This document shows, one piece after another, positions 1 through 64,000 of a DNA stretch of 64,000 nucleotides. Numbering within the stretch: the stretch's first letter is position 1; the number at the start of each line of letters is the position of its first letter. A program made the translations under genes and the position numbers. The stretch comes from Streptomyces sp. 840.1 (GTDB lineage Bacteria > Actinomycetota > Actinomycetes > Streptomycetales > Streptomycetaceae): assembly GCF_003751445.1 (NCBI RefSeq), contig NZ_RJUU01000001.1, positions 1,679,001-1,743,000 on the forward strand. The letters are read 5' to 3'. Below the pieces are notes generated by a model, which made no database searches, was not told the origin of the DNA, and was given only the letters and a program-made list of their open reading frames with translations.

Positions 1-151
1 CCTCGCCCCGCTCGTCGTCCGGGTCACCGAGCCGCCGTTCCAGCTCGGCGACGCGTGCGACCACCCTGGCTTCCTGGCCGGCCGTGTGGGCTGCGCCCGG
101 GGCGTCGAAGGACACTCCGTTCGCTTCCGAGGCCGAAGTACCGATCAGCAT
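1..151 (-). CDS. Acyl-CoA dehydrogenase, N-terminal fragment cut by the window edge
   Basis: An ATG at 151 follows an RBS-like GAGAGAGGA and lies 11 bp after the stop of the upstream dehydrogenase, so the two are almost certainly co-transcribed. Only about 50 residues are in the window. They include a stretch reading RVAELERRLGDPDDERGE, which closely resembles the start of the neighbouring protein (RVAEELDRFLGDPGDP). This suggests a paralogous ACAD subunit or second copy, perhaps forming a hetero-oligomer. Seen: start, RBS and local similarity. Inferred: family and function. The catalytic domain lies outside the window. Confidence 0.65.
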   Translation of the reverse strand, partial: MLIGTSASEANGVSFDAPGAAHTAGQEARVVARVAELERRLGDPDDERGE

Positions 152-162
152 GGCGTCCTCTC

Positions 163-1941
163 TCAACTCGTGCCGGCAGTTGCGCCGGTGCTTTCCAGCG
201 GGAGCGGTTCCGGCAGCCGCTGGGGCAGCAGCGAGAACAGCTCTCCGGTCCGGCGGCCGGCCCGCAGATGCGCCAGCAGCCCTTCGTACGCCTCGGCGTC
301 CCCGCTGCCCGGCTCTCCGAGCCGTTCGAGGATCCGGCCGAGCGCGGCACGCAGCCACAGTCCGTCCTGCCACAGCGCGGCGGTGCCGCCGCCGCCGGCC
401 GCCGCGCCCGAGCTGTGCAGCCACAGGCCGAGGCAGGCCGCCCCCGCGTAGCAGAGCGTGTAGCGGCGGGCCAGGTCGAAGACCTCCGGCTCCACCTCAC
501 CGGCCGGGCTCTGCCGGCTCTCCATCTCGGCGTGCACCCGGCGCTCCACGGCGACGAGCCGCTCGGCGGACTCGACCGCCCCGCGGAGCGCCGGGTTCTC
601 CCCGGCCCGCCGGCTCAGCTCGGCGACGGAGGCGTCGAGGCCCGCCAGTACGCCGCTGCCGTGGCGGGCGACCAGCGAGAGCCGGGCCGGGTCCAGCGCC
701 GGGACCGGCGCCGACAGGTCGTAGGCCGCCACCGCTCCCGCGCTGTCGCCGGTACCGCGCCGTCTGCCGCGCACCAGCGAACGGAACTGGTTGATAAGGG
801 AGTTGAGGTTGACCAGCGTGTTGCCGTCGAAGAGTCCGACGATCCGGTGGTCGCGCTCGATCTTCTGGAACATCCCGCCCGCGTACACGCCCTTGAGGAA
901 CGCGCGGGCGCCGAGCACCCGGGTCAGGGCGGCGAGCACGGCCTCGGTGCCGCTGGGCAGCAGGTACTTGGTCACGGCCGCGGTGACACTGAGCTCGTCC
1001 GTCTGGGTGTGCACGGCGCGGGCCGCGAACACGGCGAGCGCCTCGTGCAGCAGCACGTCGGCCGCCGCGGTGCTCAGCACCGACCTGGCCTGCGGGAGGT
1101 CGATCAGGTGCCGGCCGTAGAGCTCGCGCTCCTCGGCGAAGTCCACGGCGATCCGCAGCCCGTGGTCGGCGGCGCCCAGGGAGAGCGAGGCGCACATGGT
1201 GCGGGTGAGCTGCAGGGCCTTGAGCACCGTCTCCAGGCCGCCGCCCTCGGTGCCGACCAGGTCCTCCCGGTCCACCCGGGCGCCGTCGAAGGCGATCCCG
1301 GAGATGTCGGCCCCCCGGATGCCGTGCGTGCGGACCTTGGGCAGGTGGCGGTAGCTCCCGGGGCCGAGCTTCCGCTTGTCGACCAGCAGAACGCTGAAGC
1401 CGCGCGGCCCGCCCGCCGGGTCGGTGCGGGTGAGCAGGGAGAACACGCTGCCCCGGGTGGCGTTGTTGATCAGCCACTTCTCGCCGCTGACCAGCCACCC
1501 GTCCGCCTCGACCGCACCCGTCACCTCACCGGCCAGCAGATCGCTGCCGTGGGCCCGTTCGGTGAGCCCGAGCGAGACGGGCACACCGGCCCGGATGTCC
1601 GCGCCGAGCCGCCGCGCCTGTTCCGGCGTACCGGACACCCATACGCACACCCCGCCGAGGTAGGTCTTGCCATGGCCGACGGCCACCGTCAGATCCCGCC
1701 GGGCGACCGTGCGCATGAGCTGCAGGACCTGTTCGTAACTGCGCAGCCGTCCGCCGTGCTCGACCGGCACGTAGTAGTCGGTGAGCCCCCACTCCTCCAG
1801 CTGTCGGCAGATGTCGGCGGGGAACTCCTCCTTCTCGTCCAGCTCCACGCAGCGCGTGTGGGAGAACGGGCGGGCGGGGTCGCCCGGGTCGCCGAGGAAG
1901 CGGTCGAGCTCCTCGGCGACCCGGTAGGCCGGTTGCTCCAT
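163..1941 (-). CDS. Acyl-CoA/acyl-ACP dehydrogenase with C-terminal extension
   Basis: This is a 592-residue flavoprotein of the acyl-CoA dehydrogenase fold. The N-terminal helical domain is at about 1-120, the middle beta domain at about 120-240 (SLGLTERAHGSDL, EKWLINNATRGS), and the FAD-binding helical domain at about 240-400 (MCASLSLGAADHGLRIAVDFAEERELYG). At the position of the usual YEGT catalytic-base motif it reads LFDGNTLVN, so Asp replaces Glu. About 190 further residues follow, longer than the usual 380-400, as in ACADs that work on carrier-bound fatty acids. It starts one base after the stop of the fatty acyl-AMP ligase. The likely job is alpha,beta-desaturation of the acyl chain that ligase activates. 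The exact substrate is unknown. Confidence 0.85.
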   Translation of the reverse strand: MEQPAYRVAEELDRFLGDPGDPARPFSHTRCVELDEKEEFPADICRQLEEWGLTDYYVPVEHGGRLRSYEQVLQLMRTVARRDLTVAVGHGKTYLGGVCVWVSGTPEQARRLGADIRAGVPVSLGLTERAHGSDLLAGEVTGAVEADGWLVSGEKWLINNATRGSVFSLLTRTDPAGGPRGFSVLLVDKRKLGPGSYRHLPKVRTHGIRGADISGIAFDGARVDREDLVGTEGGGLETVLKALQLTRTMCASLSLGAADHGLRIAVDFAEERELYGRHLIDLPQARSVLSTAAADVLLHEALAVFAARAVHTQTDELSVTAAVTKYLLPSGTEAVLAALTRVLGARAFLKGVYAGGMFQKIERDHRIVGLFDGNTLVNLNSLINQFRSLVRGRRRGTGDSAGAVAAYDLSAPVPALDPARLSLVARHGSGVLAGLDASVAELSRRAGENPALRGAVESAERLVAVERRVHAEMESRQSPAGEVEPEVFDLARRYTLCYAGAACLGLWLHSSGAAAGGGGTAALWQDGLWLRAALGRILERLGEPGSGDAEAYEGLLAHLRAGRRTGELFSLLPQRLPEPLPLESTGATAGTS

Positions 1942-1942
1942 G

Positions 1943-3733
1943 TCAGACCGCCGCTTCCAGTGGGCGGTCGGTGGCGTCGGCGACGGCCTCCCGGACCGCG
2001 GGCTCCAGCACCTCGTACAGCGGGGTGAGCGCGCCCTGCAGGAAGAGCTTGCGCATCAGGGTGCGCTGGATCTTGCCGCTGGTGGTCTTGCGGATGGTGC
2101 CGGGGCGTACCAGCACCACGTTGCCGGCGGAGACGTTGAACTCCTTGCCGATCAGGCTCTGGGCGCCGGTGGCGACCGCCCGCAGATCGGTGCTGACGGC
2201 GCTGGCCCTGACCTCCTGGACGATGATCAGGTGCTCCCGGTCGGTCTCGACCGAGAACACCGCGCCCGAACCGAAGCCGAGTGAGCCGTCGCTGGACTGG
2301 ACGGCGCGTTCGACGTCCTGCGGGTAGAGGTTGCGGCCGGCGAAGATGACGATCTCCTTGAGCCGGCCGGTGACGTACAGCTGGCCGTCCTCCAGGGCTC
2401 CGAGGTCGCCGGTGCGCAGCCAGCCGCCGTCGTCGCGGTTTCCTTCGGCGTCGGTGATGTGCGCGTCGAAGATCTCCTCGTTGGTCAGCGGGCGCTTCCA
2501 GTACCCGCTCGCGACGCTGTCGCCCTTGACCCAGATCTCGCCGACGCCGCCCTGCGGCTGCTCCAGGAAGGTCTCCGGGTCGACGATCCGCACCTCGAAG
2601 TCCTCGGCGTGCACCACGCCGCTGCTGACCAGGGTCCGGGAGGGTCCGCCCTCCGCCGGGACACCGAGCCGGCCCTGTTCCAGGGCGGCCGGGTCGACGG
2701 CACGGTTCACCGGGCTGAGTCCGAGCGGGGTGCCCGACACGAGCAGGGTGGTCTCCGCCATGCCGTAGCAGGGGAAGAAGGACTCGGCCCGGAAGCCCGT
2801 CGGGGCGAAGCGCTCGGTGAAGGCCCGCACCGTCTCGCGCCGGATCGGCTCCGCCCCGTTGGCGGCGGCCGTCCAGCGGGACAGGTCCAGGGTCCCCAGT
2901 TGCTCGTCGGTGACGCGCCGCACGCACAGGTCGAAGGCGAAGTTGGGTCCGCCGCCGATCGTCACGCCGTAGTCGTCGATCATCTTCAGCCAGCGGTAGG
3001 GCCGCCGGAGGAAGGACGTCGGGGACATCAGGGCCGCCGAACCGCCGATGTAGAGCGGGTGCAGGATGTGCCCGATGAGCCCCATGTCGTGGTAGAAGGG
3101 CAGCCAGCCACCGAAGCGGGACTCGCTGGTGGTGCCGGCCGAGCGCTGGATCGCCGCCTCGTTGGCCAGCAGGTTGCCGTGCGAGACCATGACGCCCTTG
3201 GGGTCGCTGGTCGAGCCGGATGTGTACTGCAGGAACGCCAGGTCCTGCGGGTTCAGCGACGGCTGGACGTAGGCACCCGCGTCGCCGAGCGTCGTGTCGT
3301 CGGTGGCCAGGCACAGGACGTCGTTCATGCCCTCTGCGGCCAGCCAGGCGGATATCTCCGGGGCCTGGGCGGAGTCGGTGAGCACCACCCGCACCTCGGC
3401 GTCCCGCAGGATGCCGGAGACCCGGGCGAAGTGCTGGCCCTGCTCGGTGGGGAGCGTGGCGGGCACGGCGACGGCGCCCGCGTACAGGCACGCGGTGAAC
3501 GCCTTGATGAAGTCGGTGCCCGAGGGGTAGAGAAGCAGCACCTGCCGGCCCGCGGCCCGGTTCTCCTGGAGCAGCGAGGCTATCCGGCGCGCTTCCCGGT
3601 CGAGCCCGGCGTACGTCAGGTGTTCCGGGGCCGAACCCCCGGTGTCGTCCCGCAGGAAGATGAAGGCGTCCTCGGCGCCGAGCGCGGCGGTACGCGTCAG
3701 GACGAGTTCCGTAAAGGTTCGGAAGCTTGTCAA
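1943..3733 (-). CDS. Fatty acyl-AMP ligase (FAAL) 1
   Basis: This 596-residue ANL-family enzyme would activate a fatty acid as acyl-adenylate and pass it to an acyl carrier protein. The P-loop-like motif FLQYTSGSTSDPKGVMVSH is near residue 165. The motifs GWLPFYHDMGLIGH, IGGGPNFAFDLCVRR and CYGMAETTLL are characteristic of FAALs rather than acyl-CoA ligases, and the C-terminal GWLRTGDLG and RTTSGKIQRTLMRK motifs are intact. The start is a TTG preceded by AGGGAA; there is no better in-frame ATG. It is the first gene of a leftward transcript with two ACAD genes. A closely similar paralogue lies at 31483-33270. The cognate ACP is probably one of the two at 24 kb. Confidence 0.93.
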   Translation of the reverse strand: MTSFRTFTELVLTRTAALGAEDAFIFLRDDTGGSAPEHLTYAGLDREARRIASLLQENRAAGRQVLLLYPSGTDFIKAFTACLYAGAVAVPATLPTEQGQHFARVSGILRDAEVRVVLTDSAQAPEISAWLAAEGMNDVLCLATDDTTLGDAGAYVQPSLNPQDLAFLQYTSGSTSDPKGVMVSHGNLLANEAAIQRSAGTTSESRFGGWLPFYHDMGLIGHILHPLYIGGSAALMSPTSFLRRPYRWLKMIDDYGVTIGGGPNFAFDLCVRRVTDEQLGTLDLSRWTAAANGAEPIRRETVRAFTERFAPTGFRAESFFPCYGMAETTLLVSGTPLGLSPVNRAVDPAALEQGRLGVPAEGGPSRTLVSSGVVHAEDFEVRIVDPETFLEQPQGGVGEIWVKGDSVASGYWKRPLTNEEIFDAHITDAEGNRDDGGWLRTGDLGALEDGQLYVTGRLKEIVIFAGRNLYPQDVERAVQSSDGSLGFGSGAVFSVETDREHLIIVQEVRASAVSTDLRAVATGAQSLIGKEFNVSAGNVVLVRPGTIRKTTSGKIQRTLMRKLFLQGALTPLYEVLEPAVREAVADATDRPLEAAV

Positions 3734-3812
3734 CGTCTTTCCCTGGCCTCTCCGAGATCCGTCGGCACTGAGCCGGCGAAGGGTGTTCGGACAGGTCCGA
3801 TCGTGGGTGCGC

Positions 3813-3823
3813 GCGCTAAGGCA
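3813..3823 (-). promoter_or_regulatory. Weak copy of the cluster TTAGC element upstream of FAAL 1
   Basis: Read on the minus strand this is TGCCTTAGCGC, about 80 bp before the ligase start. It resembles the TTTAGC elements at 6712, 13112, 28707 and 34301 but has a mismatch in the core. It is listed as a candidate only. Confidence 0.3.
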
Positions 3824-3870
3824 TCGCTTGTGCCACCTGGGAAGTCGCCCCCTGCCGGGAGCACGCGCAA

Positions 3871-3908
3871 GCCTGCCGTCCGCCCCGGGGGATGGGCGGA
3901 CGGCAGGC
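3871..3908 (-). terminator. Hairpin terminator after the FkbH-like gene
   Basis: There is a perfect 15-bp inverted repeat (arms 3871-3885 and 3894-3908, starting GCCTGCCGTCC) with an 8-base loop, 27 bp beyond the stop of the FkbH-like gene. It separates the hemerythrin/FkbH operon from the FAAL/ACAD operon. There is no clear U tract, as is common in Streptomyces. Confidence 0.7.
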
Positions 3909-3934
3909 GGTCGGTGGGGCGCTCGGCGGGCCCG

Positions 3935-5866
3935 TCAGCCGGTACCGGACCCGAACGCGGCGTCGAGGGTCACATGGCCGGGAACCTGCGGGAGGACGTC
4001 GAGCGCGTGGCGGAAGACGAGGTGGCCGTCGGCGCTCTCGGACGTGGTGCCGAAGCCGAGCGACGGGAGGAAGTCGCGCACCTTGAGGTTCTTCGCCGTC
4101 GGCAGGTAGGCGCCGTGCACCGCGGGCGCCCCGGTGTCCCTGGCGTGCGCCAGCAGGGCGGCGAGCGCGGCCTGTTCGATGCCCCGGGCGAAGACCCGGC
4201 AGCTGAGGAGGACGTTGTCGATGTGCAGGCCGTCCGGTTCGCGGTGCGCGAACAGGGCCCCCACGACGCCGTTGTCCCCGAAGCGGTCGCGGGCGCGGAC
4301 GGCGAGCACGAGGTGGTCCGGGGAGTCGAGCCGTTCCTGGACGTCGGCCTTCTGCAGCCGTTGGGTGGTCAGGTTGAACTGATTGGTGCGCAGGGTGATC
4401 TGGGCGATCCGGGCGAGCTCGTGGGGCCGTACCGGCGAGAGCTCGACGCGCACGTCCAGTTCCCGCAGGTAGTCGGTCATCGATCCGGCGCTGTCCAGGA
4501 GGTCCCGGCGTCCGGCGTCCGCCCGGTACTGACCGGCCCGGTCCCGGTCGGCGTCGGTCAGCTCGCGCGTGTCGAACCAGCCGTCGGCGAGCAGCCGGCC
4601 GATGTGCAGGGCGGGCTCCTCGTCGAGGCGGACCACGGCGGTGTCGGGCAGGTTCGCGGCGACGAGCCCGCACTCGAAGGGTGAGTCGTCCGCGAAGACC
4701 AGGCTGTCCACGCCCAGGTTGAGCCGCTCCGCGATGGCGCGGATATTGCCGTCCTTGGGCTGCCAGTTGGCGCTGATCGCCACGAAGTCGTCCTCGCGCA
4801 GCCGCATGTCCGGGTGGTCACGCAGTACGTCGATGACGGCGTCCTGGTCGTTCTTGCTGCAGACGGCGAGGAGCACCCCCTGGGAGCCGATCTGCTTGAC
4901 GACCTGCTGGAACGCGCCGAACGCCGCGCCTCGGTAGGTCGTCGCCGCCGCGATGCCGCCGGGGCCGTCGTCGCCCAGGATGCCGTCCCACAGGGTGTTG
5001 TCCAGGTCGACGACCAGCACCTTCTTGGTCCGGCCGCGCAGGGCACGGGCCAGGTGGCCGATCTCGCGGGCGTAGCGGGCCAGCAGCTCCGCACCGAGAT
5101 GCACCCCGGCGTAGGCGGCGAGCCGGCTGTCGCGCACCGGTCCGGACTCCGCGATCAGCGGATCGAGGTCGACCACGTGCACGCGCGGGTGCTCCAGCGC
5201 CAGGCGCAGCAGACCCGCGTTGAACTCACGCCACTTCAGGGACAGTTCGCTGCGCGAACGGTGGTCGACCAGCTGCCGGGTGTGCGCGGTCAGCAGCGGC
5301 AGGGTGTTGAGCACCAGCACCCCGGAGCCGTGGCTCACGTACTGCTCGACGAGTCCGCCGATGAGGCGGAGCTTCGCGTCCAGGGCCTCGGACACATCGC
5401 CCGGCGTCCAGGGGGAGGGCAGTTCGTCGAAGACGATCTGCGCGTCGAGCAGGCACAGCGCGAGGTCGGTGTCCGGCGCGTACAGCGGGCTCCCGGTGTC
5501 GCGCAGATCGCGCAGCCAGGCGTCGTGCTCCCCCGGTACCAGCCGCAGCGGCATACCGTGCCGGGCGAGCTCCGCGGCCAGCGGGGCGCCGAGCGCGTCC
5601 AGGGTGCCGTGGCCGGTCACGGCGGCGGTCAACGGCACCGCACCTGGGTGGAGTTCGCGGATCGCCTCGGGTGCCGTCCTGGCCAGCAGCCCGCCGGCCC
5701 TGGCCAGCCCCTTCCAGCCGTCGTCCGTCTGCGCGATCTCGGCGAGCAGCCCCGGGACCCGGGGGTACTCCGCCGCGATCCGGCCCTCGTCGTGCAGAGC
5801 GCGCAGCCGGGCCGACGCGTCGGCCCGGGTGGTCTCCGTGGGCGTCGGCGCTGTGGGTGCTGTCAC
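3935..5866 (-). CDS. FkbH-like HAD-IIIC glyceryl transferase/phosphatase
   Basis: This 643-residue protein starts at a GTG with a strong AGGAGG 8 bases upstream. Its N-terminal half (about 1-275) resembles the SGNH-like region seen in long FkbH homologues. The HAD core begins at KKVLVVDLDNTLWDG (nucleophile Asp287, acid Asp289) and continues with CSKNDQDAV and FADDSPFE. The C-terminal ~160 residues resemble a GNAT fold. FkbH-type enzymes take 1,3-bisphosphoglycerate and place a glyceryl unit on an ACP, which can become methoxymalonyl, hydroxymalonyl or tetronate precursors. The usual partner 3-hydroxyacyl dehydrogenase and O-methyltransferase (FkbK/FkbG) are not beside it, so its product may be glyceryl-ACP itself, or the family member may have another role. 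It overlaps the hemerythrin gene by 4 bp. Confidence 0.85.
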   Translation of the reverse strand: MTAPTAPTPTETTRADASARLRALHDEGRIAAEYPRVPGLLAEIAQTDDGWKGLARAGGLLARTAPEAIRELHPGAVPLTAAVTGHGTLDALGAPLAAELARHGMPLRLVPGEHDAWLRDLRDTGSPLYAPDTDLALCLLDAQIVFDELPSPWTPGDVSEALDAKLRLIGGLVEQYVSHGSGVLVLNTLPLLTAHTRQLVDHRSRSELSLKWREFNAGLLRLALEHPRVHVVDLDPLIAESGPVRDSRLAAYAGVHLGAELLARYAREIGHLARALRGRTKKVLVVDLDNTLWDGILGDDGPGGIAAATTYRGAAFGAFQQVVKQIGSQGVLLAVCSKNDQDAVIDVLRDHPDMRLREDDFVAISANWQPKDGNIRAIAERLNLGVDSLVFADDSPFECGLVAANLPDTAVVRLDEEPALHIGRLLADGWFDTRELTDADRDRAGQYRADAGRRDLLDSAGSMTDYLRELDVRVELSPVRPHELARIAQITLRTNQFNLTTQRLQKADVQERLDSPDHLVLAVRARDRFGDNGVVGALFAHREPDGLHIDNVLLSCRVFARGIEQAALAALLAHARDTGAPAVHGAYLPTAKNLKVRDFLPSLGFGTTSESADGHLVFRHALDVLPQVPGHVTLDAAFGSGTG

Positions 5867-6591
5867 GGCTTCGTCCTCCTCGCTGTCGCTCCGGCGCGGC
5901 CGGCCGGCCGCGTCCCGTGAAGCCCGGCCCTCGCGCGTCGGTGCAGCCCCTTGCCCGCGACGCGCCACAGCAGCCGCACGGGACCGGGCAGCCGGCCGAG
6001 GAACTCGTCGTAGTGCTCGGGACCCGCGGCGACGGCCATGGCACCGAGCATGTAGATCCGCTTGTCCTTGGGCACGGCGTCCCGGCCGCGCTCGCTCAGC
6101 CGTCCCCACTCCTCGGCGGTGAACCGGCCGGGCACCAGCGGAAGGATGTGCTGCTCCTCGTCCGCGAGGTGTTCGTCCAGGGCCGGCAGGAGTTCGGCGC
6201 ACGCGCGGGCGAGTACGTCGCGCAGGACGGGGTCCGCCGTGTCCCGCCAGCGGGGCAGGACTTCGGCCACCTGCCCGAGGGACCGGGCGATCCGTTCGTG
6301 CTGCCGCTCCATCCGTAGCAGCAGCGCGGGTTCGACCTCCGGGTCCCCTTCCAGTCGGGGCCAGACCAGCTCGTCCTCGGCAAGGTGGTGTTCCTCCAGC
6401 ATCGTGTCGAGTGCTTCGAGGTGGGCCGCCACGATCCTGCTGCGCCCGGTGTCCTCGGCGTCGACCGCCCCCACCAGGGCGGCCGCGGTCCGGTACTCCT
6501 GTTGGAACAGCCGGTGCACGACCACCATCTCGCCGGTGTCCGGCTCGCTCGACCGCCGCTTGGCCGCCATTTCCCTCACCCTGGCCTTCAT
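5863..6591 (-). CDS. Hemerythrin HHE-domain protein
   Basis: This 242-residue protein has the four-helix hemerythrin pattern of iron ligands: His in VVHRLFQQEY, the pair in LEEHHLAEDE, QHERIARS, and LDEHLADEEQHI. Such proteins bind a di-iron centre and may sense or carry oxygen, nitric oxide or iron. Its stop overlaps the start of the FkbH-like gene, so the two are translationally coupled, which is an unusual pairing. The first ATG (6591) has only a weak RBS. The internal ATG at 6570 follows GGTGAGGG and is a plausible alternative start. The C-terminal ~50 residues are basic and low in complexity. Its role in the cluster is unknown. Confidence 0.8.
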   Translation of the reverse strand: MKARVREMAAKRRSSEPDTGEMVVVHRLFQQEYRTAAALVGAVDAEDTGRSRIVAAHLEALDTMLEEHHLAEDELVWPRLEGDPEVEPALLLRMERQHERIARSLGQVAEVLPRWRDTADPVLRDVLARACAELLPALDEHLADEEQHILPLVPGRFTAEEWGRLSERGRDAVPKDKRIYMLGAMAVAAGPEHYDEFLGRLPGPVRLLWRVAGKGLHRRARAGLHGTRPAGRAGATARRTKP

Positions 6592-6772
6592 GATCGGTCC
6601 GTTGCCCCGGAGTCTGGCCGGGGCCTCTTAAGGGGGACTTGTGCCGTGTGGTCCAGCGGATCCACGGGGACTCCCCCGGCACGGGGCCGCCGTGCGGCGG
6701 CGCGGGTGCAAGCCGTCCTTTAGCCGGGCGCCCGAAGGTCGGTGCCGACCGTAACTTCGCTGGAGAGGACGG
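6592..6772. promoter_or_regulatory. Divergent promoter region with TTTAGC element (6712-6727)
   Basis: This 181-bp region separates the leftward hemerythrin operon from the rightward monooxygenase/P450 operon. GCCGTCCTTTAGCCGG at 6712-6727 matches a motif seen in other intergenic regions of the cluster. GTAACT near 6751 could be a -10 box for the rightward operon. Confidence 0.45.
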
Positions 6773-8044
6773 GTGATGACAGCGGCTCTGGAAGCACAGG
6801 TCTGCGTGGTGGGAGGGGGGCCCGCAGGGCTCACCCTCGCCCTCGAACTGGCCCGAAGGTCCGTATCCGTTGTCGTGGTCGAACAGAGCGGCCGGTTCGA
6901 CCGCTCGTTCCGCGGCGAGTCCATATCGCCCGACTCGGTGTGGCTGCTCGAACGCATGGGTCTGCTGGAAGGGCTGCGGGAATCCACCCTGGAGACCCGC
7001 CACATGGAGATCACCGACGGCGGGCGCACCGTCCTGAGCGCGGACTTCTCCGACTTCGACCAGCCCTGCCCGTACCCGATGGAGCTGCCGCAGCCACCGC
7101 TGCTGGAGGCGCTGGCCGAGGCGGGCGGCGCGCTGCCCGGGTTCAAGCTGCTGCGCCGCGCCACCGCCGTATCGCTGCTGCGCGACGGTACGACGGTCTC
7201 CGGGGTCAGGTGCAAGGGGCAGGACGGAGAGTTCGACGTCCGCGCCGCACTGACGGTGGGGGCGGACGGGCGGTTCAGCAAGATCCGCGAGATGTCCGAG
7301 CTGCCGTACCGAAAGGTGCCGCTGGAGCGGGACTTCGTCTGGTTCAAGGTGCGGCGCCCCGACGTCTGGGACGGTCACACCTACCGGGTGCGGATCATCG
7401 AGGACCGGCACGGCCTCTTCATCCCCACAGTGCCCGACCTGGTGCGGGTCGGCTTCAACATCCCCAAGGGCGGGCTGCGGGAGCTGCGGGCGGGAGGCAT
7501 CTCGGGCCTGCACGAGCGGATGGACGAACTGGCCCCGGAGATCTCCGCCGGCGTGCGGGAGTCCGTCACCTCCTGGTCCGACACCTCCATGCTGGACATC
7601 TTCACCACCGTGGTGCCCCGTTGGTCCCGGCCCGGCCTGGTCCTCATCGGTGACGCCGCGCACACCCTGACACCCGTGCTCGGCCAGGGCGTCAACCACG
7701 CGATCACCGACGCCGCGGTACTGGCCCGGCAGGTCGCCGGCGCGTTCACCGGGAACGGCTCCGGCGACACCACCGAGGCCCTGAACCGGGCCACCCTCGA
7801 CTTCCAGCGGGAGCGGGAGGACTCCGTGGCGATGGCCCGCTCCATCCAGCTGCGCCAGGAGAAGGCGTTCGCGCTGTCCGGGCGCATCCCCGGCATGCTC
7901 AGGCGTTCCGTGTACCGGCTCGTCAACTCCAACGGCCGGCTCAAGCGGAAGATCCTCTCCGGCGTGTACTACCCGCTCCAGGAGGCGGACAAGGTCCGTC
8001 CCTTCGAGACGGCTCCCCGGCCGGCGGCTTCGCCCGCCCGATGA
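6773..8044 (+). CDS. FAD-dependent aromatic-hydroxylase-type monooxygenase
   Basis: This 423-residue group A flavoprotein monooxygenase has the Rossmann motif VVGGGPAGLTLALELA near the N-terminus. The second FAD motif, GDAAHTLTPVLGQGVNHAITDA, is near residue 295. These enzymes hydroxylate electron-rich aromatic or quinoid substrates with NAD(P)H and O2. Two starts are adjacent (GTG 6773, ATG 6776) behind GGAGAGGA. It precedes a P450 by 60 bp, presumably in one operon. Because the cluster also has a type III PKS and C-methyltransferase, it could act like SrsC, which oxidises type III PKS alkylresorcinols to quinols. That analogy is inference. Confidence 0.88.
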   Translation: MMTAALEAQVCVVGGGPAGLTLALELARRSVSVVVVEQSGRFDRSFRGESISPDSVWLLERMGLLEGLRESTLETRHMEITDGGRTVLSADFSDFDQPCPYPMELPQPPLLEALAEAGGALPGFKLLRRATAVSLLRDGTTVSGVRCKGQDGEFDVRAALTVGADGRFSKIREMSELPYRKVPLERDFVWFKVRRPDVWDGHTYRVRIIEDRHGLFIPTVPDLVRVGFNIPKGGLRELRAGGISGLHERMDELAPEISAGVRESVTSWSDTSMLDIFTTVVPRWSRPGLVLIGDAAHTLTPVLGQGVNHAITDAAVLARQVAGAFTGNGSGDTTEALNRATLDFQREREDSVAMARSIQLRQEKAFALSGRIPGMLRRSVYRLVNSNGRLKRKILSGVYYPLQEADKVRPFETAPRPAASPAR

Positions 8045-8104
8045 GCCCTCACCACGGCCAGGGACTCCCTTCTCCGGCCCCCTCACAGAGAACAGGACGT
8101 GAAG

Positions 8105-9325
8105 ATGACAGCGAGCCCCGAAGCGCCCAGGACCGCGGACGAGGTGCTCTCCTATCCCTTCGAGCGGGCCGCGGGACTCCAGCAGTGCCCGATGTACGGG
8201 AAGCTCCGCGAGGAGGACCCGGTCGCCGAGGTCCGGATGCCCAGCGGTGACCACGCCTTTCTGCTGACCCGGTACGAGGACGTGCGGACCGCCCTGTCGG
8301 ACCCCCGGTTCAGCCGGGCCGCGACCCTGGAGCCGGGAGCGCCCCGGCTCGCCGCCGCCCCGCAGAACTTCAAGAGCCTGCTCAACATGGACCCGCCCGA
8401 GCACACCCGGGTGCGCAAGCTGGTCTCCCGCGAGTTCACCGCCCGCCGGGTGGCCGGGCTGCGCCCGCGCATCCAGCAGCACACCGACGCGCTGCTCGAC
8501 GCGATGGCCGAGAAGGACCCGCCGATCGACCTGGTTCCCGCGCTCGCCTTCCCGCTGCCGGTCACGGTGATCTGCGAGCTGCTCGGCGTCCCCTTCGACG
8601 ACCAGGAGAAGTTCGCCGCCTGGTCGAGCGCCTTCCTCGCCACCACCTCCCGCACCAAGGAGGAGATGCTGGCGGCCCAGATCGGTCTGCGCGACTACCT
8701 GGGGCAGCTGGTGGCCGCCAAGCGGGACAAGCCCGGCGAGGACCTGCTGTCCGCGCTCGTCTCCATCCATGACGACGACGACGACCGGCTGAGCGAGGAG
8801 GAGCTGATCTTCCTCGGCATCAGCCTGCTGGTGGCCGGTCACGAGACGACCGTCAACCAGATCGCGAACAGCGTCGTCTCGCTGCTGACCCACCCCGAGC
8901 ACTTCGAACGGCTGCGCAACGACCCCGGGTCGACGGGCGCGGCGGTGGAGGAGCTGCTGAGGCTCCACCCGCCGGGCGACGAGGCCCTGCTGCGGATCAC
9001 GCTGGAGGACGTGGAGCTGAACGGCGTGAAGATCCCGGCGGGCAGCGCCGTGCTGCCGGGGCTCAGCTCCGCCAACCGGGATCCGCGCCAGTTCGAGCGG
9101 CCCGACGAGGTGAACTTCGACCGGGGAGTCAATCCGCACTTCGCGTTCAGCCACGGCCCGCACTACTGCATCGGTTCCGGCCTGGCCCGCGCGGAGCTGG
9201 AGATCGCGATCGGTTCGCTGATCCGCCGCTTCCCGACGCTGCGCCTCGCGATACCCGCCGAGGAACTGCGCCGGCCCGAAGGAATGCTGGTCCACGGGAT
9301 CTCCTCACTGCCGGTGGCCTGGTAG
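8105..9325 (+). CDS. Cytochrome P450
   Basis: This 406-residue soluble bacterial P450 has the I-helix oxygen-activation motif AGHETT (about 244-249) and the ExxR motif in EELLRLHPP. The haem signature FSHGPHYCIGSGLARAEL has its Cys ligand at about residue 355. DPPEHTRVRKLVSREFT is the usual C-helix signature. I chose ATG 8105; GTG 8099 is two codons upstream and equally possible. It is the second gene of the rightward tailoring operon and ends at a shared hairpin. It probably hydroxylates or couples the metabolite. No ferredoxin gene lies next to it. Confidence 0.95.
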   Translation: MTASPEAPRTADEVLSYPFERAAGLQQCPMYGKLREEDPVAEVRMPSGDHAFLLTRYEDVRTALSDPRFSRAATLEPGAPRLAAAPQNFKSLLNMDPPEHTRVRKLVSREFTARRVAGLRPRIQQHTDALLDAMAEKDPPIDLVPALAFPLPVTVICELLGVPFDDQEKFAAWSSAFLATTSRTKEEMLAAQIGLRDYLGQLVAAKRDKPGEDLLSALVSIHDDDDDRLSEEELIFLGISLLVAGHETTVNQIANSVVSLLTHPEHFERLRNDPGSTGAAVEELLRLHPPGDEALLRITLEDVELNGVKIPAGSAVLPGLSSANRDPRQFERPDEVNFDRGVNPHFAFSHGPHYCIGSGLARAELEIAIGSLIRRFPTLRLAIPAEELRRPEGMLVHGISSLPVAW

Positions 9326-9339
9326 GAGTCCGTCCCCGA

Positions 9340-9370
9340 AGTGAGCGGCGCCTTGCGGGCGCCGCTCACT
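9340..9370. terminator. Bidirectional hairpin terminator
   Basis: A 13-bp perfect inverted repeat (arms 9340-9352 and 9358-9370, AGTGAGCGGCGCC) with a 5-base loop lies between the P450 and the convergent SRPBCC gene. It overlaps the SRPBCC stop codon. Confidence 0.75.
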
Positions 9371-9977
9371 TCTGTGCCTCCACCCGGTGCTTCAACGCCT
9401 CGTTCATCGCCCGGAACTGAGGGAGCGTCTCGCCCTCCAGCTGCCCCTTGGCGAAGGGCAGGAGGACTCCGGTGAACTTCTCGCTCTGGGTGAGCCGCAC
9501 CGTGCCGTCGCCGGTCCGCTCGATCTGGAAGCGGTGCTCCGCGTCGAGCAGCCAGCCCGGCCCCACCTTGCCGAGCCAGCGCAGCTCCCGGCCGGGGTGG
9601 GCCACCAGGACCTCGGGGGTGAAGGTGGACGCGCCGCTGGGCTGGGTCAGCCGGTTGCGCATGGTGGCGCCGGCCACGAGGTGCCCGCCGTCGGAGATCA
9701 CCTCGGACCGGGTCACGAAGGGGTTCCACTCCGGGTACTGCGAGAGATCGGTCAGGACCTTCCACACCTGGTCCGGGCTGGCCTCGATGTCCACGGAGGC
9801 GGTCAGCCGTACGGGGCTGGCGTGCGTCCAGGCCGTGTAGCCGCCCAGGGCGAGCAGCAGTGCGAGCAGGGAGAGCGGGATCCACCTGCGGCGGGGCCGC
9901 CGGCGCTCGTCGCGCGCTCCGTCGGCGGCCGTCTCGAAGACCGGTGCGGTCTCGGCACTCTCGGGCGTCGTAGCCAT
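9366..9977 (-). CDS. Membrane-anchored SRPBCC (START-like) protein
   Basis: This protein has 203 residues. A basic segment RRRPRRRW is followed by one hydrophobic helix (about 32-48, IPLSLLALLLALGGYTAW), then an SRPBCC domain (about 55-200) with the motif DIEASPDQVWKVLTDLSQYPEWNPF. Such domains bind hydrophobic ligands or act as cyclases. The anchor places this one on the cytoplasmic membrane, facing outward if it is a signal anchor. It starts 2 bp after the TetR stop, so the pair is an operon under the palindromic operator at 10630. It may be a TetR-controlled resistance or transport factor rather than a biosynthetic enzyme. Confidence 0.75.
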   Translation of the reverse strand: MATTPESAETAPVFETAADGARDERRRPRRRWIPLSLLALLLALGGYTAWTHASPVRLTASVDIEASPDQVWKVLTDLSQYPEWNPFVTRSEVISDGGHLVAGATMRNRLTQPSGASTFTPEVLVAHPGRELRWLGKVGPGWLLDAEHRFQIERTGDGTVRLTQSEKFTGVLLPFAKGQLEGETLPQFRAMNEALKHRVEAQK

Positions 9978-9979
9978 GG

Positions 9980-10612
9980 TCAGTTCCCTTCCGGGCGGGT
10001 TTCGGAACGGGCTCCGGTGAGCACCGAGACGACCAGCTGCCGCACGTAGGCGGCGTCGATCGGCTCACCGGTGATGAGGAGCCGGTAGTAGAGGGCGCCG
10101 GCCAACTGGTCGAAGACCACGCCGGACGAACTGCCGGCAGCGAGCTCACCGCACTCGCGGGCCCGGTCGAGCCGGGCCAGCACGAGCGCGTTGCGGCTGG
10201 CGAAGAGCTCCCGCACGGCGGCGCCCACATCGGCGTGCCGGGCGGCGGCGGCGGCGAGCTCGGCCACCAGGCCGGCCGACCGGTCCCCCTCCGCCCCGGG
10301 CCTGCCGACCTGCCGCATCCGGTTGAGCCCGGCCGCGACGTCGCCCAGGTACGCCACCAGGTCGGTACCGATGTCGCCGGTGTCCGGCACGGGCACCTCG
10401 TCCTGAATCTTGGCGACCAGCGCGACGATCAGGTGGTCCTTGGTGGGCCAGCGCCGGTAGAGCGTGGTCTTGGCGACCTCGGCCCGCGCCGCCGCCTCGT
10501 CCATCGAGAAGCGGTCGTACCCCCGGGTGAGCAGCAGTTCGTGGGCCGCTTCGAGGATCCGGCCGTCTGCGCCCTCACTCCGGGGGCGGCCTCTGCGGGC
10601 AAGGGCCATCAT
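9980..10612 (-). CDS. TetR-family regulator
   Basis: This 210-residue repressor has an N-terminal HTH (ILEAAHELLLTRGYDRFSMDEAAARAEVAKTTLYRRW) and a TetR_C-like helical domain. I chose the ATG at 10612 because GAGGGAG lies 5 bases before it; the ATG at 10627 has no RBS. Immediately upstream is a 19-bp inverted repeat with one mismatch, the likely autoregulatory operator. It probably controls itself and the SRPBCC gene. The MMPL gene is upstream on the same strand, behind a terminator, and could respond to the same ligand. Confidence 0.9.
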   Translation of the reverse strand: MMALARRGRPRSEGADGRILEAAHELLLTRGYDRFSMDEAAARAEVAKTTLYRRWPTKDHLIVALVAKIQDEVPVPDTGDIGTDLVAYLGDVAAGLNRMRQVGRPGAEGDRSAGLVAELAAAAARHADVGAAVRELFASRNALVLARLDRARECGELAAGSSSGVVFDQLAGALYYRLLITGEPIDAAYVRQLVVSVLTGARSETRPEGN

Positions 10613-10629
10613 GGGGAGCTCCCTCATTT

Positions 10630-10692
10630 CGCTACGCCAGTTGCGTAATTAACGCTAGCAAGCCCCTCCCCATTTACGCAACTGGAGTAGCG
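10630..10692. promoter_or_regulatory. Inverted-repeat operator of the TetR gene
   Basis: The left arm at 10630-10648 (CGCTACGCCAGTTGCGTAA) and the right arm at 10674-10692 are complementary at 18 of 19 positions, with a 25-bp AT-richer spacer. The left arm ends 18 bp upstream of the TetR start. The spacing suggests two dimer sites or a looped complex over the promoter. Confidence 0.75.
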
Positions 10693-10730
10693 GAATTGCT
10701 TCGGCGCCGTGCCCGTGCCTCTCCGCCCCG

Positions 10731-10802
10731 CAGACACGGAACGGCCCGCAGACACGGAACGGCCCGCAGACGCTGCACGCCCGGCGGGCACGGAACGGCC
10801 CG
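10731..10802. repeat. 18-bp tandem repeats
   Basis: CAGACACGGAACGGCCCG occurs at 10731-10748 and again at 10749-10766. After one degenerate unit, a third partial copy (CACGGAACGGCCCG) ends near 10802. The run directly abuts the MMPL terminator and looks like slippage-derived intergenic sequence. Confidence 0.6.
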
Positions 10803-10830
10803 GGATCCCTGTCGCTCGGGATCCCGGGCC
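10797..10830 (-). terminator. Hairpin terminator after the MMPL gene
   Basis: A perfect 13-bp inverted repeat (GGCCCGGGATCCC, 10797-10809 with 10818-10830) and an 8-base loop lie 29 bp past the MMPL stop. It insulates the downstream TetR promoter. Confidence 0.75.
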
Positions 10831-10858
10831 GCAGGTCCGCCGGCGCGGCGGAACGGGG

Positions 10859-13072
10859 TCAGGACGCGCTTGCCGCGGGCTGCTCCGTCTTCTCCGTCTT
10901 CTCCGGCGCGCGGGCCGCTTCCCCGGCCGGCGGCCCGGCGTGCGCCGGTTCCATCCGGTCGAGGTGCAGGGCCTCGTGGAGCCGGCGCAGCGGGCCCGGG
11001 GCCCACCAGTTGGCGCTGCCGAGGAGCGCCATCAGGGAGGGCACCAGCAGGGCCCGCACCACGGTGGCGTCGATCAGCACGGCGAACGCGGTGCCGAGGC
11101 CGAGCTCCTTGATGAAGACCAGCCGCGAGAGCGCGAGGGCGCCGACCGCGAGGCAGAACAGCAGGGCCGCCGACGTGACGACGGGGCCGGTCCGGGCGAG
11201 CCCCTCGGCCACCGCCGTGCGGTCGTCGAGCCCGGCCGACCTGCCCTCCTTGATGCGGCCGAGCAGGAAGACGTTGTAGTCCGTGGACAGGCCGAAGGCG
11301 AGGGCGAAGACCAGGACCGGCGTGGTGACCTCGATGCCGTTCTGGGCGGCGAAGCCGAAGTGCCCGTCCTGGAACACCCAGACCAGGAAGCCCATGGCGG
11401 CGCCCGTGGAGAGGAAGTTCATCACCAGCGCCTTGAACGGAAGAATCAGCGAGCCGCAGAACGCGAACAGCAGGAGCAGCGTGACCACGGTGAGGATGCC
11501 CGCGGCGAGCGGCAGCTTGTCACCGATGCTCTGCTGCTGCGCCAGGAAGTCCGCGGTCAGCCCGGTGTAGCGGGCCGGGTACGGCGCCCTGACGTCCTGG
11601 ACCGCGTCGGCCGCCTCCTTGGCCCCGGTGCTCAGCGGCGCACCGCCGAGCACCGCGTCGATCTCCCAGTGCCCGCCGTCGAGACGGAACGGGGCCCCGA
11701 CCGACTCGACGCCAGGGACCGACCCGATCTGCTCGGCGTACGAGGTGAGCCGGGCGCCGCCGGCGCCGGTGTCGATGACGATCTGCATCGGCGAGGCGGG
11801 CGGCTTCCCGAAGTCCCGCTCCAGGGCCTGGGCCACCCGGCCCGCACTGGTGTCGGCCGGCAGCGTGGAGGCGTCCGCCCCGGTGAACTTGATGCCGAGC
11901 ACCGGCGAAGCGATCACCAGGAGTACCGCGGTGGCGGCGACCGCGACGACCACGGGCCGGTGCATCACGCCCGAGGCCAGCCGGTGCCAGCGGTTGCCCG
12001 CCGCCTCGCTCGCCGAGATGTCGCGCTGCCAGCGGCGCGGGGCGAGGGCGTTGACCCGCCGGCCCAGGACCGCGAGCAGTGCGGGCAGCCCGAGCAGCGC
12101 GAACAGCGCGGCCGAGACCACCGTGATGACGCCCGCGAGGCCCATGGACCGCAGATACGGGTGCGGGAACGCGATGAGCGAGGCGAGCGCGGCGGCCACG
12201 GTCAGCGCGCTGAAGAGCACGGTGCGCCCGGCGGTCGCCACCGTACGGCGGATCGCCTCGCTGCCCGCGCCGTGCACGGCGAGTTCCTCGCGGTAGCGGG
12301 ACACCATCAGCAGCCCGAAGTCGACCGAGAGCCCGAGTCCCAGGGCGAAGGCGAGGTTGAGAGCCCCCGTCGAGACGCCCGTGAACAGGGTGGCGAGCCG
12401 CAGCCCGGCCAGCGTGAGCAGCAGCGAGACGATCGCGCCGGCCAGCGGCACCAGTGCCGCGACCACGCCGCGGAACACCAGGAACAGCAGAATGAGGATG
12501 AACGGCAGGGCGAGGCTCTCGGCCTTGGCGAGGTCCGTGTTGGACACGTCCGCGACCTGGACGTGGCCCGGTGTCGGGCCGCCGAGCCAGACGTTCCCGC
12601 GGAGCGCCGGGTCGTCCTCGATGGCCTTCTGGAGCGCCTTCTCCGCGTCGATGGTGGCCGACTCCTTCATCGGGCCGACCGAGCCGATGACCACGGTGCT
12701 GCGGGAGTCGTCCGAGATCAGGGAGGGGTTGGACGCGGAGGCGTAGTCGATGACCTGCTCGACCTCGGGCCGGGCGTCCAGCAGCGCGGCCGCGGCCGCC
12801 ACCCGGGCCGGCTTCGCGTCCTTCGCGCCGAGGGCCGCGTCGGTACGGACGAGGAGGGCGTACCCCTGCTGGGCGTCGATACCGGTGGCCCTCTCGATGA
12901 CCTTGCGGGCCGCGACGTTGGCACCGCCCGGATCGTCGTAGTCGGAGAGGCCATTGGTCAGTTTGCTCTGCACCGTGCCGCCGAAGAGTGCGGCCAGCAC
13001 GGTGGCGAGCACGGCCAGTAAGAGGCTGGCACGCCGCCTGCTGTGCAGCGCTGAGCCCAGGGCAGAGAACAT
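10859..13072 (-). CDS. MMPL/RND-family membrane exporter
   Basis: This 737-residue transporter has the duplicated MMPL layout: one N-terminal TM helix, an extracytoplasmic domain (about 45-170), a block of TM helices (about 180-330), a second large external domain and a second TM block (about 530-680). Signature segments include LGLGLSVDFGLLMVSRYREEL and its twin FGLSTDYNVFLLGRIKE, which carry the proton-relay Asp residues. MMPL proteins export lipidic compounds in actinomycetes. Divergence from the amidohydrolase gene and placement in a fatty-acid-using cluster fit export of a lipidic product or self-resistance. The ATG is preceded by GAGG. Confidence 0.93.
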   Translation of the reverse strand: MFSALGSALHSRRRASLLLAVLATVLAALFGGTVQSKLTNGLSDYDDPGGANVAARKVIERATGIDAQQGYALLVRTDAALGAKDAKPARVAAAAALLDARPEVEQVIDYASASNPSLISDDSRSTVVIGSVGPMKESATIDAEKALQKAIEDDPALRGNVWLGGPTPGHVQVADVSNTDLAKAESLALPFILILLFLVFRGVVAALVPLAGAIVSLLLTLAGLRLATLFTGVSTGALNLAFALGLGLSVDFGLLMVSRYREELAVHGAGSEAIRRTVATAGRTVLFSALTVAAALASLIAFPHPYLRSMGLAGVITVVSAALFALLGLPALLAVLGRRVNALAPRRWQRDISASEAAGNRWHRLASGVMHRPVVVAVAATAVLLVIASPVLGIKFTGADASTLPADTSAGRVAQALERDFGKPPASPMQIVIDTGAGGARLTSYAEQIGSVPGVESVGAPFRLDGGHWEIDAVLGGAPLSTGAKEAADAVQDVRAPYPARYTGLTADFLAQQQSIGDKLPLAAGILTVVTLLLLFAFCGSLILPFKALVMNFLSTGAAMGFLVWVFQDGHFGFAAQNGIEVTTPVLVFALAFGLSTDYNVFLLGRIKEGRSAGLDDRTAVAEGLARTGPVVTSAALLFCLAVGALALSRLVFIKELGLGTAFAVLIDATVVRALLVPSLMALLGSANWWAPGPLRRLHEALHLDRMEPAHAGPPAGEAARAPEKTEKTEQPAASAS

Positions 13073-13205
13073 GGATCCTCACCTTCCGTCGTTGCACAGA
13101 GCCTGGACGCGCCTGCTTTAGCCCCGCTGAAGTCCGCTGCCCGACACTCGCCCCGGCCGCATCCAGAACCGTATCGGCCGGCAACTGCTGTGACGGGAGA
13201 TCCAG
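13073..13205. promoter_or_regulatory. Divergent promoter region with TTTAGC element (13112-13125)
   Basis: This 133-bp region lies between the MMPL exporter and the amidohydrolase. It contains CCTGCTTTAGCCCC at 13112-13125 and a CCGCTG pair at 13124 and 13134. Confidence 0.45.
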
Positions 13206-14324
13206 TTGATCGACAATATGTTCGTCATTGATGCCACGGTCCATCCCTACAATGTCGCGGACAGCAATCTCAAGAAGGACGGCGAATTCCCGAACCTGCA
13301 CGCATTCGCGCTGCGGGAGATGCTGTGGGGCATGCACGAACGCTTCGCGACGAAGGGATCATCGATACCGCGCGAGGCGTTCTGCACCGACTGGCCACCG
13401 GAACTGCTGGCCTGGACCCTGTTCTCCGAGTCCGATGTGGATATGGCCGTCAATCACCGGCTGCGCATCGACAGCGTCTTCGAGGACGGTCTGTGCAACG
13501 GCGAGAAGAACCGGGTTCTGGCCGAGAAGTGGCCCCAGCGGGTGGTGCCGTACGCGGGGATCAATCCGCTGCTCGGCGCCGAGGCCTGTATGCGCGATCT
13601 GCGCGAGCAGGTGGAAATGCTGCCGGGCACCATCGGCATCAAGGTGTACCCCAACGCGGGTTCACCCGACCACAGCTGGCGGCTCGACGACCCGGAGTTC
13701 ACCCCGTTCTTCGAGCTCGCCAAGGAACTGGGCATAAAGATCATCGCCGTGCACAAGATCGTCCCCAACGGGCTCGTCCCGCTGGGCCCGTTCGGCATCG
13801 ACGACCTGGAGACGGTCGCCATCCGCCACATCGACCTCTCCTTCGAGATCGTGCACGCGGGACTCCCTCCCTTCGTGGAGGAGGTCGCCATGGCGCTCAT
13901 GCGGCTGCCCAACGTGTACGCCAACCTGGAGATCACCTCGGCTGTCCTGGCGCACGGCATGGGGTACGTGGAGGAGGCGCTCGCCCAGCTCATCTCGCTC
14001 GGCGGCGCGGAGAAGATCATCTACGCCTCCGGCGCCCTGCACTTCCACCCGCAGCCGGTGCTGGAGAAGATGGCACGGCTCACCTTCTCCGACCGGATCC
14101 TGGAGCGGTTCGGCCTGGAGCAGATCACCCAGGAGCAGCGGGCGGGCTTCCTCGCCGGCAACTACGCGCGCATCGCGGGGATCGACCTGCCGTCGGCCGC
14201 CGAGAAGATCCGCGACGACGAGTTCGCCACCTACCGCGCGGAACACGGCATGCGCCCGATGTGGTCCTACTGGCGGGAATCGCAGCCCGAGCTGTGGACC
14301 CCCGGATCCGAGGTCGCGGCATGA
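13206..14324 (+). CDS. Amidohydrolase-family (amidohydrolase 2) TIM-barrel protein
   Basis: This 372-residue protein belongs to the ACMSD/amidohydrolase-2 superfamily. The TTG start at 13206 has GGGAG 8 bases upstream; ATG 13218 lacks an RBS. The strand-1 motif reads IDATVHPYN, a single His where HxH is usual. Other candidate ligands are IIAVHKIVPNG and FEIVHAGLPPF. The usual terminal GSD metal Asp is replaced by YASGALHFHP. Its metal site is therefore atypical. It overlaps a DUF59 gene by 4 bp. The same gene pair sits downstream of bacterial di-iron propane/phenol monooxygenases (prm/mim loci), where it is thought to help assemble the oxygenase. No di-iron monooxygenase is visible here. Confidence 0.8.
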   Translation: MIDNMFVIDATVHPYNVADSNLKKDGEFPNLHAFALREMLWGMHERFATKGSSIPREAFCTDWPPELLAWTLFSESDVDMAVNHRLRIDSVFEDGLCNGEKNRVLAEKWPQRVVPYAGINPLLGAEACMRDLREQVEMLPGTIGIKVYPNAGSPDHSWRLDDPEFTPFFELAKELGIKIIAVHKIVPNGLVPLGPFGIDDLETVAIRHIDLSFEIVHAGLPPFVEEVAMALMRLPNVYANLEITSAVLAHGMGYVEEALAQLISLGGAEKIIYASGALHFHPQPVLEKMARLTFSDRILERFGLEQITQEQRAGFLAGNYARIAGIDLPSAAEKIRDDEFATYRAEHGMRPMWSYWRESQPELWTPGSEVAA

Positions 14325-14704
14325 GCCCGCAGCCCCCCGCCGGACAGCGGGTGCGCGCGGCGCTCTGCGAGGTCTACGACCCCTGCAGCCAGTCCTGGCA
14401 GCGCCCCATGAGCCTGATCGACCTCGGCCTGGTGCGCGACGTGGCGGTGGATGACGACGGTCAGGCCACGGTACGGATCAGCCTCACGGCCCCGTTCTGC
14501 ATGGCCGTGCCGACGATCATGCAGTCGGTCGAGCAGAAGGTGGGCGCCGTACCGGGCATCACCAAGGTGAAGGTGGACCTCGACGGCGGCACGATCTGGC
14601 GTCCGGAGCTGATGACGGACAAGGGGCGCGAACTGCTCGCCGCCGCGCGTGCGACCGACCGCCGCAGCCTGCCGCTGGTCAGTGTCAACGAGAACAGCGA
14701 CTGA
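14321..14704 (+). CDS. DUF59/MIP18-family metal-sulfur cluster assembly protein
   Basis: This 127-residue small protein has the family hallmark SLIDLGLVRDVAVDDDG and the loop LTAPFCMAVPTIMQSVEQKV, whose Cys occupies the place of the conserved TPGC cysteine. It has an insertion after the initial DP motif. DUF59 proteins (PaaD, SufT) mature Fe-S or other metal centres in partner enzymes. Its ATG overlaps the amidohydrolase stop (ATGA), so the two are translationally coupled and probably act together, perhaps on a metalloenzyme of the cluster. A strong terminator follows. Confidence 0.85.
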   Translation: MSPQPPAGQRVRAALCEVYDPCSQSWQRPMSLIDLGLVRDVAVDDDGQATVRISLTAPFCMAVPTIMQSVEQKVGAVPGITKVKVDLDGGTIWRPELMTDKGRELLAAARATDRRSLPLVSVNENSD

Positions 14705-14723
14705 ACGGGACACGGGCACCTGG

Positions 14724-14759
14724 AAGGGGCCGGGCATCCGACAGGATGCCCGGCCCCTT
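14724..14759. terminator. Strong bidirectional terminator
   Basis: A perfect 16-bp inverted repeat (arms 14724-14739 and 14744-14759, AAGGGGCCGGGCATCC) with a GACA loop lies between the convergent DUF59 gene and the FMN reductase. It ends the 14-gene leftward operon. Confidence 0.85.
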
Positions 14760-14784
14760 CCGTCACCGGTCCCGCGCGCTGCGG

Positions 14785-15387
14785 CTACAGGGCCGCACCG
14801 GCCGTCTCCCGCTCCCGGCGCACCGCCTCCCGGCCCTGCCGCATCCGGGCGAAGTCCAGTACCTGGCCGGTGAGGATGTCCAGCCGCCGGGCGGTACGCG
14901 CGTCGGCGCAGTCCGCCTCCGTGAACTCCGTGCCGGCGCCCACGACCACCCCCATCGGGACCGTCCAGCCGCGCAGCGACTGCGCGGTGGCCCGCAGCCC
15001 GGCGAGCGCGGACGCGCCGGCCACGTCGTTCCACGCGACGGTGAGGCATCCCACGGCCCGCCCGTCCAGATAGCCCGGGGTGTCACCCGCCAGGTCCTCG
15101 GTGTGGTCGAGGGCGTTCTTCAGCAGACCCGACATCCCACCGTGGTACGTGGGGCTCGCCAGCAGGACACCGTCGGCGTTCCGCAGCGCCTCCAGCAGCC
15201 GCAGCGCGGGCCCGGACCGGGTGACCGCGTCCGGGTCGTACAGCGGCATCACGAGATCGGGACCGGTCAGCAGGGTGACGTGGGCGCCGGCCAGCCGGGC
15301 ACGTGCGGCACAGGCGCGCAGCACGGCCGCGGAGACCGAGGTGGAACGCAACGAGCCGCCTACGGCGGCGATACGGATCGGACGCAT
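14785..15387 (-). CDS. NADPH-dependent FMN reductase-family protein
   Basis: This 200-residue flavodoxin-fold protein has the phosphate-binding motif AVGGSLRSTSVS at the N-terminus and the FMN-binding loop LLASPTYHGGMSGLLKNALDH. Such enzymes reduce FMN or quinones at the expense of NAD(P)H. It could supply reduced flavin to the ACAD-fold monooxygenase candidates, or reduce a quinone intermediate. It is the last gene of the long leftward series, 44 bp after the amine-oxidase gene, and ends at the terminator. Confidence 0.9.
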   Translation of the reverse strand: MRPIRIAAVGGSLRSTSVSAAVLRACAARARLAGAHVTLLTGPDLVMPLYDPDAVTRSGPALRLLEALRNADGVLLASPTYHGGMSGLLKNALDHTEDLAGDTPGYLDGRAVGCLTVAWNDVAGASALAGLRATAQSLRGWTVPMGVVVGAGTEFTEADCADARTARRLDILTGQVLDFARMRQGREAVRRERETAGAAL

Positions 15388-15431
15388 GACGACTCCGGGA
15401 TCGTGTCGGGTCGGGTCGGGCCGGATCGGAC

Positions 15432-16703
15432 TCACAGGCGGGCGGCCGCCTCCTGCGCCGCCCGCACCCCGCTGAGCACGCCGGCGTCGGCGAGCAGGCC
15501 CCGGGGGCCCACCCAGTCGCCGGCCAGGAAGACACCCGGCCGGCCCGGCACGGCCGGCCCCGGCCGGCCCGCCAGCCCGCCGAGCCGTGCCTCCGGCAAC
15601 GCGGTCATGGTGGTGATCCTGGGCAGGAACCTCTCGTGCACCAGGACCTCGCGCCAGCCGGGCTGGCAGCTGTCCAGCAAGGCGTACAGCCGGGCCCGCA
15701 CCTCGCGGGCGCCGGGCTCCGTCCCGTCGTCGTACCGCGCCAGGTGCAGTACGGCGCCCCCGGCCGGGGCGAGCCGGGCGGTGCCGGAGAAGACGGAGAG
15801 GTACAGCGGTTCGTCGACGCCGAAGACGAGCGAACGGGCCGGGTCGGGCAGCCGGCTCAGCGCCACGTCCAGGCAGGCCGTGTGCAGCGGGCGGCCCGCC
15901 GTGTCCGCGAGGCCGGGCCGCTCCAGCAGCCGTCCCGCGGCGCCCGGGGACAGCCCCGCGACGACCACCGCGCGGGCCCGGATCCCCGGGCCGCCGGCCG
16001 TGGTGACGTAGGCGGTGGCCCCGCCCTCCACCGACTCGGCCCTGACTCCGGTGCGCAGCCGCACGCCCAGCGCGGCCGCCCGTTCGAGCAGCGCTTCGGC
16101 CACGGTGCGCCAGCCGCCGTCCACGTACCGCACCCTGCGCCGCGCCTCGGCGAAGTGCGCGGCAAGCGCATCCGCGCCGATCATGTCGGGGCGGCCCACA
16201 TAGGAGCTGATGCGCAGCACGGCGAAGGCGGCCTGGCGGGCGCGCTCCGTGGGCAGCCGGTCGGCCAGCCACCGCGCGGCGTCCGTTCCGGCTCTCCCGG
16301 AGCGCGCGCCCGACAGGGCCAGCAGCCGGGCCACGGCCACCCGTTCGCGTACGGAGAGCAGCCCGGTCCGCATCAGCGGGCCGGCCGCGGCGTATCCGGG
16401 GTGCAGTTCCCCGTCGCGCAGCGCCAGGGCGCCGGCCAGGTCGGGGGCGCTGCCCGGGACGCGGACGCCCAGGGCCTCCAGCTGCTTGCGGGTGCTCCGG
16501 TACAGGGCGCGGGGGCCGAGGCCGAGCCGGTAGCCGTCGTGCTCGGTGGTGCGGGCCCGGCCGCCGGCCTCACTGCCTGATTCGAGCAGCACCACCCGGC
16601 GGCCGGGCCCGGCGGTGGACGCCAGCCGGACCGCGGCGACGAGGCCGGTGAGCCCCGCGCCGACGACGACCGCGTCCGCCCGCTCGTCCGGCCCCCGGCT
16701 CAC
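15432..16703 (-). CDS. FAD-dependent amine oxidase/phytoene-desaturase-like protein
   Basis: This 423-residue protein has the dinucleotide-binding motif VVVGAGLTGLVAAVRLAS, then LLESGSEAGGRARTTEHDGYRLGLGPRALY, and a C-terminal FAD motif GVFLAGDWVGPRGLLADAGVLSG. This is the layout of flavin amine oxidases and carotenoid-type desaturases. GTG overlaps the aminotransferase stop by 4 bp. It may oxidise the amine or ring formed after transamination, or desaturate the chain. The substrate cannot be told from sequence. Confidence 0.85.
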   Translation of the reverse strand: MSRGPDERADAVVVGAGLTGLVAAVRLASTAGPGRRVVLLESGSEAGGRARTTEHDGYRLGLGPRALYRSTRKQLEALGVRVPGSAPDLAGALALRDGELHPGYAAAGPLMRTGLLSVRERVAVARLLALSGARSGRAGTDAARWLADRLPTERARQAAFAVLRISSYVGRPDMIGADALAAHFAEARRRVRYVDGGWRTVAEALLERAAALGVRLRTGVRAESVEGGATAYVTTAGGPGIRARAVVVAGLSPGAAGRLLERPGLADTAGRPLHTACLDVALSRLPDPARSLVFGVDEPLYLSVFSGTARLAPAGGAVLHLARYDDGTEPGAREVRARLYALLDSCQPGWREVLVHERFLPRITTMTALPEARLGGLAGRPGPAVPGRPGVFLAGDWVGPRGLLADAGVLSGVRAAQEAAARL

Positions 16704-18196
16704 TGCTGTCCGGCCCCGGGGAGGATGAACGGGAAGCCGTGCTTGTCCAGTTCGAGCGCCGAGTCGGTGACGGCGGTGACCAGTGCCTCCAGGTCCTCGG
16801 TGCTGTGCGCGCCGCCGGTGAACAGCATCGGGAGGCTGAGGGTGTAGAAGCCGCGCTTGCGCAGCATGAGGGTCAGCAGGAAGAACGCGATCGGGTTGAC
16901 CGAGCCGGCGAACGTCCGGTAGTCGTCGTAGCTGTCCTTCTCCAGGAAGCCGAACGAGCCGATGAAGTCGCCGAAGCCGACCAGCCGCAGCGGGATGGCG
17001 GTCCGGGACCTGAAGTCGGCCAGCCGCTGCTGGACCATGGCGACCTTGGCGCGCGTCTGCGTGTAGTACGTGTCCCGCTGCTCGTGCAGCAGCCGCAGGC
17101 TCGCGTACGAGGCGGAGAGCGCCAGGTGGTTGCCGGCGTGGGTGGTCTGGACGCAGGTCTTGCGCCCGATGTCGGTCAGCGGGAGCCCGGAGGTCTGCAT
17201 GTGGTCGAGCAGGGCGGCCCGGCCGCCGACGGCCGAGAGCGGGATGCCCAGTCCGCTGATGACCTTGCCGTAGCAGTACAGGTCGGCCTCGATGCCGAAG
17301 TGGGCGGCGGCGCCGCCGGGCCCGTAGCGGAAGCCGGTCAGCACCTCGTCGAGGACGAAGGGGACGCGCAGCCGGCGGCAGGCCTCGGACACGGTCTTGA
17401 GGAGCGGCACCGTGTGTTCGACGAACGGGAAGGAGGAGGAGGCCGCCTCGGTCAGCACGCAGGCCAGCTCGTCCTTGTGCCGCTCGATCAGCTCCAGGGC
17501 GAGGACCGGGTCGTTGGGCAGCACCAGCAGGTCGCGGGCGTCGGCGACCGGCACCCCGGTCAGCGCCGACTGGCGCTCGATCCCGCCCTCGGCCGTCCGG
17601 CCGGGGAAGGGCTGCGCGGGGTGTCCGTGGTACCAGAAGGCCGTGTTGTGCATCCCGAGGTCGTGGACTCCGTGCAGCGAGCCCTCGAACTTGGCGACCA
17701 TCCGCCGGCCCGTGTGCGCCCTGGCCAGCCGGATCGCGGCGGCCGTCGCGTCCGTGCCCGAGTTCAGGAAGGCGAACTTCTCGACGTGCGGTACGAACTC
17801 GTGCAGCAGGTCGACGAGTTGCGCCTCGACCGGGTGGCAGTAGCCGTTGCCGGTGGTGGCCCCGAGCTGCTCCTTGACGAAGTCGACGACCGGTTCGGGG
17901 CTGTGCCCGTGCAGGGCCTGGGCGCCGAAGCCGAGGTGGCAGTCGATGTAGGTGTTGCCGTCCACGTCGGTGATCCGGCTGCCGTGCGCCTCGTTCACCA
18001 TCAGCGGGAACTGCGGCGAGTGGAAGGGCCAGAAGACGTGGGGGGACGCGTCCAGCTCACGCAGGCGCCCGGTGGCGGCGACGGAGCCGGTCTGTCGTTC
18101 GGTCAGCTCGGTGAACAGGTCGATCAGCCACTGCTGGGAGAGCAGTTCGCCGACCAGTGACTCGACTGACGTCGCCTCGGAGGCGGTTGTGGTCAT
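16700..18196 (-). CDS. Class III (glutamate-semialdehyde-type) aminotransferase
   Basis: This 498-residue PLP enzyme has cofactor motifs FLNSGTDATAAAIRLAR (phosphate loop), VLDEVLTGFRYG (Asp283) and YCYGKVISGLGIPLSAVGG, whose Lys311 would form the Schiff base. Family relatives aminate semialdehydes or carrier-bound beta-keto chains, as AMT domains do in mycosubtilin-type lines. Here it probably puts an amino group on a polyketide or acyl ketone. A hydrophobic insert near residues 445-470 (NPIAFFLLTLMLRKRGFY) is also seen. The ATG at 18196 has GGAG 6-7 bases upstream; GTG 18199 is an alternative. It is translationally coupled to the amine-oxidase gene. Confidence 0.92.
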   Translation of the reverse strand: MTTTASEATSVESLVGELLSQQWLIDLFTELTERQTGSVAATGRLRELDASPHVFWPFHSPQFPLMVNEAHGSRITDVDGNTYIDCHLGFGAQALHGHSPEPVVDFVKEQLGATTGNGYCHPVEAQLVDLLHEFVPHVEKFAFLNSGTDATAAAIRLARAHTGRRMVAKFEGSLHGVHDLGMHNTAFWYHGHPAQPFPGRTAEGGIERQSALTGVPVADARDLLVLPNDPVLALELIERHKDELACVLTEAASSSFPFVEHTVPLLKTVSEACRRLRVPFVLDEVLTGFRYGPGGAAAHFGIEADLYCYGKVISGLGIPLSAVGGRAALLDHMQTSGLPLTDIGRKTCVQTTHAGNHLALSASYASLRLLHEQRDTYYTQTRAKVAMVQQRLADFRSRTAIPLRLVGFGDFIGSFGFLEKDSYDDYRTFAGSVNPIAFFLLTLMLRKRGFYTLSLPMLFTGGAHSTEDLEALVTAVTDSALELDKHGFPFILPGAGQQ

Positions 18197-18230
18197 CACG
18201 TTCTCCAGGAAGGGTCGGGCGGGGCGTCGG

Positions 18231-19109
18231 TCACAGCGGCCGGGTGGCGCGGAGCACTCCGTAGCGCATCACGTCGCGCTCGTACGCCTGCTTCATCAGG
18301 GGTACGGAGTTGAGGAACCTGAAGATGTCCATGCCCTTGGCCCGGACGAGCTTCCAGATCATGGAGGGGTCGCGGACCACGGGCTTGACGATGTCCGTGG
18401 AGAGCTTCCAGGTGTCCTGCACCTGTCCGGACCAGTCGACGGTCCGGACGTCCTCGAAGCCCAGGCCCCCCGCGAGGTCGCGGTACTGGTCCAGGGGCAG
18501 CACGTGCGAGACGACGAAGTCCCGGTAGATGCGGTCGAGCAGCCGGGACTCCTCGGACGTCAGCTTGTCGTCGCGGGCGCACCACGTGGCCACCAGGAGC
18601 GTGCCACCGGGCTTGAGCACCCGGAAGCACTCCGCGAGGAACGCCTTCTTGTCGGGCATCAGCTCACAGCTCTCCAGCGCCCAGACCACGTCGAAGGAGC
18701 CTTCGGGGTAGTCCGTGTGCATGGCGTCCATCAGCCGGAACGCGGTGCGGTCGCTCACCCCGGCCTCGGCGGCCTTCGTCTCGGCGCGCCTAATCTGCTC
18801 CTCGCTGATGGTGATGCCGTCCACGTCGCAGCCCAGGGTCGCCGCGAGGTGCGCCGACGAGGCGCCGATGCCGCAGCCGGCGTCGAGCACCCGCGCCCCC
18901 CGGGGCACCGGGGCGAAGGAGATCAGCTCCTCGACCAGCCGCACCTGGGCGGCGTGCCGGCCCGGGTCGGGTTCGCCGTCGGCCCAGTAGCCGTGGTGGA
19001 TGTGCTCGCCCCACAGGTCCTCGTACAGCTCGATCAGGCCGTCGTAGTGGTCCTTGATGGCGGCGTGCAGATCGGGTGTGGCCCAGCGTGGCTTCAGTGC
19101 GCTCGTCAT
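18231..19109 (-). CDS. SAM-dependent methyltransferase (tocopherol/sterol C-methyltransferase-like)
   Basis: This 292-residue class I methyltransferase begins with the pattern seen in gamma-tocopherol and CrtF-like C-methyltransferases (IKDHYDGLIELYEDLWGEHIHHGYW). Its SAM-binding motif I is VLDAGCGIGASSAHLA, and VVWALESCELM and LKPGGTLLVATWC follow. I chose the ATG at 19109, behind GGGA; an ATG five codons upstream has no RBS. It lies immediately downstream of the type III PKS, like srsB behind srsA, which suggests C- or O-methylation of the polyketide. Which atom is methylated cannot be read from sequence. Confidence 0.9.
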   Translation of the reverse strand: MTSALKPRWATPDLHAAIKDHYDGLIELYEDLWGEHIHHGYWADGEPDPGRHAAQVRLVEELISFAPVPRGARVLDAGCGIGASSAHLAATLGCDVDGITISEEQIRRAETKAAEAGVSDRTAFRLMDAMHTDYPEGSFDVVWALESCELMPDKKAFLAECFRVLKPGGTLLVATWCARDDKLTSEESRLLDRIYRDFVVSHVLPLDQYRDLAGGLGFEDVRTVDWSGQVQDTWKLSTDIVKPVVRDPSMIWKLVRAKGMDIFRFLNSVPLMKQAYERDVMRYGVLRATRPL

Positions 19110-19157
19110 GGCGTGAGGTCCCATCGGAATCGGATCGGAACGGGATGCGGTGGCGGG

Positions 19158-20261
19158 TCAGAAGCGGATGAGTGCCGACTCCATGGTCAGTCCGGGGCCG
19201 AACGCCATGATCACGCCGTACTCGCCCGGTTCCGGGCGGTCCTCGCGCAGGATCCGGTCGAGGATGAGCAGGATCGTGGCCGAGGAGCAGTTGCCGTTCT
19301 CGGCGAGCACGGCCCTGGAGGACGCGAGCTGCCCGGGGCGGAGCTCCAGCTTCTCGCCGACGAAGTCGATGATCTTCGGACCGCCCGGGTGGATGCCCCA
19401 GTGCCGCACGTCGGACGCCTCCAGCCCGTGCGGGGCCAGCAGCCGCTTGACGAACGGGTCGATGCTCTCCGACAGGTAGAACGGGACGTACGGGGAGAGC
19501 GTCATCCGGAACGCGGAGTCCTCGATGTGCCAGCTCATCGCGTGCATCGTCTCGGGATGCGTCTCGGTGTGCGTGCCGAGCACGACCGGCCCCGGCCCAC
19601 CGTCGTCGGCCCCGAGCAGGAGCATCCCGCCGGCGTCGCCGAACAGGGCGTTCACGACGGCCTGTTCGGCCGTGTACTCGGGCCGCAGGTGGACGGAGCA
19701 GACCTCGGCGGACCCCGCGAGCACCAGCTCGTCGGGCCGGGCGGCCACCGCGTCCAGGGCGGTCTTCAGCACGTTGAAGGCGGCGTTGCAGCCCATGTGC
19801 CCGATGAAGGTGCGGCGCAGGTCCTGGCGCAGCCCGAACTCCCTGGCCAGCACGATGTCGGGGGTGGGTCCCGCGTACCCCGTACAGCTGGCCAGCACCA
19901 GGGAGCCGACCCGCTCGCGCACGGCGCCGCCGGCCGCCTCGTCGAGGACGCCGCCGACCGTCCGCCGGCTCATGGCCAGGACGTTCTCCTCCCAGGCCAG
20001 CATGCGGGTCTTGATGGGCGGGAAGCCGTCCGCGTAGGCGGTGCGCGGGTCCCATGCCATGTGGCGGCTCTGCACCCCCGAACCCCGGAAGATCTCCTCG
20101 GCCTGGGGAACGTCCCGGAACATCTCCCGGTAGTACTCGTCGAAGGCACTCTGCTGCGGGACCACGTTCTCCGGCGCCGTGGTACGCAGGGCGAGGATCC
20201 GCGCCGCCCCGCGGGTCTCCTGTGCGCCGGCCCCTGCGGCGGTCTCGGTGACGGCGGTCAT
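19158..20261 (-). CDS. Type III polyketide synthase
   Basis: This 367-residue chalcone-synthase-fold homodimer has the full catalytic triad: Cys158 in GHMGCNAAFN, His291 in WGIHPGGPKII and Asn324 in ENGNCSSATIL. It would take an acyl-CoA or acyl-ACP starter and extend it with malonyl-CoA to a pyrone, resorcinol or other ring. The GHMGC context resembles bacterial long-chain and RppA-type enzymes rather than plant chalcone synthase. The start ATG overlaps the stop of the SRPBCC gene, so synthase and putative cyclase are made together. Given the FAALs in the cluster, a fatty starter is likely, but that is inference. Confidence 0.95.
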   Translation of the reverse strand: MTAVTETAAGAGAQETRGAARILALRTTAPENVVPQQSAFDEYYREMFRDVPQAEEIFRGSGVQSRHMAWDPRTAYADGFPPIKTRMLAWEENVLAMSRRTVGGVLDEAAGGAVRERVGSLVLASCTGYAGPTPDIVLAREFGLRQDLRRTFIGHMGCNAAFNVLKTALDAVAARPDELVLAGSAEVCSVHLRPEYTAEQAVVNALFGDAGGMLLLGADDGGPGPVVLGTHTETHPETMHAMSWHIEDSAFRMTLSPYVPFYLSESIDPFVKRLLAPHGLEASDVRHWGIHPGGPKIIDFVGEKLELRPGQLASSRAVLAENGNCSSATILLILDRILREDRPEPGEYGVIMAFGPGLTMESALIRF

Positions 20262-20746
20262 CCCGCGGTCTCCAGGACCGCGCCGGCGGACTCCAGCCGT
20301 GCCTTGATCGCGTCGAGGAAGCCCTCGGTCACCTGGTCGCTCTGCTGCCTGGCGAACGGCTCGACCAGCGGCAGCACCACGGGCGCGATGTTCACGTCCG
20401 CCTCCGAACGGGTGTCGATCTCCAGGTAGGTGGTGCCGGGCGTGTTGCCCGGCGAGGTGCGGAACTCGCCCCAGGAGCGGAAGTTGTGCTCCCCGACCGG
20501 CTCCCAGCGGATGCGTCCCGGCTCGGTCGTGTCGAACCTCGACCGGTGGTCGGGGGTGTGGCTGACGGCGCCGTTGGAGATGGTGGCCAGCACGTAGTGG
20601 TAGACGTCGTCGCCCTCGTCGGTGAGGGATTCCACGCCGGGCATCAGCACGCCGCAGCCGACGACGTCGAGGAGCAGCGCGCGTACGGTGTCCGGCTCGG
20701 CCCGGACTTCGGTGGCTACCGCACTGGCAGAGCGTATGGAGACCAT
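20258..20746 (-). CDS. SRPBCC polyketide cyclase/aromatase-like protein
   Basis: This 162-residue single-domain START-like protein begins VSIRSASAVATEVRAEPDTVRALLLDVVGCGVLMPGVE. The fold is inferred from the pattern of an N-terminal strand, a helix pair at about 20-35, a central sheet and a long C-terminal helix (DQVTEGFLDAIKARLESAG). AAGGA is 5 bases before the ATG. It overlaps the type III PKS by 4 bp, implying a direct role on that enzyme's product: guiding aldol cyclisation or aromatisation, or carrying the hydrophobic intermediate. Dedicated cyclases for type III PKSs are rare in bacteria. Confidence 0.75.
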   Translation of the reverse strand: MVSIRSASAVATEVRAEPDTVRALLLDVVGCGVLMPGVESLTDEGDDVYHYVLATISNGAVSHTPDHRSRFDTTEPGRIRWEPVGEHNFRSWGEFRTSPGNTPGTTYLEIDTRSEADVNIAPVVLPLVEPFARQQSDQVTEGFLDAIKARLESAGAVLETAG

Positions 20747-20781
20747 GGTGTCCTTCACAGGTGTGAGTGTCGGTGCCCGGT

Positions 20782-21588
20782 TCAGCGCTCGTGCGGGCCG
20801 GACTTGATTGCGTATCCGATGTAGCTGGCCGACAGATCGCCGCCAACGGTGAACTTCCCGAGCCGGCGGTGGCGCAGCAGGTCCGGCAGGAGTGCGGGGA
20901 CCGGGCGGGCCGGGCCGAGGCCGCGGGAGTCGGTGAGGCGCATCCCGGACTCGGCCAGCAGCGTGCTCAGTTCGGCGGGACGGATGAACATCCGCCAGTT
21001 GTGGGTGCCCGGCTGGATGATCCGCAGGATCTTCTCGGCCACCAGGATCAGCAGCAGGTAGCTGCGCACGGTCCGGTTGACCGTGTCGAAGAGGAGCACG
21101 CCGCCGGGTACCAGCAGCCGCTCCACCTCGGCCAGCGCGGCCGGCAGGTCCTGGAAGTGCTCCAGCACGTCCGAGGCGACGACGGCCTCGGCGCAGCCGT
21201 CCGGCAGCCCGGTGCCGTAGGCGGAACCGACCCGGTAGGTGACCTGCACCCCGGAGGCCTCCGCATGCCGCCTGGCCGCGTCCACGGTGCCGGGCGACAG
21301 GTCGATGCCCGTCACCGGATAGCCGCGGGAGGCGAGGTCCTCGGAGACCAGGCCGCCGCCGCAGCCCAGGTCCACGACCCGGACCTCCTCGCGGGGCCGC
21401 CCGGCGAACCGGTTGCGCAGGATCCGGTCGAAGTAGCCGGTGCGCGCCGGGTTCATCTCGTGCAGGACGCGCAGCGGGCCCTCGGTGTTCCACCAGTCGT
21501 CGCCGACCTGCTCGTAGTACTCGTTGTCGATCGGCACCGGGCGGGCCTCGGCCGCCCGGGTCCGGCTGTCGCCCGCGGTCGCGGCCAT
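20782..21588 (-). CDS. UbiG-like SAM-dependent methyltransferase
   Basis: This 268-residue protein follows the UbiG pattern: N-terminal DNEYYEQVGDDWWNTEGPLRVLHEMNPARTGYF, motif I VVDLGCGGGLVSEDLA, then ASDVLEHFQDLPAALAEVERLLVPGGVLLFDTVNRT and GTHNWRMFIRPAEL. UbiG-type enzymes O-methylate catechol-like hydroxyls on prenylated phenols. This fits methylation of a phenolic hydroxyl made by the type III PKS and monooxygenase. The ATG shares one base with the upstream ACAD stop, and 35 bp separate it from the SRPBCC gene. Confidence 0.92.
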   Translation of the reverse strand: MAATAGDSRTRAAEARPVPIDNEYYEQVGDDWWNTEGPLRVLHEMNPARTGYFDRILRNRFAGRPREEVRVVDLGCGGGLVSEDLASRGYPVTGIDLSPGTVDAARRHAEASGVQVTYRVGSAYGTGLPDGCAEAVVASDVLEHFQDLPAALAEVERLLVPGGVLLFDTVNRTVRSYLLLILVAEKILRIIQPGTHNWRMFIRPAELSTLLAESGMRLTDSRGLGPARPVPALLPDLLRHRRLGKFTVGGDLSASYIGYAIKSGPHER

Positions 21589-22784
21589 CACACCCACCTC
21601 GGTGTCTCGACGGGGCTGATGCCCAGGGTCGCCTTGCCGATGAACTCGCGGGCCATGTCGTTGGTGAACGGCAGCAGCGGACCGGCCTTCACGTCCCGCC
21701 AGATCTGCCCGATCCGGGAGCCCTCCCGGATGCCGGACCCGCCGATCACCTCGAACGCGGTCGCCACCACGTGTTCGGCCTCGTTGGTGATGTAGTACTT
21801 GGGCACGCAGGTGTCGGCCACGAACGCGGGCAGGTCGTCGCCCGGCTCCAGGTGGCGCGTCGCGTACTCGGTGAGGAGCGCGTCCATGGTGGCCAGCGAG
21901 GACCGCATGCGGGCCACGGCGAACTGGATGCCCGGCAGCCGGGCGAGGTCGGTGACCGCCGTGGTGGAGCGCCCCCGGGTGCGCCGCAGCGCGAGCTCGT
22001 AGGCCTGCTCGGCGAGCCCCAGGAAGACGGCCGCGAAGCAGTAGTGCCCCCACTGCTGACGGGCCATGACGAACAACGGGGTCAGCCCGTCGGGGAAGAC
22101 CGAGTCGTCGGCGTCGACCTGCAGGGAGTCCAGCTTCAGCGAGTGCGACCCGGTCATCGGCAGCGCGAACCCGCTCCACCGCGAGATCACCTCGACGCCC
22201 CGCTCGGGCTTCTCCACGAAGAACGCCGCCAGGTTGAAGGGCGGTTCCAGGTGGTCGTCGTCGAGGCCGGCGGTGATCACCAGGTGGGTGGCCGCGTCGA
22301 AGCCGGTCGCGAAGTGCTTGACCCCGTCGAGGACGAAGCCGTCAGGGGTGCGCCGGGCCACCGTCGAGGGCATGACCCAGTTGCCGCCCGACCCCTCGTC
22401 GGTGAACGGTCCGACGATGAACGCCCCGTCCCGTACCGCGCCGAACATGCGCTCGCGCACGGCCACGCTGAGATCGCTGCGCATCGACCCGGTGAGAACG
22501 GCGTGGATGGCCAGCGTGAAGGCGGTGGACCCGCAGCCGCCGGCGATGATCCGCAGCAGCCGGGTGTTCTCCTCCAGCGTGGCCTCGAAGCCACCGAGCT
22601 CCCTCGGCACGTTCACGGCCGTGAGCCCGGAGTCGATCAGGTCCTGGATGTTCCGGCCGACGAACTCACCCTTGTCGTAACCCTCTTCGGCGCGCTGCGC
22701 GAAGCGTTCGGCCAGCTCCTGCGCGGTCGCACGCAGCTGCGCCCAGCGCGCGGCGCGCTCCGTGTCCTGTACGGCTGTCGCCAT
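21588..22784 (-). CDS. ACAD-fold flavoprotein (dehydrogenase or monooxygenase) A
   Basis: This 398-residue protein has the acyl-CoA dehydrogenase fold. The N-terminal helical domain contains LIDSGLTAVNVPRELGG, the FAD-contact stretch is FTDEGSGGNWVMPSTVARR, and the C-terminal domain includes FEVIGGSGIREGSRIGQIWRDVKAG. Where dehydrogenases carry YEGT with the catalytic Glu, this reads LLPFTNDM. That is the situation in ACAD-fold flavin monooxygenases such as DszC and nitrososynthases. Oxygenation or N-oxidation is therefore as likely as desaturation. The start has GGAGGG upstream. It is one of two such genes in tandem (sister at 22790-24001), perhaps a hetero-oligomer. Confidence 0.85.
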   Translation of the reverse strand: MATAVQDTERAARWAQLRATAQELAERFAQRAEEGYDKGEFVGRNIQDLIDSGLTAVNVPRELGGFEATLEENTRLLRIIAGGCGSTAFTLAIHAVLTGSMRSDLSVAVRERMFGAVRDGAFIVGPFTDEGSGGNWVMPSTVARRTPDGFVLDGVKHFATGFDAATHLVITAGLDDDHLEPPFNLAAFFVEKPERGVEVISRWSGFALPMTGSHSLKLDSLQVDADDSVFPDGLTPLFVMARQQWGHYCFAAVFLGLAEQAYELALRRTRGRSTTAVTDLARLPGIQFAVARMRSSLATMDALLTEYATRHLEPGDDLPAFVADTCVPKYYITNEAEHVVATAFEVIGGSGIREGSRIGQIWRDVKAGPLLPFTNDMAREFIGKATLGISPVETPRWV

Positions 22785-22789
22785 CGCGC

Positions 22790-24001
22790 TCAGCCCTCCC
22801 ATCGGGGTTCGGCGAACACCGGCACGCCGAGCGCGTGCTTGCCCGCCCACTCGGCCGTGACGTCGGAGTTCGGGGGTACGAGCAGTCCCGCCACCACGTC
22901 GCGGTAGGCGCGCTGCAGGGGATGGCCGGACAGCAGCGCGGAGCCGCCCTGTACCTGCATGGCGAGCGTGACGACCTCGTGGGCGAGGCGGCACACGCTG
23001 TTCTTCATCACGCTCATCTCGATGTAGTGCCCGAGCGGGTCCGCCGCGATCTCCCGGTCGTGGTCGGCCCGTACCGCCTGGTACAGATGCGCTTCGGCGG
23101 CCGCGAGGCGGGTCTTCATCTCCGCCACCCGAAACTGCACGCCGGGCAGATGGGCCACGGTCCGGTCCAGGACGTGCAGGGTGCGGCCGCGCTGCTCGCG
23201 CACCACCCCGTCGAGTGCGCCGCGCGCGATCCCGAGGAAGACGGAGGCGAAGCTGCACCAGGCCCAGTGGACGCCCTGCATGAACATCAGGGGCAGTGCG
23301 CCCGGTTCACCGACCATCTCGTCGGACGCGGCGAACAGGTCGTCCAGCAGCAGCGAGTGGCTGCCGGTGGCGCGCATGCCGGCCGCGTCCCACTCGGAGG
23401 TGACGGTGACCCCGCGCTCGGGCTTGGGGACCAGGAAGCCGACCGGCTCGGGCAGGCCCCGGTCGTCGGTCCGGGCGGCCGAGAGGAACAGCAGGTCGGC
23501 GGCCGGGAACCCGGTGAAGAACCCCTTGCGGCCGTTGAGGAGGTATCCGCCCTCCACCGGCTCGGCCTTGGTCGTGGGGTGCCACCAGTTGCCGCCGACG
23601 CCGGGCTCGCTGAAACCGCCCGCGATGACGGAGCCCTCGTGGGCGATCGCCCGGTAGGCCCGCTCGGCCCCGGGGCCGCCGATGCCGGCGATCATCGCGA
23701 TGCCGTGCACGTGCATGTTGACGGCGAACGCGGTGTTGGCGCAGCCGGCGGCCAGGGTCTCCTGCGCCCGGCAGAGCTCCTCCAGGCCCACTCCCCCGCC
23801 GCCGTACTCGCGGGGAACGGTCATGGCCGTGTAGCCGGAGGCCACCAGCTCGCGGAAGTTCTCCGACGGGAAGGTGCCCTCCCGGTCGTGCTCCGCGGCC
23901 CGCTCGGCGAACCCCTTGGCCAGCTCCGCCGCGAGCGCGACGTAGTCGGTGCCCGTGCCCGTGTCCGCGGTGGGCGGTGCCGCGTCGGTGAGGACGGTCA
24001 T
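22790..24001 (-). CDS. ACAD-fold flavoprotein (dehydrogenase or monooxygenase) B
   Basis: This 403-residue sister of the next gene shows the same layout: SGYTAMTVPREYGGGG, FSEPGVGGNWWHPTTKAE, GSHSLLLDDLFAASDEMVG and VQGGSALLSGHPLQRAYRDVVAG. The catalytic-base position reads LLVPPNSDV, so again no Glu. It overlaps the ACP start by 4 bp, suggesting that the substrate is bound to that ACP. The terminal FMN reductase of the same operon could feed it reduced flavin if it is an oxygenase. Confidence 0.85.
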   Translation of the reverse strand: MTVLTDAAPPTADTGTGTDYVALAAELAKGFAERAAEHDREGTFPSENFRELVASGYTAMTVPREYGGGGVGLEELCRAQETLAAGCANTAFAVNMHVHGIAMIAGIGGPGAERAYRAIAHEGSVIAGGFSEPGVGGNWWHPTTKAEPVEGGYLLNGRKGFFTGFPAADLLFLSAARTDDRGLPEPVGFLVPKPERGVTVTSEWDAAGMRATGSHSLLLDDLFAASDEMVGEPGALPLMFMQGVHWAWCSFASVFLGIARGALDGVVREQRGRTLHVLDRTVAHLPGVQFRVAEMKTRLAAAEAHLYQAVRADHDREIAADPLGHYIEMSVMKNSVCRLAHEVVTLAMQVQGGSALLSGHPLQRAYRDVVAGLLVPPNSDVTAEWAGKHALGVPVFAEPRWEG

Positions 24002-24306
24002 CGCGGCCTCCCCGCCACCATCGGCTGCGGGACGTCCGTGGTCACGGCCGCACTCAGATAACGGGTGAGGCTGCCGACGGTGTCGCCCTCGGCCCGGGTG
24101 GCCATCGCCAGCCAGTCCGCGATGTCGACCTCGCCCAGCACGTCCCGGATCCGCTCGAAGAGCTCGGCGAGGTCGACCGAGTCGAAGCCGAGGTCCCCGG
24201 TGAGACGGGAGCGTTCGGTAACCAGCCGGTCCGCCGTATCGGGTCGTACGGCGATGAGTTGCTCGGTCAGAATCATCAAGAAGGCTTGCGCCCGGTCGTC
24301 CTGCAC
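23998..24306 (-). CDS. Acyl carrier protein 1
   Basis: This 102-residue carrier has the phosphopantetheine site LTGDLGFDSVDLAELFERI (Ser at about 43). I chose GTG 24306 because AGGAG stands 5 bases before it; GTG 24312 overlaps that RBS. The protein is slightly longer than a usual ACP, with about 20 extra C-terminal residues. It overlaps the ACAD-fold gene downstream and probably carries the fatty acyl or amino-acyl intermediate on which that pair works. A 118-bp gap on its upstream side may hold an internal promoter. Confidence 0.88.
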   Translation of the reverse strand: MQDDRAQAFLMILTEQLIAVRPDTADRLVTERSRLTGDLGFDSVDLAELFERIRDVLGEVDIADWLAMATRAEGDTVGSLTRYLSAAVTTDVPQPMVAGRPR

Positions 24307-24430
24307 ATTCACTCCTGAAGCCTGAATATCCTCTGCCTGCGTGTGCCTGCCTGTGGGTACCGATGCTGGCCCCGGGCCCTGTAGTCCCGGTTGCGCCGAC
24401 CGGCGCGAGCGGTTGCGCGTGCGGTACGGG

Positions 24431-24694
24431 TCAGGCCGTGGCCTGGCTCTCCCGGAAGCGGTCGACCAGTGCCCAGAGCGTCGCGGGGGACGTGAAGACC
24501 TCGGGCTCCAGGTCGTCGTCGGGGATGCTGATGCCGTAGGTGTTCTCGACGGTCATCAGCACCTCGACCATGGCCAGCGAGTCGAGACCCACCGCCTTGA
24601 GGCTGATGTCGGGCCCGACCTCGCCGCGCTCGGCCAGCCTGGGCAGGATCTCCTTCAGCAGGCCCTCGAACGCCGGGTCCCAGTGCTCACTCAT
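24431..24694 (-). CDS. Acyl carrier protein 2
   Basis: This 87-residue ACP has the attachment motif LKAVGLDSLAMVEVLMTVENTYGI (Ser39) and an acidic helix II typical of recognition by ligases and synthases. Its ATG overlaps the stop of the PLP decarboxylase (ATGA). In vicenistatin (VinN/VinO/VinL) and butirosin (BtrJ/BtrK/BtrI), an amino acid is loaded on a free ACP and then decarboxylated there. The ligase, decarboxylase and ACP order here matches that pattern, so this is the likely amino-acyl carrier. Confidence 0.93.
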   Translation of the reverse strand: MSEHWDPAFEGLLKEILPRLAERGEVGPDISLKAVGLDSLAMVEVLMTVENTYGISIPDDDLEPEVFTSPATLWALVDRFRESQATA

Positions 24695-26001
24695 GTCAGC
24701 TCCTTCGTTGTCGTTCCGGCCGTCCGGCGGGACGGCCCGGTGTCCGGCGCGACCTGGTGCCGGTGCAGGGCGAGGCGGGTGGCGGAGACCACGTCGTCGC
24801 CGTCGACGAGCACCTCGGCCGGCGTCCGGTGCCCGAGGAAGCCGAGCAGGCTGGCCGAGAGGCCGTACGCGCCGACGTTCGGGAAGGCGAGCACCGTGCC
24901 GGAGCGCACCCCGGCGATCTCCACCCCTCGGCCCAGCAGATCGGCCGGGGTGCACAGCGGGCCCGCCAGGGTGACCCGCTGGGCCGCCGCGTCGGGGTCG
25001 GTGTTCAGCGGCCGCGCCTTCATCGGCAGCAGCCGGCCGAGGCCGGAGAGCCCGCCGAGGTGGTTGATGCCCGAGTCGAGTACCGCGAAGCGGGAGCCCC
25101 GGCTGTCCTTGACATCGGTGACGGTGGTCAGCAGGGTGCCGCTGTCGCCGACCAGGTGGCGGCCGGACTCGAAGGCGATCCGGGGCGCGCCCTCGCGCCA
25201 CCCGGGCAGGTGCTCGTCCAGGGCCTCGCTCACGGCGGCCCTCAGCCCGGGATAGCGGGGCCGTTCACCGGGCACGGCGTACGGTGCGGCGAAGCCGCCG
25301 CCGAGGTCGACCAGCCGCAGGTCGATGCCGAGCCGGTCCCGCAGTTCGGCGGCGGTCCGCACGGACTGGATGATCTCGGCACACAGCCCGGCCTCGTCGC
25401 GGGCGTTGGTCAGCGGGAAGAAGTGCAGCCCGACGACGCGTGCGCCCTCGGTCAGCAGCCGGTGCGGGGCGTCGAACAGGACGTCCAGGTCGAAGCCGAA
25501 CTGCGAGGCGCTGCCGGTCATCCGCAGCCCCGCGTCACCCGGCGCGCCGGACGCGTTGATCCGCAGGACGCAGTCCAGGGTCACCCCGTGCGCGGCACCG
25601 GCCGCGCCGACGCGTTCGAGGTCGCCGAACGACTCGGTGGAGTAGGAGCGCACCCCGAGACGGACCGCCTCGTCGAGCTCGCCCGGCGTCTTGCCGGGGC
25701 CCGAGTACAGCAGCTCGTGGGGCGGGCAGCCCGCTTCGACGGCGGCCGCGAGCTCGCCGCGGGAGGTGATCTCCGCGCGGGCACCGGCCCGCGTCAGCTC
25801 GGCGACCAGACCGGGGTGCGGATTGGCCTTGAGCGAGTAGTAGAGGCGGGAGCCCTCGGGCAGGGCGGCCGTCAGGTCCCGGTAGGCCTGTCGCACCCGG
25901 TCCAGGTCGTAGACGTACAGCGGGCTGCCGTAGTCGCTCAGCAGCCGCCCGGCCAGCTCCTCGCCGGTGTCGGGCCGGGGGTCCCGCTGGTCATGCGTCA
26001 C
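24691..26001 (-). CDS. Type III-fold PLP-dependent amino acid decarboxylase (DAP/ornithine decarboxylase-like)
   Basis: This 436-residue alanine-racemase-fold decarboxylase has its Schiff-base Lys58 in LYYSLKANPHP. The glycine-rich phosphate loop is LVDLGGGFAAPY, FESGRHLVG follows, and the Cys of the subunit-interface active site is in AGPLCTPADLL. Relatives BtrK and VinO decarboxylate an amino acid while it is tethered to an ACP. Flanked by a ligase and an ACP, this one probably makes an omega-amino-acyl-ACP, such as beta-alanyl, GABA or 3-aminoisobutyryl, but the amino acid is not predictable. GTG 26001 overlaps the ligase by 11 bp. Confidence 0.9.
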   Translation of the reverse strand: MTHDQRDPRPDTGEELAGRLLSDYGSPLYVYDLDRVRQAYRDLTAALPEGSRLYYSLKANPHPGLVAELTRAGARAEITSRGELAAAVEAGCPPHELLYSGPGKTPGELDEAVRLGVRSYSTESFGDLERVGAAGAAHGVTLDCVLRINASGAPGDAGLRMTGSASQFGFDLDVLFDAPHRLLTEGARVVGLHFFPLTNARDEAGLCAEIIQSVRTAAELRDRLGIDLRLVDLGGGFAAPYAVPGERPRYPGLRAAVSEALDEHLPGWREGAPRIAFESGRHLVGDSGTLLTTVTDVKDSRGSRFAVLDSGINHLGGLSGLGRLLPMKARPLNTDPDAAAQRVTLAGPLCTPADLLGRGVEIAGVRSGTVLAFPNVGAYGLSASLLGFLGHRTPAEVLVDGDDVVSATRLALHRHQVAPDTGPSRRTAGTTTKELT

Positions 26002-27547
26002 CGTCGGTCTCCTTCAGATACGCGATGAGCCGCTTGCGGTCGGTCTTGCCGTTGGGGGTCAGCGGCAGCGCCGGGAGTACGTGGCAGATCTCCGGCACCT
26101 TCGCCGGCTCCAGGCGTTCGGCGAGCCGGTCCACGGCCTCCTGCGCCGTCAGCTCACCGACCACGAACAGGACCATGTCGCGGTCCGTCTCCGGAACGAG
26201 CAGCGAAGCCTCCCGGACGCCTTCGACGTCCAGGGCGGCGGCCTCGATCTCGATGGCGCTCATCCGCAGGCCCCGCCGCTTGAACAGGTCGTCCCTGCGG
26301 CCCTGGAAGTAGAGGTGGCCGTCCTCGTCGAGCCGGCCGTAGTCCCCCGTGTGCAGGGTCGTCGTGCCGTCCGCCCCGGTGCGGAAGCGCAGTGCGGTGG
26401 GCTGCGGCGCACGCCAGTAACCGGCCATGAGGTGCGGCCCGCGCACCACGATCTCGCCCGTCTCCAGCGGCGGCAGCGGCCGGCCGTCCTCGTCCAGGAT
26501 CAGCACCTGCGTGCCCGGCAGTGCGGGCCCGACCGAGCCGGGCCGGCCGATGTCGCCGTCCGGCTCCAGGATGGTGATGCGCTTGCACTCGGTGGTGCCG
26601 AACATCGCGGCCACCCGCGCGCCCGGGAACCGCTCGCGCAGTGCGGCGATCAGCGGGGCGTTGAGCGCGGCGCCCGTGTTGGTGAACAGGCGCACCTTCG
26701 TCGGCCGGGTGTCCCGGGTGGCGAGGCGGACCAGCAGTTCGCCGAGCGAGGGTACGAGCGGCACCACCGTCGCCCCGTTGTCGCGGGCGAAACCGAGCAG
26801 CCTGGCGTGCTCGTCGGCGTCGGAGAGCAGCAGTTCCGCCCCCGCGAGCGCGCAGAGCAGGGCCTGGTAGAGGCCGTAGTCGAAGGAGAGCGGCACCGCG
26901 GTGAGCACCACGTCGTCGGACCGGTAGCCGAGCCGGGCGGTGATCGCGCGGGCCGCGAAGGCGATCGGCGCGTGCGGGCAGGCCACGGCCTTGGGGGCCG
27001 CGGTACTGCCCGAGGTGTAGATGAGCAGGGCCAGCCGGTCGGCGGGCACCGGGCGGGCCGGGCCGTCCGCAGGGCCGGACGGCGTGTAGTCGATCTCGTC
27101 GAAGACCAGCACGGGTGTGTCCTGCGGCCAGGTCACCCCGTCCGCCGCGACCCGTTCCGCGCCGTCCACCACGATGAGGGACGGCCGGGAGTCGGCCAGT
27201 ACCGGGCTCAGGTGGTACGCCTTCATCGCGGGGCTGACGGGCACGAGCGTGGCGCCGTGGCGCCAGGTGCCGTACAGCAGCGCGAGGAACTCCTTGACGC
27301 TGCCGATCCGGGTGAGCACGCGGTCGCCCGGACCGATCCCGAGCTCACCGAGGCGCTGCTCGAACCCCCGTGCCGCCCGGTCGAGTTCGGCGTAGCTCCA
27401 CACGCCCCGGCGGTCGCGGACCGCAGGCGCGTCGCAGGCCGCGGCGACCGCGCGGCCCAGGAAGGTCTCGGCGACGTTCTCGATGTCGCTGGCCACGAAG
27501 GTGGTGTCGGGGAGCACCTCGGCGGGAGGGCTTGCGAAGGTGGTCAC
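25991..27547 (-). CDS. AMP-forming acyl/amino acid-ACP ligase
   Basis: This 518-residue ANL enzyme has motifs LLIYTSGSTAAPKAVACPH (A3), MFGTTECKRITI (A5), LHTGDYGRLDEDG (A7) and TPNGKTDRKRLIAYL with the A10 Lys. It is more like stand-alone amino acid or aryl ligases than the two FAALs, lacking their insertion signature. The GTG at 27547 has GGAGG 5 bases upstream and overlaps the KASIII stop. By analogy with VinN or exosortase-associated ligases, it would adenylate an amino acid and load it on ACP 2 for the decarboxylase. That assignment is inference from gene order. Confidence 0.88.
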   Translation of the reverse strand: MTTFASPPAEVLPDTTFVASDIENVAETFLGRAVAAACDAPAVRDRRGVWSYAELDRAARGFEQRLGELGIGPGDRVLTRIGSVKEFLALLYGTWRHGATLVPVSPAMKAYHLSPVLADSRPSLIVVDGAERVAADGVTWPQDTPVLVFDEIDYTPSGPADGPARPVPADRLALLIYTSGSTAAPKAVACPHAPIAFAARAITARLGYRSDDVVLTAVPLSFDYGLYQALLCALAGAELLLSDADEHARLLGFARDNGATVVPLVPSLGELLVRLATRDTRPTKVRLFTNTGAALNAPLIAALRERFPGARVAAMFGTTECKRITILEPDGDIGRPGSVGPALPGTQVLILDEDGRPLPPLETGEIVVRGPHLMAGYWRAPQPTALRFRTGADGTTTLHTGDYGRLDEDGHLYFQGRRDDLFKRRGLRMSAIEIEAAALDVEGVREASLLVPETDRDMVLFVVGELTAQEAVDRLAERLEPAKVPEICHVLPALPLTPNGKTDRKRLIAYLKETDGDA

Positions 27548-28602
27548 GGTGCCTCCGTGTGTCGCGTGCCGTCCTGGGGGAGCCACTGCGGCGCCTCGGT
27601 GATCTCGACCACCGCACAGGTGCAGCTGAACCCGGAGCCGCCGCCGACCAGCAGCACCTTGTCCCCCGGGGACACCTGTCCGGTCTCGACGAGGTGGTTG
27701 AGACCGGCGGCCTGGTCACCGGCGCCGAGGTGGCCGGCCCGGCGTGCGAAGTCCCAGCTGGACTTGGCGAGCGGGATGCCGAGCAGCGAGTCGACCTGCC
27801 AGTCCATCCGGCTGCGCCCGCTGGCCGGGACCACCACGCGTGCGATGGATTCCATGTCGGTGTCGGCGTCCGCGAGAGCCCGGCCCACCACGTCCCGCAC
27901 GACGGCCGCGAGGCGCTCGGTCGCCGACCGGAAGCTCCCGGTGTTCTTGATGAAGTACTCGACCCGGCCGGGAAGATCGAGCGGTTCGGCGGTCGGGTGG
28001 GGCACGAATCCCGCACCCCGGACCACGGCTTCGAGGGAGTTGTCGGCGCCGGCGGCCGTCGAGAGCAGCCGGGCGAAGCCTCCCCGGCGCGAGAGCAGCA
28101 GGGCGCTCGCCCCGTCGCCGTAGACGAATCCGGGCTCGCTGCTCCACCGCTGGATCACCGGCTCGCCGAAGCGGTCGGCGGTGGTGACCACGGCGGCAGC
28201 CGTGTCCGGGCCCGACGCCACGTGCCTGGCGGCGACTTCGAGCGCGGCGAGGCCCGCGTTGCACTCCTGGCGCAGCCCGAAGGCCGGGATGTGCCGGCCG
28301 AGGGCCTGCCCGGCGATGTAGGAGGCGGCCGGCCACATCTCCACGCCCTGGAACCAGATGCTCGCGTGCACGAGCAGCTCGATGTCCTCGACGTCGACGC
28401 CGGACCGCTTGAGCGCGGTGGTCGCCGCGTGCACGGCCATATCCGGCGGTGCCATGTCATCGGGGGCGACCCGGACCTCGATCAGGTCGTCGGCGGCGCA
28501 CTGCTCGGGGTCGTACCGGCCCGCCTCCACCGCCGAGCGGGCGGTGACCGGCCCTGGCAGCCAGACTCCGGCACCCGCCACATGAACGCTTTCCCAGCGC
28601 AT
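27544..28602 (-). CDS. KASIII-fold acyltransferase-like protein (CerJ/DpsC type)
   Basis: This 352-residue thiolase-fold protein keeps the nucleophile Cys114 (RQECNAG) but lacks the ketosynthase His and Asn. The usual VPHQAN reads VPASGR, and the GNT motif reads GHLGAGD. The His291-Asp296 pair in GHLGAGD matches the Cys/Ser-His-Asp triad recalled for acyltransferase-type KASIIIs such as CerJ, ChlB3 and DpsC. It therefore more likely moves an acyl group (ester, amide or thioester transfer) than performs decarboxylative condensation. The ATG is behind GGAGGA and is the first gene of the long leftward operon. Confidence 0.88.
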   Translation of the reverse strand: MRWESVHVAGAGVWLPGPVTARSAVEAGRYDPEQCAADDLIEVRVAPDDMAPPDMAVHAATTALKRSGVDVEDIELLVHASIWFQGVEMWPAASYIAGQALGRHIPAFGLRQECNAGLAALEVAARHVASGPDTAAAVVTTADRFGEPVIQRWSSEPGFVYGDGASALLLSRRGGFARLLSTAAGADNSLEAVVRGAGFVPHPTAEPLDLPGRVEYFIKNTGSFRSATERLAAVVRDVVGRALADADTDMESIARVVVPASGRSRMDWQVDSLLGIPLAKSSWDFARRAGHLGAGDQAAGLNHLVETGQVSPGDKVLLVGGGSGFSCTCAVVEITEAPQWLPQDGTRHTEAP

Positions 28603-28844
28603 GTTCCTCCCATCGTCACGTCGTTGCCGCCATCCGCCGGTACGAGAAAGCCTTCGTGACCGCATCCGGGCTGCGCCTGCATGCTCGGGGCCCCAGCTTT
28701 GGCCCTGCTAAAGACGACGGCGCCGTGAGCTCCGGGCGGGGGCTGTGCCTCCTGCTCAAGCGGGGCTTCAGCAGTCCCGGCGAAGGTGACGGACGGAGCG
28801 CACGCACGTGCCGCTGCCTTCACGACGGCAAGGGAAGGACCCCG
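28603..28844. promoter_or_regulatory. Divergent promoter region of the main operon and MFS exporter, with TTTAGC element
   Basis: This 242-bp region separates the 14-gene leftward operon from the rightward exporter operon. GCTAAAGACGACGG at 28707-28720 is the reverse complement of a GTC-TTTAGC element oriented toward the leftward operon. No other strong palindrome was noted. Confidence 0.45.
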
Positions 28845-30350
28845 ATGCGGGAGTTGCGTACGGACAGGGGCTCGGCCGGCCCGGACCCGCGGCGTTGGCC
28901 GGTGCTCGGGATCCTCTCGCTCGCCCTCTTCGTGATCATCCTCAACAACGGCCTGCTCCATGTGGCGCTGCCCAGCCTGATGCGGGACCTGCACGCCGGA
29001 ATCGGCCTGACGCAGTGGATCGTCGACGGCTACGCGCTGGTGTTCGCGGCGACGCTGCTGACCGCGGGCACCCTGTCCGACCGGTACGGCCGCAAGCGGG
29101 CCACGCTGTTCGGCGTGGCGCTCTTCGGGGCCGGATCACTGGTGGCACTGGCCGCGGACGGTGCCGGGCAGCTCATCGCGGCACGGGCGGTGATGGGGGT
29201 GGCCGCGGCGTTCGTCATGCCGGGCACGCTGTCGATCCTCGTCGACGTCTTCCCCGAGGAGGAACGGCCGAGGGCCATCGCCGTGTGGGGCAGCACCTCC
29301 GCGCTGGGCGTCGCCGCGGGCCCGGTCGTCGGCGGGGCACTCGTCCAGCACTTCTGGTGGGGCTCGGTCTTCCTGGTCAACCTGCTGCCGGTGGCCGCGG
29401 TGCTCGTCGCCGGAGCCGTCCTGCTGCCGGAGTCCGCGGCGCCGGTGCCCCGCCCGGCCGATCCGCTGGGCGCGGTCCTGGGCTCGGCCGGCATGGTGGG
29501 CCTCGTGTACGGCGCCATCCACGCGGCGGACCGGGGCTGGACGTCCGCGACCGTGCTCGCCTCGTTCGGCGCGGCCGGGGTGGCGGGGGCGCTCTTCGTG
29601 GCCTGGGAGCGGCGGCACCCGTATCCGATGGTGGACTTCGTCCTGCTGCGCAGACCCGCGTTCCTGGGGGCGAGCGTGGGCAACATGCTGCTCTTCCTGG
29701 GGCTCGCCGGCACCCTCTTCGTGCTGACCCAGTACCTGCAGTTCGCCCTCGGCTACGGGCCGTTGCGGGCCGGTCTCGCCGTCGCGCCGCTGGCTCTCGC
29801 CGTCGGGCTCGGCTCGGCCGCCGCGCCCTGGCTGGCCCGCCGTGCCGGGCCGCGCGGTGGTGTGGCGGGCGGTCTGGCGGTCACCGCGACCGGCATCTGG
29901 ACGCTCGGGACGGTGCCCGAGGGCTACCCGGGCGTGCTGTCCGGGCTCTGCCTGTGCGGGATCGGAGTCGGCCTGGCGCTCGCGCCGGCGACGGACACCG
30001 TGATGGGCCTCGTACCGCCGGAGCGCTCGGGCAACGCGGCGGCGCTCAACGACACCATGCAGGAGCTGGGCAACGCCCTCGGCGTGGCCGTGGTCGGCAC
30101 CGTCCTCGCCCACGGATACAGCACGGCTGCGGGCGCCGCACCCCTCTCGGAACGGACCGGGCACCTCTTCGAGCAGGCGGCGTCCGACGGTTTCCGGGTG
30201 GCGGCCGCCCTGGTCGCCGCCGGAGCCGTGCTCAGCGGCCTGCTGCTGCCCGGCCCCGCGCCCACCGTTCTGAGCGAGCCGGATCCGGGCAAGGATGTGG
30301 AGGATCACCGCCCGCCCGGCGCCGACTCAGCCCGCCAACGAACCGCCTGA
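28845..30350 (+). CDS. MFS drug exporter (DHA2, 14-TM type)
   Basis: This 501-residue integral membrane transporter has the first helix LGILSLALFVIILNNGLLHVALPSL, followed by TQWIVDGYALVFAATLLTAGTLSDRYGRKR (motif A) and motif C GPVVGGALVQHFWWGSVF. Its length and hydrophobic profile fit 14 helices. Proton-driven efflux of the cluster product is the likely role. The ATG is behind AAGGGAAGGA. It is transcribed away from the biosynthetic operon and leads a small operon with an SRPBCC protein and a YrdB-like membrane protein. Confidence 0.93.
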   Translation: MRELRTDRGSAGPDPRRWPVLGILSLALFVIILNNGLLHVALPSLMRDLHAGIGLTQWIVDGYALVFAATLLTAGTLSDRYGRKRATLFGVALFGAGSLVALAADGAGQLIAARAVMGVAAAFVMPGTLSILVDVFPEEERPRAIAVWGSTSALGVAAGPVVGGALVQHFWWGSVFLVNLLPVAAVLVAGAVLLPESAAPVPRPADPLGAVLGSAGMVGLVYGAIHAADRGWTSATVLASFGAAGVAGALFVAWERRHPYPMVDFVLLRRPAFLGASVGNMLLFLGLAGTLFVLTQYLQFALGYGPLRAGLAVAPLALAVGLGSAAAPWLARRAGPRGGVAGGLAVTATGIWTLGTVPEGYPGVLSGLCLCGIGVGLALAPATDTVMGLVPPERSGNAAALNDTMQELGNALGVAVVGTVLAHGYSTAAGAAPLSERTGHLFEQAASDGFRVAAALVAAGAVLSGLLLPGPAPTVLSEPDPGKDVEDHRPPGADSARQRTA

Positions 30351-30482
30351 GCACCACCCGAGAGCCGGTCGAGAGCCACCCGAGAGCAACTCGAGAACCG
30401 CCTGAGACCACTTGGGGACCGAACTCACGTCCCCGTTGCACCAGTTCGCCCGTCCCGATCAACCTGGAGCAAGGTAAACACC

Positions 30483-31013
30483 ATGTCTGTCGCATCGCGT
30501 TCATTACTCAGCCGCGCCCTGTACGTGGGACCACCGCTGGCGACCCTGCAGGAGCAGTACGCCAAGGGCGGCATCATCGACGACAACGCCCCGGTCCTCG
30601 CCTCCAGCAGCGTGCGGATCGCGGCCCCGGCCGACCGGGTGTGGCAACTCCTGCACGACTTGCCCGACTGGCCGTCCTGGGTGCCGGGTGTGTCGTACGT
30701 ACGCCAGTCCCCCGGCGGCCTGGCCCCCGGCGGGCGGTTCACCTGGAAGCTCAACGGCATCACCATCAAGTCCACCCTCGCCGTGGTCGAACCGGAGCGG
30801 GAGCTGTGCTGGACGGGCGTCCTGGCGGGCACCCGCGCGGTGCACCGCTTCCGGCTCACCGAGGATGCGCGGGGCCACACCGAGGTGGTCTCCGAGGAGT
30901 CCATCGGCGGCCCGCTGATCGCCCTCTACTTCCCCAGTTCCAAACTGCGCAAGGTACTTGAGGGCTGGCTGGGCGCGCTCAAGTCCACGGCAGAGACGGA
31001 GACGGCCCGATGA
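30483..31013 (+). CDS. SRPBCC-family protein
   Basis: This 176-residue protein has an N-terminal ~45-residue extension, then an SRPBCC domain with SSVRIAAPADRVWQLLHDLPDWPSWVPGV and LNGITIKSTLAVVEPERELCWTG. It is of the CoxG/Aha1-like ligand-binding type. It overlaps the YrdB-like gene by 4 bp. It may bind the hydrophobic metabolite or act as a cyclase. It is the third SRPBCC protein of the cluster and is linked here to export genes. Confidence 0.8.
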   Translation: MSVASRSLLSRALYVGPPLATLQEQYAKGGIIDDNAPVLASSSVRIAAPADRVWQLLHDLPDWPSWVPGVSYVRQSPGGLAPGGRFTWKLNGITIKSTLAVVEPERELCWTGVLAGTRAVHRFRLTEDARGHTEVVSEESIGGPLIALYFPSSKLRKVLEGWLGALKSTAETETAR

Positions 31014-31393
31014 ACACGCTCGCGTTCGCCAACAACGACGGCATGCTCGCCGTCCGCTTCCTCCTCGAACTGACCGCGCTGGTCTGCTTCGCCATCTGGG
31101 CCTGGCGCAAGACCCCGTCGCCCTGGCGCTGGGTGACGGTGGTGGTCCTGCCGGTGCTGATCGGCTGGGCGTGGGGCGCGTTCGCCGTCTCGGACGACCC
31201 CTCGCGCTCGGGCGAGACAGACTTCGAGACCCCGGGCCCGCTGCGGCTGCTCCTCGAATTCGCGGTCCTCTTCGGCGCGGTGGCCGCGCTCTACCACGCC
31301 GGGTTCCGCCGGGCCGCGAAGTGGCTGCTGGCCATCATGGTCCTCTACCAGATCCTCGCGTACGACCGGATCGGCTGGCTGCTCAGCCACTGA
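31010..31393 (+). CDS. YrdB-family (DUF2568) small membrane protein
   Basis: This 127-residue protein has four predicted membrane helices: VRFLLELTALVCFAIWAW, WVTVVVLPVLIGWAWGAFAV, LRLLLEFAVLFGAVAALYHAGF and WLLAIMVLYQILAYDRI. The pattern matches YrdB, a widespread family of unknown function in Bacillus and actinomycetes. It is translationally coupled to the SRPBCC gene upstream and ends before a strong hairpin. A role next to the exporter is guessed only from position. Confidence 0.8.
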   Translation: MNTLAFANNDGMLAVRFLLELTALVCFAIWAWRKTPSPWRWVTVVVLPVLIGWAWGAFAVSDDPSRSGETDFETPGPLRLLLEFAVLFGAVAALYHAGFRRAAKWLLAIMVLYQILAYDRIGWLLSH

Positions 31394-31427
31394 CCGCCGG
31401 GCGGGCATCAGTACCGCCCGGACCGGA

Positions 31428-31475
31428 CGGGAACGCCCGGCCCGCCACCCCGCGGTGGTGGGCCGGGCGTTCCCG
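31428..31475. terminator. Bidirectional terminator
   Basis: There is a long inverted repeat: CGGGAACGCCCGGCCC at the left is matched at the right end (to 31475), with an inner CCACC/GGTGG stem. It lies between the convergent YrdB-like and FAAL 2 genes. Confidence 0.8.
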
Positions 31476-31482
31476 TCCGACC

Positions 31483-33270
31483 TCAGGAGACTCCGACCGG
31501 GGCGCCCTTCACCAGCTCCTCCACGGCCGGCTCGACGACGGCCAGCAGGGGTTCGAGCCGCCCCTCCAGGAACAGCTTCCGCATCAGGGTCCGCTGGACC
31601 TTTCCGCTGGTGGTGCGCCGTACCGTCCCGGCGGCGACCAGCAGCACGTTGCCCACCGGCACACCGGCCTCCTCCGAGACCGAGCGCTGCACCCCGTCCA
31701 GCAGGGCCTGGTGGTGCGCCGCCTCCGTGTCCGGTCCGCCGGCGGCGCCCCTGACCTCCAGGACGGCCACCAGCCGTTCGCGCACGTCTCCGCCGGGCCG
31801 CACGGCGAACACCGCGCCCGTGCCCAGCGAGGGGTGCGCCGCGCGGGCTGCGGTCTCCACGTCGTGCGGGTAGATGTTCCGGCCGTTGATCACGACCATC
31901 TCCTTGAGCCTGCCCGTCACGTAGAGCTCACCGCCGCTGAGGGCACCGAGGTCCCCGGTGCGCAGCCAGCCGTCCGTCACCGCCCCGTCCGCGCCGGTGA
32001 GCCGCGCCCCGAAGGCCTCGGCGGTCGCCCCGGGGCGGGACCAGTAGCCGGTCGCCACGCTCTCCCCGCGCACCCAGATCTCGCCGACCCCGTCCTGCCC
32101 GAGGTCCCGCAGGGTGGCGGGGTCGGCGATCCGCACCTCGAAGTCCTCGGCCCGCACCACACCGCTGCTGACCAGCGTACGAGTGGCCCCGCCCGGCACG
32201 GGCCCGGCGAGCTGCCCGGTCTCCAGGGCGCAGGTGTCGACGGTGCGGGTGACGGCCGGGCGCCCGAGCGGGGTGCCCGACACCAGCAGCGTCGTCTCCG
32301 CCATTCCGTAACAGGGGAAGAAGGTCTCGGGCCGGAAGCCCGCCGGGGCGAAGCGTCTCGCGAAGGCGTCGATGGTCTCCGCCCGTACCGGCTCCGCCCC
32401 GTTGCACGCCTGCACCCAGCGGGAGAGATCGAGCGAGGACAGCTCGGTGTCCTTCACCCGGCGTACGCACATGTCGTACCCGAAGTTGGGACCGCCCCCG
32501 ATCGTGACCCCGTGGTCGCCGATCATCTCCAGCCAGCGCACCGGGCGGCGCAGGAACGTCTCCGGGGCCATCAGCGCGGCCCTTGCTCCGAGCCAGAGCG
32601 GGTGCAGCACGTGCCCGATGAGCCCCATGTCGTGGAACAGCGGAAGCCAGCTGCCCAGGCAGGAGTCGGCGTCGGAGCCCAGGGAGCGCTGGATCGCGGC
32701 CTCGTTGGCCATCAGGTTGCGGTGCGAGACCATCACTCCCTTGGGCTCGCTCGTCGACCCCGAGGTGTACTGGAGGAACGCCAGGCCGTCGAGTTCCGGT
32801 TCGGGCTCCCGCCAGTGCGCGGCGTCTCCCACCGGTCCCCCGTCCGTGGCCACGCACGGGACGGCGTCCGGGCTGTCGCCCACCAGCCAGGACTCGACGG
32901 CCGGAGCGTGCTCGCGGGTCGTGAGCACCGCCCCGACCCGCGCGTCGGCGGCGATGCGCGACAGCCGCTGGAACTGCCGCTCTCCGGCGGGGAGCGGGGC
33001 CGGAACGGCGACGGCGCCGGCGTACTGGCAGCCGAGGAAGGCCGCGACGAACGGCAGGCCCGACGGGTACAGCAACAGGACCTGCCGGCCCGCCAGTCCG
33101 CGCTCCTGAAGCCAGGAGGCGATGTCCTTGGCCTGTGCGTCGAGCTCCGCGTAGGTCAGCCGCTCCACCCAGCGTTCCGAGTCCGTCTCGTGCACGAAGG
33201 CGAACGCCTCCGCCGTGCCCCGTGCCTGTGCCCTGGCCAGCACGCGCTGGGAAAATGTCTCTTGGCTCAT
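31483..33270 (-). CDS. Fatty acyl-AMP ligase (FAAL) 2
   Basis: This 595-residue paralogue of FAAL 1 keeps the same motifs, FLQYTSGSTSEPKGVMVSH, LPLFHDMGLIGHVLHPL, IGGGPNFGYDMCVRR, CYGMAETTLLVSGTPLG and RRTTSGKVQRTLMRK. It differs mainly in the N-terminal 150 residues and the surface of the C-domain. Two closely related FAALs in one cluster suggest that two different fatty acids, or two carrier proteins, are served. GGAGAG precedes the ATG. It follows the thioesterase by 28 bp on the SARP-thioesterase-FAAL transcript. Confidence 0.93.
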   Translation of the reverse strand: MSQETFSQRVLARAQARGTAEAFAFVHETDSERWVERLTYAELDAQAKDIASWLQERGLAGRQVLLLYPSGLPFVAAFLGCQYAGAVAVPAPLPAGERQFQRLSRIAADARVGAVLTTREHAPAVESWLVGDSPDAVPCVATDGGPVGDAAHWREPEPELDGLAFLQYTSGSTSEPKGVMVSHRNLMANEAAIQRSLGSDADSCLGSWLPLFHDMGLIGHVLHPLWLGARAALMAPETFLRRPVRWLEMIGDHGVTIGGGPNFGYDMCVRRVKDTELSSLDLSRWVQACNGAEPVRAETIDAFARRFAPAGFRPETFFPCYGMAETTLLVSGTPLGRPAVTRTVDTCALETGQLAGPVPGGATRTLVSSGVVRAEDFEVRIADPATLRDLGQDGVGEIWVRGESVATGYWSRPGATAEAFGARLTGADGAVTDGWLRTGDLGALSGGELYVTGRLKEMVVINGRNIYPHDVETAARAAHPSLGTGAVFAVRPGGDVRERLVAVLEVRGAAGGPDTEAAHHQALLDGVQRSVSEEAGVPVGNVLLVAAGTVRRTTSGKVQRTLMRKLFLEGRLEPLLAVVEPAVEELVKGAPVGVS

Positions 33271-33298
33271 CGTCGTCTCTCCACTCCTGAGCACTGCT

Positions 33299-34096
33299 TC
33301 AGACCGGCAGGGACCCCGCGAGTACCGGGGCTTGGGCATAGCGACGCAGCAGGGCGGCGAGTTCGTGCAGGAAGGTGTCCTCGTGGGCGCGGATGAAGAA
33401 GTGCCCGCCGGGCATCTCCCGCACCTCGCAGCCACGCCCCGCGTGCCGCCTCCAGGCCACCACCTCGGGTACGGTCACCAGCCGGTCCCTGCCTCCGACG
33501 AACAAGTGCAGGGGCACCTTCACGGGTTCGGCGGCCGGCGTCACCGAGGAGGCGCACAGCAGCAGGTCGTCCCGGGCCACGGGCAGCAGCGCCGACAGGA
33601 ACTCCGGGTGCTTCAGAATCACCCGGGGTATCCCGCCCAGCGCCGCCAGGCCGCTCACCAGCTCCTCGTCGCTCGCGTGGGGGTTCGCGATCGTGGGTGC
33701 GGGCAGATGGGGCGCGCGGTAGGAGCTGAGCACCAGGCCGAGCGGGAGCGGGGCACCGCGCCGCTGGCGGCGGACGGTCAGCCGGTAGGCGATGAGCGCC
33801 CCCATGCTGTGGCCGTAGAGCACATACGGCTGCCGCAGTTCCTCGTCGAGCTGCTCGTCCAGGTCCTCGACGAGTGCGTCGAGATCGGTGAACCTGGGCT
33901 CGTTGATGCGGCCTTCACGTCCGGGGAGCTGCACCGGCAGCACACGCGCACCGGCTCCGTGCTCGTCGAGTCCGCGCTGCCAGCGCCGGTACGCCGATGC
34001 CCCGCCGCCCGCGTACGGGAAGCAGAACAGCCGCACGCCGGCTCCGGTCGGAGCGTCCGTCGGTAACTGGGGCGTCTGGGAAAGGTATCGCGTCAT
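33299..34096 (-). CDS. Type II thioesterase
   Basis: This 265-residue alpha/beta hydrolase of the GrsT/TEII family starts RLFCFPYAGGGASAYRRWQ, has the nucleophile elbow YGHSMGAL (Ser97) and the catalytic His in MPGGHFFI. TEIIs clear stalled or wrong acyl groups from carrier proteins. Because the cluster has no modular synthase with its own TE, this enzyme could also release the final carrier-bound product. The ATG is behind GGAGCAGA. It lies 205 bp downstream of the SARP stop. Confidence 0.93.
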   Translation of the reverse strand: MTRYLSQTPQLPTDAPTGAGVRLFCFPYAGGGASAYRRWQRGLDEHGAGARVLPVQLPGREGRINEPRFTDLDALVEDLDEQLDEELRQPYVLYGHSMGALIAYRLTVRRQRRGAPLPLGLVLSSYRAPHLPAPTIANPHASDEELVSGLAALGGIPRVILKHPEFLSALLPVARDDLLLCASSVTPAAEPVKVPLHLFVGGRDRLVTVPEVVAWRRHAGRGCEVREMPGGHFFIRAHEDTFLHELAALLRRYAQAPVLAGSLPV

Positions 34097-34316
34097 TCTG
34101 CTCCGCCTCGGGTTCGTCCGGCGACTGTGTGCCGGCCGGGCCCGGCCGCACGACGCGGTCGACTGCGGCCGTCGGAGCGGGCCGCACCCGCCCGGCCCTG
34201 GTGAACGGGTCCGGGCGGCGCGCCTGCCCGCCCGGCAGCACACCTTTCGGCCATCGGTGGAGCGGTACCCGGCCGACACGCATCGAGGGTGCGGGCGACC
34301 GCTAAAAGACGGCCAA
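34097..34316. promoter_or_regulatory. Upstream region of the thioesterase/FAAL 2 operon with TTTAGC element at 34301-34316
   Basis: The 205 bp between the SARP stop and the thioesterase start contain no gene. On the minus strand GCCGTCTTTTAGCGG ends the SARP gene; its TAG is the stop codon. It matches the element at 6712 except at two positions. Overlap with coding sequence makes coincidence possible. Confidence 0.35.
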
Positions 34317-35108
34317 ATCGTAGGCGGGAGAGGCGAGGGAGGGGTCGTCGGCGAGAATGGCGTGATGCAGCCGCTGGAGCCGCTGCGAGGGCTCGATGCC
34401 GAGCTCCTGCACGAACGACGCGCGCACCTTGCGGAAGACCTCCAGTGCCTGCCAGGACCGCCCGCAGCGGCAGAGCGTCAGGATCAGCTGGGCGTGCAGG
34501 TTCTCCTGAAGCGGGTAGCGGGTGGTGAGCACGGTGAGTTCGCTGACCAGCTCCGCGTGCCGGCCCAGCCGCAGGTCCGCCGCGATCCGGCTCTCCAGCG
34601 CACCCCGGCGCACCTCGTCCAGGCGTCTCACCTCGGTCTCCAGCACCGGCCCGGTCCGTACGTCGGCGAGCGCGGGGCCGCGCCACACCGTCAGCGCCTT
34701 CACCAGGAGGCGGGCGGCGAGCGCGACATCGTCCTCGGCCAGAGCCCGCTGCCCGCGCAGGGCGAGCCGCTCGAACTCCCTGGCGTCCACGTCGACGTCG
34801 GCCTCGGGCGGGTCCAGGATGTAGCCGGTGTGGCTGCGGATGAGCACCTCTTTCCCCTCGGGTCCGCCGACCGGTTCGAACGCCGCGGAGAGTCCGTGCC
34901 GCAGTTGCTTCACATAGGTCTGCACCACACCCGAGGGCCGCCCAGGAGGAGCTCCGTCCCACAGCTCCTCCGCCATGGCGGCCATGCTCACGTGACGTCC
35001 GAGGTTGGCCGCCAGTAAGGCCAGCACCTGCCTCGGCTTCGCCGCGCTGGGCACCACGGACGTGCCGTTGACGGTCACGACCAGCGGTCCGAGGACACCG
35101 ATCACCAT
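34302..35108 (-). CDS. SARP-family transcriptional activator
   Basis: This 268-residue protein has an N-terminal OmpR-type winged helix (MVIGVLGPLVVTVNGTSVVPSAAKPRQVLALLAANLGRHV, about 1-95). A bacterial transcriptional activation domain follows (about 100-250; LVKALTVWRGPALADV, LRLGRHAELVSELTVL, LCRCGRSWQALEVFRKVRASFVQELGIEPS). This two-domain length is the classical RedD/ActII-ORF4 size. SARPs recruit RNA polymerase to promoters with heptamer repeats and are the usual pathway-specific switches of Streptomyces clusters. It marks the right side of the gene cluster and probably activates its operons. Confidence 0.95.
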   Translation of the reverse strand: MVIGVLGPLVVTVNGTSVVPSAAKPRQVLALLAANLGRHVSMAAMAEELWDGAPPGRPSGVVQTYVKQLRHGLSAAFEPVGGPEGKEVLIRSHTGYILDPPEADVDVDAREFERLALRGQRALAEDDVALAARLLVKALTVWRGPALADVRTGPVLETEVRRLDEVRRGALESRIAADLRLGRHAELVSELTVLTTRYPLQENLHAQLILTLCRCGRSWQALEVFRKVRASFVQELGIEPSQRLQRLHHAILADDPSLASPAYDLAVF

Positions 35109-35463
35109 CGCCCTGCTCCCTCCGCTAGCTCTATCGGAGACAGTGGCAGCTCACGGTCGCGCGCAGACAGGGACAGGTACACGTACCGGCCGTGAACCCA
35201 CGGGGGTGCGCCGCATGACATCTTCATACGCCGAGGTCAGGGGCGTGCGGATGACGGCGGGCGGCCGGAACCGCTCGACGGACCCGGAGCGGGGTGCGGG
35301 GTACGGAGAGCAGGGGGCGAGGTCGGGCGTGGGCGTCAACTCCTCGTTCACACCGTCCTGCGCGGTGCACTGGAGCACGATCGTCACTTTCTGTCGCCTA
35401 TGCCATACAGTGCGTAACGCCAGTCATGATCATCATGGCTCCTACCCCCTCGTGGAGACCCTC
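35109..35463. other. Intergenic region between the SARP and BP74-like genes
   Basis: This 355-bp stretch separates divergent genes. I see no convincing ORF. The right part is relatively AT-rich (35380-35440, with CATACAGT and repeated CATGATCATCATGG) and probably contains the promoter of the secreted protein. The left part contains the SARP leader. Confidence 0.5.
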
Positions 35464-35931
35464 GTGCGCCGCATGTTCACCAAGCTCACCGGCCTTGCCG
35501 CCGTGACCCTGCTCGGCTTCACGCTCGCCCAGCCCGCCCAGGCCGGACAGCACACCCCCGGCACCGGCCGGACGGCAGCGGTGGCCCCTGCCTACTTCGA
35601 GATGACGGACGGCTACAGCGAGCGGAACCTCGTGGTGAAGCTGGTGAAGGAGGAGCAGATCCAGCACGCCAGGCAGCTGGTCGGCGGAGAGACCTCCGAG
35701 CGGCCGCACGTCATCGGCCGGATCGTCAAGCACCCGGCCGAGTACAACCGGCTGTACAGCTTCCACTACGACCCCGAGAGCGTCAGCTTCTTCGACTACG
35801 CCATCGAGGTCTGCGACGCGACACTGAGCTACACCGAGGACCACCTCGACGAAGTCGGCGGCCCGTTCCTGCCCGGCCGGATCCACTGCCCGTGGAACTC
35901 GCGACTCGTCAGGGAAGTCACCGCCCCGTAA
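35464..35931 (+). CDS. Secreted BP74-like protein
   Basis: This 155-residue protein has an N-terminal Sec signal (RRMFTKLTGLAAVTLLGFTLAQPAQAG, cleavage after AQA). The mature domain contains NLVVKLVKEEQIQHARQLVGG, RPHVIGRIVKHPAEYN, YSFHYDPESVSFFDYAIEVCDAT and the two-Cys tail GRIHCPWNSRLV. This matches the BP74 N-terminal domain family common as a secreted protein in Streptomyces; its function is unknown. GTG 35464 has GGAG 6 bases upstream; ATG 35473 is the alternative. It is probably outside the biosynthetic cluster. Confidence 0.85.
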   Translation: MRRMFTKLTGLAAVTLLGFTLAQPAQAGQHTPGTGRTAAVAPAYFEMTDGYSERNLVVKLVKEEQIQHARQLVGGETSERPHVIGRIVKHPAEYNRLYSFHYDPESVSFFDYAIEVCDATLSYTEDHLDEVGGPFLPGRIHCPWNSRLVREVTAP

Positions 35932-35965
35932 GGCATCCCGTCGCCGGCTCGCAGCCGCGCCCCGT

Positions 35966-36892
35966 TCACCGTTCGGAGGCGGCCGGTTCGACCGGTCCGG
36001 GCGGTTCGGCCGGTCCAGCCGGTTCGGCCGGTCCGGGCGAGCGGGCCGGCCGCACGGTCACCAGCGCGATCCCCGCGCAGCACACCGCCAGCAGCAGGAG
36101 TTCGGCGGGCGAGGGGGCGGGCGCGGTGTCCAGGGCCCAGTCACCGAGCCGGACCGTGAAGGGGACGGCCAGTTGGGCGGCCGCCGTGAAGACCGGGCCC
36201 CGGCGCAGGATGAGGCGGTGCTGTACGAGGTAGGCGGGGGCGTAGACGACCGCGCCGAGCACCACGATCCCGCCCGTCGCGGCGAGCGTCGGAGGGTGGC
36301 CGATCAGCGCGGGCAGGGCCATCGGCAGCAGCAGGCAGGTGGCCGCCGCCAGCAGTACGGGCAGCACGGCCAGCGGCGGCAGGCCGGACAGCCGGTCCCG
36401 GTACAGGAACCCGTAGACCGCGAACGCCACCGTGGCCGCCGCGACCAGCAGCAGCCCCACCGCGTCCAGGTCCCCCGCGTCCGCGCCCAGCGCCGCGTAT
36501 CCGGCGGCCGCCGCGCAGGCCAGGGCGGCCCCCACCGCCTTGCGGGGCCCGGACCGTTCGCCGAAGAACAGCGCGCCGACGGCCACCGAGGCGCACGGCA
36601 TCAGCGCGACGACCAGGTTCGTGAGGGAGGTGCCGATGCGCGGGATCGCGAGCAGGGTCCCGGCGGCGTACCCGGCGAAGCCGAGCAGCCCGAGCAGCCA
36701 GACGGTCCCCGGCCGGGCCGCGGCCCGCCGCAGATCCGCCCGGCCGTGGGCGCTGGACGCGGCGACGGCGGTGAGCACCAGGCAGCACACAGCGGTGCGG
36801 CCGACCGCCACGATCAGCGGATCGGTACCGGTGACCAGCGCGCCGGACAGCAGCCAGGTGCCGGCGAGCAGCAGGACGAGAACGGCGGGCAT
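35966..36892 (-). CDS. EamA-family (DMT) transporter
   Basis: This 308-residue membrane protein has ten predicted helices in two EamA halves (IGTSLTNLVVALMPCASVAVGALFFGER is the typical first-half end). It is likely to export small metabolites or amino acids. The C-terminal ~25 residues are a Pro/Ala/Gly tail (PGPAEPAGPAEPPGPVEPA) encoded by imperfect 12-15-bp DNA repeats of the GGTTCGGCCGGTCC type. That tail is slippage-prone and unlikely to be folded. It is convergent with the BP74-like gene. Confidence 0.88.
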   Translation of the reverse strand: MPAVLVLLLAGTWLLSGALVTGTDPLIVAVGRTAVCCLVLTAVAASSAHGRADLRRAAARPGTVWLLGLLGFAGYAAGTLLAIPRIGTSLTNLVVALMPCASVAVGALFFGERSGPRKAVGAALACAAAAGYAALGADAGDLDAVGLLLVAAATVAFAVYGFLYRDRLSGLPPLAVLPVLLAAATCLLLPMALPALIGHPPTLAATGGIVVLGAVVYAPAYLVQHRLILRRGPVFTAAAQLAVPFTVRLGDWALDTAPAPSPAELLLLAVCCAGIALVTVRPARSPGPAEPAGPAEPPGPVEPAASER

Positions 36893-37028
36893 CGCGCGTC
36901 CTTTCCACGGGCGCAGGGGAGCGGGCGGGCCCCTCCGTCGGCCGGGGGGCCGCCCGAACGGTACGGCAGCCGCCCGGCGCCGCCCCGGGCGGCCCGTGCC
37001 CCGGCACCGCCGCGAGCCGGGCGTGGCT

Positions 37029-37068
37029 CATCGAGCCGGTGCCGGGCCCATCGAGCCGGTGCCGGGCT
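37029..37068. repeat. Two-copy 20-bp tandem repeat
   Basis: CATCGAGCCGGTGCCGGGC repeats with a period of 20 bp, in the 247-bp gap (36893-37139) between the EamA gene and the monophosphatase-like gene. Apart from this I see only GC-rich sequence there. Confidence 0.55.
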
Positions 37069-37139
37069 CCTCGGGCCGCCCGCTGATCGCCTCCCCGGGG
37101 GCGCTGTCTCAACGGCGACGCGTCGTTCGAGCCACCGCC

Positions 37140-37964
37140 TCAGCCGACCCCAGATTCCTGATTCCTGATCATCTCCATGAGCAGGGCGTGCGTCTCCGCG
37201 TCGGCCGCCACCACCAGGCCGCCCGCCCCGGTGTGCGGCGGCAGGCCGTGCAGGTCGGTCACCACGCAGCCTGCGGCCTGGCAGATCGCGATGCCTGCGG
37301 AGAAGTGCACGCTGTCGCGTAGCCGCCCGTCGGTGACGTACGCGGCCCTGCGCCCGGCCGCGACCCAGGTCACCGCCAGCGTGCTGGAGACCACGCGGGG
37401 CCGGAAGTGCTCCGCGAATCCGGGGTCGGCCAGCAGCGTGACCGCCCGGAAGCCGGGGGCGTTGGGGAACGGCGGGTCGAGGTTGACGTCCACCAGCCGC
37501 GATCCGGACGAGGGTGCCAACTCCTCGTCCGTACCGTCCGTACCGCCGCTGCGGAGGCGGGCGCGCTCCCCGTCCGTCCAGAACACCTCTCCGCCGAACG
37601 GGTCGGCCGCCGCCGCTGCCGTGATGGACGGCCCTTCGCGCAGGGCGACGTTCACCGCGACCACCATGGTGTTCACGGCGTAGTTCAGCGTGCCGCACAA
37701 GGGGTCGACCAGCCACCTGCGTTCGGCGGCTTCCGCTCCGGTGCGGCCGCTCTCCTCACCCGTCACCGCGTCATCGGGCCGGGCGGTTCGCAGCACATCG
37801 AGGATGGCCTTCTCCGCGGCGACGTCGGCGGCCGTCGCGAAGTCACCCCCGCCTTTCTCGAACCGCTGCAGCGAGGTCCCGTACATCTCCCGGACCACCG
37901 CCGCACCCGCCCGTACCGCTCTGACAGCCAGTTGCGCGTCGCTTTCCGTGTTCATGCTCAGCAT
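37140..37964 (-). CDS. Inositol monophosphatase-family protein with altered metal ligands
   Basis: This 274-residue member of the Li-sensitive sugar phosphatase fold keeps TGEESG (Glu70/71) and the first Asp of the metal motif (Asp87). It reads DPLCGTLNYA where active enzymes have DPIDGTxNF, so Cys90 replaces a metal-binding Asp. The later WD motif reads SVHFSAG, with His220 in place of Asp. Two of the metal ligands are therefore changed. It could use a different metal, be slow, or be a non-catalytic homologue. The start ATG 37964 follows GAGG; ATG 37955 is close by. Confidence 0.8.
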   Translation of the reverse strand: MLSMNTESDAQLAVRAVRAGAAVVREMYGTSLQRFEKGGGDFATAADVAAEKAILDVLRTARPDDAVTGEESGRTGAEAAERRWLVDPLCGTLNYAVNTMVVAVNVALREGPSITAAAAADPFGGEVFWTDGERARLRSGGTDGTDEELAPSSGSRLVDVNLDPPFPNAPGFRAVTLLADPGFAEHFRPRVVSSTLAVTWVAAGRRAAYVTDGRLRDSVHFSAGIAICQAAGCVVTDLHGLPPHTGAGGLVVAADAETHALLMEMIRNQESGVG

Positions 37965-38019
37965 GAACCTCGGGCTATTCGCGCCCATTCCCGGCCCGCC
38001 GTGGCTGCCCTTCGAACCG

Positions 38020-38262
38020 TCACCGAGGCAGCTGCCCTTCCCGGTTGACCTCCGTCACCCGCGCCCGCAGGACGAGCCCAGGCGAGGCCGGCCGGACGGA
38101 ATCGGGCGGGCATTCCCACTCCGAGCCCCCACCCGGCGGCCGCAGCTGCACGTACGGCCCGACGCGCCCCATCACCCGGCCCACCCGCCCGTCGCGCACA
38201 TCCACGGCGAACGAACCCGGCTCCGGCGTACACGCCTCCAGCTCACTGCCCTCACCCACCAT
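38020..38262 (-). CDS. Small conserved Streptomyces protein of unknown function
   Basis: This 80-residue protein begins MVGEGSELEACTPEPGSFAVDVRDGRVGRV and looks like a small beta-rich domain (VGPYVQLRPPGGGSEWECPP, RARVTEVN). The overlapping partner upstream on the same strand (38252-38494) is also about 80 residues. Such pairs are commonly found next to XRE/DUF397 genes in Streptomyces, and here they are divergent from a collapsed XRE/DUF397 locus. No function can be assigned. Confidence 0.65.
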   Translation of the reverse strand: MVGEGSELEACTPEPGSFAVDVRDGRVGRVMGRVGPYVQLRPPGGGSEWECPPDSVRPASPGLVLRARVTEVNREGQLPR

Positions 38263-38494
38263 GACCTGCCGCCTTCCCGTCCAGCACACCGTTCAGCCGC
38301 CGCACCGTGTCGAGGTTGCAGCGCCCCAGTTCGACGAGCACGCCCGGCCCGCTCCCCGCCGACGAGACCGGGTCGACCCGCAGCGAAGGCAGGGTGATCC
38401 CGACCCCCGCGAGCCCTTCCCGCAGCCGCTCGACCGCCTCTTCCGCCTCCCGCACTCTGCCCGCCGTGACCCTGCGCCGCTCCGTTGTCGTCAT
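38252..38494 (-). CDS. Small hypothetical protein, partner of the downstream small gene
   Basis: This 80-residue protein has a helical start (TAGRVREAEEAVERLREGLAGVGI) followed by SLRVDPVSS and VLVELGRCNLDTVRRLNGVLDG. AAGGA lies 7 bases before its ATG. It overlaps the next gene by 11 bp, so the two are translationally coupled. The family is unnamed to my knowledge. It is probably linked in evolution to the DUF397/XRE locus beside it. Confidence 0.65.
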   Translation of the reverse strand: MTTTERRRVTAGRVREAEEAVERLREGLAGVGITLPSLRVDPVSSAGSGPGVLVELGRCNLDTVRRLNGVLDGKAAGHGG

Positions 38495-38607
38495 GATCCA
38501 TTCCTTCCACGCTGAGTAATGTCAATGCATACCCAGCGTGTCCAATCTCTCGTTAGCCTGGAAGAGGTGCAGTTCCAACAACCGCTGCTGCATCACAGGG
38601 AGTTGTC

Positions 38608-38873
38608 ATGCCGGGTCCCAGAAAGCTCGATCCCTCCTCCTCACCCCGGGCCCTGTTGGGCGCCGAACTCCGCCACCGGAGAGAGGCGGCGGCAACTGCC
38701 TGGAAGTCGGCGCCTGGCGCAAGTCCACGCACAGTGGCGACGGCGGCAACTGCCTCGAAGTCCTCGACGGGCTTCCCGAGGTCGCCCCCGTCCGGGACTC
38801 CAAGGTGACCGACGGCCCGCTGCTGATGTTCCGCGCGGCGGCCTGGCAGCCGTTCGTCGACGACCTCGGGTGA
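38608..38873 (+). pseudogene. Collapsed XRE regulator - DUF397 gene pair
   Basis: The ATG at 38608 opens with MPGPRKLDPSSSPRALLGAELRHRREAA, the standard N-terminus of Streptomyces XRE/DUF5753 regulators, and then runs into nonsense. From about 38700, in another frame, a normal DUF397 domain follows (AWRKSTHSGDGGNCLEVLDG, then DSKVTDGPLLMFRAAAW), ending at TGA 38873. GGCGGCAACTGCCT occurs at the junction and again about 55 bp later, which suggests deletion through short repeats. The bulk of the XRE gene has been lost, so neither protein is likely to be functional. Confidence 0.8.
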
Positions 38874-38874
38874 G

Positions 38875-39723
38875 TTACTCGCGGACCTGGGCGTTCACCG
38901 CGGCCTGCGCGTTGCCGCTGTCCGCGCCCAGGGTCGCGAGCAGGCGCAGCCCGTCCTCGGCGGGGCTGCCGGGGGCGGCGGCCATCACCACGAGCTCCAT
39001 GCCCGATTCGTCGGGCAGCGCGAAGTTCTCCTGGTGCAGCTCCAGCAGCCCGACCAGCGGGTGCCGGTACGCCTTGCAGCCGTGCGTGCGGGCGCGCACG
39101 TCCGCGCGGGCCCAGAGGCGGCGGAAGCGCTCGCTGCCCATCGACAGCTCCCCGATCAGCGAGGCCAGGCGGGGGTCGTCGGGGTATTTTCCGGCGGCCA
39201 GGCGCAGGTGGCCGACCGCGTCGAGGGTGCACGTCTCCCAGCCCGCGTAGAGGCCGCGCTCGGACTCCTCCAGGAAGATGTGCCGGGCGGTGTTCAGGCC
39301 GGGCAGCGGCCGTCCGTAGAGCAACTGGGCGAGGCGGTTCCCGGCGAGCACGTCCATCCGGTGGTTCATGATCATCGCGGGTGCGCCGGCGGTCAGGTCG
39401 AGGACCTGGAGCAGCTCCGGCCTGATCCGCGCGGCCGGGGCCTTCGCGGGGCGGCGGCGCTGACCGGCGAGCCGGCCGAGGTGGTCGCGTTCCGTCTCGT
39501 CGAGGCACAGGACGCGGGCGAGCGCGTCCAGGACCTGTTCGGAGGGCTGGGTGGCGCGGCCCTGCTCCAGGCGTACGTAGTAGTCGACGCTGACTCCGGA
39601 CAGGTGCGCGACCTCTTCGCGGCGCAGTCCCTCGACCCGGCGGCGGCTGTCGACGGTGATGCCGACGGACGCCGGGTCGACGCGGGAGCGCCGGGTCCGG
39701 AGGAAGCCTGCGAGATCGTCCAT
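38875..39723 (-). CDS. XRE regulator with MmyB-like ligand-binding domain
   Basis: This 282-residue protein has an N-terminal HTH (VEGLRREEVAHLSGVSVDYYVRLEQGR, about 28-55) and a C-terminal MmyB/MLTR-type PAS-like domain (about 100-275). The latter includes MIMNHRMDVLAGNRLAQLLYG and FLEESERGLYAGWE. Members often bind fatty acids or other hydrophobic ligands and control a divergent oxidoreductase. The divergent neighbour here is the NAD(P)H oxidoreductase at 39879, and the 155-bp gap would hold the operator. Confidence 0.92.
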   Translation of the reverse strand: MDDLAGFLRTRRSRVDPASVGITVDSRRRVEGLRREEVAHLSGVSVDYYVRLEQGRATQPSEQVLDALARVLCLDETERDHLGRLAGQRRRPAKAPAARIRPELLQVLDLTAGAPAMIMNHRMDVLAGNRLAQLLYGRPLPGLNTARHIFLEESERGLYAGWETCTLDAVGHLRLAAGKYPDDPRLASLIGELSMGSERFRRLWARADVRARTHGCKAYRHPLVGLLELHQENFALPDESGMELVVMAAAPGSPAEDGLRLLATLGADSGNAQAAVNAQVRE

Positions 39724-39878
39724 GCTCTTCAGTATGGCCTCGCGGGGGCGGCGGGAGGGTGGCCCTGCCGATACCAGGAAGTCCGGTCCGACGGAAGAAG
39801 CGCCCCTGAACAGGGGGCGCCCGGGTGCGCAGAATCGAGGCATCCGACCGACCGCCCGACCGATCCGATGGAGTTCCC

Positions 39879-40658
39879 ATGAAGACGCTGATCGTCCACG
39901 CACACCCGGAACCGGACTCGCTCAACGGTTCGCTGAAGGACCTCGCGGTGTCCACGCTGGAGGCGGCGGGGCACGAGGTGCGGGTGAGCGATCTGTACGC
40001 GATGGGCTGGAAGGCGGTCGTGGACGGATCGGACTACGGTCCCGCCGCATCGAGTCCGCTGCGGGTGGCCCGGGACTCGGGCCGGGCCTTCGACTCCGGG
40101 ACACTCACCCCGGACGTGCTGGCCGAGCAGGAGAAGCTGCTGTGGGCGGACACGATCATCTTCCAGTTCCCGCTGTGGTGGTACTCGATGCCCGCGATCC
40201 TCAAGGGCTGGGTGGACCGGGTGTTCACGTACCGCTTCGCGTACGGCGTCGGGGAGCACAGCGACACCAAGTACGGCGAGCGCTACGGCGAGGGCACCCT
40301 CGCGGGCAGGCGGGCCCTGCTGTCGGTGACCGTCGGCGGTCCGCAGGCGCACTACTCGGCCCGCGGGATCAACGGCCCGATCGACGACCTGCTGTTCCCG
40401 ATCCACCACGGCATCCTCTACTACCCGGGCATCGAGGTGCTCCCGCCGTTCGTGCTGCACGGCACCGACCGGATGGACGCCGAGGAGTACGCGGTCGCCG
40501 CCAAGGCCTGGGAGCAGCGGCTGCTCACCCTGGAGTCGGCCGAGCCGATCCCGTTCCGGCGGCAGAACTTCGGTGACTACGAGATCCCGTCGCTGCACCT
40601 GAAGGAGGGGCTGGAGTCCGCCGGCCGCCAGGGTTTCGCGCTGCATGTGCGCGGCTGA
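39879..40658 (+). CDS. NAD(P)H dehydrogenase (quinone)-like flavodoxin-fold protein
   Basis: This 259-residue protein is of the NQO1/MdaB/KefF group. It has TLIVHAHPEPDSLNGSL (FMN or FAD phosphate loop), WADTIIFQFPLWWYSMPAILKGWVDRVF, and LLSVTVGGPQAHYS. These enzymes reduce quinones by two electrons for detoxification. It is divergent from the XRE regulator, which probably controls it. The ATG at 39879 fits the conserved N-terminus. Confidence 0.93.
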   Translation: MKTLIVHAHPEPDSLNGSLKDLAVSTLEAAGHEVRVSDLYAMGWKAVVDGSDYGPAASSPLRVARDSGRAFDSGTLTPDVLAEQEKLLWADTIIFQFPLWWYSMPAILKGWVDRVFTYRFAYGVGEHSDTKYGERYGEGTLAGRRALLSVTVGGPQAHYSARGINGPIDDLLFPIHHGILYYPGIEVLPPFVLHGTDRMDAEEYAVAAKAWEQRLLTLESAEPIPFRRQNFGDYEIPSLHLKEGLESAGRQGFALHVRG

Positions 40659-40784
40659 GGGATCCCGTGGTCCGAGGGCTCCCGTGCTCCCTGGCGGATC
40701 AGCGCGCGGCGTCAGCTGCGGTGCGTCGCGCGGCGGCGACGCTCGCATACGGGATGCATGCGGGCGTCGCGGCAGCGCACCGGC

Positions 40785-41672
40785 TCAGGCGAGGTGCTTC
40801 CCGAAGAACTCGACGAGCTTGTCGACGGCGGGAGTCACGTACGCGTCGCGGTCGTACAGATCGACGTGGGTGGCGCCCTCGATGAGGAACAGCTCGGCGT
40901 TGCCGGGGCTGTCGGCGACTGCCTTCTCCGAGAAGCCGCGGGTCACCGCCTCCGTACCGGCGATCATGAGCAGCGGGCGCGGCGCGATCTTGGCTACGTC
41001 GGCGAAGGAGTCGAACTGGTCGAGCAGGTCCGCGCTGCGCACGACCATGTCGCCGGTGGAGCGCGGGTGCCGGCCCCGGGGCGTCTTGTAGTAGTCGACG
41101 AATTCGGCCGTGGGAGCCGGGGTGTCGGCATCGGCCTTCTCCGGCAGCACGGCGAACGTGGCTGCGGGCCGGCCGGCGGCTTCGGCGCTGCGGAGGTCTC
41201 CGGAGTTCGCCACCATCTCCTGCCAGCCCTCGGGGTCGCCGCCCCGGAAGAAGCTGGGAACGTCGGTGCCGGAGACACCCGCGACGGCCTTCATGCGGTG
41301 GTCGGTCTGGGCGGCGTAGGGCACGTAGGCGCCCGAGCCGCAGACGCCCATGACGCCGATGCGGTCGGAGTCGACCTCGGGGCGGGTGGTCAGGTAGGAG
41401 ACCGCCGCGCGGAAGTCCTCGGCGCGCTGGAAGGGGTCCTCCAGGCCGTGCGGCGTGCCCTCGGACTCGCCCTGGAAGGCGGCGTCGAAGGTCAGGACGG
41501 CGAAGCCTTCCCCCACCAGGCGCGTGGCGTATCCCGCCGGGGACTGTTCCTTGACGCCGGTCGTCGGATGGCCGACGACGACCGCGGCGAACGGGCCGTC
41601 GACGCCCTCGGGAAGGTAGAGGTGGCCGGCGAGCTGGAGGCCGTTGGTCGGGAAGCGGACGTCGGTCCTCAT
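40785..41672 (-). CDS. Alpha/beta hydrolase (dienelactone-hydrolase-like)
   Basis: This 295-residue hydrolase has VVVGHPTTGVKEQSPAGYA near the N-terminus, the elbow GVMGVCGSGAYV (Cys or Ser nucleophile region; the motif is GxCGSG, so Cys is the likely nucleophile), and EGATHVDLYD with the catalytic His. It resembles the YcjY/DLH group of unknown-substrate hydrolases that are often under XRE/MmyB regulators. AGGAGG precedes its ATG. It is divergent from the XRE gene at 41818. Confidence 0.85.
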   Translation of the reverse strand: MRTDVRFPTNGLQLAGHLYLPEGVDGPFAAVVVGHPTTGVKEQSPAGYATRLVGEGFAVLTFDAAFQGESEGTPHGLEDPFQRAEDFRAAVSYLTTRPEVDSDRIGVMGVCGSGAYVPYAAQTDHRMKAVAGVSGTDVPSFFRGGDPEGWQEMVANSGDLRSAEAAGRPAATFAVLPEKADADTPAPTAEFVDYYKTPRGRHPRSTGDMVVRSADLLDQFDSFADVAKIAPRPLLMIAGTEAVTRGFSEKAVADSPGNAELFLIEGATHVDLYDRDAYVTPAVDKLVEFFGKHLA

Positions 41673-41761
41673 TCTGTCCTCCTGGGATCGTGGGTGGCCG
41701 CTGTCTGCGGGCTCGTATCCACTGTCCGCCCGCCGGCCGGGGCGCAGGAAGGTCGGGCTGC

Positions 41762-41771
41762 TTCCTAGGAA
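41762..41771. promoter_or_regulatory. Palindrome in the hydrolase/XRE divergent promoter
   Basis: TTCCTAGGAA is a perfect 10-bp palindrome in the 145-bp divergent region (41673-41817), midway between the two starts. It is a candidate operator for the XRE regulator. Confidence 0.45.
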
Positions 41772-41817
41772 GGATCTTTCCCAGGCAGGGGCGTTGCCGG
41801 GGTGCCATCCTGGACGG

Positions 41818-42681
41818 GTGACTGGTTCCGCGCACCTCCGTGAGCTGGGTGAGTTCTTCAAGCACCGCCGTGGCGAGCTCACGCCGGCGCAGGTCGGGCT
41901 TCCCGATCACGGGCACACCCGGCGTCGCGTCCAGGGCCTGCGCCGCGAGGAGGTCGCCGAGCTGGCCACGATCAGCACCGACTACTACGTGCGCATCGAG
42001 CAGGGCCGCCTGGCGCCGTCACCGGCGGTGCTCGACGCTCTCGTACGGGCGCTACGGCTCGACGGCGACCAGCGGAAGTACGTGGACGGGCTGATGGGCC
42101 AGGCGGCCCGGTCCGGGCCCCGCAGGACGCCGCGCCGTCCGGCCCGGCCCAGGGTGCACCCGCACCTTTCGCGGTTGCTCGGGCAGCTCACCGATACGCC
42201 CGCCATCGTCTTCGGGCCACGGCTCGACATCCTCGCGTGGAACCCGCTGGCGGCGAGGCTGCTGTGCGACTTCGCGGCCGTGCCCGAACCCGAGCGCAAC
42301 TACATCCGTATGGTCTTCACCGATCCGGTGATGCGCGAGATCTACGCCGAGTGGGAGGACGTGGCCCGCACGTGCGTAGAAGTCCTGAGGATGGAAGCGG
42401 GCACCCATCCCACCGACCCGGCTCTCACGGCTCTGGTGGGCGAGCTGTCCGTGGCCGATCCGCAGTTCCGGGTCTGGTGGGCCGAGCACCGCGTCGCGCA
42501 TCAGGACTTCGGCAGCAAGCGCATTTCCCACCCCGCGCTCGGAGACCTCACCCTCGACTGGGACACCTTCCACTACGCCGGCGCACCGGAGCAGCAGCTC
42601 GTTCTCTGGTCTGCCGAACCCGGCACCCGGGACGCCGAACGGCTGGCCGAGCTGGCGCGCGGTACGGTGCCGCGTCCGTGA
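41818..42681 (+). CDS. XRE regulator with MmyB-like ligand-binding domain
   Basis: This 287-residue protein has the HTH VQGLRREEVAELATISTDYYVRIEQGR and the MmyB-like C-terminal domain (IVFGPRLDILAWNPLAARLL, RNYIRMVFTDPVMREIYAEWEDVART). It is the same family as the regulator at 38875, and the same arrangement (regulator divergent from an enzyme) is repeated. GTG 41818 matches the start of homologues, although the RBS is weak. Confidence 0.92.
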   Translation: MTGSAHLRELGEFFKHRRGELTPAQVGLPDHGHTRRRVQGLRREEVAELATISTDYYVRIEQGRLAPSPAVLDALVRALRLDGDQRKYVDGLMGQAARSGPRRTPRRPARPRVHPHLSRLLGQLTDTPAIVFGPRLDILAWNPLAARLLCDFAAVPEPERNYIRMVFTDPVMREIYAEWEDVARTCVEVLRMEAGTHPTDPALTALVGELSVADPQFRVWWAEHRVAHQDFGSKRISHPALGDLTLDWDTFHYAGAPEQQLVLWSAEPGTRDAERLAELARGTVPRP

Positions 42682-42720
42682 CCGCCCTCTCGCCTGCCTG
42701 CCGGCCGGATCAGGCCGGGC

Positions 42721-43119
42721 TCAGGAGGCGGACGGCCCGATGCGGATGATCTGGATCAGGTTGCCGCAGGTGTCGTCCAGGACCGCGGTGGTGACCGGAC
42801 CCATCTCCACCGGCTCCTGCGTGAAGCGCACGCCGAGTCCGCGCAGCCGGTCGAACTCGGCGTGGACGTCGTCCACGGCGAAGGAGGTGGCCGGGATGCC
42901 GTCCTTGACCAGCGCCGTCTTGTAGGGCTTCACCGCCGGGTGGCCGTCGGGCTCCAGGAGCAGTTCGGTCCCGTCGCGGTCGTCGGGCGAGACGACGGTG
43001 AGCCACCGGTCCGCGCCGAGCGGGACGTCGTTCTTCTTCACGAAGCCCAGCACATCCGTGTAGAAGCGGACGGCCTTCTCCTGGTCGTCGACGAAGACGC
43101 TGGACAGATGGATCCTCAT
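42721..43119 (-). CDS. VOC/glyoxalase-family protein
   Basis: This 132-residue single VOC module has LSSVFVDDQEKAVRFYTDVLGFVKKNDVP, SPDDRDGTELLLEPDGHP and VLDDTCGNLIQIIRI. Metal-ligand positions (His, Glu) look only partly conserved. Such small proteins act as antibiotic-binding or isomerase-type enzymes, often unassigned. GGGGAGC is before its ATG at 43119. It is convergent with the XRE gene. Confidence 0.88.
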   Translation of the reverse strand: MRIHLSSVFVDDQEKAVRFYTDVLGFVKKNDVPLGADRWLTVVSPDDRDGTELLLEPDGHPAVKPYKTALVKDGIPATSFAVDDVHAEFDRLRGLGVRFTQEPVEMGPVTTAVLDDTCGNLIQIIRIGPSAS

Positions 43120-43217
43120 GGGTGCTCCCCGGTGCATCGGCCCTGAGCCATCGGAGTGCGATGCGCTCAGGGGTAACGGTGGTCAGATCGTGGCACCCGC
43201 CTCTGACATCGCTCCCC

Positions 43218-43964
43218 TCAGCGCTGGTCGGCGCGGAACATCTCACTCTCACGCACCACGGCCAGGGCGAAGGCGAGACGCTTGTCGAGCGGGCCGCCGA
43301 CCTTGATGAAGTACCAGCGCTCGCTCTGGGCGGTGCGCGGGAAGGTCAGCACCTCCTGCCCGTACTCCCCGTCCGTCGCTCCCAGCACCCAGACCAGGGG
43401 CCTGAGGCCGCCGCCCTCGGAGCCCGCCGTCTCGTCCGACCCGAAGGACAGCACGGAGTCGACGACGCCCTCGACGACATGCCCCACCCCGCGCCCCAGG
43501 GACGCCTTCGCGCCGCCCTTCGCCCACTCGCGGGGGGCCACGATGCCGGGGTGTCCGGGCTGTTCCAGCCACAGGCCGTGCTGGCTGAGCCGCTTGGTGA
43601 CCGGGGTGCGGCGGACCGATCCGAGGTCCTGGCCGGCGGCATCCGTCACCCGGAAGCGGTCGGAGCCGTCCGGGAGGACCGTGCACAGCAGGCGGCGGGC
43701 GGCCTCGTCCTCGTTCTCGTCCTCGAAGAGCCGGAACCCGCCCTTGGTGAGCGCTGCGGACGGGTCGACGGGGACGATGTAGACGCCGGGCACCATGTAC
43801 GTGTCGCCCCCGCGCATCCTCATGAACCGGACCGCGTGCGGGCCCTCGCCCCGCGTCGACTTCCGCATCGTGTGCCGCATCATCCGGCCCACCGTGAACT
43901 GGGTGATCGAGTCCCAGTGCACCGCCTCGAACGGCTCGGCCCGCCGGTTCCTCCCGAATGCCAT
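43218..43964 (-). CDS. Conserved hypothetical protein
   Basis: This 248-residue protein of mixed beta character has no signal peptide or membrane helix. It starts MAFGRNRRAEPFEAVHWDSITQFTVGRMMRHTM and includes GGDTYMVPGVYIVPVDPS and ERWYFIKVGGPLDKRLAFALAVVRESE. I do not recognise a family; the beta pattern is vaguely like LURP-one/phospholipid-scramblase-type domains, but this is not supported by a specific motif. It is probably a single-gene unit on the minus strand. Confidence 0.6.
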   Translation of the reverse strand: MAFGRNRRAEPFEAVHWDSITQFTVGRMMRHTMRKSTRGEGPHAVRFMRMRGGDTYMVPGVYIVPVDPSAALTKGGFRLFEDENEDEAARRLLCTVLPDGSDRFRVTDAAGQDLGSVRRTPVTKRLSQHGLWLEQPGHPGIVAPREWAKGGAKASLGRGVGHVVEGVVDSVLSFGSDETAGSEGGGLRPLVWVLGATDGEYGQEVLTFPRTAQSERWYFIKVGGPLDKRLAFALAVVRESEMFRADQR

Positions 43965-44040
43965 GCGCTTCCCCTCCCCGTCCGCCGGAGCCCTCCCCGA
44001 CGCCACGACGAGACGATACGAGAGGGGCCACCGCAGGCGC

Positions 44041-44514
44041 TCAGCCGCCTTCGAGTTCCCGGCGCACCGTGGCGGCGATGGGGGCGAGCGCCGCAGCGAG
44101 GTGGCGGCGCTGGGCGGCGCTGAGCGGATCGAACACCAGCCGCTTCACCTGGGCGACGTGTTCCGGTGCGCTCTCGACGAGCTTCTGCCGGCCCGCGCCG
44201 GTCAGGGCCGCGAGGGTGTAGCGGCCGTCGCCGGGGTCGGGGCGGCGGGTGACCCAGTCGCGGGCCTCGAAGCGGTCCATCAGCTTCGACAGGCGGGGCT
44301 GGGTGCTGTCGCAGACCCGGGCCAGGTCGCTGAGCCGCATCGTGGCCCCGTCGGACATCGACAGCTGGGCCAGCACCCCGTACTCGAAGTTGGAGATGCC
44401 CGCGTCCCGCTGCAGCTGGCGGTCGAGGGCTGCCGGGAGGGCGATGACGACCGTGAGCAGCGCCTGCCAGAGGTCCTGCTGGTCGTCGTCGAGCCAGGGT
44501 GACTGGGTGTCCAT
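44041..44514 (-). CDS. MarR-family regulator
   Basis: This 157-residue protein has the MarR winged helix: ISNFEYGVLAQLSMSDGATMRLSDLARVCDSTQPRLSKLMDRFEARDWVTRRPDPGDGR. The basic wing RRPDPGDGR is typical. In front of it lie four palindromes of ACTTGC-N4-GCAAGT type, covering both its own promoter and that of the divergent dioxygenase gene. It therefore most likely represses both, with relief by a phenolic ligand. ATG 44514 and ATG 44523 are both possible starts. Confidence 0.93.
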   Translation of the reverse strand: MDTQSPWLDDDQQDLWQALLTVVIALPAALDRQLQRDAGISNFEYGVLAQLSMSDGATMRLSDLARVCDSTQPRLSKLMDRFEARDWVTRRPDPGDGRYTLAALTGAGRQKLVESAPEHVAQVKRLVFDPLSAAQRRHLAAALAPIAATVRRELEGG

Positions 44515-44526
44515 GAACCCCATCCT

Positions 44527-44621
44527 ACTTGCCCCGGCAACTCACATCACTTGCTTGGGCAAGTGATTCCGGGTTACCTTCTGACTTGCCTCGGCAAGTG
44601 AAAACACTTGCCCAGGGAAGT
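44527..44621. promoter_or_regulatory. Four MarR operator palindromes
   Basis: Sites are at 44527-44542 (one mismatch), 44549-44564 (perfect ACTTGC-TTGG-GCAAGT), 44584-44599 (perfect) and 44606-44621 (one mismatch). Spacings between starts are 22, 35 and 22 bp. The left pair is next to the MarR start and the right pair next to the dioxygenase start; each pair is two helical turns apart. Confidence 0.9.
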
Positions 44622-44637
44622 GAAGGAGCTGCTTTCG

Positions 44638-45534
44638 ATGACCGATACGAGCAAGCTGCCGCCCCCGGACGGCCTCATTTCCCCCTTCCCGTTACGCGCA
44701 CCGGCCGCCGCTTATGACGACCTGCTCGCCCGGGTCCTGCCACAGGCCCGCGGGCAGCGGCTGTGGGACCCCTCCGACGGCCCCATGCCCAGCCTCTTCG
44801 TCAGCCACGGCGCCCCGTTCACCCTCGACGATCCGCAGTGGCTCGGCGACCTCTTCGACTGGGCCCGGTCGATGCCCAAGCCCCGGGCCGTCGTCGTCAT
44901 CTCGGCCCACTGGGAACGGGCACCGGCCGCCATCTCCCGAGCGACGGCAGGCGGACCGCTGCACTACGACTTCACCGGCTTCCACCCCCGGTACAAGACC
45001 CTCACCTACGCGACCCCGGACGCCACCGGCCTGGCCCGGCGGCTCACGGGGCTGCTGGGCCGGACACCGGTGCACGAGTTCGCGGACCGGGGCCTCGACC
45101 ACGGCGCCTACATCCCGCTCATGGCCATGTACCCCGCAGCCGACGTCCCGGTCGTGCAGCTGTCGATGCCCAGCCTCGACCCCGGCGCCCTGCTCCGGCT
45201 CGGGGCGCACCTGCGACCCCTGCGCGACGAGGGCGTCCTCGTTCTCGGCTCGGGCTTCATGACGCACAGCTTCGACGTGTTCCGCCGGCCGGAGCTCGCC
45301 GCCGCCACCGGGGCCTTCGACGAATGGGCCGCCGATGCCCTCGCCCGGGGCGACGCCGACGCCCTCACCGACTACCGCGTCAAGGCGCCGGGCGTCGCGG
45401 TCGCCCACCCGACGGCCGACCACTTCGTCCCGCTGCTGCTCGCCGTCGGCGCCGCCGACGACCCGGGCAGCGCCGTGAGCGCCATCGACCGGATGGTGAT
45501 GGGCAATTCCATCCGCTCGGTCCAGCTGACCTGA
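44638..45534 (+). CDS. LigB/DODA-type extradiol ring-cleavage dioxygenase
   Basis: This 298-residue class III extradiol dioxygenase homologue has candidate Fe/Zn ligands in FVSHGAPFTLDD and ISAHWERAP, the catalytic His region RGLDHGAYIPL, and GFMTHSFD. The family includes plant DOPA dioxygenase and bacterial YgiD. It opens catechol-type rings with O2. It is controlled by the divergent MarR and followed by a quinone oxidoreductase, together a plausible phenolic-detoxification module. The ATG at 44638 is behind AAGGAG. Confidence 0.92.
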   Translation: MTDTSKLPPPDGLISPFPLRAPAAAYDDLLARVLPQARGQRLWDPSDGPMPSLFVSHGAPFTLDDPQWLGDLFDWARSMPKPRAVVVISAHWERAPAAISRATAGGPLHYDFTGFHPRYKTLTYATPDATGLARRLTGLLGRTPVHEFADRGLDHGAYIPLMAMYPAADVPVVQLSMPSLDPGALLRLGAHLRPLRDEGVLVLGSGFMTHSFDVFRRPELAAATGAFDEWAADALARGDADALTDYRVKAPGVAVAHPTADHFVPLLLAVGAADDPGSAVSAIDRMVMGNSIRSVQLT

Positions 45535-45594
45535 GTGCCCCACCGCGATCACCGCAACAACTGCAATCACCGCAATCACCCCGGAGGAAATGCC

Positions 45595-46530
45595 ATGAAG
45601 GCAGTACGTATCCACGAGTTCGGCGGCAGCGACGTCCTTCGCCACGAAGAGGTGGACCGCCCCGTCCCCGGTCCCGGGCAAGTGCTGGTCCGGGTGGCGG
45701 CCACGTCGTTCAACCCGGTCGACGACCACATCCGCGCCGGATTCCTGGCCGAGATGATCCCGATCACCCTCCCGTACGTGCCCGGGATCGACCTGGCGGG
45801 CACCGTCGCCGAACTCGGCGCGGACGTGACGGGTCCGGAGGTCGGCGACCGCGTCGTGGCGATGCTGCCCCTGGACTCCGCAGGCGGCGCCGCCGAGTAC
45901 GCGATCGTCGCGGCCGACTCGCTGGCCCCGGCACCCCGGACGACCGAGCTGGCCGACGCCGCCGCGCTTCCGCTGACCGGCCTCGCGGCCTGGCAGACGA
46001 CCTTCGAGCTGGCCGAGCTGAAGCCCGGTCAGACCGTCCTGGTCAACGGGGCGGGAGGCGCGGTGGGCAGCCTCGTGGTCCAGCTCGCCGTCGACGCGGG
46101 GGCACACGTGACCGCTGTGGACGCGCCTCAGCACGCCGACCGCCTCCGGGGTTACGGCGCGCACCGGGTCGTCGGCCCGCTCTCCCTCGCCGCCGGTCCG
46201 GCCGCCGTGGGCGGTCCGTTCCAGATCGTGGTGAACCACGTGCGCGTCTCCCCGGAGGAGCTGGCACAGCTGACGGACTACGTCGCCGACGGCGGGGTCG
46301 CCGCCAGCTCGGCCGGCCCGGTCCCCGAGGACCCCGACCGGGGGGTGCGCAGCGCGAACCTGTGGGTCCGCAGCGACGGACCCCAACTGGCGGAGCTGGT
46401 GGCCAAGGTGGATGCCGGCAAACTCCGGGTCCACGTCGCCGCCCACCGCCCGGTGAGCGAGCTGGCCGCCGTGCACGAGGAAGCGGGTGCCGGGCGGCTG
46501 CCCGGGAAGACGGTCGTGCTCGTTCCCTGA
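45595..46530 (+). CDS. Zinc-free quinone oxidoreductase (MDR family)
   Basis: This 311-residue medium-chain reductase has no zinc ligands. It has MKAVRIHEFGGSDVLRHEEV at the N-terminus, PYVPGIDLAGTVAELG, and the NADP motif VLVNGAGGAVGSLVVQLA. It reduces quinones or enones. It follows the dioxygenase by 60 bp with GGAGGA before its ATG. The gap contains a run of CAATCACCG-like short repeats. It is probably the second gene of the MarR-controlled operon. Confidence 0.93.
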   Translation: MKAVRIHEFGGSDVLRHEEVDRPVPGPGQVLVRVAATSFNPVDDHIRAGFLAEMIPITLPYVPGIDLAGTVAELGADVTGPEVGDRVVAMLPLDSAGGAAEYAIVAADSLAPAPRTTELADAAALPLTGLAAWQTTFELAELKPGQTVLVNGAGGAVGSLVVQLAVDAGAHVTAVDAPQHADRLRGYGAHRVVGPLSLAAGPAAVGGPFQIVVNHVRVSPEELAQLTDYVADGGVAASSAGPVPEDPDRGVRSANLWVRSDGPQLAELVAKVDAGKLRVHVAAHRPVSELAAVHEEAGAGRLPGKTVVLVP

Positions 46531-46630
46531 TCACCCCGGCGGGCCCGCACGAGCACGTTCGCGCTGTGCACGTTCGTACCGAACAGGTTCGAACTTGTTC
46601 GACCCCAGGCCGTTCATGACGGTGGGCCGC

Positions 46631-46961
46631 ATGGGAACTGACAGCGGCCCACCGCGACGCGGCCGCCACGAGCGGCCCGCCGAGCCCGCCCTGTCGCGGG
46701 ACGGGATCGCGGCGACGGCGGCCGAGCAGGCGACGCGGGACCAGTCCGCCGACACGCAGGCCGAGTGGGGCTCCCTCACGGACACCCTGCACGGCACTTC
46801 CGCGCGCACGCACCCACCCGCACATCGCTTCCCTGGCCTCGCAGTTGGTCTCCGGCACGGCCGAACAGCGCATGTCGTGGGGTCTCGCCACCCTGATCAA
46901 CTGCATCCGGGCCACCCTCGTACCTGCGGAGGACGTGTCGGCGGGAGGCGCGGGGATCTGA
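46631..46961 (+). pseudogene. TetR regulator remnant
   Basis: The ATG at 46631 starts PPRRGRHERPAEPALSRDGIAATAAE, like the beginning of a TetR HTH. Most of the HTH and the middle of the protein are missing. The sequence then continues, after a frame change near 46805, as PHIASLASQLVSGTAEQRMSWGLATLINCI, a TetR_C terminus ending at TGA 46959-46961. This is clearly a decayed gene with an internal deletion and a frameshift. Confidence 0.7.
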
Positions 46962-46966
46962 CCGCT

Positions 46967-47050
46967 CCGGGGCTGCCCCGCAGCGCGCTCCCTCAGCACG
47001 CAGAACTCGTTGCCCCGGGGGTCTCCCACCACTCCGATCCGACGGTTCCG
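46967..47050 (-). pseudogene. VOC/glyoxalase C-terminal fragment
   Basis: The minus strand encodes RRIGVVGDPRGNEFCVLRERA, matching the C-terminal strand of VOC proteins of the DPEGNEFCV type. The rest of the gene is absent. It is part of a stretch of decayed genes between 46.6 and 47.8 kb. Confidence 0.6.
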
Positions 47051-47218
47051 GAGTGCGGACATGGCAACGTAAGCCCTGGTCAGAGAGCACAACGGCAGCG
47101 GGATGTCCTCGGCTCCTTCAAGGAGAACCGGAGGCAACCCGCAGAGCTCACCGTCCGAGTCCCCGGGGGCGGGCACTCGAATCGCGGGACGGAGAAAGTT
47201 CGAGTCACTAGCGGCGAG

Positions 47219-47458
47219 CTAGTTGCCCGTGTGGTCGATGACGTTGCCGTTGGAGCAGTTGTTCGTGTGGTCACTCACGTAGTCGCCCATGACCGGGACA
47301 ACGGCAACTTCCTGGAGACACACGGCGGCGGCCGTGAAGTTCCAGTTGTTGGCAGCGTTTACGCCGCCGCCAAAGTTGTCGTCGTTGTCGGCGTGAGCAG
47401 GCGCGGCGAGAGCGAGGCTCGCAAGGATGAGTGCTGCGGTGCTGATGGTCTTCTTCAT
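47219..47458 (-). CDS. Small secreted protein
   Basis: This 79-residue precursor has a clear Sec signal peptide (MKKTISTAALILASLALAAPAHA) and a mature part of about 56 residues rich in Asn and hydrophobic residues. The mature part has two cysteines (AAVCLQEVAVVPVMGDYV and TNNCSNGNV) and probably forms a disulphide. The size and Cys spacing recall chaplin- and rodlin-like cell-surface proteins, but the sequence does not match either well. The RBS is weak. It sits among pseudogenes, so expression is uncertain. Confidence 0.6.
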   Translation of the reverse strand: MKKTISTAALILASLALAAPAHADNDDNFGGGVNAANNWNFTAAAVCLQEVAVVPVMGDYVSDHTNNCSNGNVIDHTGN

Positions 47459-47569
47459 GTGCTGGAAACGATCTACGTGGATCGGCGATACGGCAGATCA
47501 CCCGAACTGACCATACGACCACCAGGTGACACGTAGCTCTTCGCGCTGCCTGCGCTGCCCGTTGGTGCT

Positions 47570-47765
47570 CTGCGGCACGCTCCACCGTCACGGTCACCGC
47601 GTTCGAGGCGGTGTCGATCACCGACACGGTCCGGTCCGACTCGTTCACGGCGCACAGGCGGCTCCCGTCCGGAGACACCGCGGCAGCATGGGAGCCCTTG
47701 CCGACCGTGATCGTGGCGAGGCGGCTCTTGGCCGCGGTGCTCATGACGGCGATCGCGCTCTTCGG
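47570..47765 (-). pseudogene. YncE-like beta-propeller fragment
   Basis: The minus strand encodes about one and a half 40-residue blades: SRLATITVGKGSHAAAVSPDGSRLCAVNESDRTVSVIDTASNAVTVTV. This is the repeat of surface YncE/NHL-type propeller proteins. No signal peptide or further blades are present, so it is a remnant of a much larger gene. Confidence 0.65.
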
Positions 47766-48058
47766 TGTGAACGACTTCGACGCGTAGATGAGCCAACCAG
47801 GGCGGCAGGGAGCAGCCCCATGCCCGTTCACCGGCGAAATGTCCCGGGGCTCAAGCGTCGAGGTCCGAGCGCTCTTTCAGCGGAATGGGTGGTGGGTCTG
47901 AATGCCCACCCACCCACCCTGACCGGCAAGTTGACCATTTGTGACCGACTTGCGACGGACGGTAGCGACGCTCTAGCGTCAGCCGAACCACGTCGGCCCC
48001 CGCCGGTGCGATAACACCGAGCAGGGGCCTGACCACTTCGATCGTCAGGACCGATCTG
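47766..48058. other. Intergenic region upstream of the 48-kb regulator
   Basis: Contains GGGTGGGTGGGTGGG on the minus strand (near 47910) and moderate-GC sequence. I see no gene. Confidence 0.4.
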
Positions 48059-48952
48059 ATGGCTGCCAGCCAGCTTAATGCTGCCTCCTCCCCCGCGCCC
48101 GTACCGCCGCCCACGCTTGACCACCCGATGGCCAACCCCGGGTACGGCAAGCGCTCCGCACCGGGCCAACGTCCCCGTACCGCATCGGATTTCGCCCATC
48201 TGCTCCCGCGTGACGCCGCAGTCGCCGCGTACATCGACGGACTGTGCGACGGCGCCGACATCTCCGTGAAGACCCTGGCCAGGACGCTCCCGTACGGCCA
48301 GTGCGCCCTGCGGACCACCCTGAACCGGCTCCAGGAAGCCGGTCATCTGCGAAGGGGCAGCGAGTGCGTCGCCACCGAGGAAGTGCTGATCTGGGTCACA
48401 CGCACCTTCTTCTCCCGCACCGCACGCGGCGACGAGTGGTGGGACGCCTTCACCCGGGGCGACGTACCCCCGGAACCCGCCACCCAACGCCCCACCCGCT
48501 CAAGGTCGTTCATCCTGCTCGCCGCCCTCGGGCGCGAGAGGCCCGCACTGAGCCTGTCCCAGGCCGACTGCGTGACGCTCGAACCACAGCTCAGCGAATG
48601 GTTCGAGCGCGGAGCCACCGAACCGGAAATCCTGTACGCCCTGACCGAGGGCCTCCCACCCCGCATCCACCACGCCGCCGCCCTCGTACGCCGACGCCTG
48701 CTGGACAAGCTCCCACCCGTACGCGAAGCCTCCCCCGCCCCACGGGTCGTCCTGCGAACCCTGGAATGCGCCGAATGCCGCGCACCCGGCAACGCGACAG
48801 CCATGCCCGGCGGCCTCTGCGGAAACTGCCGCGGCAACCCCGACCCCACCCCCAACCGCCCCGCAGACGCCGTACCCGAACACGGCGTACGGGCCAGGAT
48901 GAGCGCCGTACGCGCCGGACTGGTGCCACGCGCGGAACGACGCGGGCGGTAG
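48059..48952 (+). CDS. Winged-helix-type regulator with C-terminal zinc-ribbon-like motif
   Basis: This is a 297-residue protein. Residues about 45-100 (AVAAYIDGLCDGADISVKTLARTLPYGQCALRTTLNRLQEAGHLRRG) look like a MarR/GntR-like winged helix. The C-terminal part has CAECRAPGNATAMPGGLCGNCRG, a four-Cys zinc-ribbon-like motif. Such proteins are common and uncharacterised in Streptomyces, annotated as helix-turn-helix regulators. I kept the ATG at 48059 (weak AGGA); ATG 48128 is possible. Confidence 0.7.
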   Translation: MAASQLNAASSPAPVPPPTLDHPMANPGYGKRSAPGQRPRTASDFAHLLPRDAAVAAYIDGLCDGADISVKTLARTLPYGQCALRTTLNRLQEAGHLRRGSECVATEEVLIWVTRTFFSRTARGDEWWDAFTRGDVPPEPATQRPTRSRSFILLAALGRERPALSLSQADCVTLEPQLSEWFERGATEPEILYALTEGLPPRIHHAAALVRRRLLDKLPPVREASPAPRVVLRTLECAECRAPGNATAMPGGLCGNCRGNPDPTPNRPADAVPEHGVRARMSAVRAGLVPRAERRGR

Positions 48953-49036
48953 GCGTCGGCAGTGAGGGCGGGGTGCTGACTGCCCACCGCCGTGGCAGCG
49001 GCAAACCACTGGCGGTCGCGGGCCCTGCGGACGACC

Positions 49037-49606
49037 ATGGAACGCATGAGCGACCAACCCGCACGATGGAGCCAGGCCACCGTCTACCCCGACATGTGGG
49101 CCGACCCCGACGACGACCCCCGCAACAGCGAAGGAGTCAGCCCGGACGGCGAACTGGCCACACTCCAGGACTTCCTGAAGGACTACCGGCTCACCCTGCG
49201 GATGAAGTGCGAGGGACTGGACGCCGAACAGCTCGCCCGCAGGGCCGTTCCGCCATCGACCATGTCGCTCCTCGGCCTGGTCCGGCACCTCGCCGAGGTC
49301 GAGCGGGACTGGCTCAACTGGATCAGCGACGGCGACCCCCGGCCGAAGCTCTACGGCAAGCGCGACGCCGACTTCGAGGGAGCCGTGGCCGACCCGGGCG
49401 TGGTCGACGCCGCCTACGCCGACCTGGCCCGCGAACAGGCCGCGACCGACGCCGCACTGTCCGTACACCCGGACCTGGGCACCCGCCTGGGCAAGGACGG
49501 CATCGCCGTACGGGAGTTGCTGGTCCACCGGATCGAGGAGTACGCCCGCCACTGCGGCCACGCCGACCTGCTGCGCGAGTGCGTCGACGGGCGGGTGGGG
49601 CAGTGA
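49037..49606 (+). CDS. DinB-family (DUF664) protein
   Basis: This 189-residue four-helix DinB-like protein has helix motif LQDFLKDYRLTLRMKCEGLDAEQL, the typical SMSLLGLVRHLAEVERDWLNW (one metal His) and VRELLVHRIEEYARHCGHADLLREC (two His). The three histidines fit a metal-binding DinB/YfiT fold, often a thiol-dependent transferase. The start is uncertain between ATG 49037 and ATG 49046. Confidence 0.85.
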   Translation: MERMSDQPARWSQATVYPDMWADPDDDPRNSEGVSPDGELATLQDFLKDYRLTLRMKCEGLDAEQLARRAVPPSTMSLLGLVRHLAEVERDWLNWISDGDPRPKLYGKRDADFEGAVADPGVVDAAYADLAREQAATDAALSVHPDLGTRLGKDGIAVRELLVHRIEEYARHCGHADLLRECVDGRVGQ

Positions 49607-49652
49607 GGCCCGGCCGGTAGCGGCCGGTCGGCGGACGGGGCCCGGCGCGGCG

Positions 49653-51209
49653 TCAGCCCTCGTTGATGGCGCAGGCGAGGTAGAGGTCCACCCGGTCGCG
49701 GGCGACGGCGAGATCGCGGCCGGTCAGCTGCTGGACGCGGCCGATGCGGTAGTGCAACGTGCTCACATGCAGGTGGAGTTCGGCCGCCGCCCGGCGCCAG
49801 GACCCGTTGGTCTCCAGGAAGACCCGCAGGGTGTGGACGAGGTCCGCGCCGTGCTCCGCGTCGTACGCCGCGAGCGGGCCGAGCAGCCGCTGCCGGTACG
49901 CGGCACGGACCTCGGCCGGGACGCCCGCAAGCAGCAGCAGGTGCGAGTCCAGCTCGTACGCGGTGACCAGCGCGAGCCGCTCCGGCCGCAGCGCCGCGAG
50001 CCGGGCGGCGTGCTGGGACTCCTCGACCGCGCGTGCCAGCCCCGCCGCGTCCGGGGTCAGGGCGCCGAGGCCGAAGGCGATCCGCCCTCCGTCCACGGCC
50101 GGTTCGAGCCGGGCGAGACGTACCCGGAGCCGCTCGGCCAGTCGTACGTCGTCCAGCCCCGGGGCGGGTGAGGCGAGGATCGTGAGTCCGTGTTCGCCGC
50201 CCGCCACGACGGTGGTGGTGCCGGGGTCCTCGTCCAGGGCGCTCTCCACGAGGTCGGACGCCAGGTCCCAGGGCAGCGGCGCGCCCCTGGTCAGCGCGGT
50301 GACGGCCAGCAGCGGCCGGTCGGGGGCGAGCCCCGCGGTGCGCAGCCGGGCGGCCAGGGCGGCGGCCGGGACGCCCTGGCCGATGAGCTCGACGAGCTCG
50401 GCGTGGAATTTCTGCTCGGTGCGCCGCCGTTCGTCGCGCCGGGCCCCGCCCAGGGCCATGAGCTCCGCCGTCTGTTCGGCGGATTCGCGGGCGGCCGGGT
50501 CGGTGAGCGGATCGCGGACGACGAGGAATCCTGCCCCGGCGCTGCGGCGGCCTATCGGCAGCACGGTGCAGCCGTCGGCGGCCTGCTCACCACGGCGCAG
50601 CGCGGCGGGGAGCGAGGCGGCGGGACCGGCCAGCGGGCGGCCCGCGATGCTCACGGCCCAGCAGTCGTGGCCGAGTTCGGCGGAGAGCATCGCGACGAGC
50701 CCGCCGAGGTCGGCGCCCTCCACCAGGGCGGCGACGAGCCTTCGGTGCCGGCCCAGCACATCGACGAGTTCCTGGCCGCGCTCGCGGTTGATGCGCTCGA
50801 TGACCGTGCGGGACAGGGTGCTGTAGCTGATCTCGGGCGCGGCGGCCAGCACGGGGATACCGAACCCGGCGCAGGCATCCACCAGGGCGGGCGGCACCTC
50901 GCCGAGCAGGATGTCCCCGGCCACCAGGGCGACGGCGCCGCCCGCCGCGAGGGAGGCGGCGAAGGTCGCGCAGTCGGCGGGCGTGCGGTACCAGCCCTCG
51001 CTCGTCAGCACGAGCTCTCCGCCGTTGAGGAACGCGGCGGGCTCCAGCAGATCGGTGGCGTACACCCACCGCAGCTCCCGCTCCAGCGCATCGACGGTGT
51101 CCCCGCCTCCGTCGCCGCCGGTCCCGGTCCCGCCGCCCTCCGTACCGCCCGCCCCCGTCAGCAGGGTGAGTCCCAGCTCCGGCATGCCCAGCACATCGGC
51201 CACACGCAT
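49653..51209 (-). CDS. PucR-family transcriptional regulator
   Basis: This 518-residue regulator has an N-terminal PucR domain (MRVADVLGMPELGLTLLTG, ELRWVYATDLLEPAAFLNGGELVLTS). A central GGDEF-like region follows, then a C-terminal HTH_30 (TLRVFLETNGSWRRAAAELHLHVSTLHYRIGRVQQLTG). It is the standard regulator of purine and nucleobase catabolism. The divergent neighbours are a nucleobase permease and a deaminase, its obvious targets. A Gly/Thr-rich low-complexity insert (about 20-37) lies in the PucR domain. Confidence 0.93.
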   Translation of the reverse strand: MRVADVLGMPELGLTLLTGAGGTEGGGTGTGGDGGGDTVDALERELRWVYATDLLEPAAFLNGGELVLTSEGWYRTPADCATFAASLAAGGAVALVAGDILLGEVPPALVDACAGFGIPVLAAAPEISYSTLSRTVIERINRERGQELVDVLGRHRRLVAALVEGADLGGLVAMLSAELGHDCWAVSIAGRPLAGPAASLPAALRRGEQAADGCTVLPIGRRSAGAGFLVVRDPLTDPAARESAEQTAELMALGGARRDERRRTEQKFHAELVELIGQGVPAAALAARLRTAGLAPDRPLLAVTALTRGAPLPWDLASDLVESALDEDPGTTTVVAGGEHGLTILASPAPGLDDVRLAERLRVRLARLEPAVDGGRIAFGLGALTPDAAGLARAVEESQHAARLAALRPERLALVTAYELDSHLLLLAGVPAEVRAAYRQRLLGPLAAYDAEHGADLVHTLRVFLETNGSWRRAAAELHLHVSTLHYRIGRVQQLTGRDLAVARDRVDLYLACAINEG

Positions 51210-51378
51210 ACGTCACCCTCCTCCGGCTCTCCGACGATCGTACGAAGCCACGGTGTGATTCCGCCGCCGTTTCGCATTCTGCACGCCTGCCTGTGAGCGG
51301 CAACAGGGGTGTGTACTGCCGTTGCTGCAGCATTCCCGCCTTCCCAGGCTTCCTACGAATGATGGGAGGGGGCTCGTC

Positions 51379-52851
51379 GTGACCCAGCCCCAGACCCAGC
51401 CCGAGAGCCAGACCCACCCGCCCACCTCACCGCGCACCCACACCGGCCGGCTCGTCCGAGTCCTGCGGAACGCCACCGCCGTGGAGACCTCCGGGATCGA
51501 ACCCATCGCCGCCGACGCCCGCAGCGGCGGGCCCGGATCGTCCTTCACGCTCTGGTTCAGCTCGAATGTGCAGTTCTCCAGCCTCTCCAGCGGCATGCTC
51601 GCCACCGCGGCCTTCGGCCTCGGCTGGGTGCAGGCGCTGCTCGCGATCATGCTGGGCAGCGCGGTCGGCGCGGCCGCGATCGGGGCCATGTCGACCTTCG
51701 GCCCGCGTTCCGGCGTGGGCCTCCTCGTACAGACCAAGGGCCCCCTCGGGCGGATCGGGGCCGCCGTCCCGGCCGTCCTGGTCTTCTTCAAGGCGTGCGC
51801 CTGGTTCGCCGTGAACTCGGTACTCGGCGCGTTCGCCGTGCAGACGCTGCTCGGTACGGGCTTCGGCCCGGCGTTCGCCATCGTCACGGTCAGCCAGGTC
51901 GCCATCGCGCTCGTCGGCTACGGCTTCATCCACCTCGTGCAGAAGACGATGGCGGTGGTGCTGCCGCTGCTGTTCATCGTCGTGTCCGGCTACGCCCTCA
52001 CCAAGAGCGACCTCGGATCGGCCTTCGACGCCGACCGGGCCGGGGCGCTCGGCTTCGCCGGAGCCTTCGCCCTCACCATCGCCGTCCAGGCGGCACAGGC
52101 GCTGAGCTTCTCCTCGTACGCCGCCGACTACACCCGCTACATGCCCGTCGACACCTCGCCGCGCAGACTCTTCACGTACGCCTTCACCGGCACCTGGCTC
52201 GGCTCCGTGTGGATCGCCGGACTCGGGGCCGCGATCGGCACCATCGCGTTCATCGGCACCCCGACCGACCTGGTCGGTCAGGTGCTGCCGGGACTGTTCG
52301 CCACCGTCACCATGCTGGCGCTGGGCATCTCCACCATCACCTCCAGCTGCCTCGACTGCTACTCCGGCGCTCTGGCCTGGCTCATCGCGGGCGTCAGGAT
52401 GCGGCGCTGGCAGGCCGTCCTCGTCGTCGGCGTACTCGGCGGGACCCTCGGCTGGCTCGCGGGTCAGGGCGACTACTGGAAGTCGTTCGAGAACTTCCTG
52501 ATCCTGCTCGGCAACTGGATCGCCCCCTGGCTCGCCGTGATGCTCGTGGACCGCTACCTGGCCAGGCGCCCCGCCGGAGCGGCCGCCCCCGCCGAACCTG
52601 CCGCCAGGTTCGGCCCCGGCTTCGCGTCCTGGCTGCTCGGCCTGGCCGCCGCGGTCCCCTTCATGAGCCAGCCGGGCATCCTCGTCGGCCCCGTCGCGAA
52701 GGCACACCCGCCACTCGGCGCGGCCGCCGCCGCGGTCGCGTTCCTGACCGCCGGACTCATCCACTACCTGCTCACCCGCCGCCCCGGCGGGCGGGCTGTT
52801 CCCACCGGACGGACCACGTCCCGCACCACCACAGAGGAGATCACCGCATGA
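51379..52851 (+). CDS. NCS1-type cytosine/purine permease
   Basis: This 490-residue membrane protein has about 12 helices. The NCS1 signature SSLSSGMLATAAFGLGWVQALLAIMLGSAVGAA follows a polar N-terminal tail rich in Gln/Thr/Pro. GFIHLVQKTMAVVLPLLFIVV and QALSFSSYAADYTRYMP also fit the family. It imports cytosine, purines or related bases. GTG 51379 has GGGAGGGGG upstream. It overlaps the deaminase gene by 4 bp. Confidence 0.93.
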   Translation: MTQPQTQPESQTHPPTSPRTHTGRLVRVLRNATAVETSGIEPIAADARSGGPGSSFTLWFSSNVQFSSLSSGMLATAAFGLGWVQALLAIMLGSAVGAAAIGAMSTFGPRSGVGLLVQTKGPLGRIGAAVPAVLVFFKACAWFAVNSVLGAFAVQTLLGTGFGPAFAIVTVSQVAIALVGYGFIHLVQKTMAVVLPLLFIVVSGYALTKSDLGSAFDADRAGALGFAGAFALTIAVQAAQALSFSSYAADYTRYMPVDTSPRRLFTYAFTGTWLGSVWIAGLGAAIGTIAFIGTPTDLVGQVLPGLFATVTMLALGISTITSSCLDCYSGALAWLIAGVRMRRWQAVLVVGVLGGTLGWLAGQGDYWKSFENFLILLGNWIAPWLAVMLVDRYLARRPAGAAAPAEPAARFGPGFASWLLGLAAAVPFMSQPGILVGPVAKAHPPLGAAAAAVAFLTAGLIHYLLTRRPGGRAVPTGRTTSRTTTEEITA

Positions 52852-53354
52852 CCAGCACCACCGCCACCCCCCGGACCGCCGCCACCGAGGCCGACACCGC
52901 CCATCTGCACACCGCCGTCGCCGTCGCCCGCCGCTCCCGCGCCGCCGGCAACCACCCCTTCGGCGCGCTGCTCGCCGGCCCGGACGGCACGGTCCTGATC
53001 GAGGCCGAGAACACCGTCACCACGGGCCGGGACGCCACCGGCCACGCCGAGACCAACCTCGTCCGGCTCTCGACGGCGAAGTACGACACCGAGTTCCTGC
53101 GCACCTGCACCCTCTACACCAGCACCGAGCCGTGCGCGATGTGCTCCGGCGCCATCTACTGGTCCGGCATCGGCCGGGTCGCCTACGCCCTGGGCGAGGA
53201 CGAGTTGCTCGACATGACGGGCGCCAACGAGGAGAACCCGACCATGGCGCTGCCCTGCCGCGTCGTCTTCGCGGCCGGCCAGCGCGACCTCCCCGTCGTC
53301 GGCCCGGTGGACCTCCCGGAGGCCCGCGAGGTCCACCAGGGCTTCTGGAACTGA
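52848..53354 (+). CDS. Nucleoside/nucleobase deaminase (CDA fold)
   Basis: This 168-residue zinc deaminase has the catalytic HAE motif in TGHAETNLVRLS and the two-Cys zinc motif STEPCAMCSGAIYWSGIGRV. It is like guanine deaminase or TadA-type small deaminases. Coupled to a permease under PucR control, it probably deaminates the imported base (guanine or cytosine). The bidirectional terminator at 53404 follows. Confidence 0.93.
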   Translation: MTSTTATPRTAATEADTAHLHTAVAVARRSRAAGNHPFGALLAGPDGTVLIEAENTVTTGRDATGHAETNLVRLSTAKYDTEFLRTCTLYTSTEPCAMCSGAIYWSGIGRVAYALGEDELLDMTGANEENPTMALPCRVVFAAGQRDLPVVGPVDLPEAREVHQGFWN

Positions 53355-53403
53355 CGCGAACGGAGCGGGGAACGGAAACGGGACCCCGGCCCCGACAGGG
53401 GTG

Positions 53404-53440
53404 AGCGGCGCGGCCGGCGGAATCCGCCGGCCGCGCCGCT
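53404..53440. terminator. Bidirectional hairpin terminator
   Basis: A near-perfect 18-bp inverted repeat (AGCGGCGCGGCCGGCGGA and its complement) with a minimal loop lies between the deaminase and the convergent glycan hydrolase. Confidence 0.8.
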
Positions 53441-53465
53441 CCGCCGCAGGGCGTTCAGTCCTGTC

Positions 53466-55547
53466 TCACCACGCGCCCGGCGCCGGCGGCGGGACGACGT
53501 CCGGCCGGTCGTTGCAGGTGATGGTGTTGGGGAGCAGCCAGGGGGCCAGCCAGCCGCCGTCGTTGCCGCCCAGGTCCGTCAGGGCGAACTCCGATCCCGT
53601 GGAAGGGAAGTTGAACGAGCCGCAGTTGTTGACGCCGACCGCGCCCACGTTGCGCGCGTCCACGTTCTCGAACGTGGCGCCGCCCGCCGCGCGGGCGCTC
53701 AGCACCGAGGTGCCGGTGCCGTCCACCTTGATGTCCTTGAAGTGGACGCCCTTGATGACGTACTTGTCCTTCACGGCCCAGTCGGAGACGAGCATGATCG
53801 CGTTGTAGGTGCTGTCGAGGAAGTTGTTGCCGGTGACCCGGATGTCCGCGTCGATGCTCTTGTCGAGGGCGAAGATCCAGAGGGCGCCGAGGCCGATGTT
53901 CCAGTTGAGCTCGTACGTACCGGCGCGGACGGTCGTGTTGGCCGTGAGGTCCAGCTTCCCGGCGAACGGCTCGGCGCCGAAGCGGGAGCCGACGTGCAGC
54001 GCGCTGCCCTCGCGGATCGGGTCGGCCACCAGGTTGTTGGAGACGGTGTTGTCGGTGCCGCCGTAGATCGCGATGCCGTTGGCCAGGACCGGGGTCTGGA
54101 CGGTGTTGTGGTCGAAGGTGTTGCGGGCGTTGGCCGTCTTCTCGGACCACATGGCGAGTCCGTCGTCGCCGGAGTTGCGTACGAAGGTGTGGGCGACGCG
54201 TGAATCCGTCACGCCCGTATGGAAGTTGATGGCGTCCGCGATCTGGTCGACGATGATGTTGCCGGTGATCCGCAGGTTCTTCATCGGACCGTCGAACCAC
54301 ATGCCGACCTTGGTGTGGCTGATGTGCAGGCCCTCGATGGTCGAGTCGCTGAACGCGCCGCCGATGCCGTTGACCTGGTCGGTGTCTATGCGCTCGCGCA
54401 CGTCGCCCTCGATGGCGAAGCCGGACAGGTGGACGTTGCGGCTGCCGCCGTCCGCCGTGTCCTTGCCGTAGAAGCCGACGCCGGTGTGGACCGAGCCGTC
54501 GGCGGCCGGGGTGTCGAGTGCGACCTCGTGGCCCTTGATCCTGGTGTACCAGTTGCCCGCGCCGACGATCGTGACGTCGTCGACCACGATGTGCCGGTTG
54601 ACCTGGTACGTGCCCGGCGGGATGTACACCTTGAGGTGGGTGCGCCTGGCGAAGGCGATGGCCTTGTCGATCGCGGTCGCCGAATCGCGGCGGCCGGTGG
54701 GATCGGCTCCGAAGGCGAGGACGTTGGCGGCGAGCGGTTCGATGCGCGGGAGGCCGACCAGCTCCGAGTCCATCAGGTCGACGGTCGTCGCGGCGGCCCG
54801 GCTGCCGGCCGGGACCGTGAGCCGTACGGTGTCGCCCGCGCGGTAGGTGCGGCCGAGCAGGAGGCGCTGCTCGTCGTAGAAGTGGCTGGGCCGGTACGGC
54901 TTGGCGATGACCGGGGCCGGGGTGGTCTCGCTGGGTACGCAGGAGCACTCGGTGATCCACCAGTCGGGGTGGAGCAGCCCGGCGCCCGGGTCGTTGGAGA
55001 ACGGGTACTGGTTGTACAGCCAGGAGTACTGCGAGGTCAGCGTCATGGTGGAGCGCTTCTTGCCGTTCACCGCGACGTCCAGCGGTGCGGTGATCCCGCC
55101 GCCGTTCGGAGCGTCCGGGATGCTGTAGCGCACGGTGATCGCGTTGGCGGCGCGCGGCAGCCGGAACTCGACGTGCCGGCCCGGCTCCAGGCTGACCGCC
55201 TTGCGGCCGGACGCCTCGGCGGGGAGCGTGTACGCGGCCCGGCCTGGGCCGATGACCGTGCCGTCGGTCGCGGCGTTCTCGGCCTCCTGCTCGACGAACG
55301 GCACGTCCGCGCCCCGGCCCGCCACGAGCGCCGGGTCGAGGGCGGCGCGGGTGACGGCGGGAGCCGCGGCGGAGGCGGCGGTGGCGGGACCGGCTGCGGG
55401 GCTGCGCTGGGCGGCCGGTGCGGGCGTGCCCGTCAGCACGCCCAGGCCTATGGCGGCGACGGTCATCGAGGCGACTGCCGCCGTGTGCCACGCCGTTCGC
55501 CGCGGTCTTCGCGGGCTCACTTCAGTACCGGTGATCTTCCGTGACAT
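53466..55547 (-). CDS. Secreted parallel beta-helix glycan hydrolase (GH87/alpha-1,3-glucanase-like)
   Basis: This 693-residue exported protein has an N-terminal signal (AWHTAAVASMTVAAIGLGVLTGTPAPA), an Ala-rich linker, and a CBM6/36-like domain at about 85-250 (GRHVEFRLPRAANAITVRYSIPDAPNGGGI). A right-handed beta-helix follows with repeated NxxV/NN turns and a candidate acidic pair in VRNSGDDGLAMWSEK. The layout resembles Streptomyces GH87 alpha-1,3-glucanases (mycodextranases). It would hydrolyse fungal alpha-glucan or a similar polymer outside the cell. The RBS is weak. Confidence 0.8.
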   Translation of the reverse strand: MSRKITGTEVSPRRPRRTAWHTAAVASMTVAAIGLGVLTGTPAPAAQRSPAAGPATAASAAAPAVTRAALDPALVAGRGADVPFVEQEAENAATDGTVIGPGRAAYTLPAEASGRKAVSLEPGRHVEFRLPRAANAITVRYSIPDAPNGGGITAPLDVAVNGKKRSTMTLTSQYSWLYNQYPFSNDPGAGLLHPDWWITECSCVPSETTPAPVIAKPYRPSHFYDEQRLLLGRTYRAGDTVRLTVPAGSRAAATTVDLMDSELVGLPRIEPLAANVLAFGADPTGRRDSATAIDKAIAFARRTHLKVYIPPGTYQVNRHIVVDDVTIVGAGNWYTRIKGHEVALDTPAADGSVHTGVGFYGKDTADGGSRNVHLSGFAIEGDVRERIDTDQVNGIGGAFSDSTIEGLHISHTKVGMWFDGPMKNLRITGNIIVDQIADAINFHTGVTDSRVAHTFVRNSGDDGLAMWSEKTANARNTFDHNTVQTPVLANGIAIYGGTDNTVSNNLVADPIREGSALHVGSRFGAEPFAGKLDLTANTTVRAGTYELNWNIGLGALWIFALDKSIDADIRVTGNNFLDSTYNAIMLVSDWAVKDKYVIKGVHFKDIKVDGTGTSVLSARAAGGATFENVDARNVGAVGVNNCGSFNFPSTGSEFALTDLGGNDGGWLAPWLLPNTITCNDRPDVVPPPAPGAW

Positions 55548-56109
55548 CGCAGGCCCGTTTCTCTGAGGAGCGGCCGGACTGGCCGGAGTGGCCGGAGTGG
55601 CCGATTTCGGCCGGAGCAGCCGCCGGGGAGGTGAGGCGACAGTAGGACCCGGACATCGCGGGCCACAAGACTCCTGCGATACGTTTCCGTCAGATTGCTG
55701 TTCAAGTACAGATCTTCGTAGGATTTTTGCGTAGCCAGGGCATTTCATTGCGAGATCTCGCGTTGCCGTTCGACGCCCGCCATAGCCCGGGACCCAGAAC
55801 CCGAGGCCCATGAGCCGTAGCCCATGACCCGACGGGCCGGGCTCAGCGAGCCGCCGCCTCCGCACCGCCCCGCACCGCCCCGTGCGCACCGGCTCGGGGC
55901 GCCGAACCAGGGCCGTCCTACTGCTCCTTGAGGCGTTCGCCACCGCCCACATGCGGCCGCGCGGGGGGGCACGCCCGGGGCCGGCCTGCCTCGGGCACTC
56001 CCGTCACGCTTTCCAACTTTATGGTTGGAGTTTCACGGCTGCGCGTGCTAACTTCCAACCCATCAGTTGGAAATGGTCAGTGATCACCGCCCCGGCAAGG
56101 AGTTTCGAC
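55548..56109. promoter_or_regulatory. Divergent intergenic region with paired TCCAAC operators (56012-56072)
   Basis: The left part is AT-rich near 55680-55760, with the perfect palindrome GCGAGATCTCGC at 55750-55761, and probably holds the beta-helix gene promoter. The right part has two palindromes: TCCAAC-N6-GTTGGA at 56012-56029 and TTCCAAC-N6-GTTGGAA at 56053-56072, 42 bp apart centre to centre. They flank a TTGGAG / TAACTT promoter-like pair and are the likely TetR sites. No gene is seen. Confidence 0.65.
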
Positions 56110-56937
56110 ATGTCCCACGCGCATCCCACCGCACCGTCCCGGCTGTCCGAGGGTCTGGACGTACTGAAGGTGATCGGCGGCTCCGCACCCACCCCACTGG
56201 AGGCGGTGTCCGACATCGCTCCGGACCTCGCCCGCTACGCCGTCGAGTTCGCGTACGGCGATCTGTACACCCGGCCCGGACTGACCCTGCCCCAGCGCCA
56301 GTTGGCGACCGTCGCGGCGCTGGCCGCCCTCGGGAACGCCGAACCGCAGCTGCGCTTCCACATCGCGGGCGCGCTCAATGTCGGCTGCACCCGGCGCGAG
56401 GTCGTCGAGGTGCTCATGCACACCCTCGTCTACGCCGGATTCCCCGCAGCCCTCAACGGGATCACCGCCGCACGCGCGGTGTTCGCCGAGCACCCGGCCG
56501 CGCCCGGCCCCCCTGAAGCCTCTGACGCTCCTGCCGCCTCCGGCCCGGCCACCGCAGGCGCGTCCGAGCGCTTCGCCCGGGGGCTGCGCGCCCTGTCGGA
56601 GGTCGACGGGCACTCGGGGCAGCAGGTGGTGGACTCGCTCAACGACATCGCCCCCGAACTGGGCCGCTACCTCATCGAGTTCGTCTTCGGTGACGTCTAC
56701 CAGAGCACCGGGATCGACCTGAAGACCCGCGAGATGGCCTCGGTCGCGATGTGCACCGCCCTGGGCACCGCGGGACCCCAGCTGCGCGTACACATCCACG
56801 GCTTCCTCAACACCGGCGGCACCCGGGAGGAGGCGGTCGAGGTGATCACCCACCTGGCCGCCTATGCCGGTTTCCCCGCCGCCCTGAACGGCAGCACCGC
56901 CGCACGCGAGGTCTTCGCGGCACGGGACGCGGCATAA
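56110..56937 (+). CDS. Two-domain carboxymuconolactone decarboxylase-like protein
   Basis: This 275-residue protein is a tandem duplication of the CMD/AhpD fold. Both halves carry the same elements (YAVEFAYGDLYTRPGLTLPQRQLATVAALAALGNAEPQLRFHIAGALNVG in half one; the second starts at about 170). The halves are joined by a Pro/Ala-rich linker. No CxxC redox pair is present, so it is more like gamma-carboxymuconolactone decarboxylase or an alkylhydroperoxidase-like protein of unknown substrate. AAGGAG precedes it. It is probably controlled by the TetR encoded downstream. Confidence 0.85.
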   Translation: MSHAHPTAPSRLSEGLDVLKVIGGSAPTPLEAVSDIAPDLARYAVEFAYGDLYTRPGLTLPQRQLATVAALAALGNAEPQLRFHIAGALNVGCTRREVVEVLMHTLVYAGFPAALNGITAARAVFAEHPAAPGPPEASDAPAASGPATAGASERFARGLRALSEVDGHSGQQVVDSLNDIAPELGRYLIEFVFGDVYQSTGIDLKTREMASVAMCTALGTAGPQLRVHIHGFLNTGGTREEAVEVITHLAAYAGFPAALNGSTAAREVFAARDAA

Positions 56938-56969
56938 GGACACGGCACAGGACGCCCCGTAAGAACACG

Positions 56970-57015
56970 GACACAGACACAGACACAGACACCGACACCG
57001 ACACCGACACCGACA
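56970..57015. repeat. Hexanucleotide tandem repeat
   Basis: About eight units of GACACA/GACACC lie between the CMD-like gene and the TetR gene. The first units read GACACA and the later ones GACACC. It is a slippage-prone simple repeat in the intercistronic leader. Confidence 0.8.
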
Positions 57016-57026
57016 AGGATCCCGAC

Positions 57027-57626
57027 ATGGCCTGGGACACCGCACGCACCAAACGCCTTCTGCTCGAAGCCGCCGTCGAGGAGTTCGCCGAGCACGGCCC
57101 GACCGGCGCGCGCGTCGACCGCGTCGCCGCGGCGGCGAAGGTCAACAAGGAGCGCATCTACCAGTACTTCGGCGGCAAGGAGAAGCTGTTCACCGCCGTA
57201 CTGGCATCCGAACTGGCCAAGGCCGCCGAGGCCGTGCCCCTGCCCGCCCCGGGGGAGGGCGACCTCGGCGACTTCGCCGGACGGCTGTACGACTACCACG
57301 GCGCCCACCCGCACCTGCTCCGACTCCTGTCGTGGGAAGGGCTGCGCGACGGACGGGCACCGGTGGCCGCCGAGGAGGAGCGCACAGCCCACTACGCCGA
57401 CAAGGCCGCGCAGATCGCCGCCCTCCAGCTCGACTCCACCGTCACCGCGGACTTCGAACCGGGCCGGCTGTTCGGGGCCGCCTTCGCCCTCGCGACCTGG
57501 TGGCTCACCATGCCCCAGCTCGCCCGCATGTCCCTGAGCGGCGCCGACGGATCCCCCGAGGCGACGCGGGACGCGCTCGTCCGGATGGTCCGGGCCCTCA
57601 CCGAGCCCGGTTCGCCCGCGCGGTGA
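57027..57626 (+). CDS. TetR-family regulator
   Basis: This 199-residue protein has the N-terminal HTH LLLEAAVEEFAEHGPTGARVDRVAAAAKVNKERIYQYFGGKEKLF and a helical ligand domain with DYHGAHPHLLRLLSWEG. It lies in the same direction as the CMD-like gene, separated by the hexanucleotide repeat. The paired TCCAAC palindromes in front of the CMD-like gene are the likely operators. Confidence 0.92.
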   Translation: MAWDTARTKRLLLEAAVEEFAEHGPTGARVDRVAAAAKVNKERIYQYFGGKEKLFTAVLASELAKAAEAVPLPAPGEGDLGDFAGRLYDYHGAHPHLLRLLSWEGLRDGRAPVAAEEERTAHYADKAAQIAALQLDSTVTADFEPGRLFGAAFALATWWLTMPQLARMSLSGADGSPEATRDALVRMVRALTEPGSPAR

Positions 57627-57700
57627 CCGCCCGGACCGGCGGAACGCCCGGTATCCGGGGCAAACCCGCAGCTCAGGCGTTTATGCAGGTCAGGATGGGT

Positions 57701-57722
57701 GGCGTAACTTCGGCGTAACCTC
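57701..57722. repeat. 11-bp direct repeat upstream of the GntR gene
   Basis: GGCGTAACTTC at 57701-57711 is followed at once by GGCGTAACCTC at 57712-57722, 54 bp before the GntR start. A GCGTAAC heptamer with 11-bp spacing could be a regulator-binding site. Confidence 0.5.
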
Positions 57723-57775
57723 GCGTGGGACGCTCGGCGGGTAGCGTGGAGTCCGAGAGGAGGTGACGGACACCC

Positions 57776-58552
57776 ATGCGCGACGAACCGCCGCCGCACC
57801 GCGAGAGGCCACCGCTTCCCCGTGCCGAACGAGCGCGGCAGATCGCGGACACCCTGCGCCAGCGGATCACCTCCGGCCGCTACGAGGACGGCATGCTGCC
57901 CGACGAACGCGCCCTGAGCCAGGTGCTCGGCGCCTCCCGCAACACCGTCAGACAGGCCCTCGGACTGCTGCGCGACGAGGGGCTGATCACCCGCAGGCGG
58001 GGCATCGGCACCCAGATCGTGACGGCGAAGTACGGGCACGGCCTCGACCGCCTCACCGGTCTCGCGGAGACCCTCATCGACTACGGCACCGTGGCGAACA
58101 CGGTCCGCGCGGCCCGGGTCGTACCGCAGGCGCCGAAGGCCGTCACCGAGCGGCTCCAACTCCCCGACGGCTCCGAGGCGGTGTACCTGGAGCGGCTGCG
58201 CAGCCTGGACGGGCGGCCGCTCTCCGTCGACTCGACCTGGCTCGCCCCCGACATCGGGCGCCCCCTCCTCGACTGCGACCTCGCCGGCCGGGACGTCTTC
58301 ACGCTCATCGAGGAGACCACCGGGACCCGGCTCGGCAGCGCCGAGATCACCGTGCACGCCGTCACCGCCGAACCGGACACCGCGCGGCTGCTCGGCATCC
58401 CCGCCGGCGCGGCCCTGTTCGTGATCGACCGGCTCACCCGGCTCGCCGACGGGCGCCCCGTGGACAGCGAGTCCCTGCGGGTGCGCGCCGACCGGTTCGC
58501 CCTGCACACGCTGCTCCGGCGAGGCGACGCCCCGCCGCGCGCCCTCGCCTGA
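57776..58552 (+). CDS. GntR/HutC-family regulator
   Basis: This 258-residue protein has the winged helix DTLRQRITSGRYEDGMLPDERALSQVLGASRNTVRQALGLLRDEGLITRRRGIGTQI and a UTRA (chorismate-lyase-fold) ligand domain at about 95-250. It is followed by a TauE-like permease gene 45 bp downstream, which it probably controls. The RBS is AGGAGG. Confidence 0.93.
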   Translation: MRDEPPPHRERPPLPRAERARQIADTLRQRITSGRYEDGMLPDERALSQVLGASRNTVRQALGLLRDEGLITRRRGIGTQIVTAKYGHGLDRLTGLAETLIDYGTVANTVRAARVVPQAPKAVTERLQLPDGSEAVYLERLRSLDGRPLSVDSTWLAPDIGRPLLDCDLAGRDVFTLIEETTGTRLGSAEITVHAVTAEPDTARLLGIPAGAALFVIDRLTRLADGRPVDSESLRVRADRFALHTLLRRGDAPPRALA

Positions 58553-58597
58553 CCGAGGCGACCTCCCACCCCTCGCACCACCCTCGGAGGCACCCCC

Positions 58598-59377
58598 ATG
58601 TCCTGGACCCCCGACACGCTCACCCTGGTTCTGCTCGCCCTGTTCGGCCTCGCGGGAGGCATCGGGATCACCGCGATCGGGCCCGGCGGGGTGCTGCCCA
58701 CCATCGGCATGTTCCTGCTGACCGGGCTCACCCCGGCCGGCGTCGCGGGCACCGCCATCGTCACCCATGTGGCGACCGGCGTCCTCGGCACCGCCGCGTA
58801 CACCAGGTCCGGGCAGCTGCGGGACCCGGACACGCGGCGCACCGCCGTCGTCCTCGCGGCGAGCGCGCTCGTCGGCACCCCCGTCGGCGTACTGCTCAAC
58901 ACCCACGTGTCGGGGCGGCTGTTCGGGATCCTGCTGGCGTGCGCCGTCACGGTGACCGGCCTGCTGGTGTGGCTCCGCGAGCGCCGCGCGGCGACCGCGC
59001 CGACGCCCGGCACCCCGGTGCGGGTGCCGCTCGCGCTCACCGTCGCGGTGGGGGTCACGGTGGCCGTCGCGGCGGGGCTGTTCGGGCTGGGCGGGCCGAT
59101 GCTGAGCGTGCCGCTCCTGGTCGTCTGCGGGCTCCCGGTGCTGTCCGCGCTGGCCGCCGCGCAGGCGCAGTCCGTGGTGATCGCGAGCGTGGGTACCGTC
59201 GGCTACGTCCAGCACGGCTCCGTCGACTGGACGCTGGCAGTTGTGGTCGGCGTGCCGGAACTGGTGGGGGTGATCGTGGGCTGGCGCATCGCCCGTTCGG
59301 TCCCGGCCCGCCGCCTCAAGTACGCCATGGCCGCGATGCTCCTGGCGCTGGCCCCCTACCTCGCGTTCCGCTCCTGA
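58598..59377 (+). CDS. TauE/SafE-family sulfite/anion exporter
   Basis: This 259-residue membrane protein has eight predicted helices in two repeats: GGIGITAIGPGGVLPTIGMFLLTGLTPAGVAGTAIVTHVATGVLGT and AAGLFGLGGPMLSVPLLVVCGLPVLSALAAAQAQSVVIA. TauE/SafE proteins move sulfite, sulfoacetate or similar anions. Its 3' end overlaps the convergent hydrolase gene by 22 bp. Confidence 0.92.
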   Translation: MSWTPDTLTLVLLALFGLAGGIGITAIGPGGVLPTIGMFLLTGLTPAGVAGTAIVTHVATGVLGTAAYTRSGQLRDPDTRRTAVVLAASALVGTPVGVLLNTHVSGRLFGILLACAVTVTGLLVWLRERRAATAPTPGTPVRVPLALTVAVGVTVAVAAGLFGLGGPMLSVPLLVVCGLPVLSALAAAQAQSVVIASVGTVGYVQHGSVDWTLAVVVGVPELVGVIVGWRIARSVPARRLKYAMAAMLLALAPYLAFRS

Positions 59378-61035
59378 AGGGGCAGCATCAGCTCGGAGTC
59401 CTCGCGCAGGCTCACCCGTACCGGCACGAACTGCGTCGCCTGCGAACGGGGTTGGCCCGTGCCCGGGTTGCGCGCGTAGCGGGGGTGCGCGCCGCCGCTG
59501 ATCTGCCAGCGGATCCGGTGGCCGGCGCCGAAGCGATGGGCGGTGTCACCCATGGGGACGGTGACCCGGACCTGTTCACCGGCGGTGCTGCGGAGTTGGG
59601 CCAGGCCGTCGCAGACGTTGGTGGAACGGCCCCGGGGGTCCACGTCGCACAGTCGGGCGAACACGTCCGCGTGTCCGGTGTCCGTGGCGGCGCTGATCCG
59701 TGCGGAGACCGGGCCGAGGACGGTGACGGGTTCGGTCAGGACCGGGCCGGTGAACGTGAGGACGTCGTCCCTGGACTCCAGGGGCCCGTTGTCCCGGGCG
59801 CCCGCGGTACGGGAGAGGAGGGCGCCGCCGAGGGAGGGCGTGGGGGCGGCCGGGTCGTAGCGGAAGGACGTCAGGGGCGCGGTGCCCGTGGGGGGCTGCC
59901 GGGTGAGGTGGCCTTCCGCGGTGGGGTACCAGGAGGTGGTGGCGGGGGCGAGGGGCCACTCGCCGAGATCCCGCCATGCCGCGTCCGCGCCGCCCAGGTG
60001 GACGCGTACGGGGGTGGGGCGCAGAGCGGCGGGGTCCTCGCACAGGTGGGCGCGGAGCCAGCCGAGGCTTTCGGCGAAGACCTCGGGCCAGCCCTTCTGC
60101 AGGGCCGAGGTGTGGGTCCAGGGGCCGACGAGCAGCGCGGTCTCGGCTCCCGCGCGGCGCAGCCGGCGGTACTGCTCGAAGGCCTGGCCGGCCAGGACGT
60201 CGTAGCGGCCGGTGATCAGCGAGGTGGGGATGCGCGCGCGTGCCGCCGCGCCCGCGTCCGCGCCCCGCCAGTGCGGATCGTCCGCGTCCGGATGCGCGAT
60301 CACCTCGTCCAGCCAGGGCACTTCGGCCCCGAGCGCGGGTGCGATCGCCCCGCGCAGCGGCTGCGCCGAGCCGGTCGCGCGCATCCGGCGCTGCACACGC
60401 ATCGCCGCCCGCCCGAAGGCCATCACGCCCCGGTGCTGGTACGTCATACCGGCGCCGACGAGGAGTGCCGCCTCCAGGTGGAGCACCCCGTCCGTGTGGA
60501 AGAGGGCGTGCGGGTCCTGGAGGCCCACCTGGAGCACCATCGCCTTCAGCTCGGGCGGCGGGTCCAGCGCGAGCGCCGACTGCACGTAGCCGAGGTAGCT
60601 GGGGCCGACCGTGCCGAGCGTGCCGTTGAACCAGGGCTGTTCGCGCAGCCAGGACACGGTGGCGTGGCCGTCGGCGGCCTCGTTGCGCCAGAGGTCGAAG
60701 CGGCCGCCCGAACCGCCGGTGCCCCGGCAGCTCTGCAGGACCACGTGAAAGCCCTGCTCGGCGAAGAGGATGCCGTACTGGGGCGACCACGGCACGCCCC
60801 GCCCGTAGGGGGAGCGGACGAGGAGGGTGGGGAAGTCCCCCTCCGCTCGCGGGAAGTAGTGGTCCGTGATCAGCGGGCTGCCGTCGGCCGCCGGCACCAC
60901 GAGGCCGGGCTCCCACCCCGCCTCGTGCCGTCGGGCCGGAAGGCCGCGCCAGGTGGCCCGCATCAGCCGGGAGGCCGGCGGCGGCTTCGCCTTCCGGGCG
61001 CGCCTCGTCCGGGCCTCGTACGTCGGTGGTGCCAT
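59356..61035 (-). CDS. CocE/NonD-type S15 hydrolase
   Basis: This 559-residue protein has an alpha/beta-hydrolase core. Ser is in VGPSYLGYVQSALA (GxSxxG), Asp in ITGRYDVLAG and His in VGPWTHTSA. A C-terminal X-Pro-DAP jelly-roll domain follows (about 330-540; TFTGPVLTEPVTVLGPVSARISAA). It cleaves esters or acyl-peptide bonds, as in cocaine esterase. It is divergent from a TetR gene whose 10-bp-arm palindrome lies in the shared promoter. Confidence 0.9.
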   Translation of the reverse strand: MAPPTYEARTRRARKAKPPPASRLMRATWRGLPARRHEAGWEPGLVVPAADGSPLITDHYFPRAEGDFPTLLVRSPYGRGVPWSPQYGILFAEQGFHVVLQSCRGTGGSGGRFDLWRNEAADGHATVSWLREQPWFNGTLGTVGPSYLGYVQSALALDPPPELKAMVLQVGLQDPHALFHTDGVLHLEAALLVGAGMTYQHRGVMAFGRAAMRVQRRMRATGSAQPLRGAIAPALGAEVPWLDEVIAHPDADDPHWRGADAGAAARARIPTSLITGRYDVLAGQAFEQYRRLRRAGAETALLVGPWTHTSALQKGWPEVFAESLGWLRAHLCEDPAALRPTPVRVHLGGADAAWRDLGEWPLAPATTSWYPTAEGHLTRQPPTGTAPLTSFRYDPAAPTPSLGGALLSRTAGARDNGPLESRDDVLTFTGPVLTEPVTVLGPVSARISAATDTGHADVFARLCDVDPRGRSTNVCDGLAQLRSTAGEQVRVTVPMGDTAHRFGAGHRIRWQISGGAHPRYARNPGTGQPRSQATQFVPVRVSLREDSELMLPLQERNAR

Positions 61036-61089
61036 GGTTCGCCTCCGTCGCTACGCATCGCATCGCTCATGCGTGTCCGTCACTCATTC

Positions 61090-61112
61090 ATTCTCGTACT
61101 GTGTACGAGAAT
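61090..61112. promoter_or_regulatory. TetR operator palindrome
   Basis: ATTCTCGTAC-TGT-GTACGAGAAT is a perfect inverted repeat with 10-bp arms between the S15 hydrolase start (61035) and the TetR start (61168). It is the likely operator for both genes. Confidence 0.85.
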
Positions 61113-61167
61113 AGTGGATGCTTGGATGGGACCCACAGGCAGCAGTCACGAGGGGAGGCACCGGACC

Positions 61168-61884
61168 ATGACCCGCAACGACGGGCCCGGCGCCGCCGGC
61201 GTCGATCCCCGGGAGCTCTGGCTGAGCCCGGACCGCCCCCGCCGGGGCCGCAGGCCCGCCTTCAGCCGCGAGGCGATCACGGCGGCGGCCGTCGTCCTGG
61301 CCGACACCGAGGGGATCGACGCGGTCACCATGCGGCGGGTCGCCGCAGAGGTGGGCGCGGGGGTCATGTCCCTCTACAGCTACGCCCCCGACAAGGAGAC
61401 CCTGCTGGACCTGATGGTCGACCACGTCGCCGCCGAGCTGCCCGCGTCGGCCCCGCTCACCGGCGACTGGCGCACCGACCTGAAGGCCGTCGGACACCTC
61501 CAGCGCGACCACATGCTCCGCCACCCCTGGCTGCCCGCCGCCGTGTCGGCCCGCCGGACCCTCGGCCCCCACACCCTGGCCTTCCTGGAACACGCCCTGG
61601 CCGCGCTGCGGCCCAGCGGGACGGACGGGCCGACGCGGCTGGAGATCTTCGCCCAGCTCACCGCGTTCGTGGCCGGGCACGTCGCCCACGAGGTCGCCCA
61701 GGCGCAGGCCGCGCAGTCGCCCGACCGGGCCGCCGCCGAGGCGCTCTACCTCGCGGCCGTCGCCGCGGACGGCCGCCACCCGGAGCTGGCCGAGGCGCTC
61801 ACCGCGGCGCCCCGGCCACTGACCCCGGACGCCAGGTTCAGCCGCTTCCTCACCCGGCTGGTCGACGGCCTCGACGCCGGCTGA
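61168..61884 (+). CDS. TetR-family regulator
   Basis: This 238-residue protein has the HTH ITAAAVVLADTEGIDAVTMRRVAAEVGAGVMSLYSYAPDKETLLDLMVDHV and a TetR_C_11-like C-domain (LGPHTLAFLEHALAALRPSG). GAGGGGAGG lies before its ATG. The perfect palindrome 56 bp upstream indicates autoregulation and control of the divergent hydrolase. Confidence 0.93.
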   Translation: MTRNDGPGAAGVDPRELWLSPDRPRRGRRPAFSREAITAAAVVLADTEGIDAVTMRRVAAEVGAGVMSLYSYAPDKETLLDLMVDHVAAELPASAPLTGDWRTDLKAVGHLQRDHMLRHPWLPAAVSARRTLGPHTLAFLEHALAALRPSGTDGPTRLEIFAQLTAFVAGHVAHEVAQAQAAQSPDRAAAEALYLAAVAADGRHPELAEALTAAPRPLTPDARFSRFLTRLVDGLDAG

Positions 61885-62066
61885 CCCGGGGCCCGGCGGC
61901 CATCCCCTACCCGGGTGCCAGCCGCACGCCTCCGAATGAGCACCTGGGTATCACGCGCCGGGCGGCAGCCGGGAGGCATCGTGGAGGCGTTCGCACACGT
62001 CGCCCGCGACCCGCGGCACCGCAGACCGTGCCGTGCGTGCCGCACCGCCCGAACGGGGAGTTCCAG

Positions 62067-63356
62067 GTGCTCGCTGTCCCGCGTACCCGTACCCACAACC
62101 GCCGGCAGGTCCTCACCACCGCCCTCGCCGCGTCCGCCCTGCTGGCCACCGGCGCCATCCCGTCCTTCGCGGCCGGCAACAGGCGGGCCCGCACCCCCCT
62201 GCCGACCGCACGACTGCCCCGGCCCACCGGGCCGTTCGAGGTCGGCACCACCGTGCACCACCTCGTCGACCCCTCCCGCGCGGAGCCCTGGCTGCCGGGC
62301 ACCGCGGCCCGCCGCGAGCTGATGATCAGCGTCCGCTACCCGGCCGCGCCCGGCGGACCGGCCCGGCGCGAGCCGCAGATGACAGAGGCGGCCGCCGCGC
62401 ACTTCGGCGGGCCGGACGGGGCCGCCGCCCTGAACCTGGGCATGGCACCCGGGTCCGTCGACTGGGCCGCCACGCTCAGCCACGCCCGCCGCGACGCACC
62501 CGTCGCCGCACGGGCCGGCCGGCTGCCCGTCGTGCTGTACTCCGGCGGGCTGGGCGACCCGCGCACCTGGAACACCGCCTTGGTCGACGACCTCGCGAGC
62601 CACGGGTACGCCGTCGTCACGATCGACCACACCTACGAGGCGACCGAGGTGGAGTTCCCCGACGGACGCCTCGCCACCATGCGGATCTTCGACGGGGCGC
62701 CGCCCAGCGATCCGGACGCGATCAGCGCCCTGCTGCGCAAGGTCATGGCGGTCCGGGTGGCCGACACCCGGTTCGTGCTGGACCGGCTCCCGGAACTGAA
62801 CCGGACGCGCTTCGGGGACGTACTCGATCTGCGCCGGACCGGCATGTTCGGCCACTCCGCGGGTGGCTTCACCGCCGCCCAGACGATGCACGACGACCGG
62901 CGGATCCGGGCGGGCATCAACATGGACGGGCAACTGGACTACGTGGGCGGCGCGCAGCCGGACGGCAGCCGGCTGAGCACGGTCGCCACGGACGGGCTGG
63001 ACCGGCCGCTGCTCCTGATGGGGACGGCCGGTGAGGGCTCGGGCGACTACCGGCAGCAGCCGTCCTGGGCGGCGTTCTGGAAGAACACCCGGGGCTGGCG
63101 GGCCGACGTCACCCTGACCGGCTCGCGCCACGCCTCCTACACCGACGCCGAGTCGCTGCTCCCGCAACTGGCCCGCCAGGGCGCGGAACCGGCCGGCGGA
63201 CTGGCCGGGGCCGTCGGGACGGTACGGCCGGACCGGGCGGCGGCCGCGAGCCGCGCGTACGCGGCGTCGTTCTTCGGACGGTGGCTGCGCGGACACGACG
63301 ACTGCCTGCTGCACGGCCCCTCGGACCGCTTCCCCGAGATGGTGTTCACGCCGTAG
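62067..63356 (+). CDS. Exported alpha/beta hydrolase (PAF-acetylhydrolase-like)
   Basis: This 429-residue protein has an N-terminal export signal NRRQVLTTALAASALLATGAIPSFAAG that looks Tat-like (twin Arg followed by a hydrophobic helix). The hydrolase core has the nucleophile elbow GMFGHSAGGFTAAQ and the His region TGSRHASYTD. It is similar to plasma-type PAF acetylhydrolases and Streptomyces lipases. GTG 62067 follows GGGGAG. The substrate is probably a lipid ester outside the cell. Confidence 0.85.
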   Translation: MLAVPRTRTHNRRQVLTTALAASALLATGAIPSFAAGNRRARTPLPTARLPRPTGPFEVGTTVHHLVDPSRAEPWLPGTAARRELMISVRYPAAPGGPARREPQMTEAAAAHFGGPDGAAALNLGMAPGSVDWAATLSHARRDAPVAARAGRLPVVLYSGGLGDPRTWNTALVDDLASHGYAVVTIDHTYEATEVEFPDGRLATMRIFDGAPPSDPDAISALLRKVMAVRVADTRFVLDRLPELNRTRFGDVLDLRRTGMFGHSAGGFTAAQTMHDDRRIRAGINMDGQLDYVGGAQPDGSRLSTVATDGLDRPLLLMGTAGEGSGDYRQQPSWAAFWKNTRGWRADVTLTGSRHASYTDAESLLPQLARQGAEPAGGLAGAVGTVRPDRAAAASRAYAASFFGRWLRGHDDCLLHGPSDRFPEMVFTP

Positions 63357-63431
63357 CGAAGGAGCCCGAGCCCGGGAGCCGTGTGGCGCGGGTCACCGGA
63401 ACCATCCGCCCATAGCGGAGAGGTAGAGGGT

Positions 63432-64000
63432 GTGAGATGTGATGAACAGCGAGATCGGGAGCGCATGCGCGCACGGATCAGAGCCGGCGACCACGAGGCG
63501 TTCGCCGAGCTCTACGAGGAATACGCGCGGATCGTCTACAACCACGCCTACCGGCTGTCGGGCGACTGGTCGACGGCCGAGGAGGTGCTGTCCGACACCT
63601 TCCTGGCCGCCTGGCGCAACCGCCACTCCGTCGAGCCCGAGGGCGATTCGCTGCGGCCGTGGCTGCTCGGGATCGCCACGAACAAGGCCCGCAACGCCGG
63701 GCGCGGCACCGGACGGCGCCTCGCCTTCCTGGCACGCCGCCCCGCCCCGGAACCCGTGGCGGACATCGCGGACGCCGCGGCCGCCCGCGTCGACGACGCA
63801 CGGCGGCTCGCCGAGGTCCGGCAGGCGCTGAACGGGCTCCGCCGCCAGGAACGCGAGGTGCTGGTCCTCTGCGTCTGGTCCGGCCTCGACTACGCGGAGG
63901 CCGCCGAGGCGCTCGGCGTCCCGGTGGGCACCGTGCGCTCACGGCTCTCCCGCGCCCGCACCCGGCTGCGGCGCCTCACCGACGAGAAGCCCGGCCGGAC
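63432..64000 (+). CDS. ECF-type RNA polymerase sigma factor, cut by the window edge
   Basis: The gene begins at GTG 63432, behind GGAGAGG, with ATG 63465 as the alternative. It continues past the right edge. Visible are sigma region 2 (RAGDHEAFAELYEEYARIVYNHAYRLSGDWSTAEEVLSDTFLAAWR) and region 4 (LNGLRRQEREVLVLCVWSGLDYAEAAEALGVPVGTVRSRLSRARTRLRRL). It is an ECF sigma of the common RpoE-like type. No anti-sigma gene is visible in the window. Confidence 0.93.
   Translation, partial: MRCDEQRDRERMRARIRAGDHEAFAELYEEYARIVYNHAYRLSGDWSTAEEVLSDTFLAAWRNRHSVEPEGDSLRPWLLGIATNKARNAGRGTGRRLAFLARRPAPEPVADIADAAAARVDDARRLAEVRQALNGLRRQEREVLVLCVWSGLDYAEAAEALGVPVGTVRSRLSRARTRLRRLTDEKPGR

Follow-up and report, generated by a model that had tools for sequence, protein, structure and literature searches.

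The window analysed here, a 64,000-nucleotide stretch of the Streptomyces sp. 840.1 genome, is best read from its gene content as holding most of a tetronate cluster (its right-hand side), with an insert for an aromatic lipid and an amino-acid unit. We refer to the predicted 5-methylene-3-acyl-tetronate genes as block A, to the type III PKS and its tailoring genes as block B, and to the genes for a beta-aminoacyl unit as block C. Blocks B and C appear to be acquired pathways, and the three blocks most likely contribute to one conjugate, a view that we hold with about even confidence.

Extent and layout of the cluster

Coordinates are in window numbering, with position 1 as the first base and negative values denoting upstream genome sequence. 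The original prediction had delimited a cluster at 1..35108, and its gene list is real: the FAALs, FkbH, oxygenases, aminotransferase, methyltransferases, type III PKS, ACPs, ligase, decarboxylase, KASIII-like enzyme and SARP were all confirmed. The right edge also holds. A SARP regulator gene (34302..35108, minus strand) is the last to match other clusters' stretches, and the genes called at 35452-39723 have no match in the compared stretches of other clusters. The left edge does not hold, as the cluster continues to about -14.2 kb, or to -17.6 kb if a korA-korB-ferredoxin group (-17582..-14334, plus strand) is counted. A second SARP (-13048..-10412) and AfsA (-14177..-13110) are encoded there, both on the plus strand.

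A 24-kb insert (9326-33298) separates the block A P450 gene from the block A thioesterase and SARP genes. Its contents are block B, with genes for an ACP, the type III PKS and tailoring enzymes, and block C, with genes for an aspartate-type ligase, a decarboxylase, an ACP and a CerJ-type acyltransferase. From 28530 to 14785 the genes form a single co-directional run, in which one gap measures 124 bp and the other junctions overlap or span at most 50 bp. The remaining genes encode a hemerythrin-domain protein (5863..6570, minus strand), an SRPBCC-fold protein with a TetR regulator (9366..10612, minus), an MMPL exporter (10859..13072, minus), an amidohydrolase_2 and PaaD/SufT-like pair (13218..14704, plus), an MFS efflux transporter (28902..30350, plus), and an SRPBCC-fold protein with a DUF2568 protein (30525..31393, plus). 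An MMPL gene also lies near the block B genes of S. atriruber and Actinokineospora.

A predicted tetronate pathway in block A

Counting FkbH and the upstream genes, a full predicted gene set for a 5-methylene-3-acyl-tetronate is present. Its hallmarks, recognised in the sequence and all on the minus strand, are an FkbH-type glyceryl-ACP synthase (3935..5866; TIGR01686, 295 bits against a cut-off of 146.65), FabH (-6068..-5034; 404 bits to entry 5by7, a match by score only) with an adjoining stand-alone ACP (-6330..-6082), an E2-type acyltransferase (-7151..-6327; PF00198, 68.7 bits, with weak PDB matches), and a hydrolase of the AbyA5/Agg5 type (-9151..-8072; 307 bits to AbyA5). The roles of these proteins in tetronates are described in passages of PMC4979870 and PMC5819245. 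The same strand carries a KS-AT-ACP type I PKS of 1022 aa with KS, AT and ACP motifs (-5037..-1969), a further block A ACP (-1969..-1691), a PPTase (-7986..-7108), an alpha/beta hydrolase (-10340..-9327), two acyl-CoA-dehydrogenase-like proteins (ACADs) of 594 aa (-1633..151, of which the 3' end, 1..151, is in the window) and 592 aa (163..1941), the fatty acyl-AMP ligase FAAL1 (1943..3733), and a thioesterase of block A type (33299..34036). A FAD-dependent oxygenase (6875..8044) and a cytochrome P450 (8105..9325) are encoded on the plus strand.

The route from these genes to a 5-methylene tetronate is well supported by their predicted functions. A fatty acid would be loaded onto ACP by FAAL1, the ACP-bound chain would probably be desaturated by the two ACADs, and the KS-AT-ACP module would add one malonyl unit, left unreduced. 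FabH would join this chain to the glyceryl-ACP supplied by FkbH, yielding a 3-acyl-5-hydroxymethyl-tetronate, which the E2-type enzyme would acetylate and the AbyA5-like hydrolase would convert by elimination to the 5-methylene tetronate.

These genes alter the earlier picture of the locus. The cluster had been described as lacking a modular synthase, but the type I PKS lies just outside the window. Likewise, FkbH had been taken as a loose addition; with a type I PKS module present alongside a full tetronate cassette, mostly just left of the window, it is instead the expected glyceryl-ACP enzyme. The product originally proposed, a phenolic or pyrone lipid that bears amino and methyl groups as well as an amino-acyl unit, with neither modular synthase nor tetronate, agrees with blocks B and C as annotated. 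However, the KS-AT-ACP and tetronate cassette share one minus-strand gene run with the window's FkbH and FAAL1, and they are kept in every cluster that has both A and B (eight of eight in Streptomyces, and that of Actinokineospora). We consider that proposal highly improbable: it is refuted as an account of the entire cluster and remains useful only in describing blocks B and C.

A proposed type III PKS pathway in block B

All block B genes lie on the minus strand. The type III PKS (19158..20261) scores above the cut-off for both Pfam halves and has the Cys-His-Asn triad (C158-H291-N324). Its best solved relative, Pks18 (148 bits), is generic, and against the DpgA NCBIfam equivalog it reaches 177 bits, far below the cut-off of 425. 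Around it are genes for an SRPBCC cyclase-like protein (20258..20758; below the Pfam cut-off), a UbiG-type O-methyltransferase (20782..21588; TIGR01983, 179 bits against a cut-off of 103), a SAM methyltransferase (18231..19109), a class III aminotransferase of GSAM/mycosubtilin-AT type (16700..18196), a flavin amine-oxidase-like oxidoreductase (15432..16703) and an NADPH-dependent FMN reductase (14785..15387). Two proteins of acyl-CoA-dehydrogenase fold (21588..24001) are perhaps flavin monooxygenases, since their best Pfam match is PF08028 and the FMN reductase gene lies in the same run. The 102-aa open reading frame at 23998..24306, missed by Pfam, could be taken for an unknown protein; we rejected that assignment, as its invariant G-x-D-S motif and a predicted model in which helix 43-57 begins with Ser43 identify it as an ACP.

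The source of the acyl chain deserves attention. FAAL2 (31483..33270, minus strand) is encoded at the insert edge, adjoining the thioesterase gene, and in the FAAL tree it is a relative of tetronate-cluster FAALs. The block B genes of S. atriruber and Actinokineospora include their own FAAL gene beside the aminotransferase gene; the window has none in that place. The type III PKS block may have lost its own FAAL in this lineage and may now be fed by one of tetronate-cluster type. The combination of FAALs with free ACPs, as first described, is confirmed. FAAL2 would load a second fatty acid onto the block B ACP, and the type III PKS would extend the chain and cyclise it to a resorcinol-type ring. 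The flavin oxygenases, the UbiG-type O-methyltransferase, the second methyltransferase and the aminotransferase could then tailor the ring to a lipid of (hydro)quinone or aminophenol type that carries amino and methoxy groups. This enzyme set indeed suggests an aromatic lipid with amino and methyl groups, as first proposed.

The two FAALs also allow a linear arrangement, in which the type III PKS product is an acid that a FAAL activates and the KS-AT-ACP then extends, so that the tetronate's acyl chain terminates in an aromatic ring. The presence of just a single module for malonyl extension and a single tetronate FabH would suit it, as would a second, tetronate-type FAAL at the insert edge beside the thioesterase. 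On the other hand, FAAL1 of the clusters with both A and B stays close to the FAALs found in A-only clusters, where there is no aromatic acid of this kind to load, and the ACAD pair fits an alkyl chain. We regard this arrangement as improbable.

A predicted beta-aminoacyl pathway in block C

Block C, also on the minus strand, comprises four genes whose products are well-supported assignments by homology. The aspartate/3-methylaspartate-ACP ligase of VinN type (25991..27547) retains D230, K330 and R331, while VinN S299 is replaced by Thr and F231 by Tyr (the residue numbering of VinN is that used in part of PMC11253843). The PLP decarboxylase (24691..26001) is of BtrK type (176 bits to BtrK), and an ACP is encoded at 24431..24694. 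Bearing on the choice between Asp and 3-methyl-Asp as ligase substrate, along with the two substitutions, is a glutamate mutase gene (PF06368, 282 bits) elsewhere in the genome. The fourth gene (27544..28530) encodes a KASIII-fold protein whose best match is CerJ (282 bits; 196 bits to ChlB3). Its C90-H267-D272 residues align with the Cys-His-Asp triad of CerJ-type acyltransferases, described in a section of PMC9573744. As the Cys and the H-x4-D motif are kept, a C-C bond-forming FabH is unlikely. Thus, the original prediction notwithstanding, acyl transfer is the likelier predicted function, because the protein groups with the CerJ/ChlB3 acyltransferases.

The prediction that an amino acid is loaded and decarboxylated on an ACP is probably correct, given the VinN-like ligase and BtrK-like decarboxylase. 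L-Asp (or 3-methyl-Asp) would be loaded by the ligase and decarboxylated to beta-alanyl- (or 3-aminoisobutyryl-) ACP. The CerJ-type enzyme would then move the beta-aminoacyl group onto an amine or hydroxyl, the presumed acceptor.

Distribution of the blocks

Blocks A and B occur together in eight Streptomyces, the source strain and seven others, and in one Actinokineospora (G626), with a type III PKS that shares 99% identity with the one from Actinokineospora spheciospongiae. As most of the gene set recurs in these seven other Streptomyces and in Actinokineospora, its association is more than chance, and the set is not peculiar to this genome. Strains with the cluster include S. flaveus JCM 3035, S. 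hiroshimensis JCM 4586 and S. indicus CGMCC 4.5727. Across 392 genomes of the genus, FabH reaches at least 73% identity in 23, the type III PKS at least 58% in five, and both do so in four; the resulting p of 4.4e-5 for A and B occurring together ignores relatedness and carries little weight. Neither block requires the other, since many Streptomyces have A without B, while in S. atriruber block B comes with a FAAL, ligase, ACP, MMPL and SARP of its own but without A (its genome gives no match to FabH at E <= 1e-80). Block C is absent from three of the eight Streptomyces clusters, including those of S. indicus and S. longispororuber, and present in S. flaveus; in Actinokineospora it is present, at the end of a separate contig.

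Some genes are limited to the clusters with both A and B among those sampled. The MFS transporter has a counterpart in all eight of the others (57-82% identity), compared with at most 40% identity in A-only stretches and none in S. atriruber. The amidohydrolase/PaaD-like pair occurs in seven of the nine (it is absent from G136 and S. indicus); S. atriruber lacks it, as do all 13 extended A-only clusters. The hemerythrin gene is found in all eight Streptomyces clusters, in none of the 13, and is absent from Actinokineospora. The FAD oxygenase, P450 and thioesterase genes also occur in eight of the 13.

In Kibdelosporangium philippinense, a type III PKS gene (51%) lies 25 kb from a FabH-like gene (54%); we rejected this species as a further member, as no other gene matched beyond weak FAAL, PKS and MMPL similarity. 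The same cluster was not recognised in a literature search of open-licence PMC papers, and no metabolite was matched to it.

One conjugate or two products

We favour a single conjugate over two products. The co-retention of A and B in the nine genomes argues for it, as does the position of B between the P450 and thioesterase genes of block A, which elsewhere are adjacent (in four of the 13 extended A-only clusters: G172, G237, G344 and G003). Also in its favour are the restricted MFS gene and amidohydrolase pair, the tetronate-type FAAL2, the single co-directional run, and the KS-AT-ACP tree, in which the eight Streptomyces clusters form one clade (support 100/99). The separate occurrence of A and B, the lack of a clear linking enzyme among the genes compared, the missing block C in some clusters, and the generic best solved relative and low DpgA score of the type III PKS weigh against it, as does the FabH tree, in which that clade was not recovered (four changes, only one of them forced by well-supported branches).

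A supercluster is the main competing possibility: block A would yield a methylene acyl-tetronate, and an aminated phenolic lipid would come separately from block B (with C); both would be co-regulated through SARP and AfsA and perhaps act together, but would never be covalently joined. We think it a realistic possibility, to which we give roughly one chance in three. The blocks are found apart, there are two exporters (MMPL and MFS) and two SARPs, and no clear candidate for an A-B linking enzyme emerged among the cluster genes compared across the A-and-B and 13 extended A-only clusters. Yet B lies inside A, not alongside it, and their association is kept in both Streptomyces and Actinokineospora despite differing gene order. 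The block B FAAL is gone from its own place, with one of tetronate type instead, and the amidohydrolase pair and MFS exporter accompany only the combined clusters in the sample.

In the single conjugate, A and B might, as a guess, be joined when the aminophenol adds to the methylene tetronate. A tentative and fuller version, which we hold to be somewhat doubtful as a whole, unites three carrier-protein chemistries in one molecule: a tetronate from type I PKS and FkbH, an amino-arene from a type III PKS fed by FAAL and ACP, its own block B FAAL having been lost in favour of the tetronate-type enzyme, and a beta-alanyl (or 3-aminoisobutyryl) group transferred by a KASIII-fold enzyme.

The cluster bears on how pathways are assembled, here with a complete pathway placed inside a second one, and the free-standing forms and the fusion are both available in living strains for comparison. 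Two putative enzyme uses are of interest: the feeding of a type III PKS by a FAAL and an ACP dedicated to it, and a CerJ-type KASIII acting on a VinN/VinO-type beta-aminoacyl-ACP. The culture-collection strains make the product directly testable.

Comparison with known systems

The RK-682, agglomerin and abyssomicin (AbyA/AbmA1-A5) systems likewise have FkbH, a stand-alone ACP, FabH, an E2-type acyltransferase and an AbyA5-type hydrolase, with roles given in portions of PMC4979870 and PMC5819245. The present cluster is predicted to build its chain by a FAAL, an ACAD pair and one KS-AT-ACP module, a difference that is tentative as regards RK-682. It also adds the type III PKS and beta-aminoacyl blocks, of which the relevant portions of those two papers make no mention.

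Block B shares the chalcone-synthase fold and C-H-N triad with alkylresorcinol/alkylpyrone and DpgA-like type III PKSs, and a UbiG-type methyltransferase and oxygenases adjoin it here. It departs from bacterial type III PKS lipid systems in having an ACP and a FAAL of its own, together with an aminotransferase and an amine-oxidase-like enzyme. Block C resembles VinN-VinL-VinO of vicenistatin and fluvirucin in its VinN-like ligase, BtrK/VinO-type decarboxylase and stand-alone ACP. The vicenistatin-type starter pathway also has a second ligase (VinM), a transferase (VinK) and a peptidase (VinJ). No counterparts of these, and no macrolactam PKS, were apparent by Pfam family among the scanned cluster genes; here, in contrast, a CerJ-type KASIII acyltransferase adjoins the ligase. 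That enzyme has the Cys-His-Asp triad common to CerJ and ChlB3, but its donor is probably a beta-aminoacyl-ACP, not malonyl or 6-methylsalicyl. Lastly, the FAAL-ACAD-ACAD-ACP cassette matches RthH-I-J-K of rotihibin (and ramoplanin) in gene types and order, as laid out in part of PMC8552735, whereas in the present cluster it would feed a PKS module and not an NRPS.

Results

Our analysis strongly supports an architecture in which a tetronate cluster (block A) carries an inserted type III PKS block (block B) and an inserted beta-aminoacyl block (block C). The original prediction's genes at 1-35108 were confirmed by gene calls from a codon-usage model and by Pfam/NCBIfam scans. The window corresponds to G000:C1:1679001-1743000. 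The predicted left edge at base 1 did not hold: bases 1-151 hold only the final part of a gene spanning -1633 to 151 (negative coordinates lie upstream of the window), and upstream, on the same strand, are an ACP, a 1022-aa KS-AT-ACP type I PKS, a FabH-like ketosynthase, a second ACP, an E2-type acyltransferase, a PPTase and two alpha/beta hydrolases. The claim that there is no modular synthase is thus true of the window, but the upstream type I PKS makes it wrong for the cluster.

The KS-AT-ACP protein carries DTACSSS in its KS, GHSVGE and HAFH in its AT, and LGFDS in its ACP; HAFH is a sign of malonyl specificity in AT domains. The hydrolase at -9151..-8072 matches AbyA5 with 307 bits, and FkbH scores twice its cut-off. 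Together with these two, FabH, ACP and the E2-type enzyme fill out the A1-A5 set known from abyssomicins and agglomerin (PMC5819245, PMC4979870). Between the two hydrolases lies a 60-aa ORF (-9330..-9148) with no Pfam match; it is 50-64% identical in six other clusters that have both blocks A and B (A+B), and 50% in three with block A and without block B (A-only). An AfsA-type hotdog protein (PF03756; -14177..-13110, L006:823-1890) adjoins a large SARP, a pairing that would fit a butyrolactone-type signal belonging to the cluster itself.

In the left flank (-17582..-14334, L004:2418-5666) are korA and korB with a ferredoxin; 10/19 A-only stretches also have korB or ferredoxin. Copies of korA were counted in six block A genomes picked for korA at the cluster and in four genomes without block A. 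Five of the six have a second korA elsewhere, as does the source genome (G000:C1:1389219-1391066); korA is single-copy in three of the four others, with two partial matches in the fourth. Between the two copies within each of G344, G236, G103 and the source genome there are stretches of 100% DNA identity, a pattern that looks like gene conversion; those of G136 are 84% identical, with no such stretches. In the loci compared, ferredoxin stands only beside the cluster copy. We speculate that this flank could serve electron supply or provide a duplicated target for self-protection.

The triad of the type III PKS (19158-20261) is intact in 19/19 aligned sequences. Among 392 genus genomes, only the source genome and four others have this enzyme at >= 58% identity, the next best match being 43%. 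Of 8000 candidates scored in a protein search, 687 were relatives at E <= 1e-60. Among the best 120 of these, sequences at 57-66% identity belong to several actinobacterial genera, one myxobacterium and metagenomes; gene contexts in this range were examined in S. atriruber and Actinokineospora. The S. atriruber (G081) enzyme and the named protein P0067 are 100% identical. In S. atriruber, block B is accompanied by a FAAL of its own, another ligase, an ACP, MMPL and SARP, presumably adjoined by gltB/gltD, and no tetronate FabH was found in the genome at E <= 1e-80. Among 394 class genomes (overlapping the genus sample), G626 alone besides the source genome has the PKS at E <= 1e-100; its enzyme shares 99% identity with the one in Actinokineospora spheciospongiae, and G626 carries blocks A and B on a single contig.

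The 102-aa protein at 23998-24306 is an ACP, with G-x-D-S invariant across 9 aligned sequences and a model (mean pLDDT 81.8) in which Ser43 starts helix 43-57. The ACAD-fold pair of block B has PF08028 as its best Pfam match and, in NCBIfam, a FadE16 model as its best match, though below that model's cut-off; because an FMN reductase lies in the same gene run, the two may be two-component monooxygenases. An MMPL gene lies within the examined stretch in 7/9 more distant Streptomyces type III PKS loci (36-40% identity; L048-L054), and MMPL exporters therefore seem to accompany this PKS type. The source genome has another type III PKS (G000:C2:1121346-1122296; PF00195, 73 bits), 40% identical to the window's enzyme.

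In block C, the ligase scores 453 bits against VinN, retaining D230, K330 and R331 and bearing Tyr for F231 and Thr for S299; the roles of VinN residues are described in PMC11253843. The decarboxylase scores 176 bits against BtrK, and the KASIII-like enzyme, in which the Cys-His-Asp triad of CerJ and ChlB3 (PMC9573744) is intact, scores 282 bits against CerJ.

FabH matches at E <= 1e-80 occur in 66/392 genus genomes, 23 of them (source genome included) at >= 73% identity. We examined the FabH contexts of 19 genomes without a type III PKS above 43%, with up to 20 kb extra for 13. Block A is present there to differing extent (core only in G300 and G217), and block B in none. FAD oxygenase, P450 and thioesterase also occur in 8/13 extended A-only clusters; an AbyA5-like gene was not found in five of the 19 stretches (G172, G237, G344, G003, G028), which include E2-type and PPTase genes.

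Eight Streptomyces have A+B clusters: the source genome, G244 (S. yaanensis by protein identity), G136, G302, S. flaveus, S. hiroshimensis, S. indicus and S. longispororuber, the last divided between two contigs. Block C is present in five and missing in three, and its ligase is absent at E <= 1e-70 from the whole genomes of those three and of S. atriruber. In the stretches examined, FAAL2 (31483-33270) was not found in S. longispororuber, and MMPL, amidohydrolase and TetR genes are absent from G136 and S. indicus. In Actinokineospora, contig C4 has a CerJ-type gene (52%) 1.8 kb from its end, and contig C16 has, close to its own end, genes for ligase (58%), decarboxylase (53%) and ACP (52%) together with two SARP-type genes (36-38%); given these positions, block C probably belongs to that cluster too, though on separate contigs. 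Kibdelosporangium philippinense (L081-L084) has a type III PKS (51%) and a FabH-like gene (54%) 25 kb apart, with different large PKS-like genes between and beside them. It was rejected as a further A+B member, as the remaining cluster genes had no match there beyond weak FAAL, PKS and MMPL similarity.

Discussion

In the KS-AT-ACP tree, the eight Streptomyces A+B clusters form one clade (100/99) neighbouring A-only clusters, and Actinokineospora stands separately on a long branch; the FabH tree leaves the relation of A+B clusters unresolved. In G172, G237, G344 and G003, a stretch of about 4 kb contains P450, thioesterase and SARP; in the window, by contrast, P450 and thioesterase are 24 kb apart, with blocks B and C between them. 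The FAAL2 sequences (7) group as a single clade with 100/100 support within the tetronate-cluster FAALs, and the block B FAALs of S. atriruber and Actinokineospora fall elsewhere in the tree. From this gap and this tree position, we infer that blocks B and C would have been inserted into an A cluster, and that the block B FAAL would then have been replaced.

In our sample, three kinds of gene occur only in A+B clusters: the MFS exporter (28902-30350; 9/9 clusters, source included), the amidohydrolase/PaaD-like pair (13218-14704; 7/9) and a hemerythrin protein (5863-6570; 8/9). None is an obvious linking enzyme, the pair being a candidate, and two separate products from the cluster are a serious rival. 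We favour one molecule containing all three parts on account of the inserted arrangement and its conservation, together with the shared exporter and the replaced FAAL.

Taken singly, the enzymes are of known kinds; their combination was not found in print among open-licence PMC papers. VinJ acts in vicenistatin-type pathways. VinM and VinK take over in these pathways after decarboxylation (PMC11284099); no counterpart of the three is apparent among the Pfam-scanned genes of this cluster. Block A shares with the rotihibin cluster a succession of FAAL, two ACADs and ACP, a set for which fatty acid loading and desaturation have been proposed (PMC8552735).
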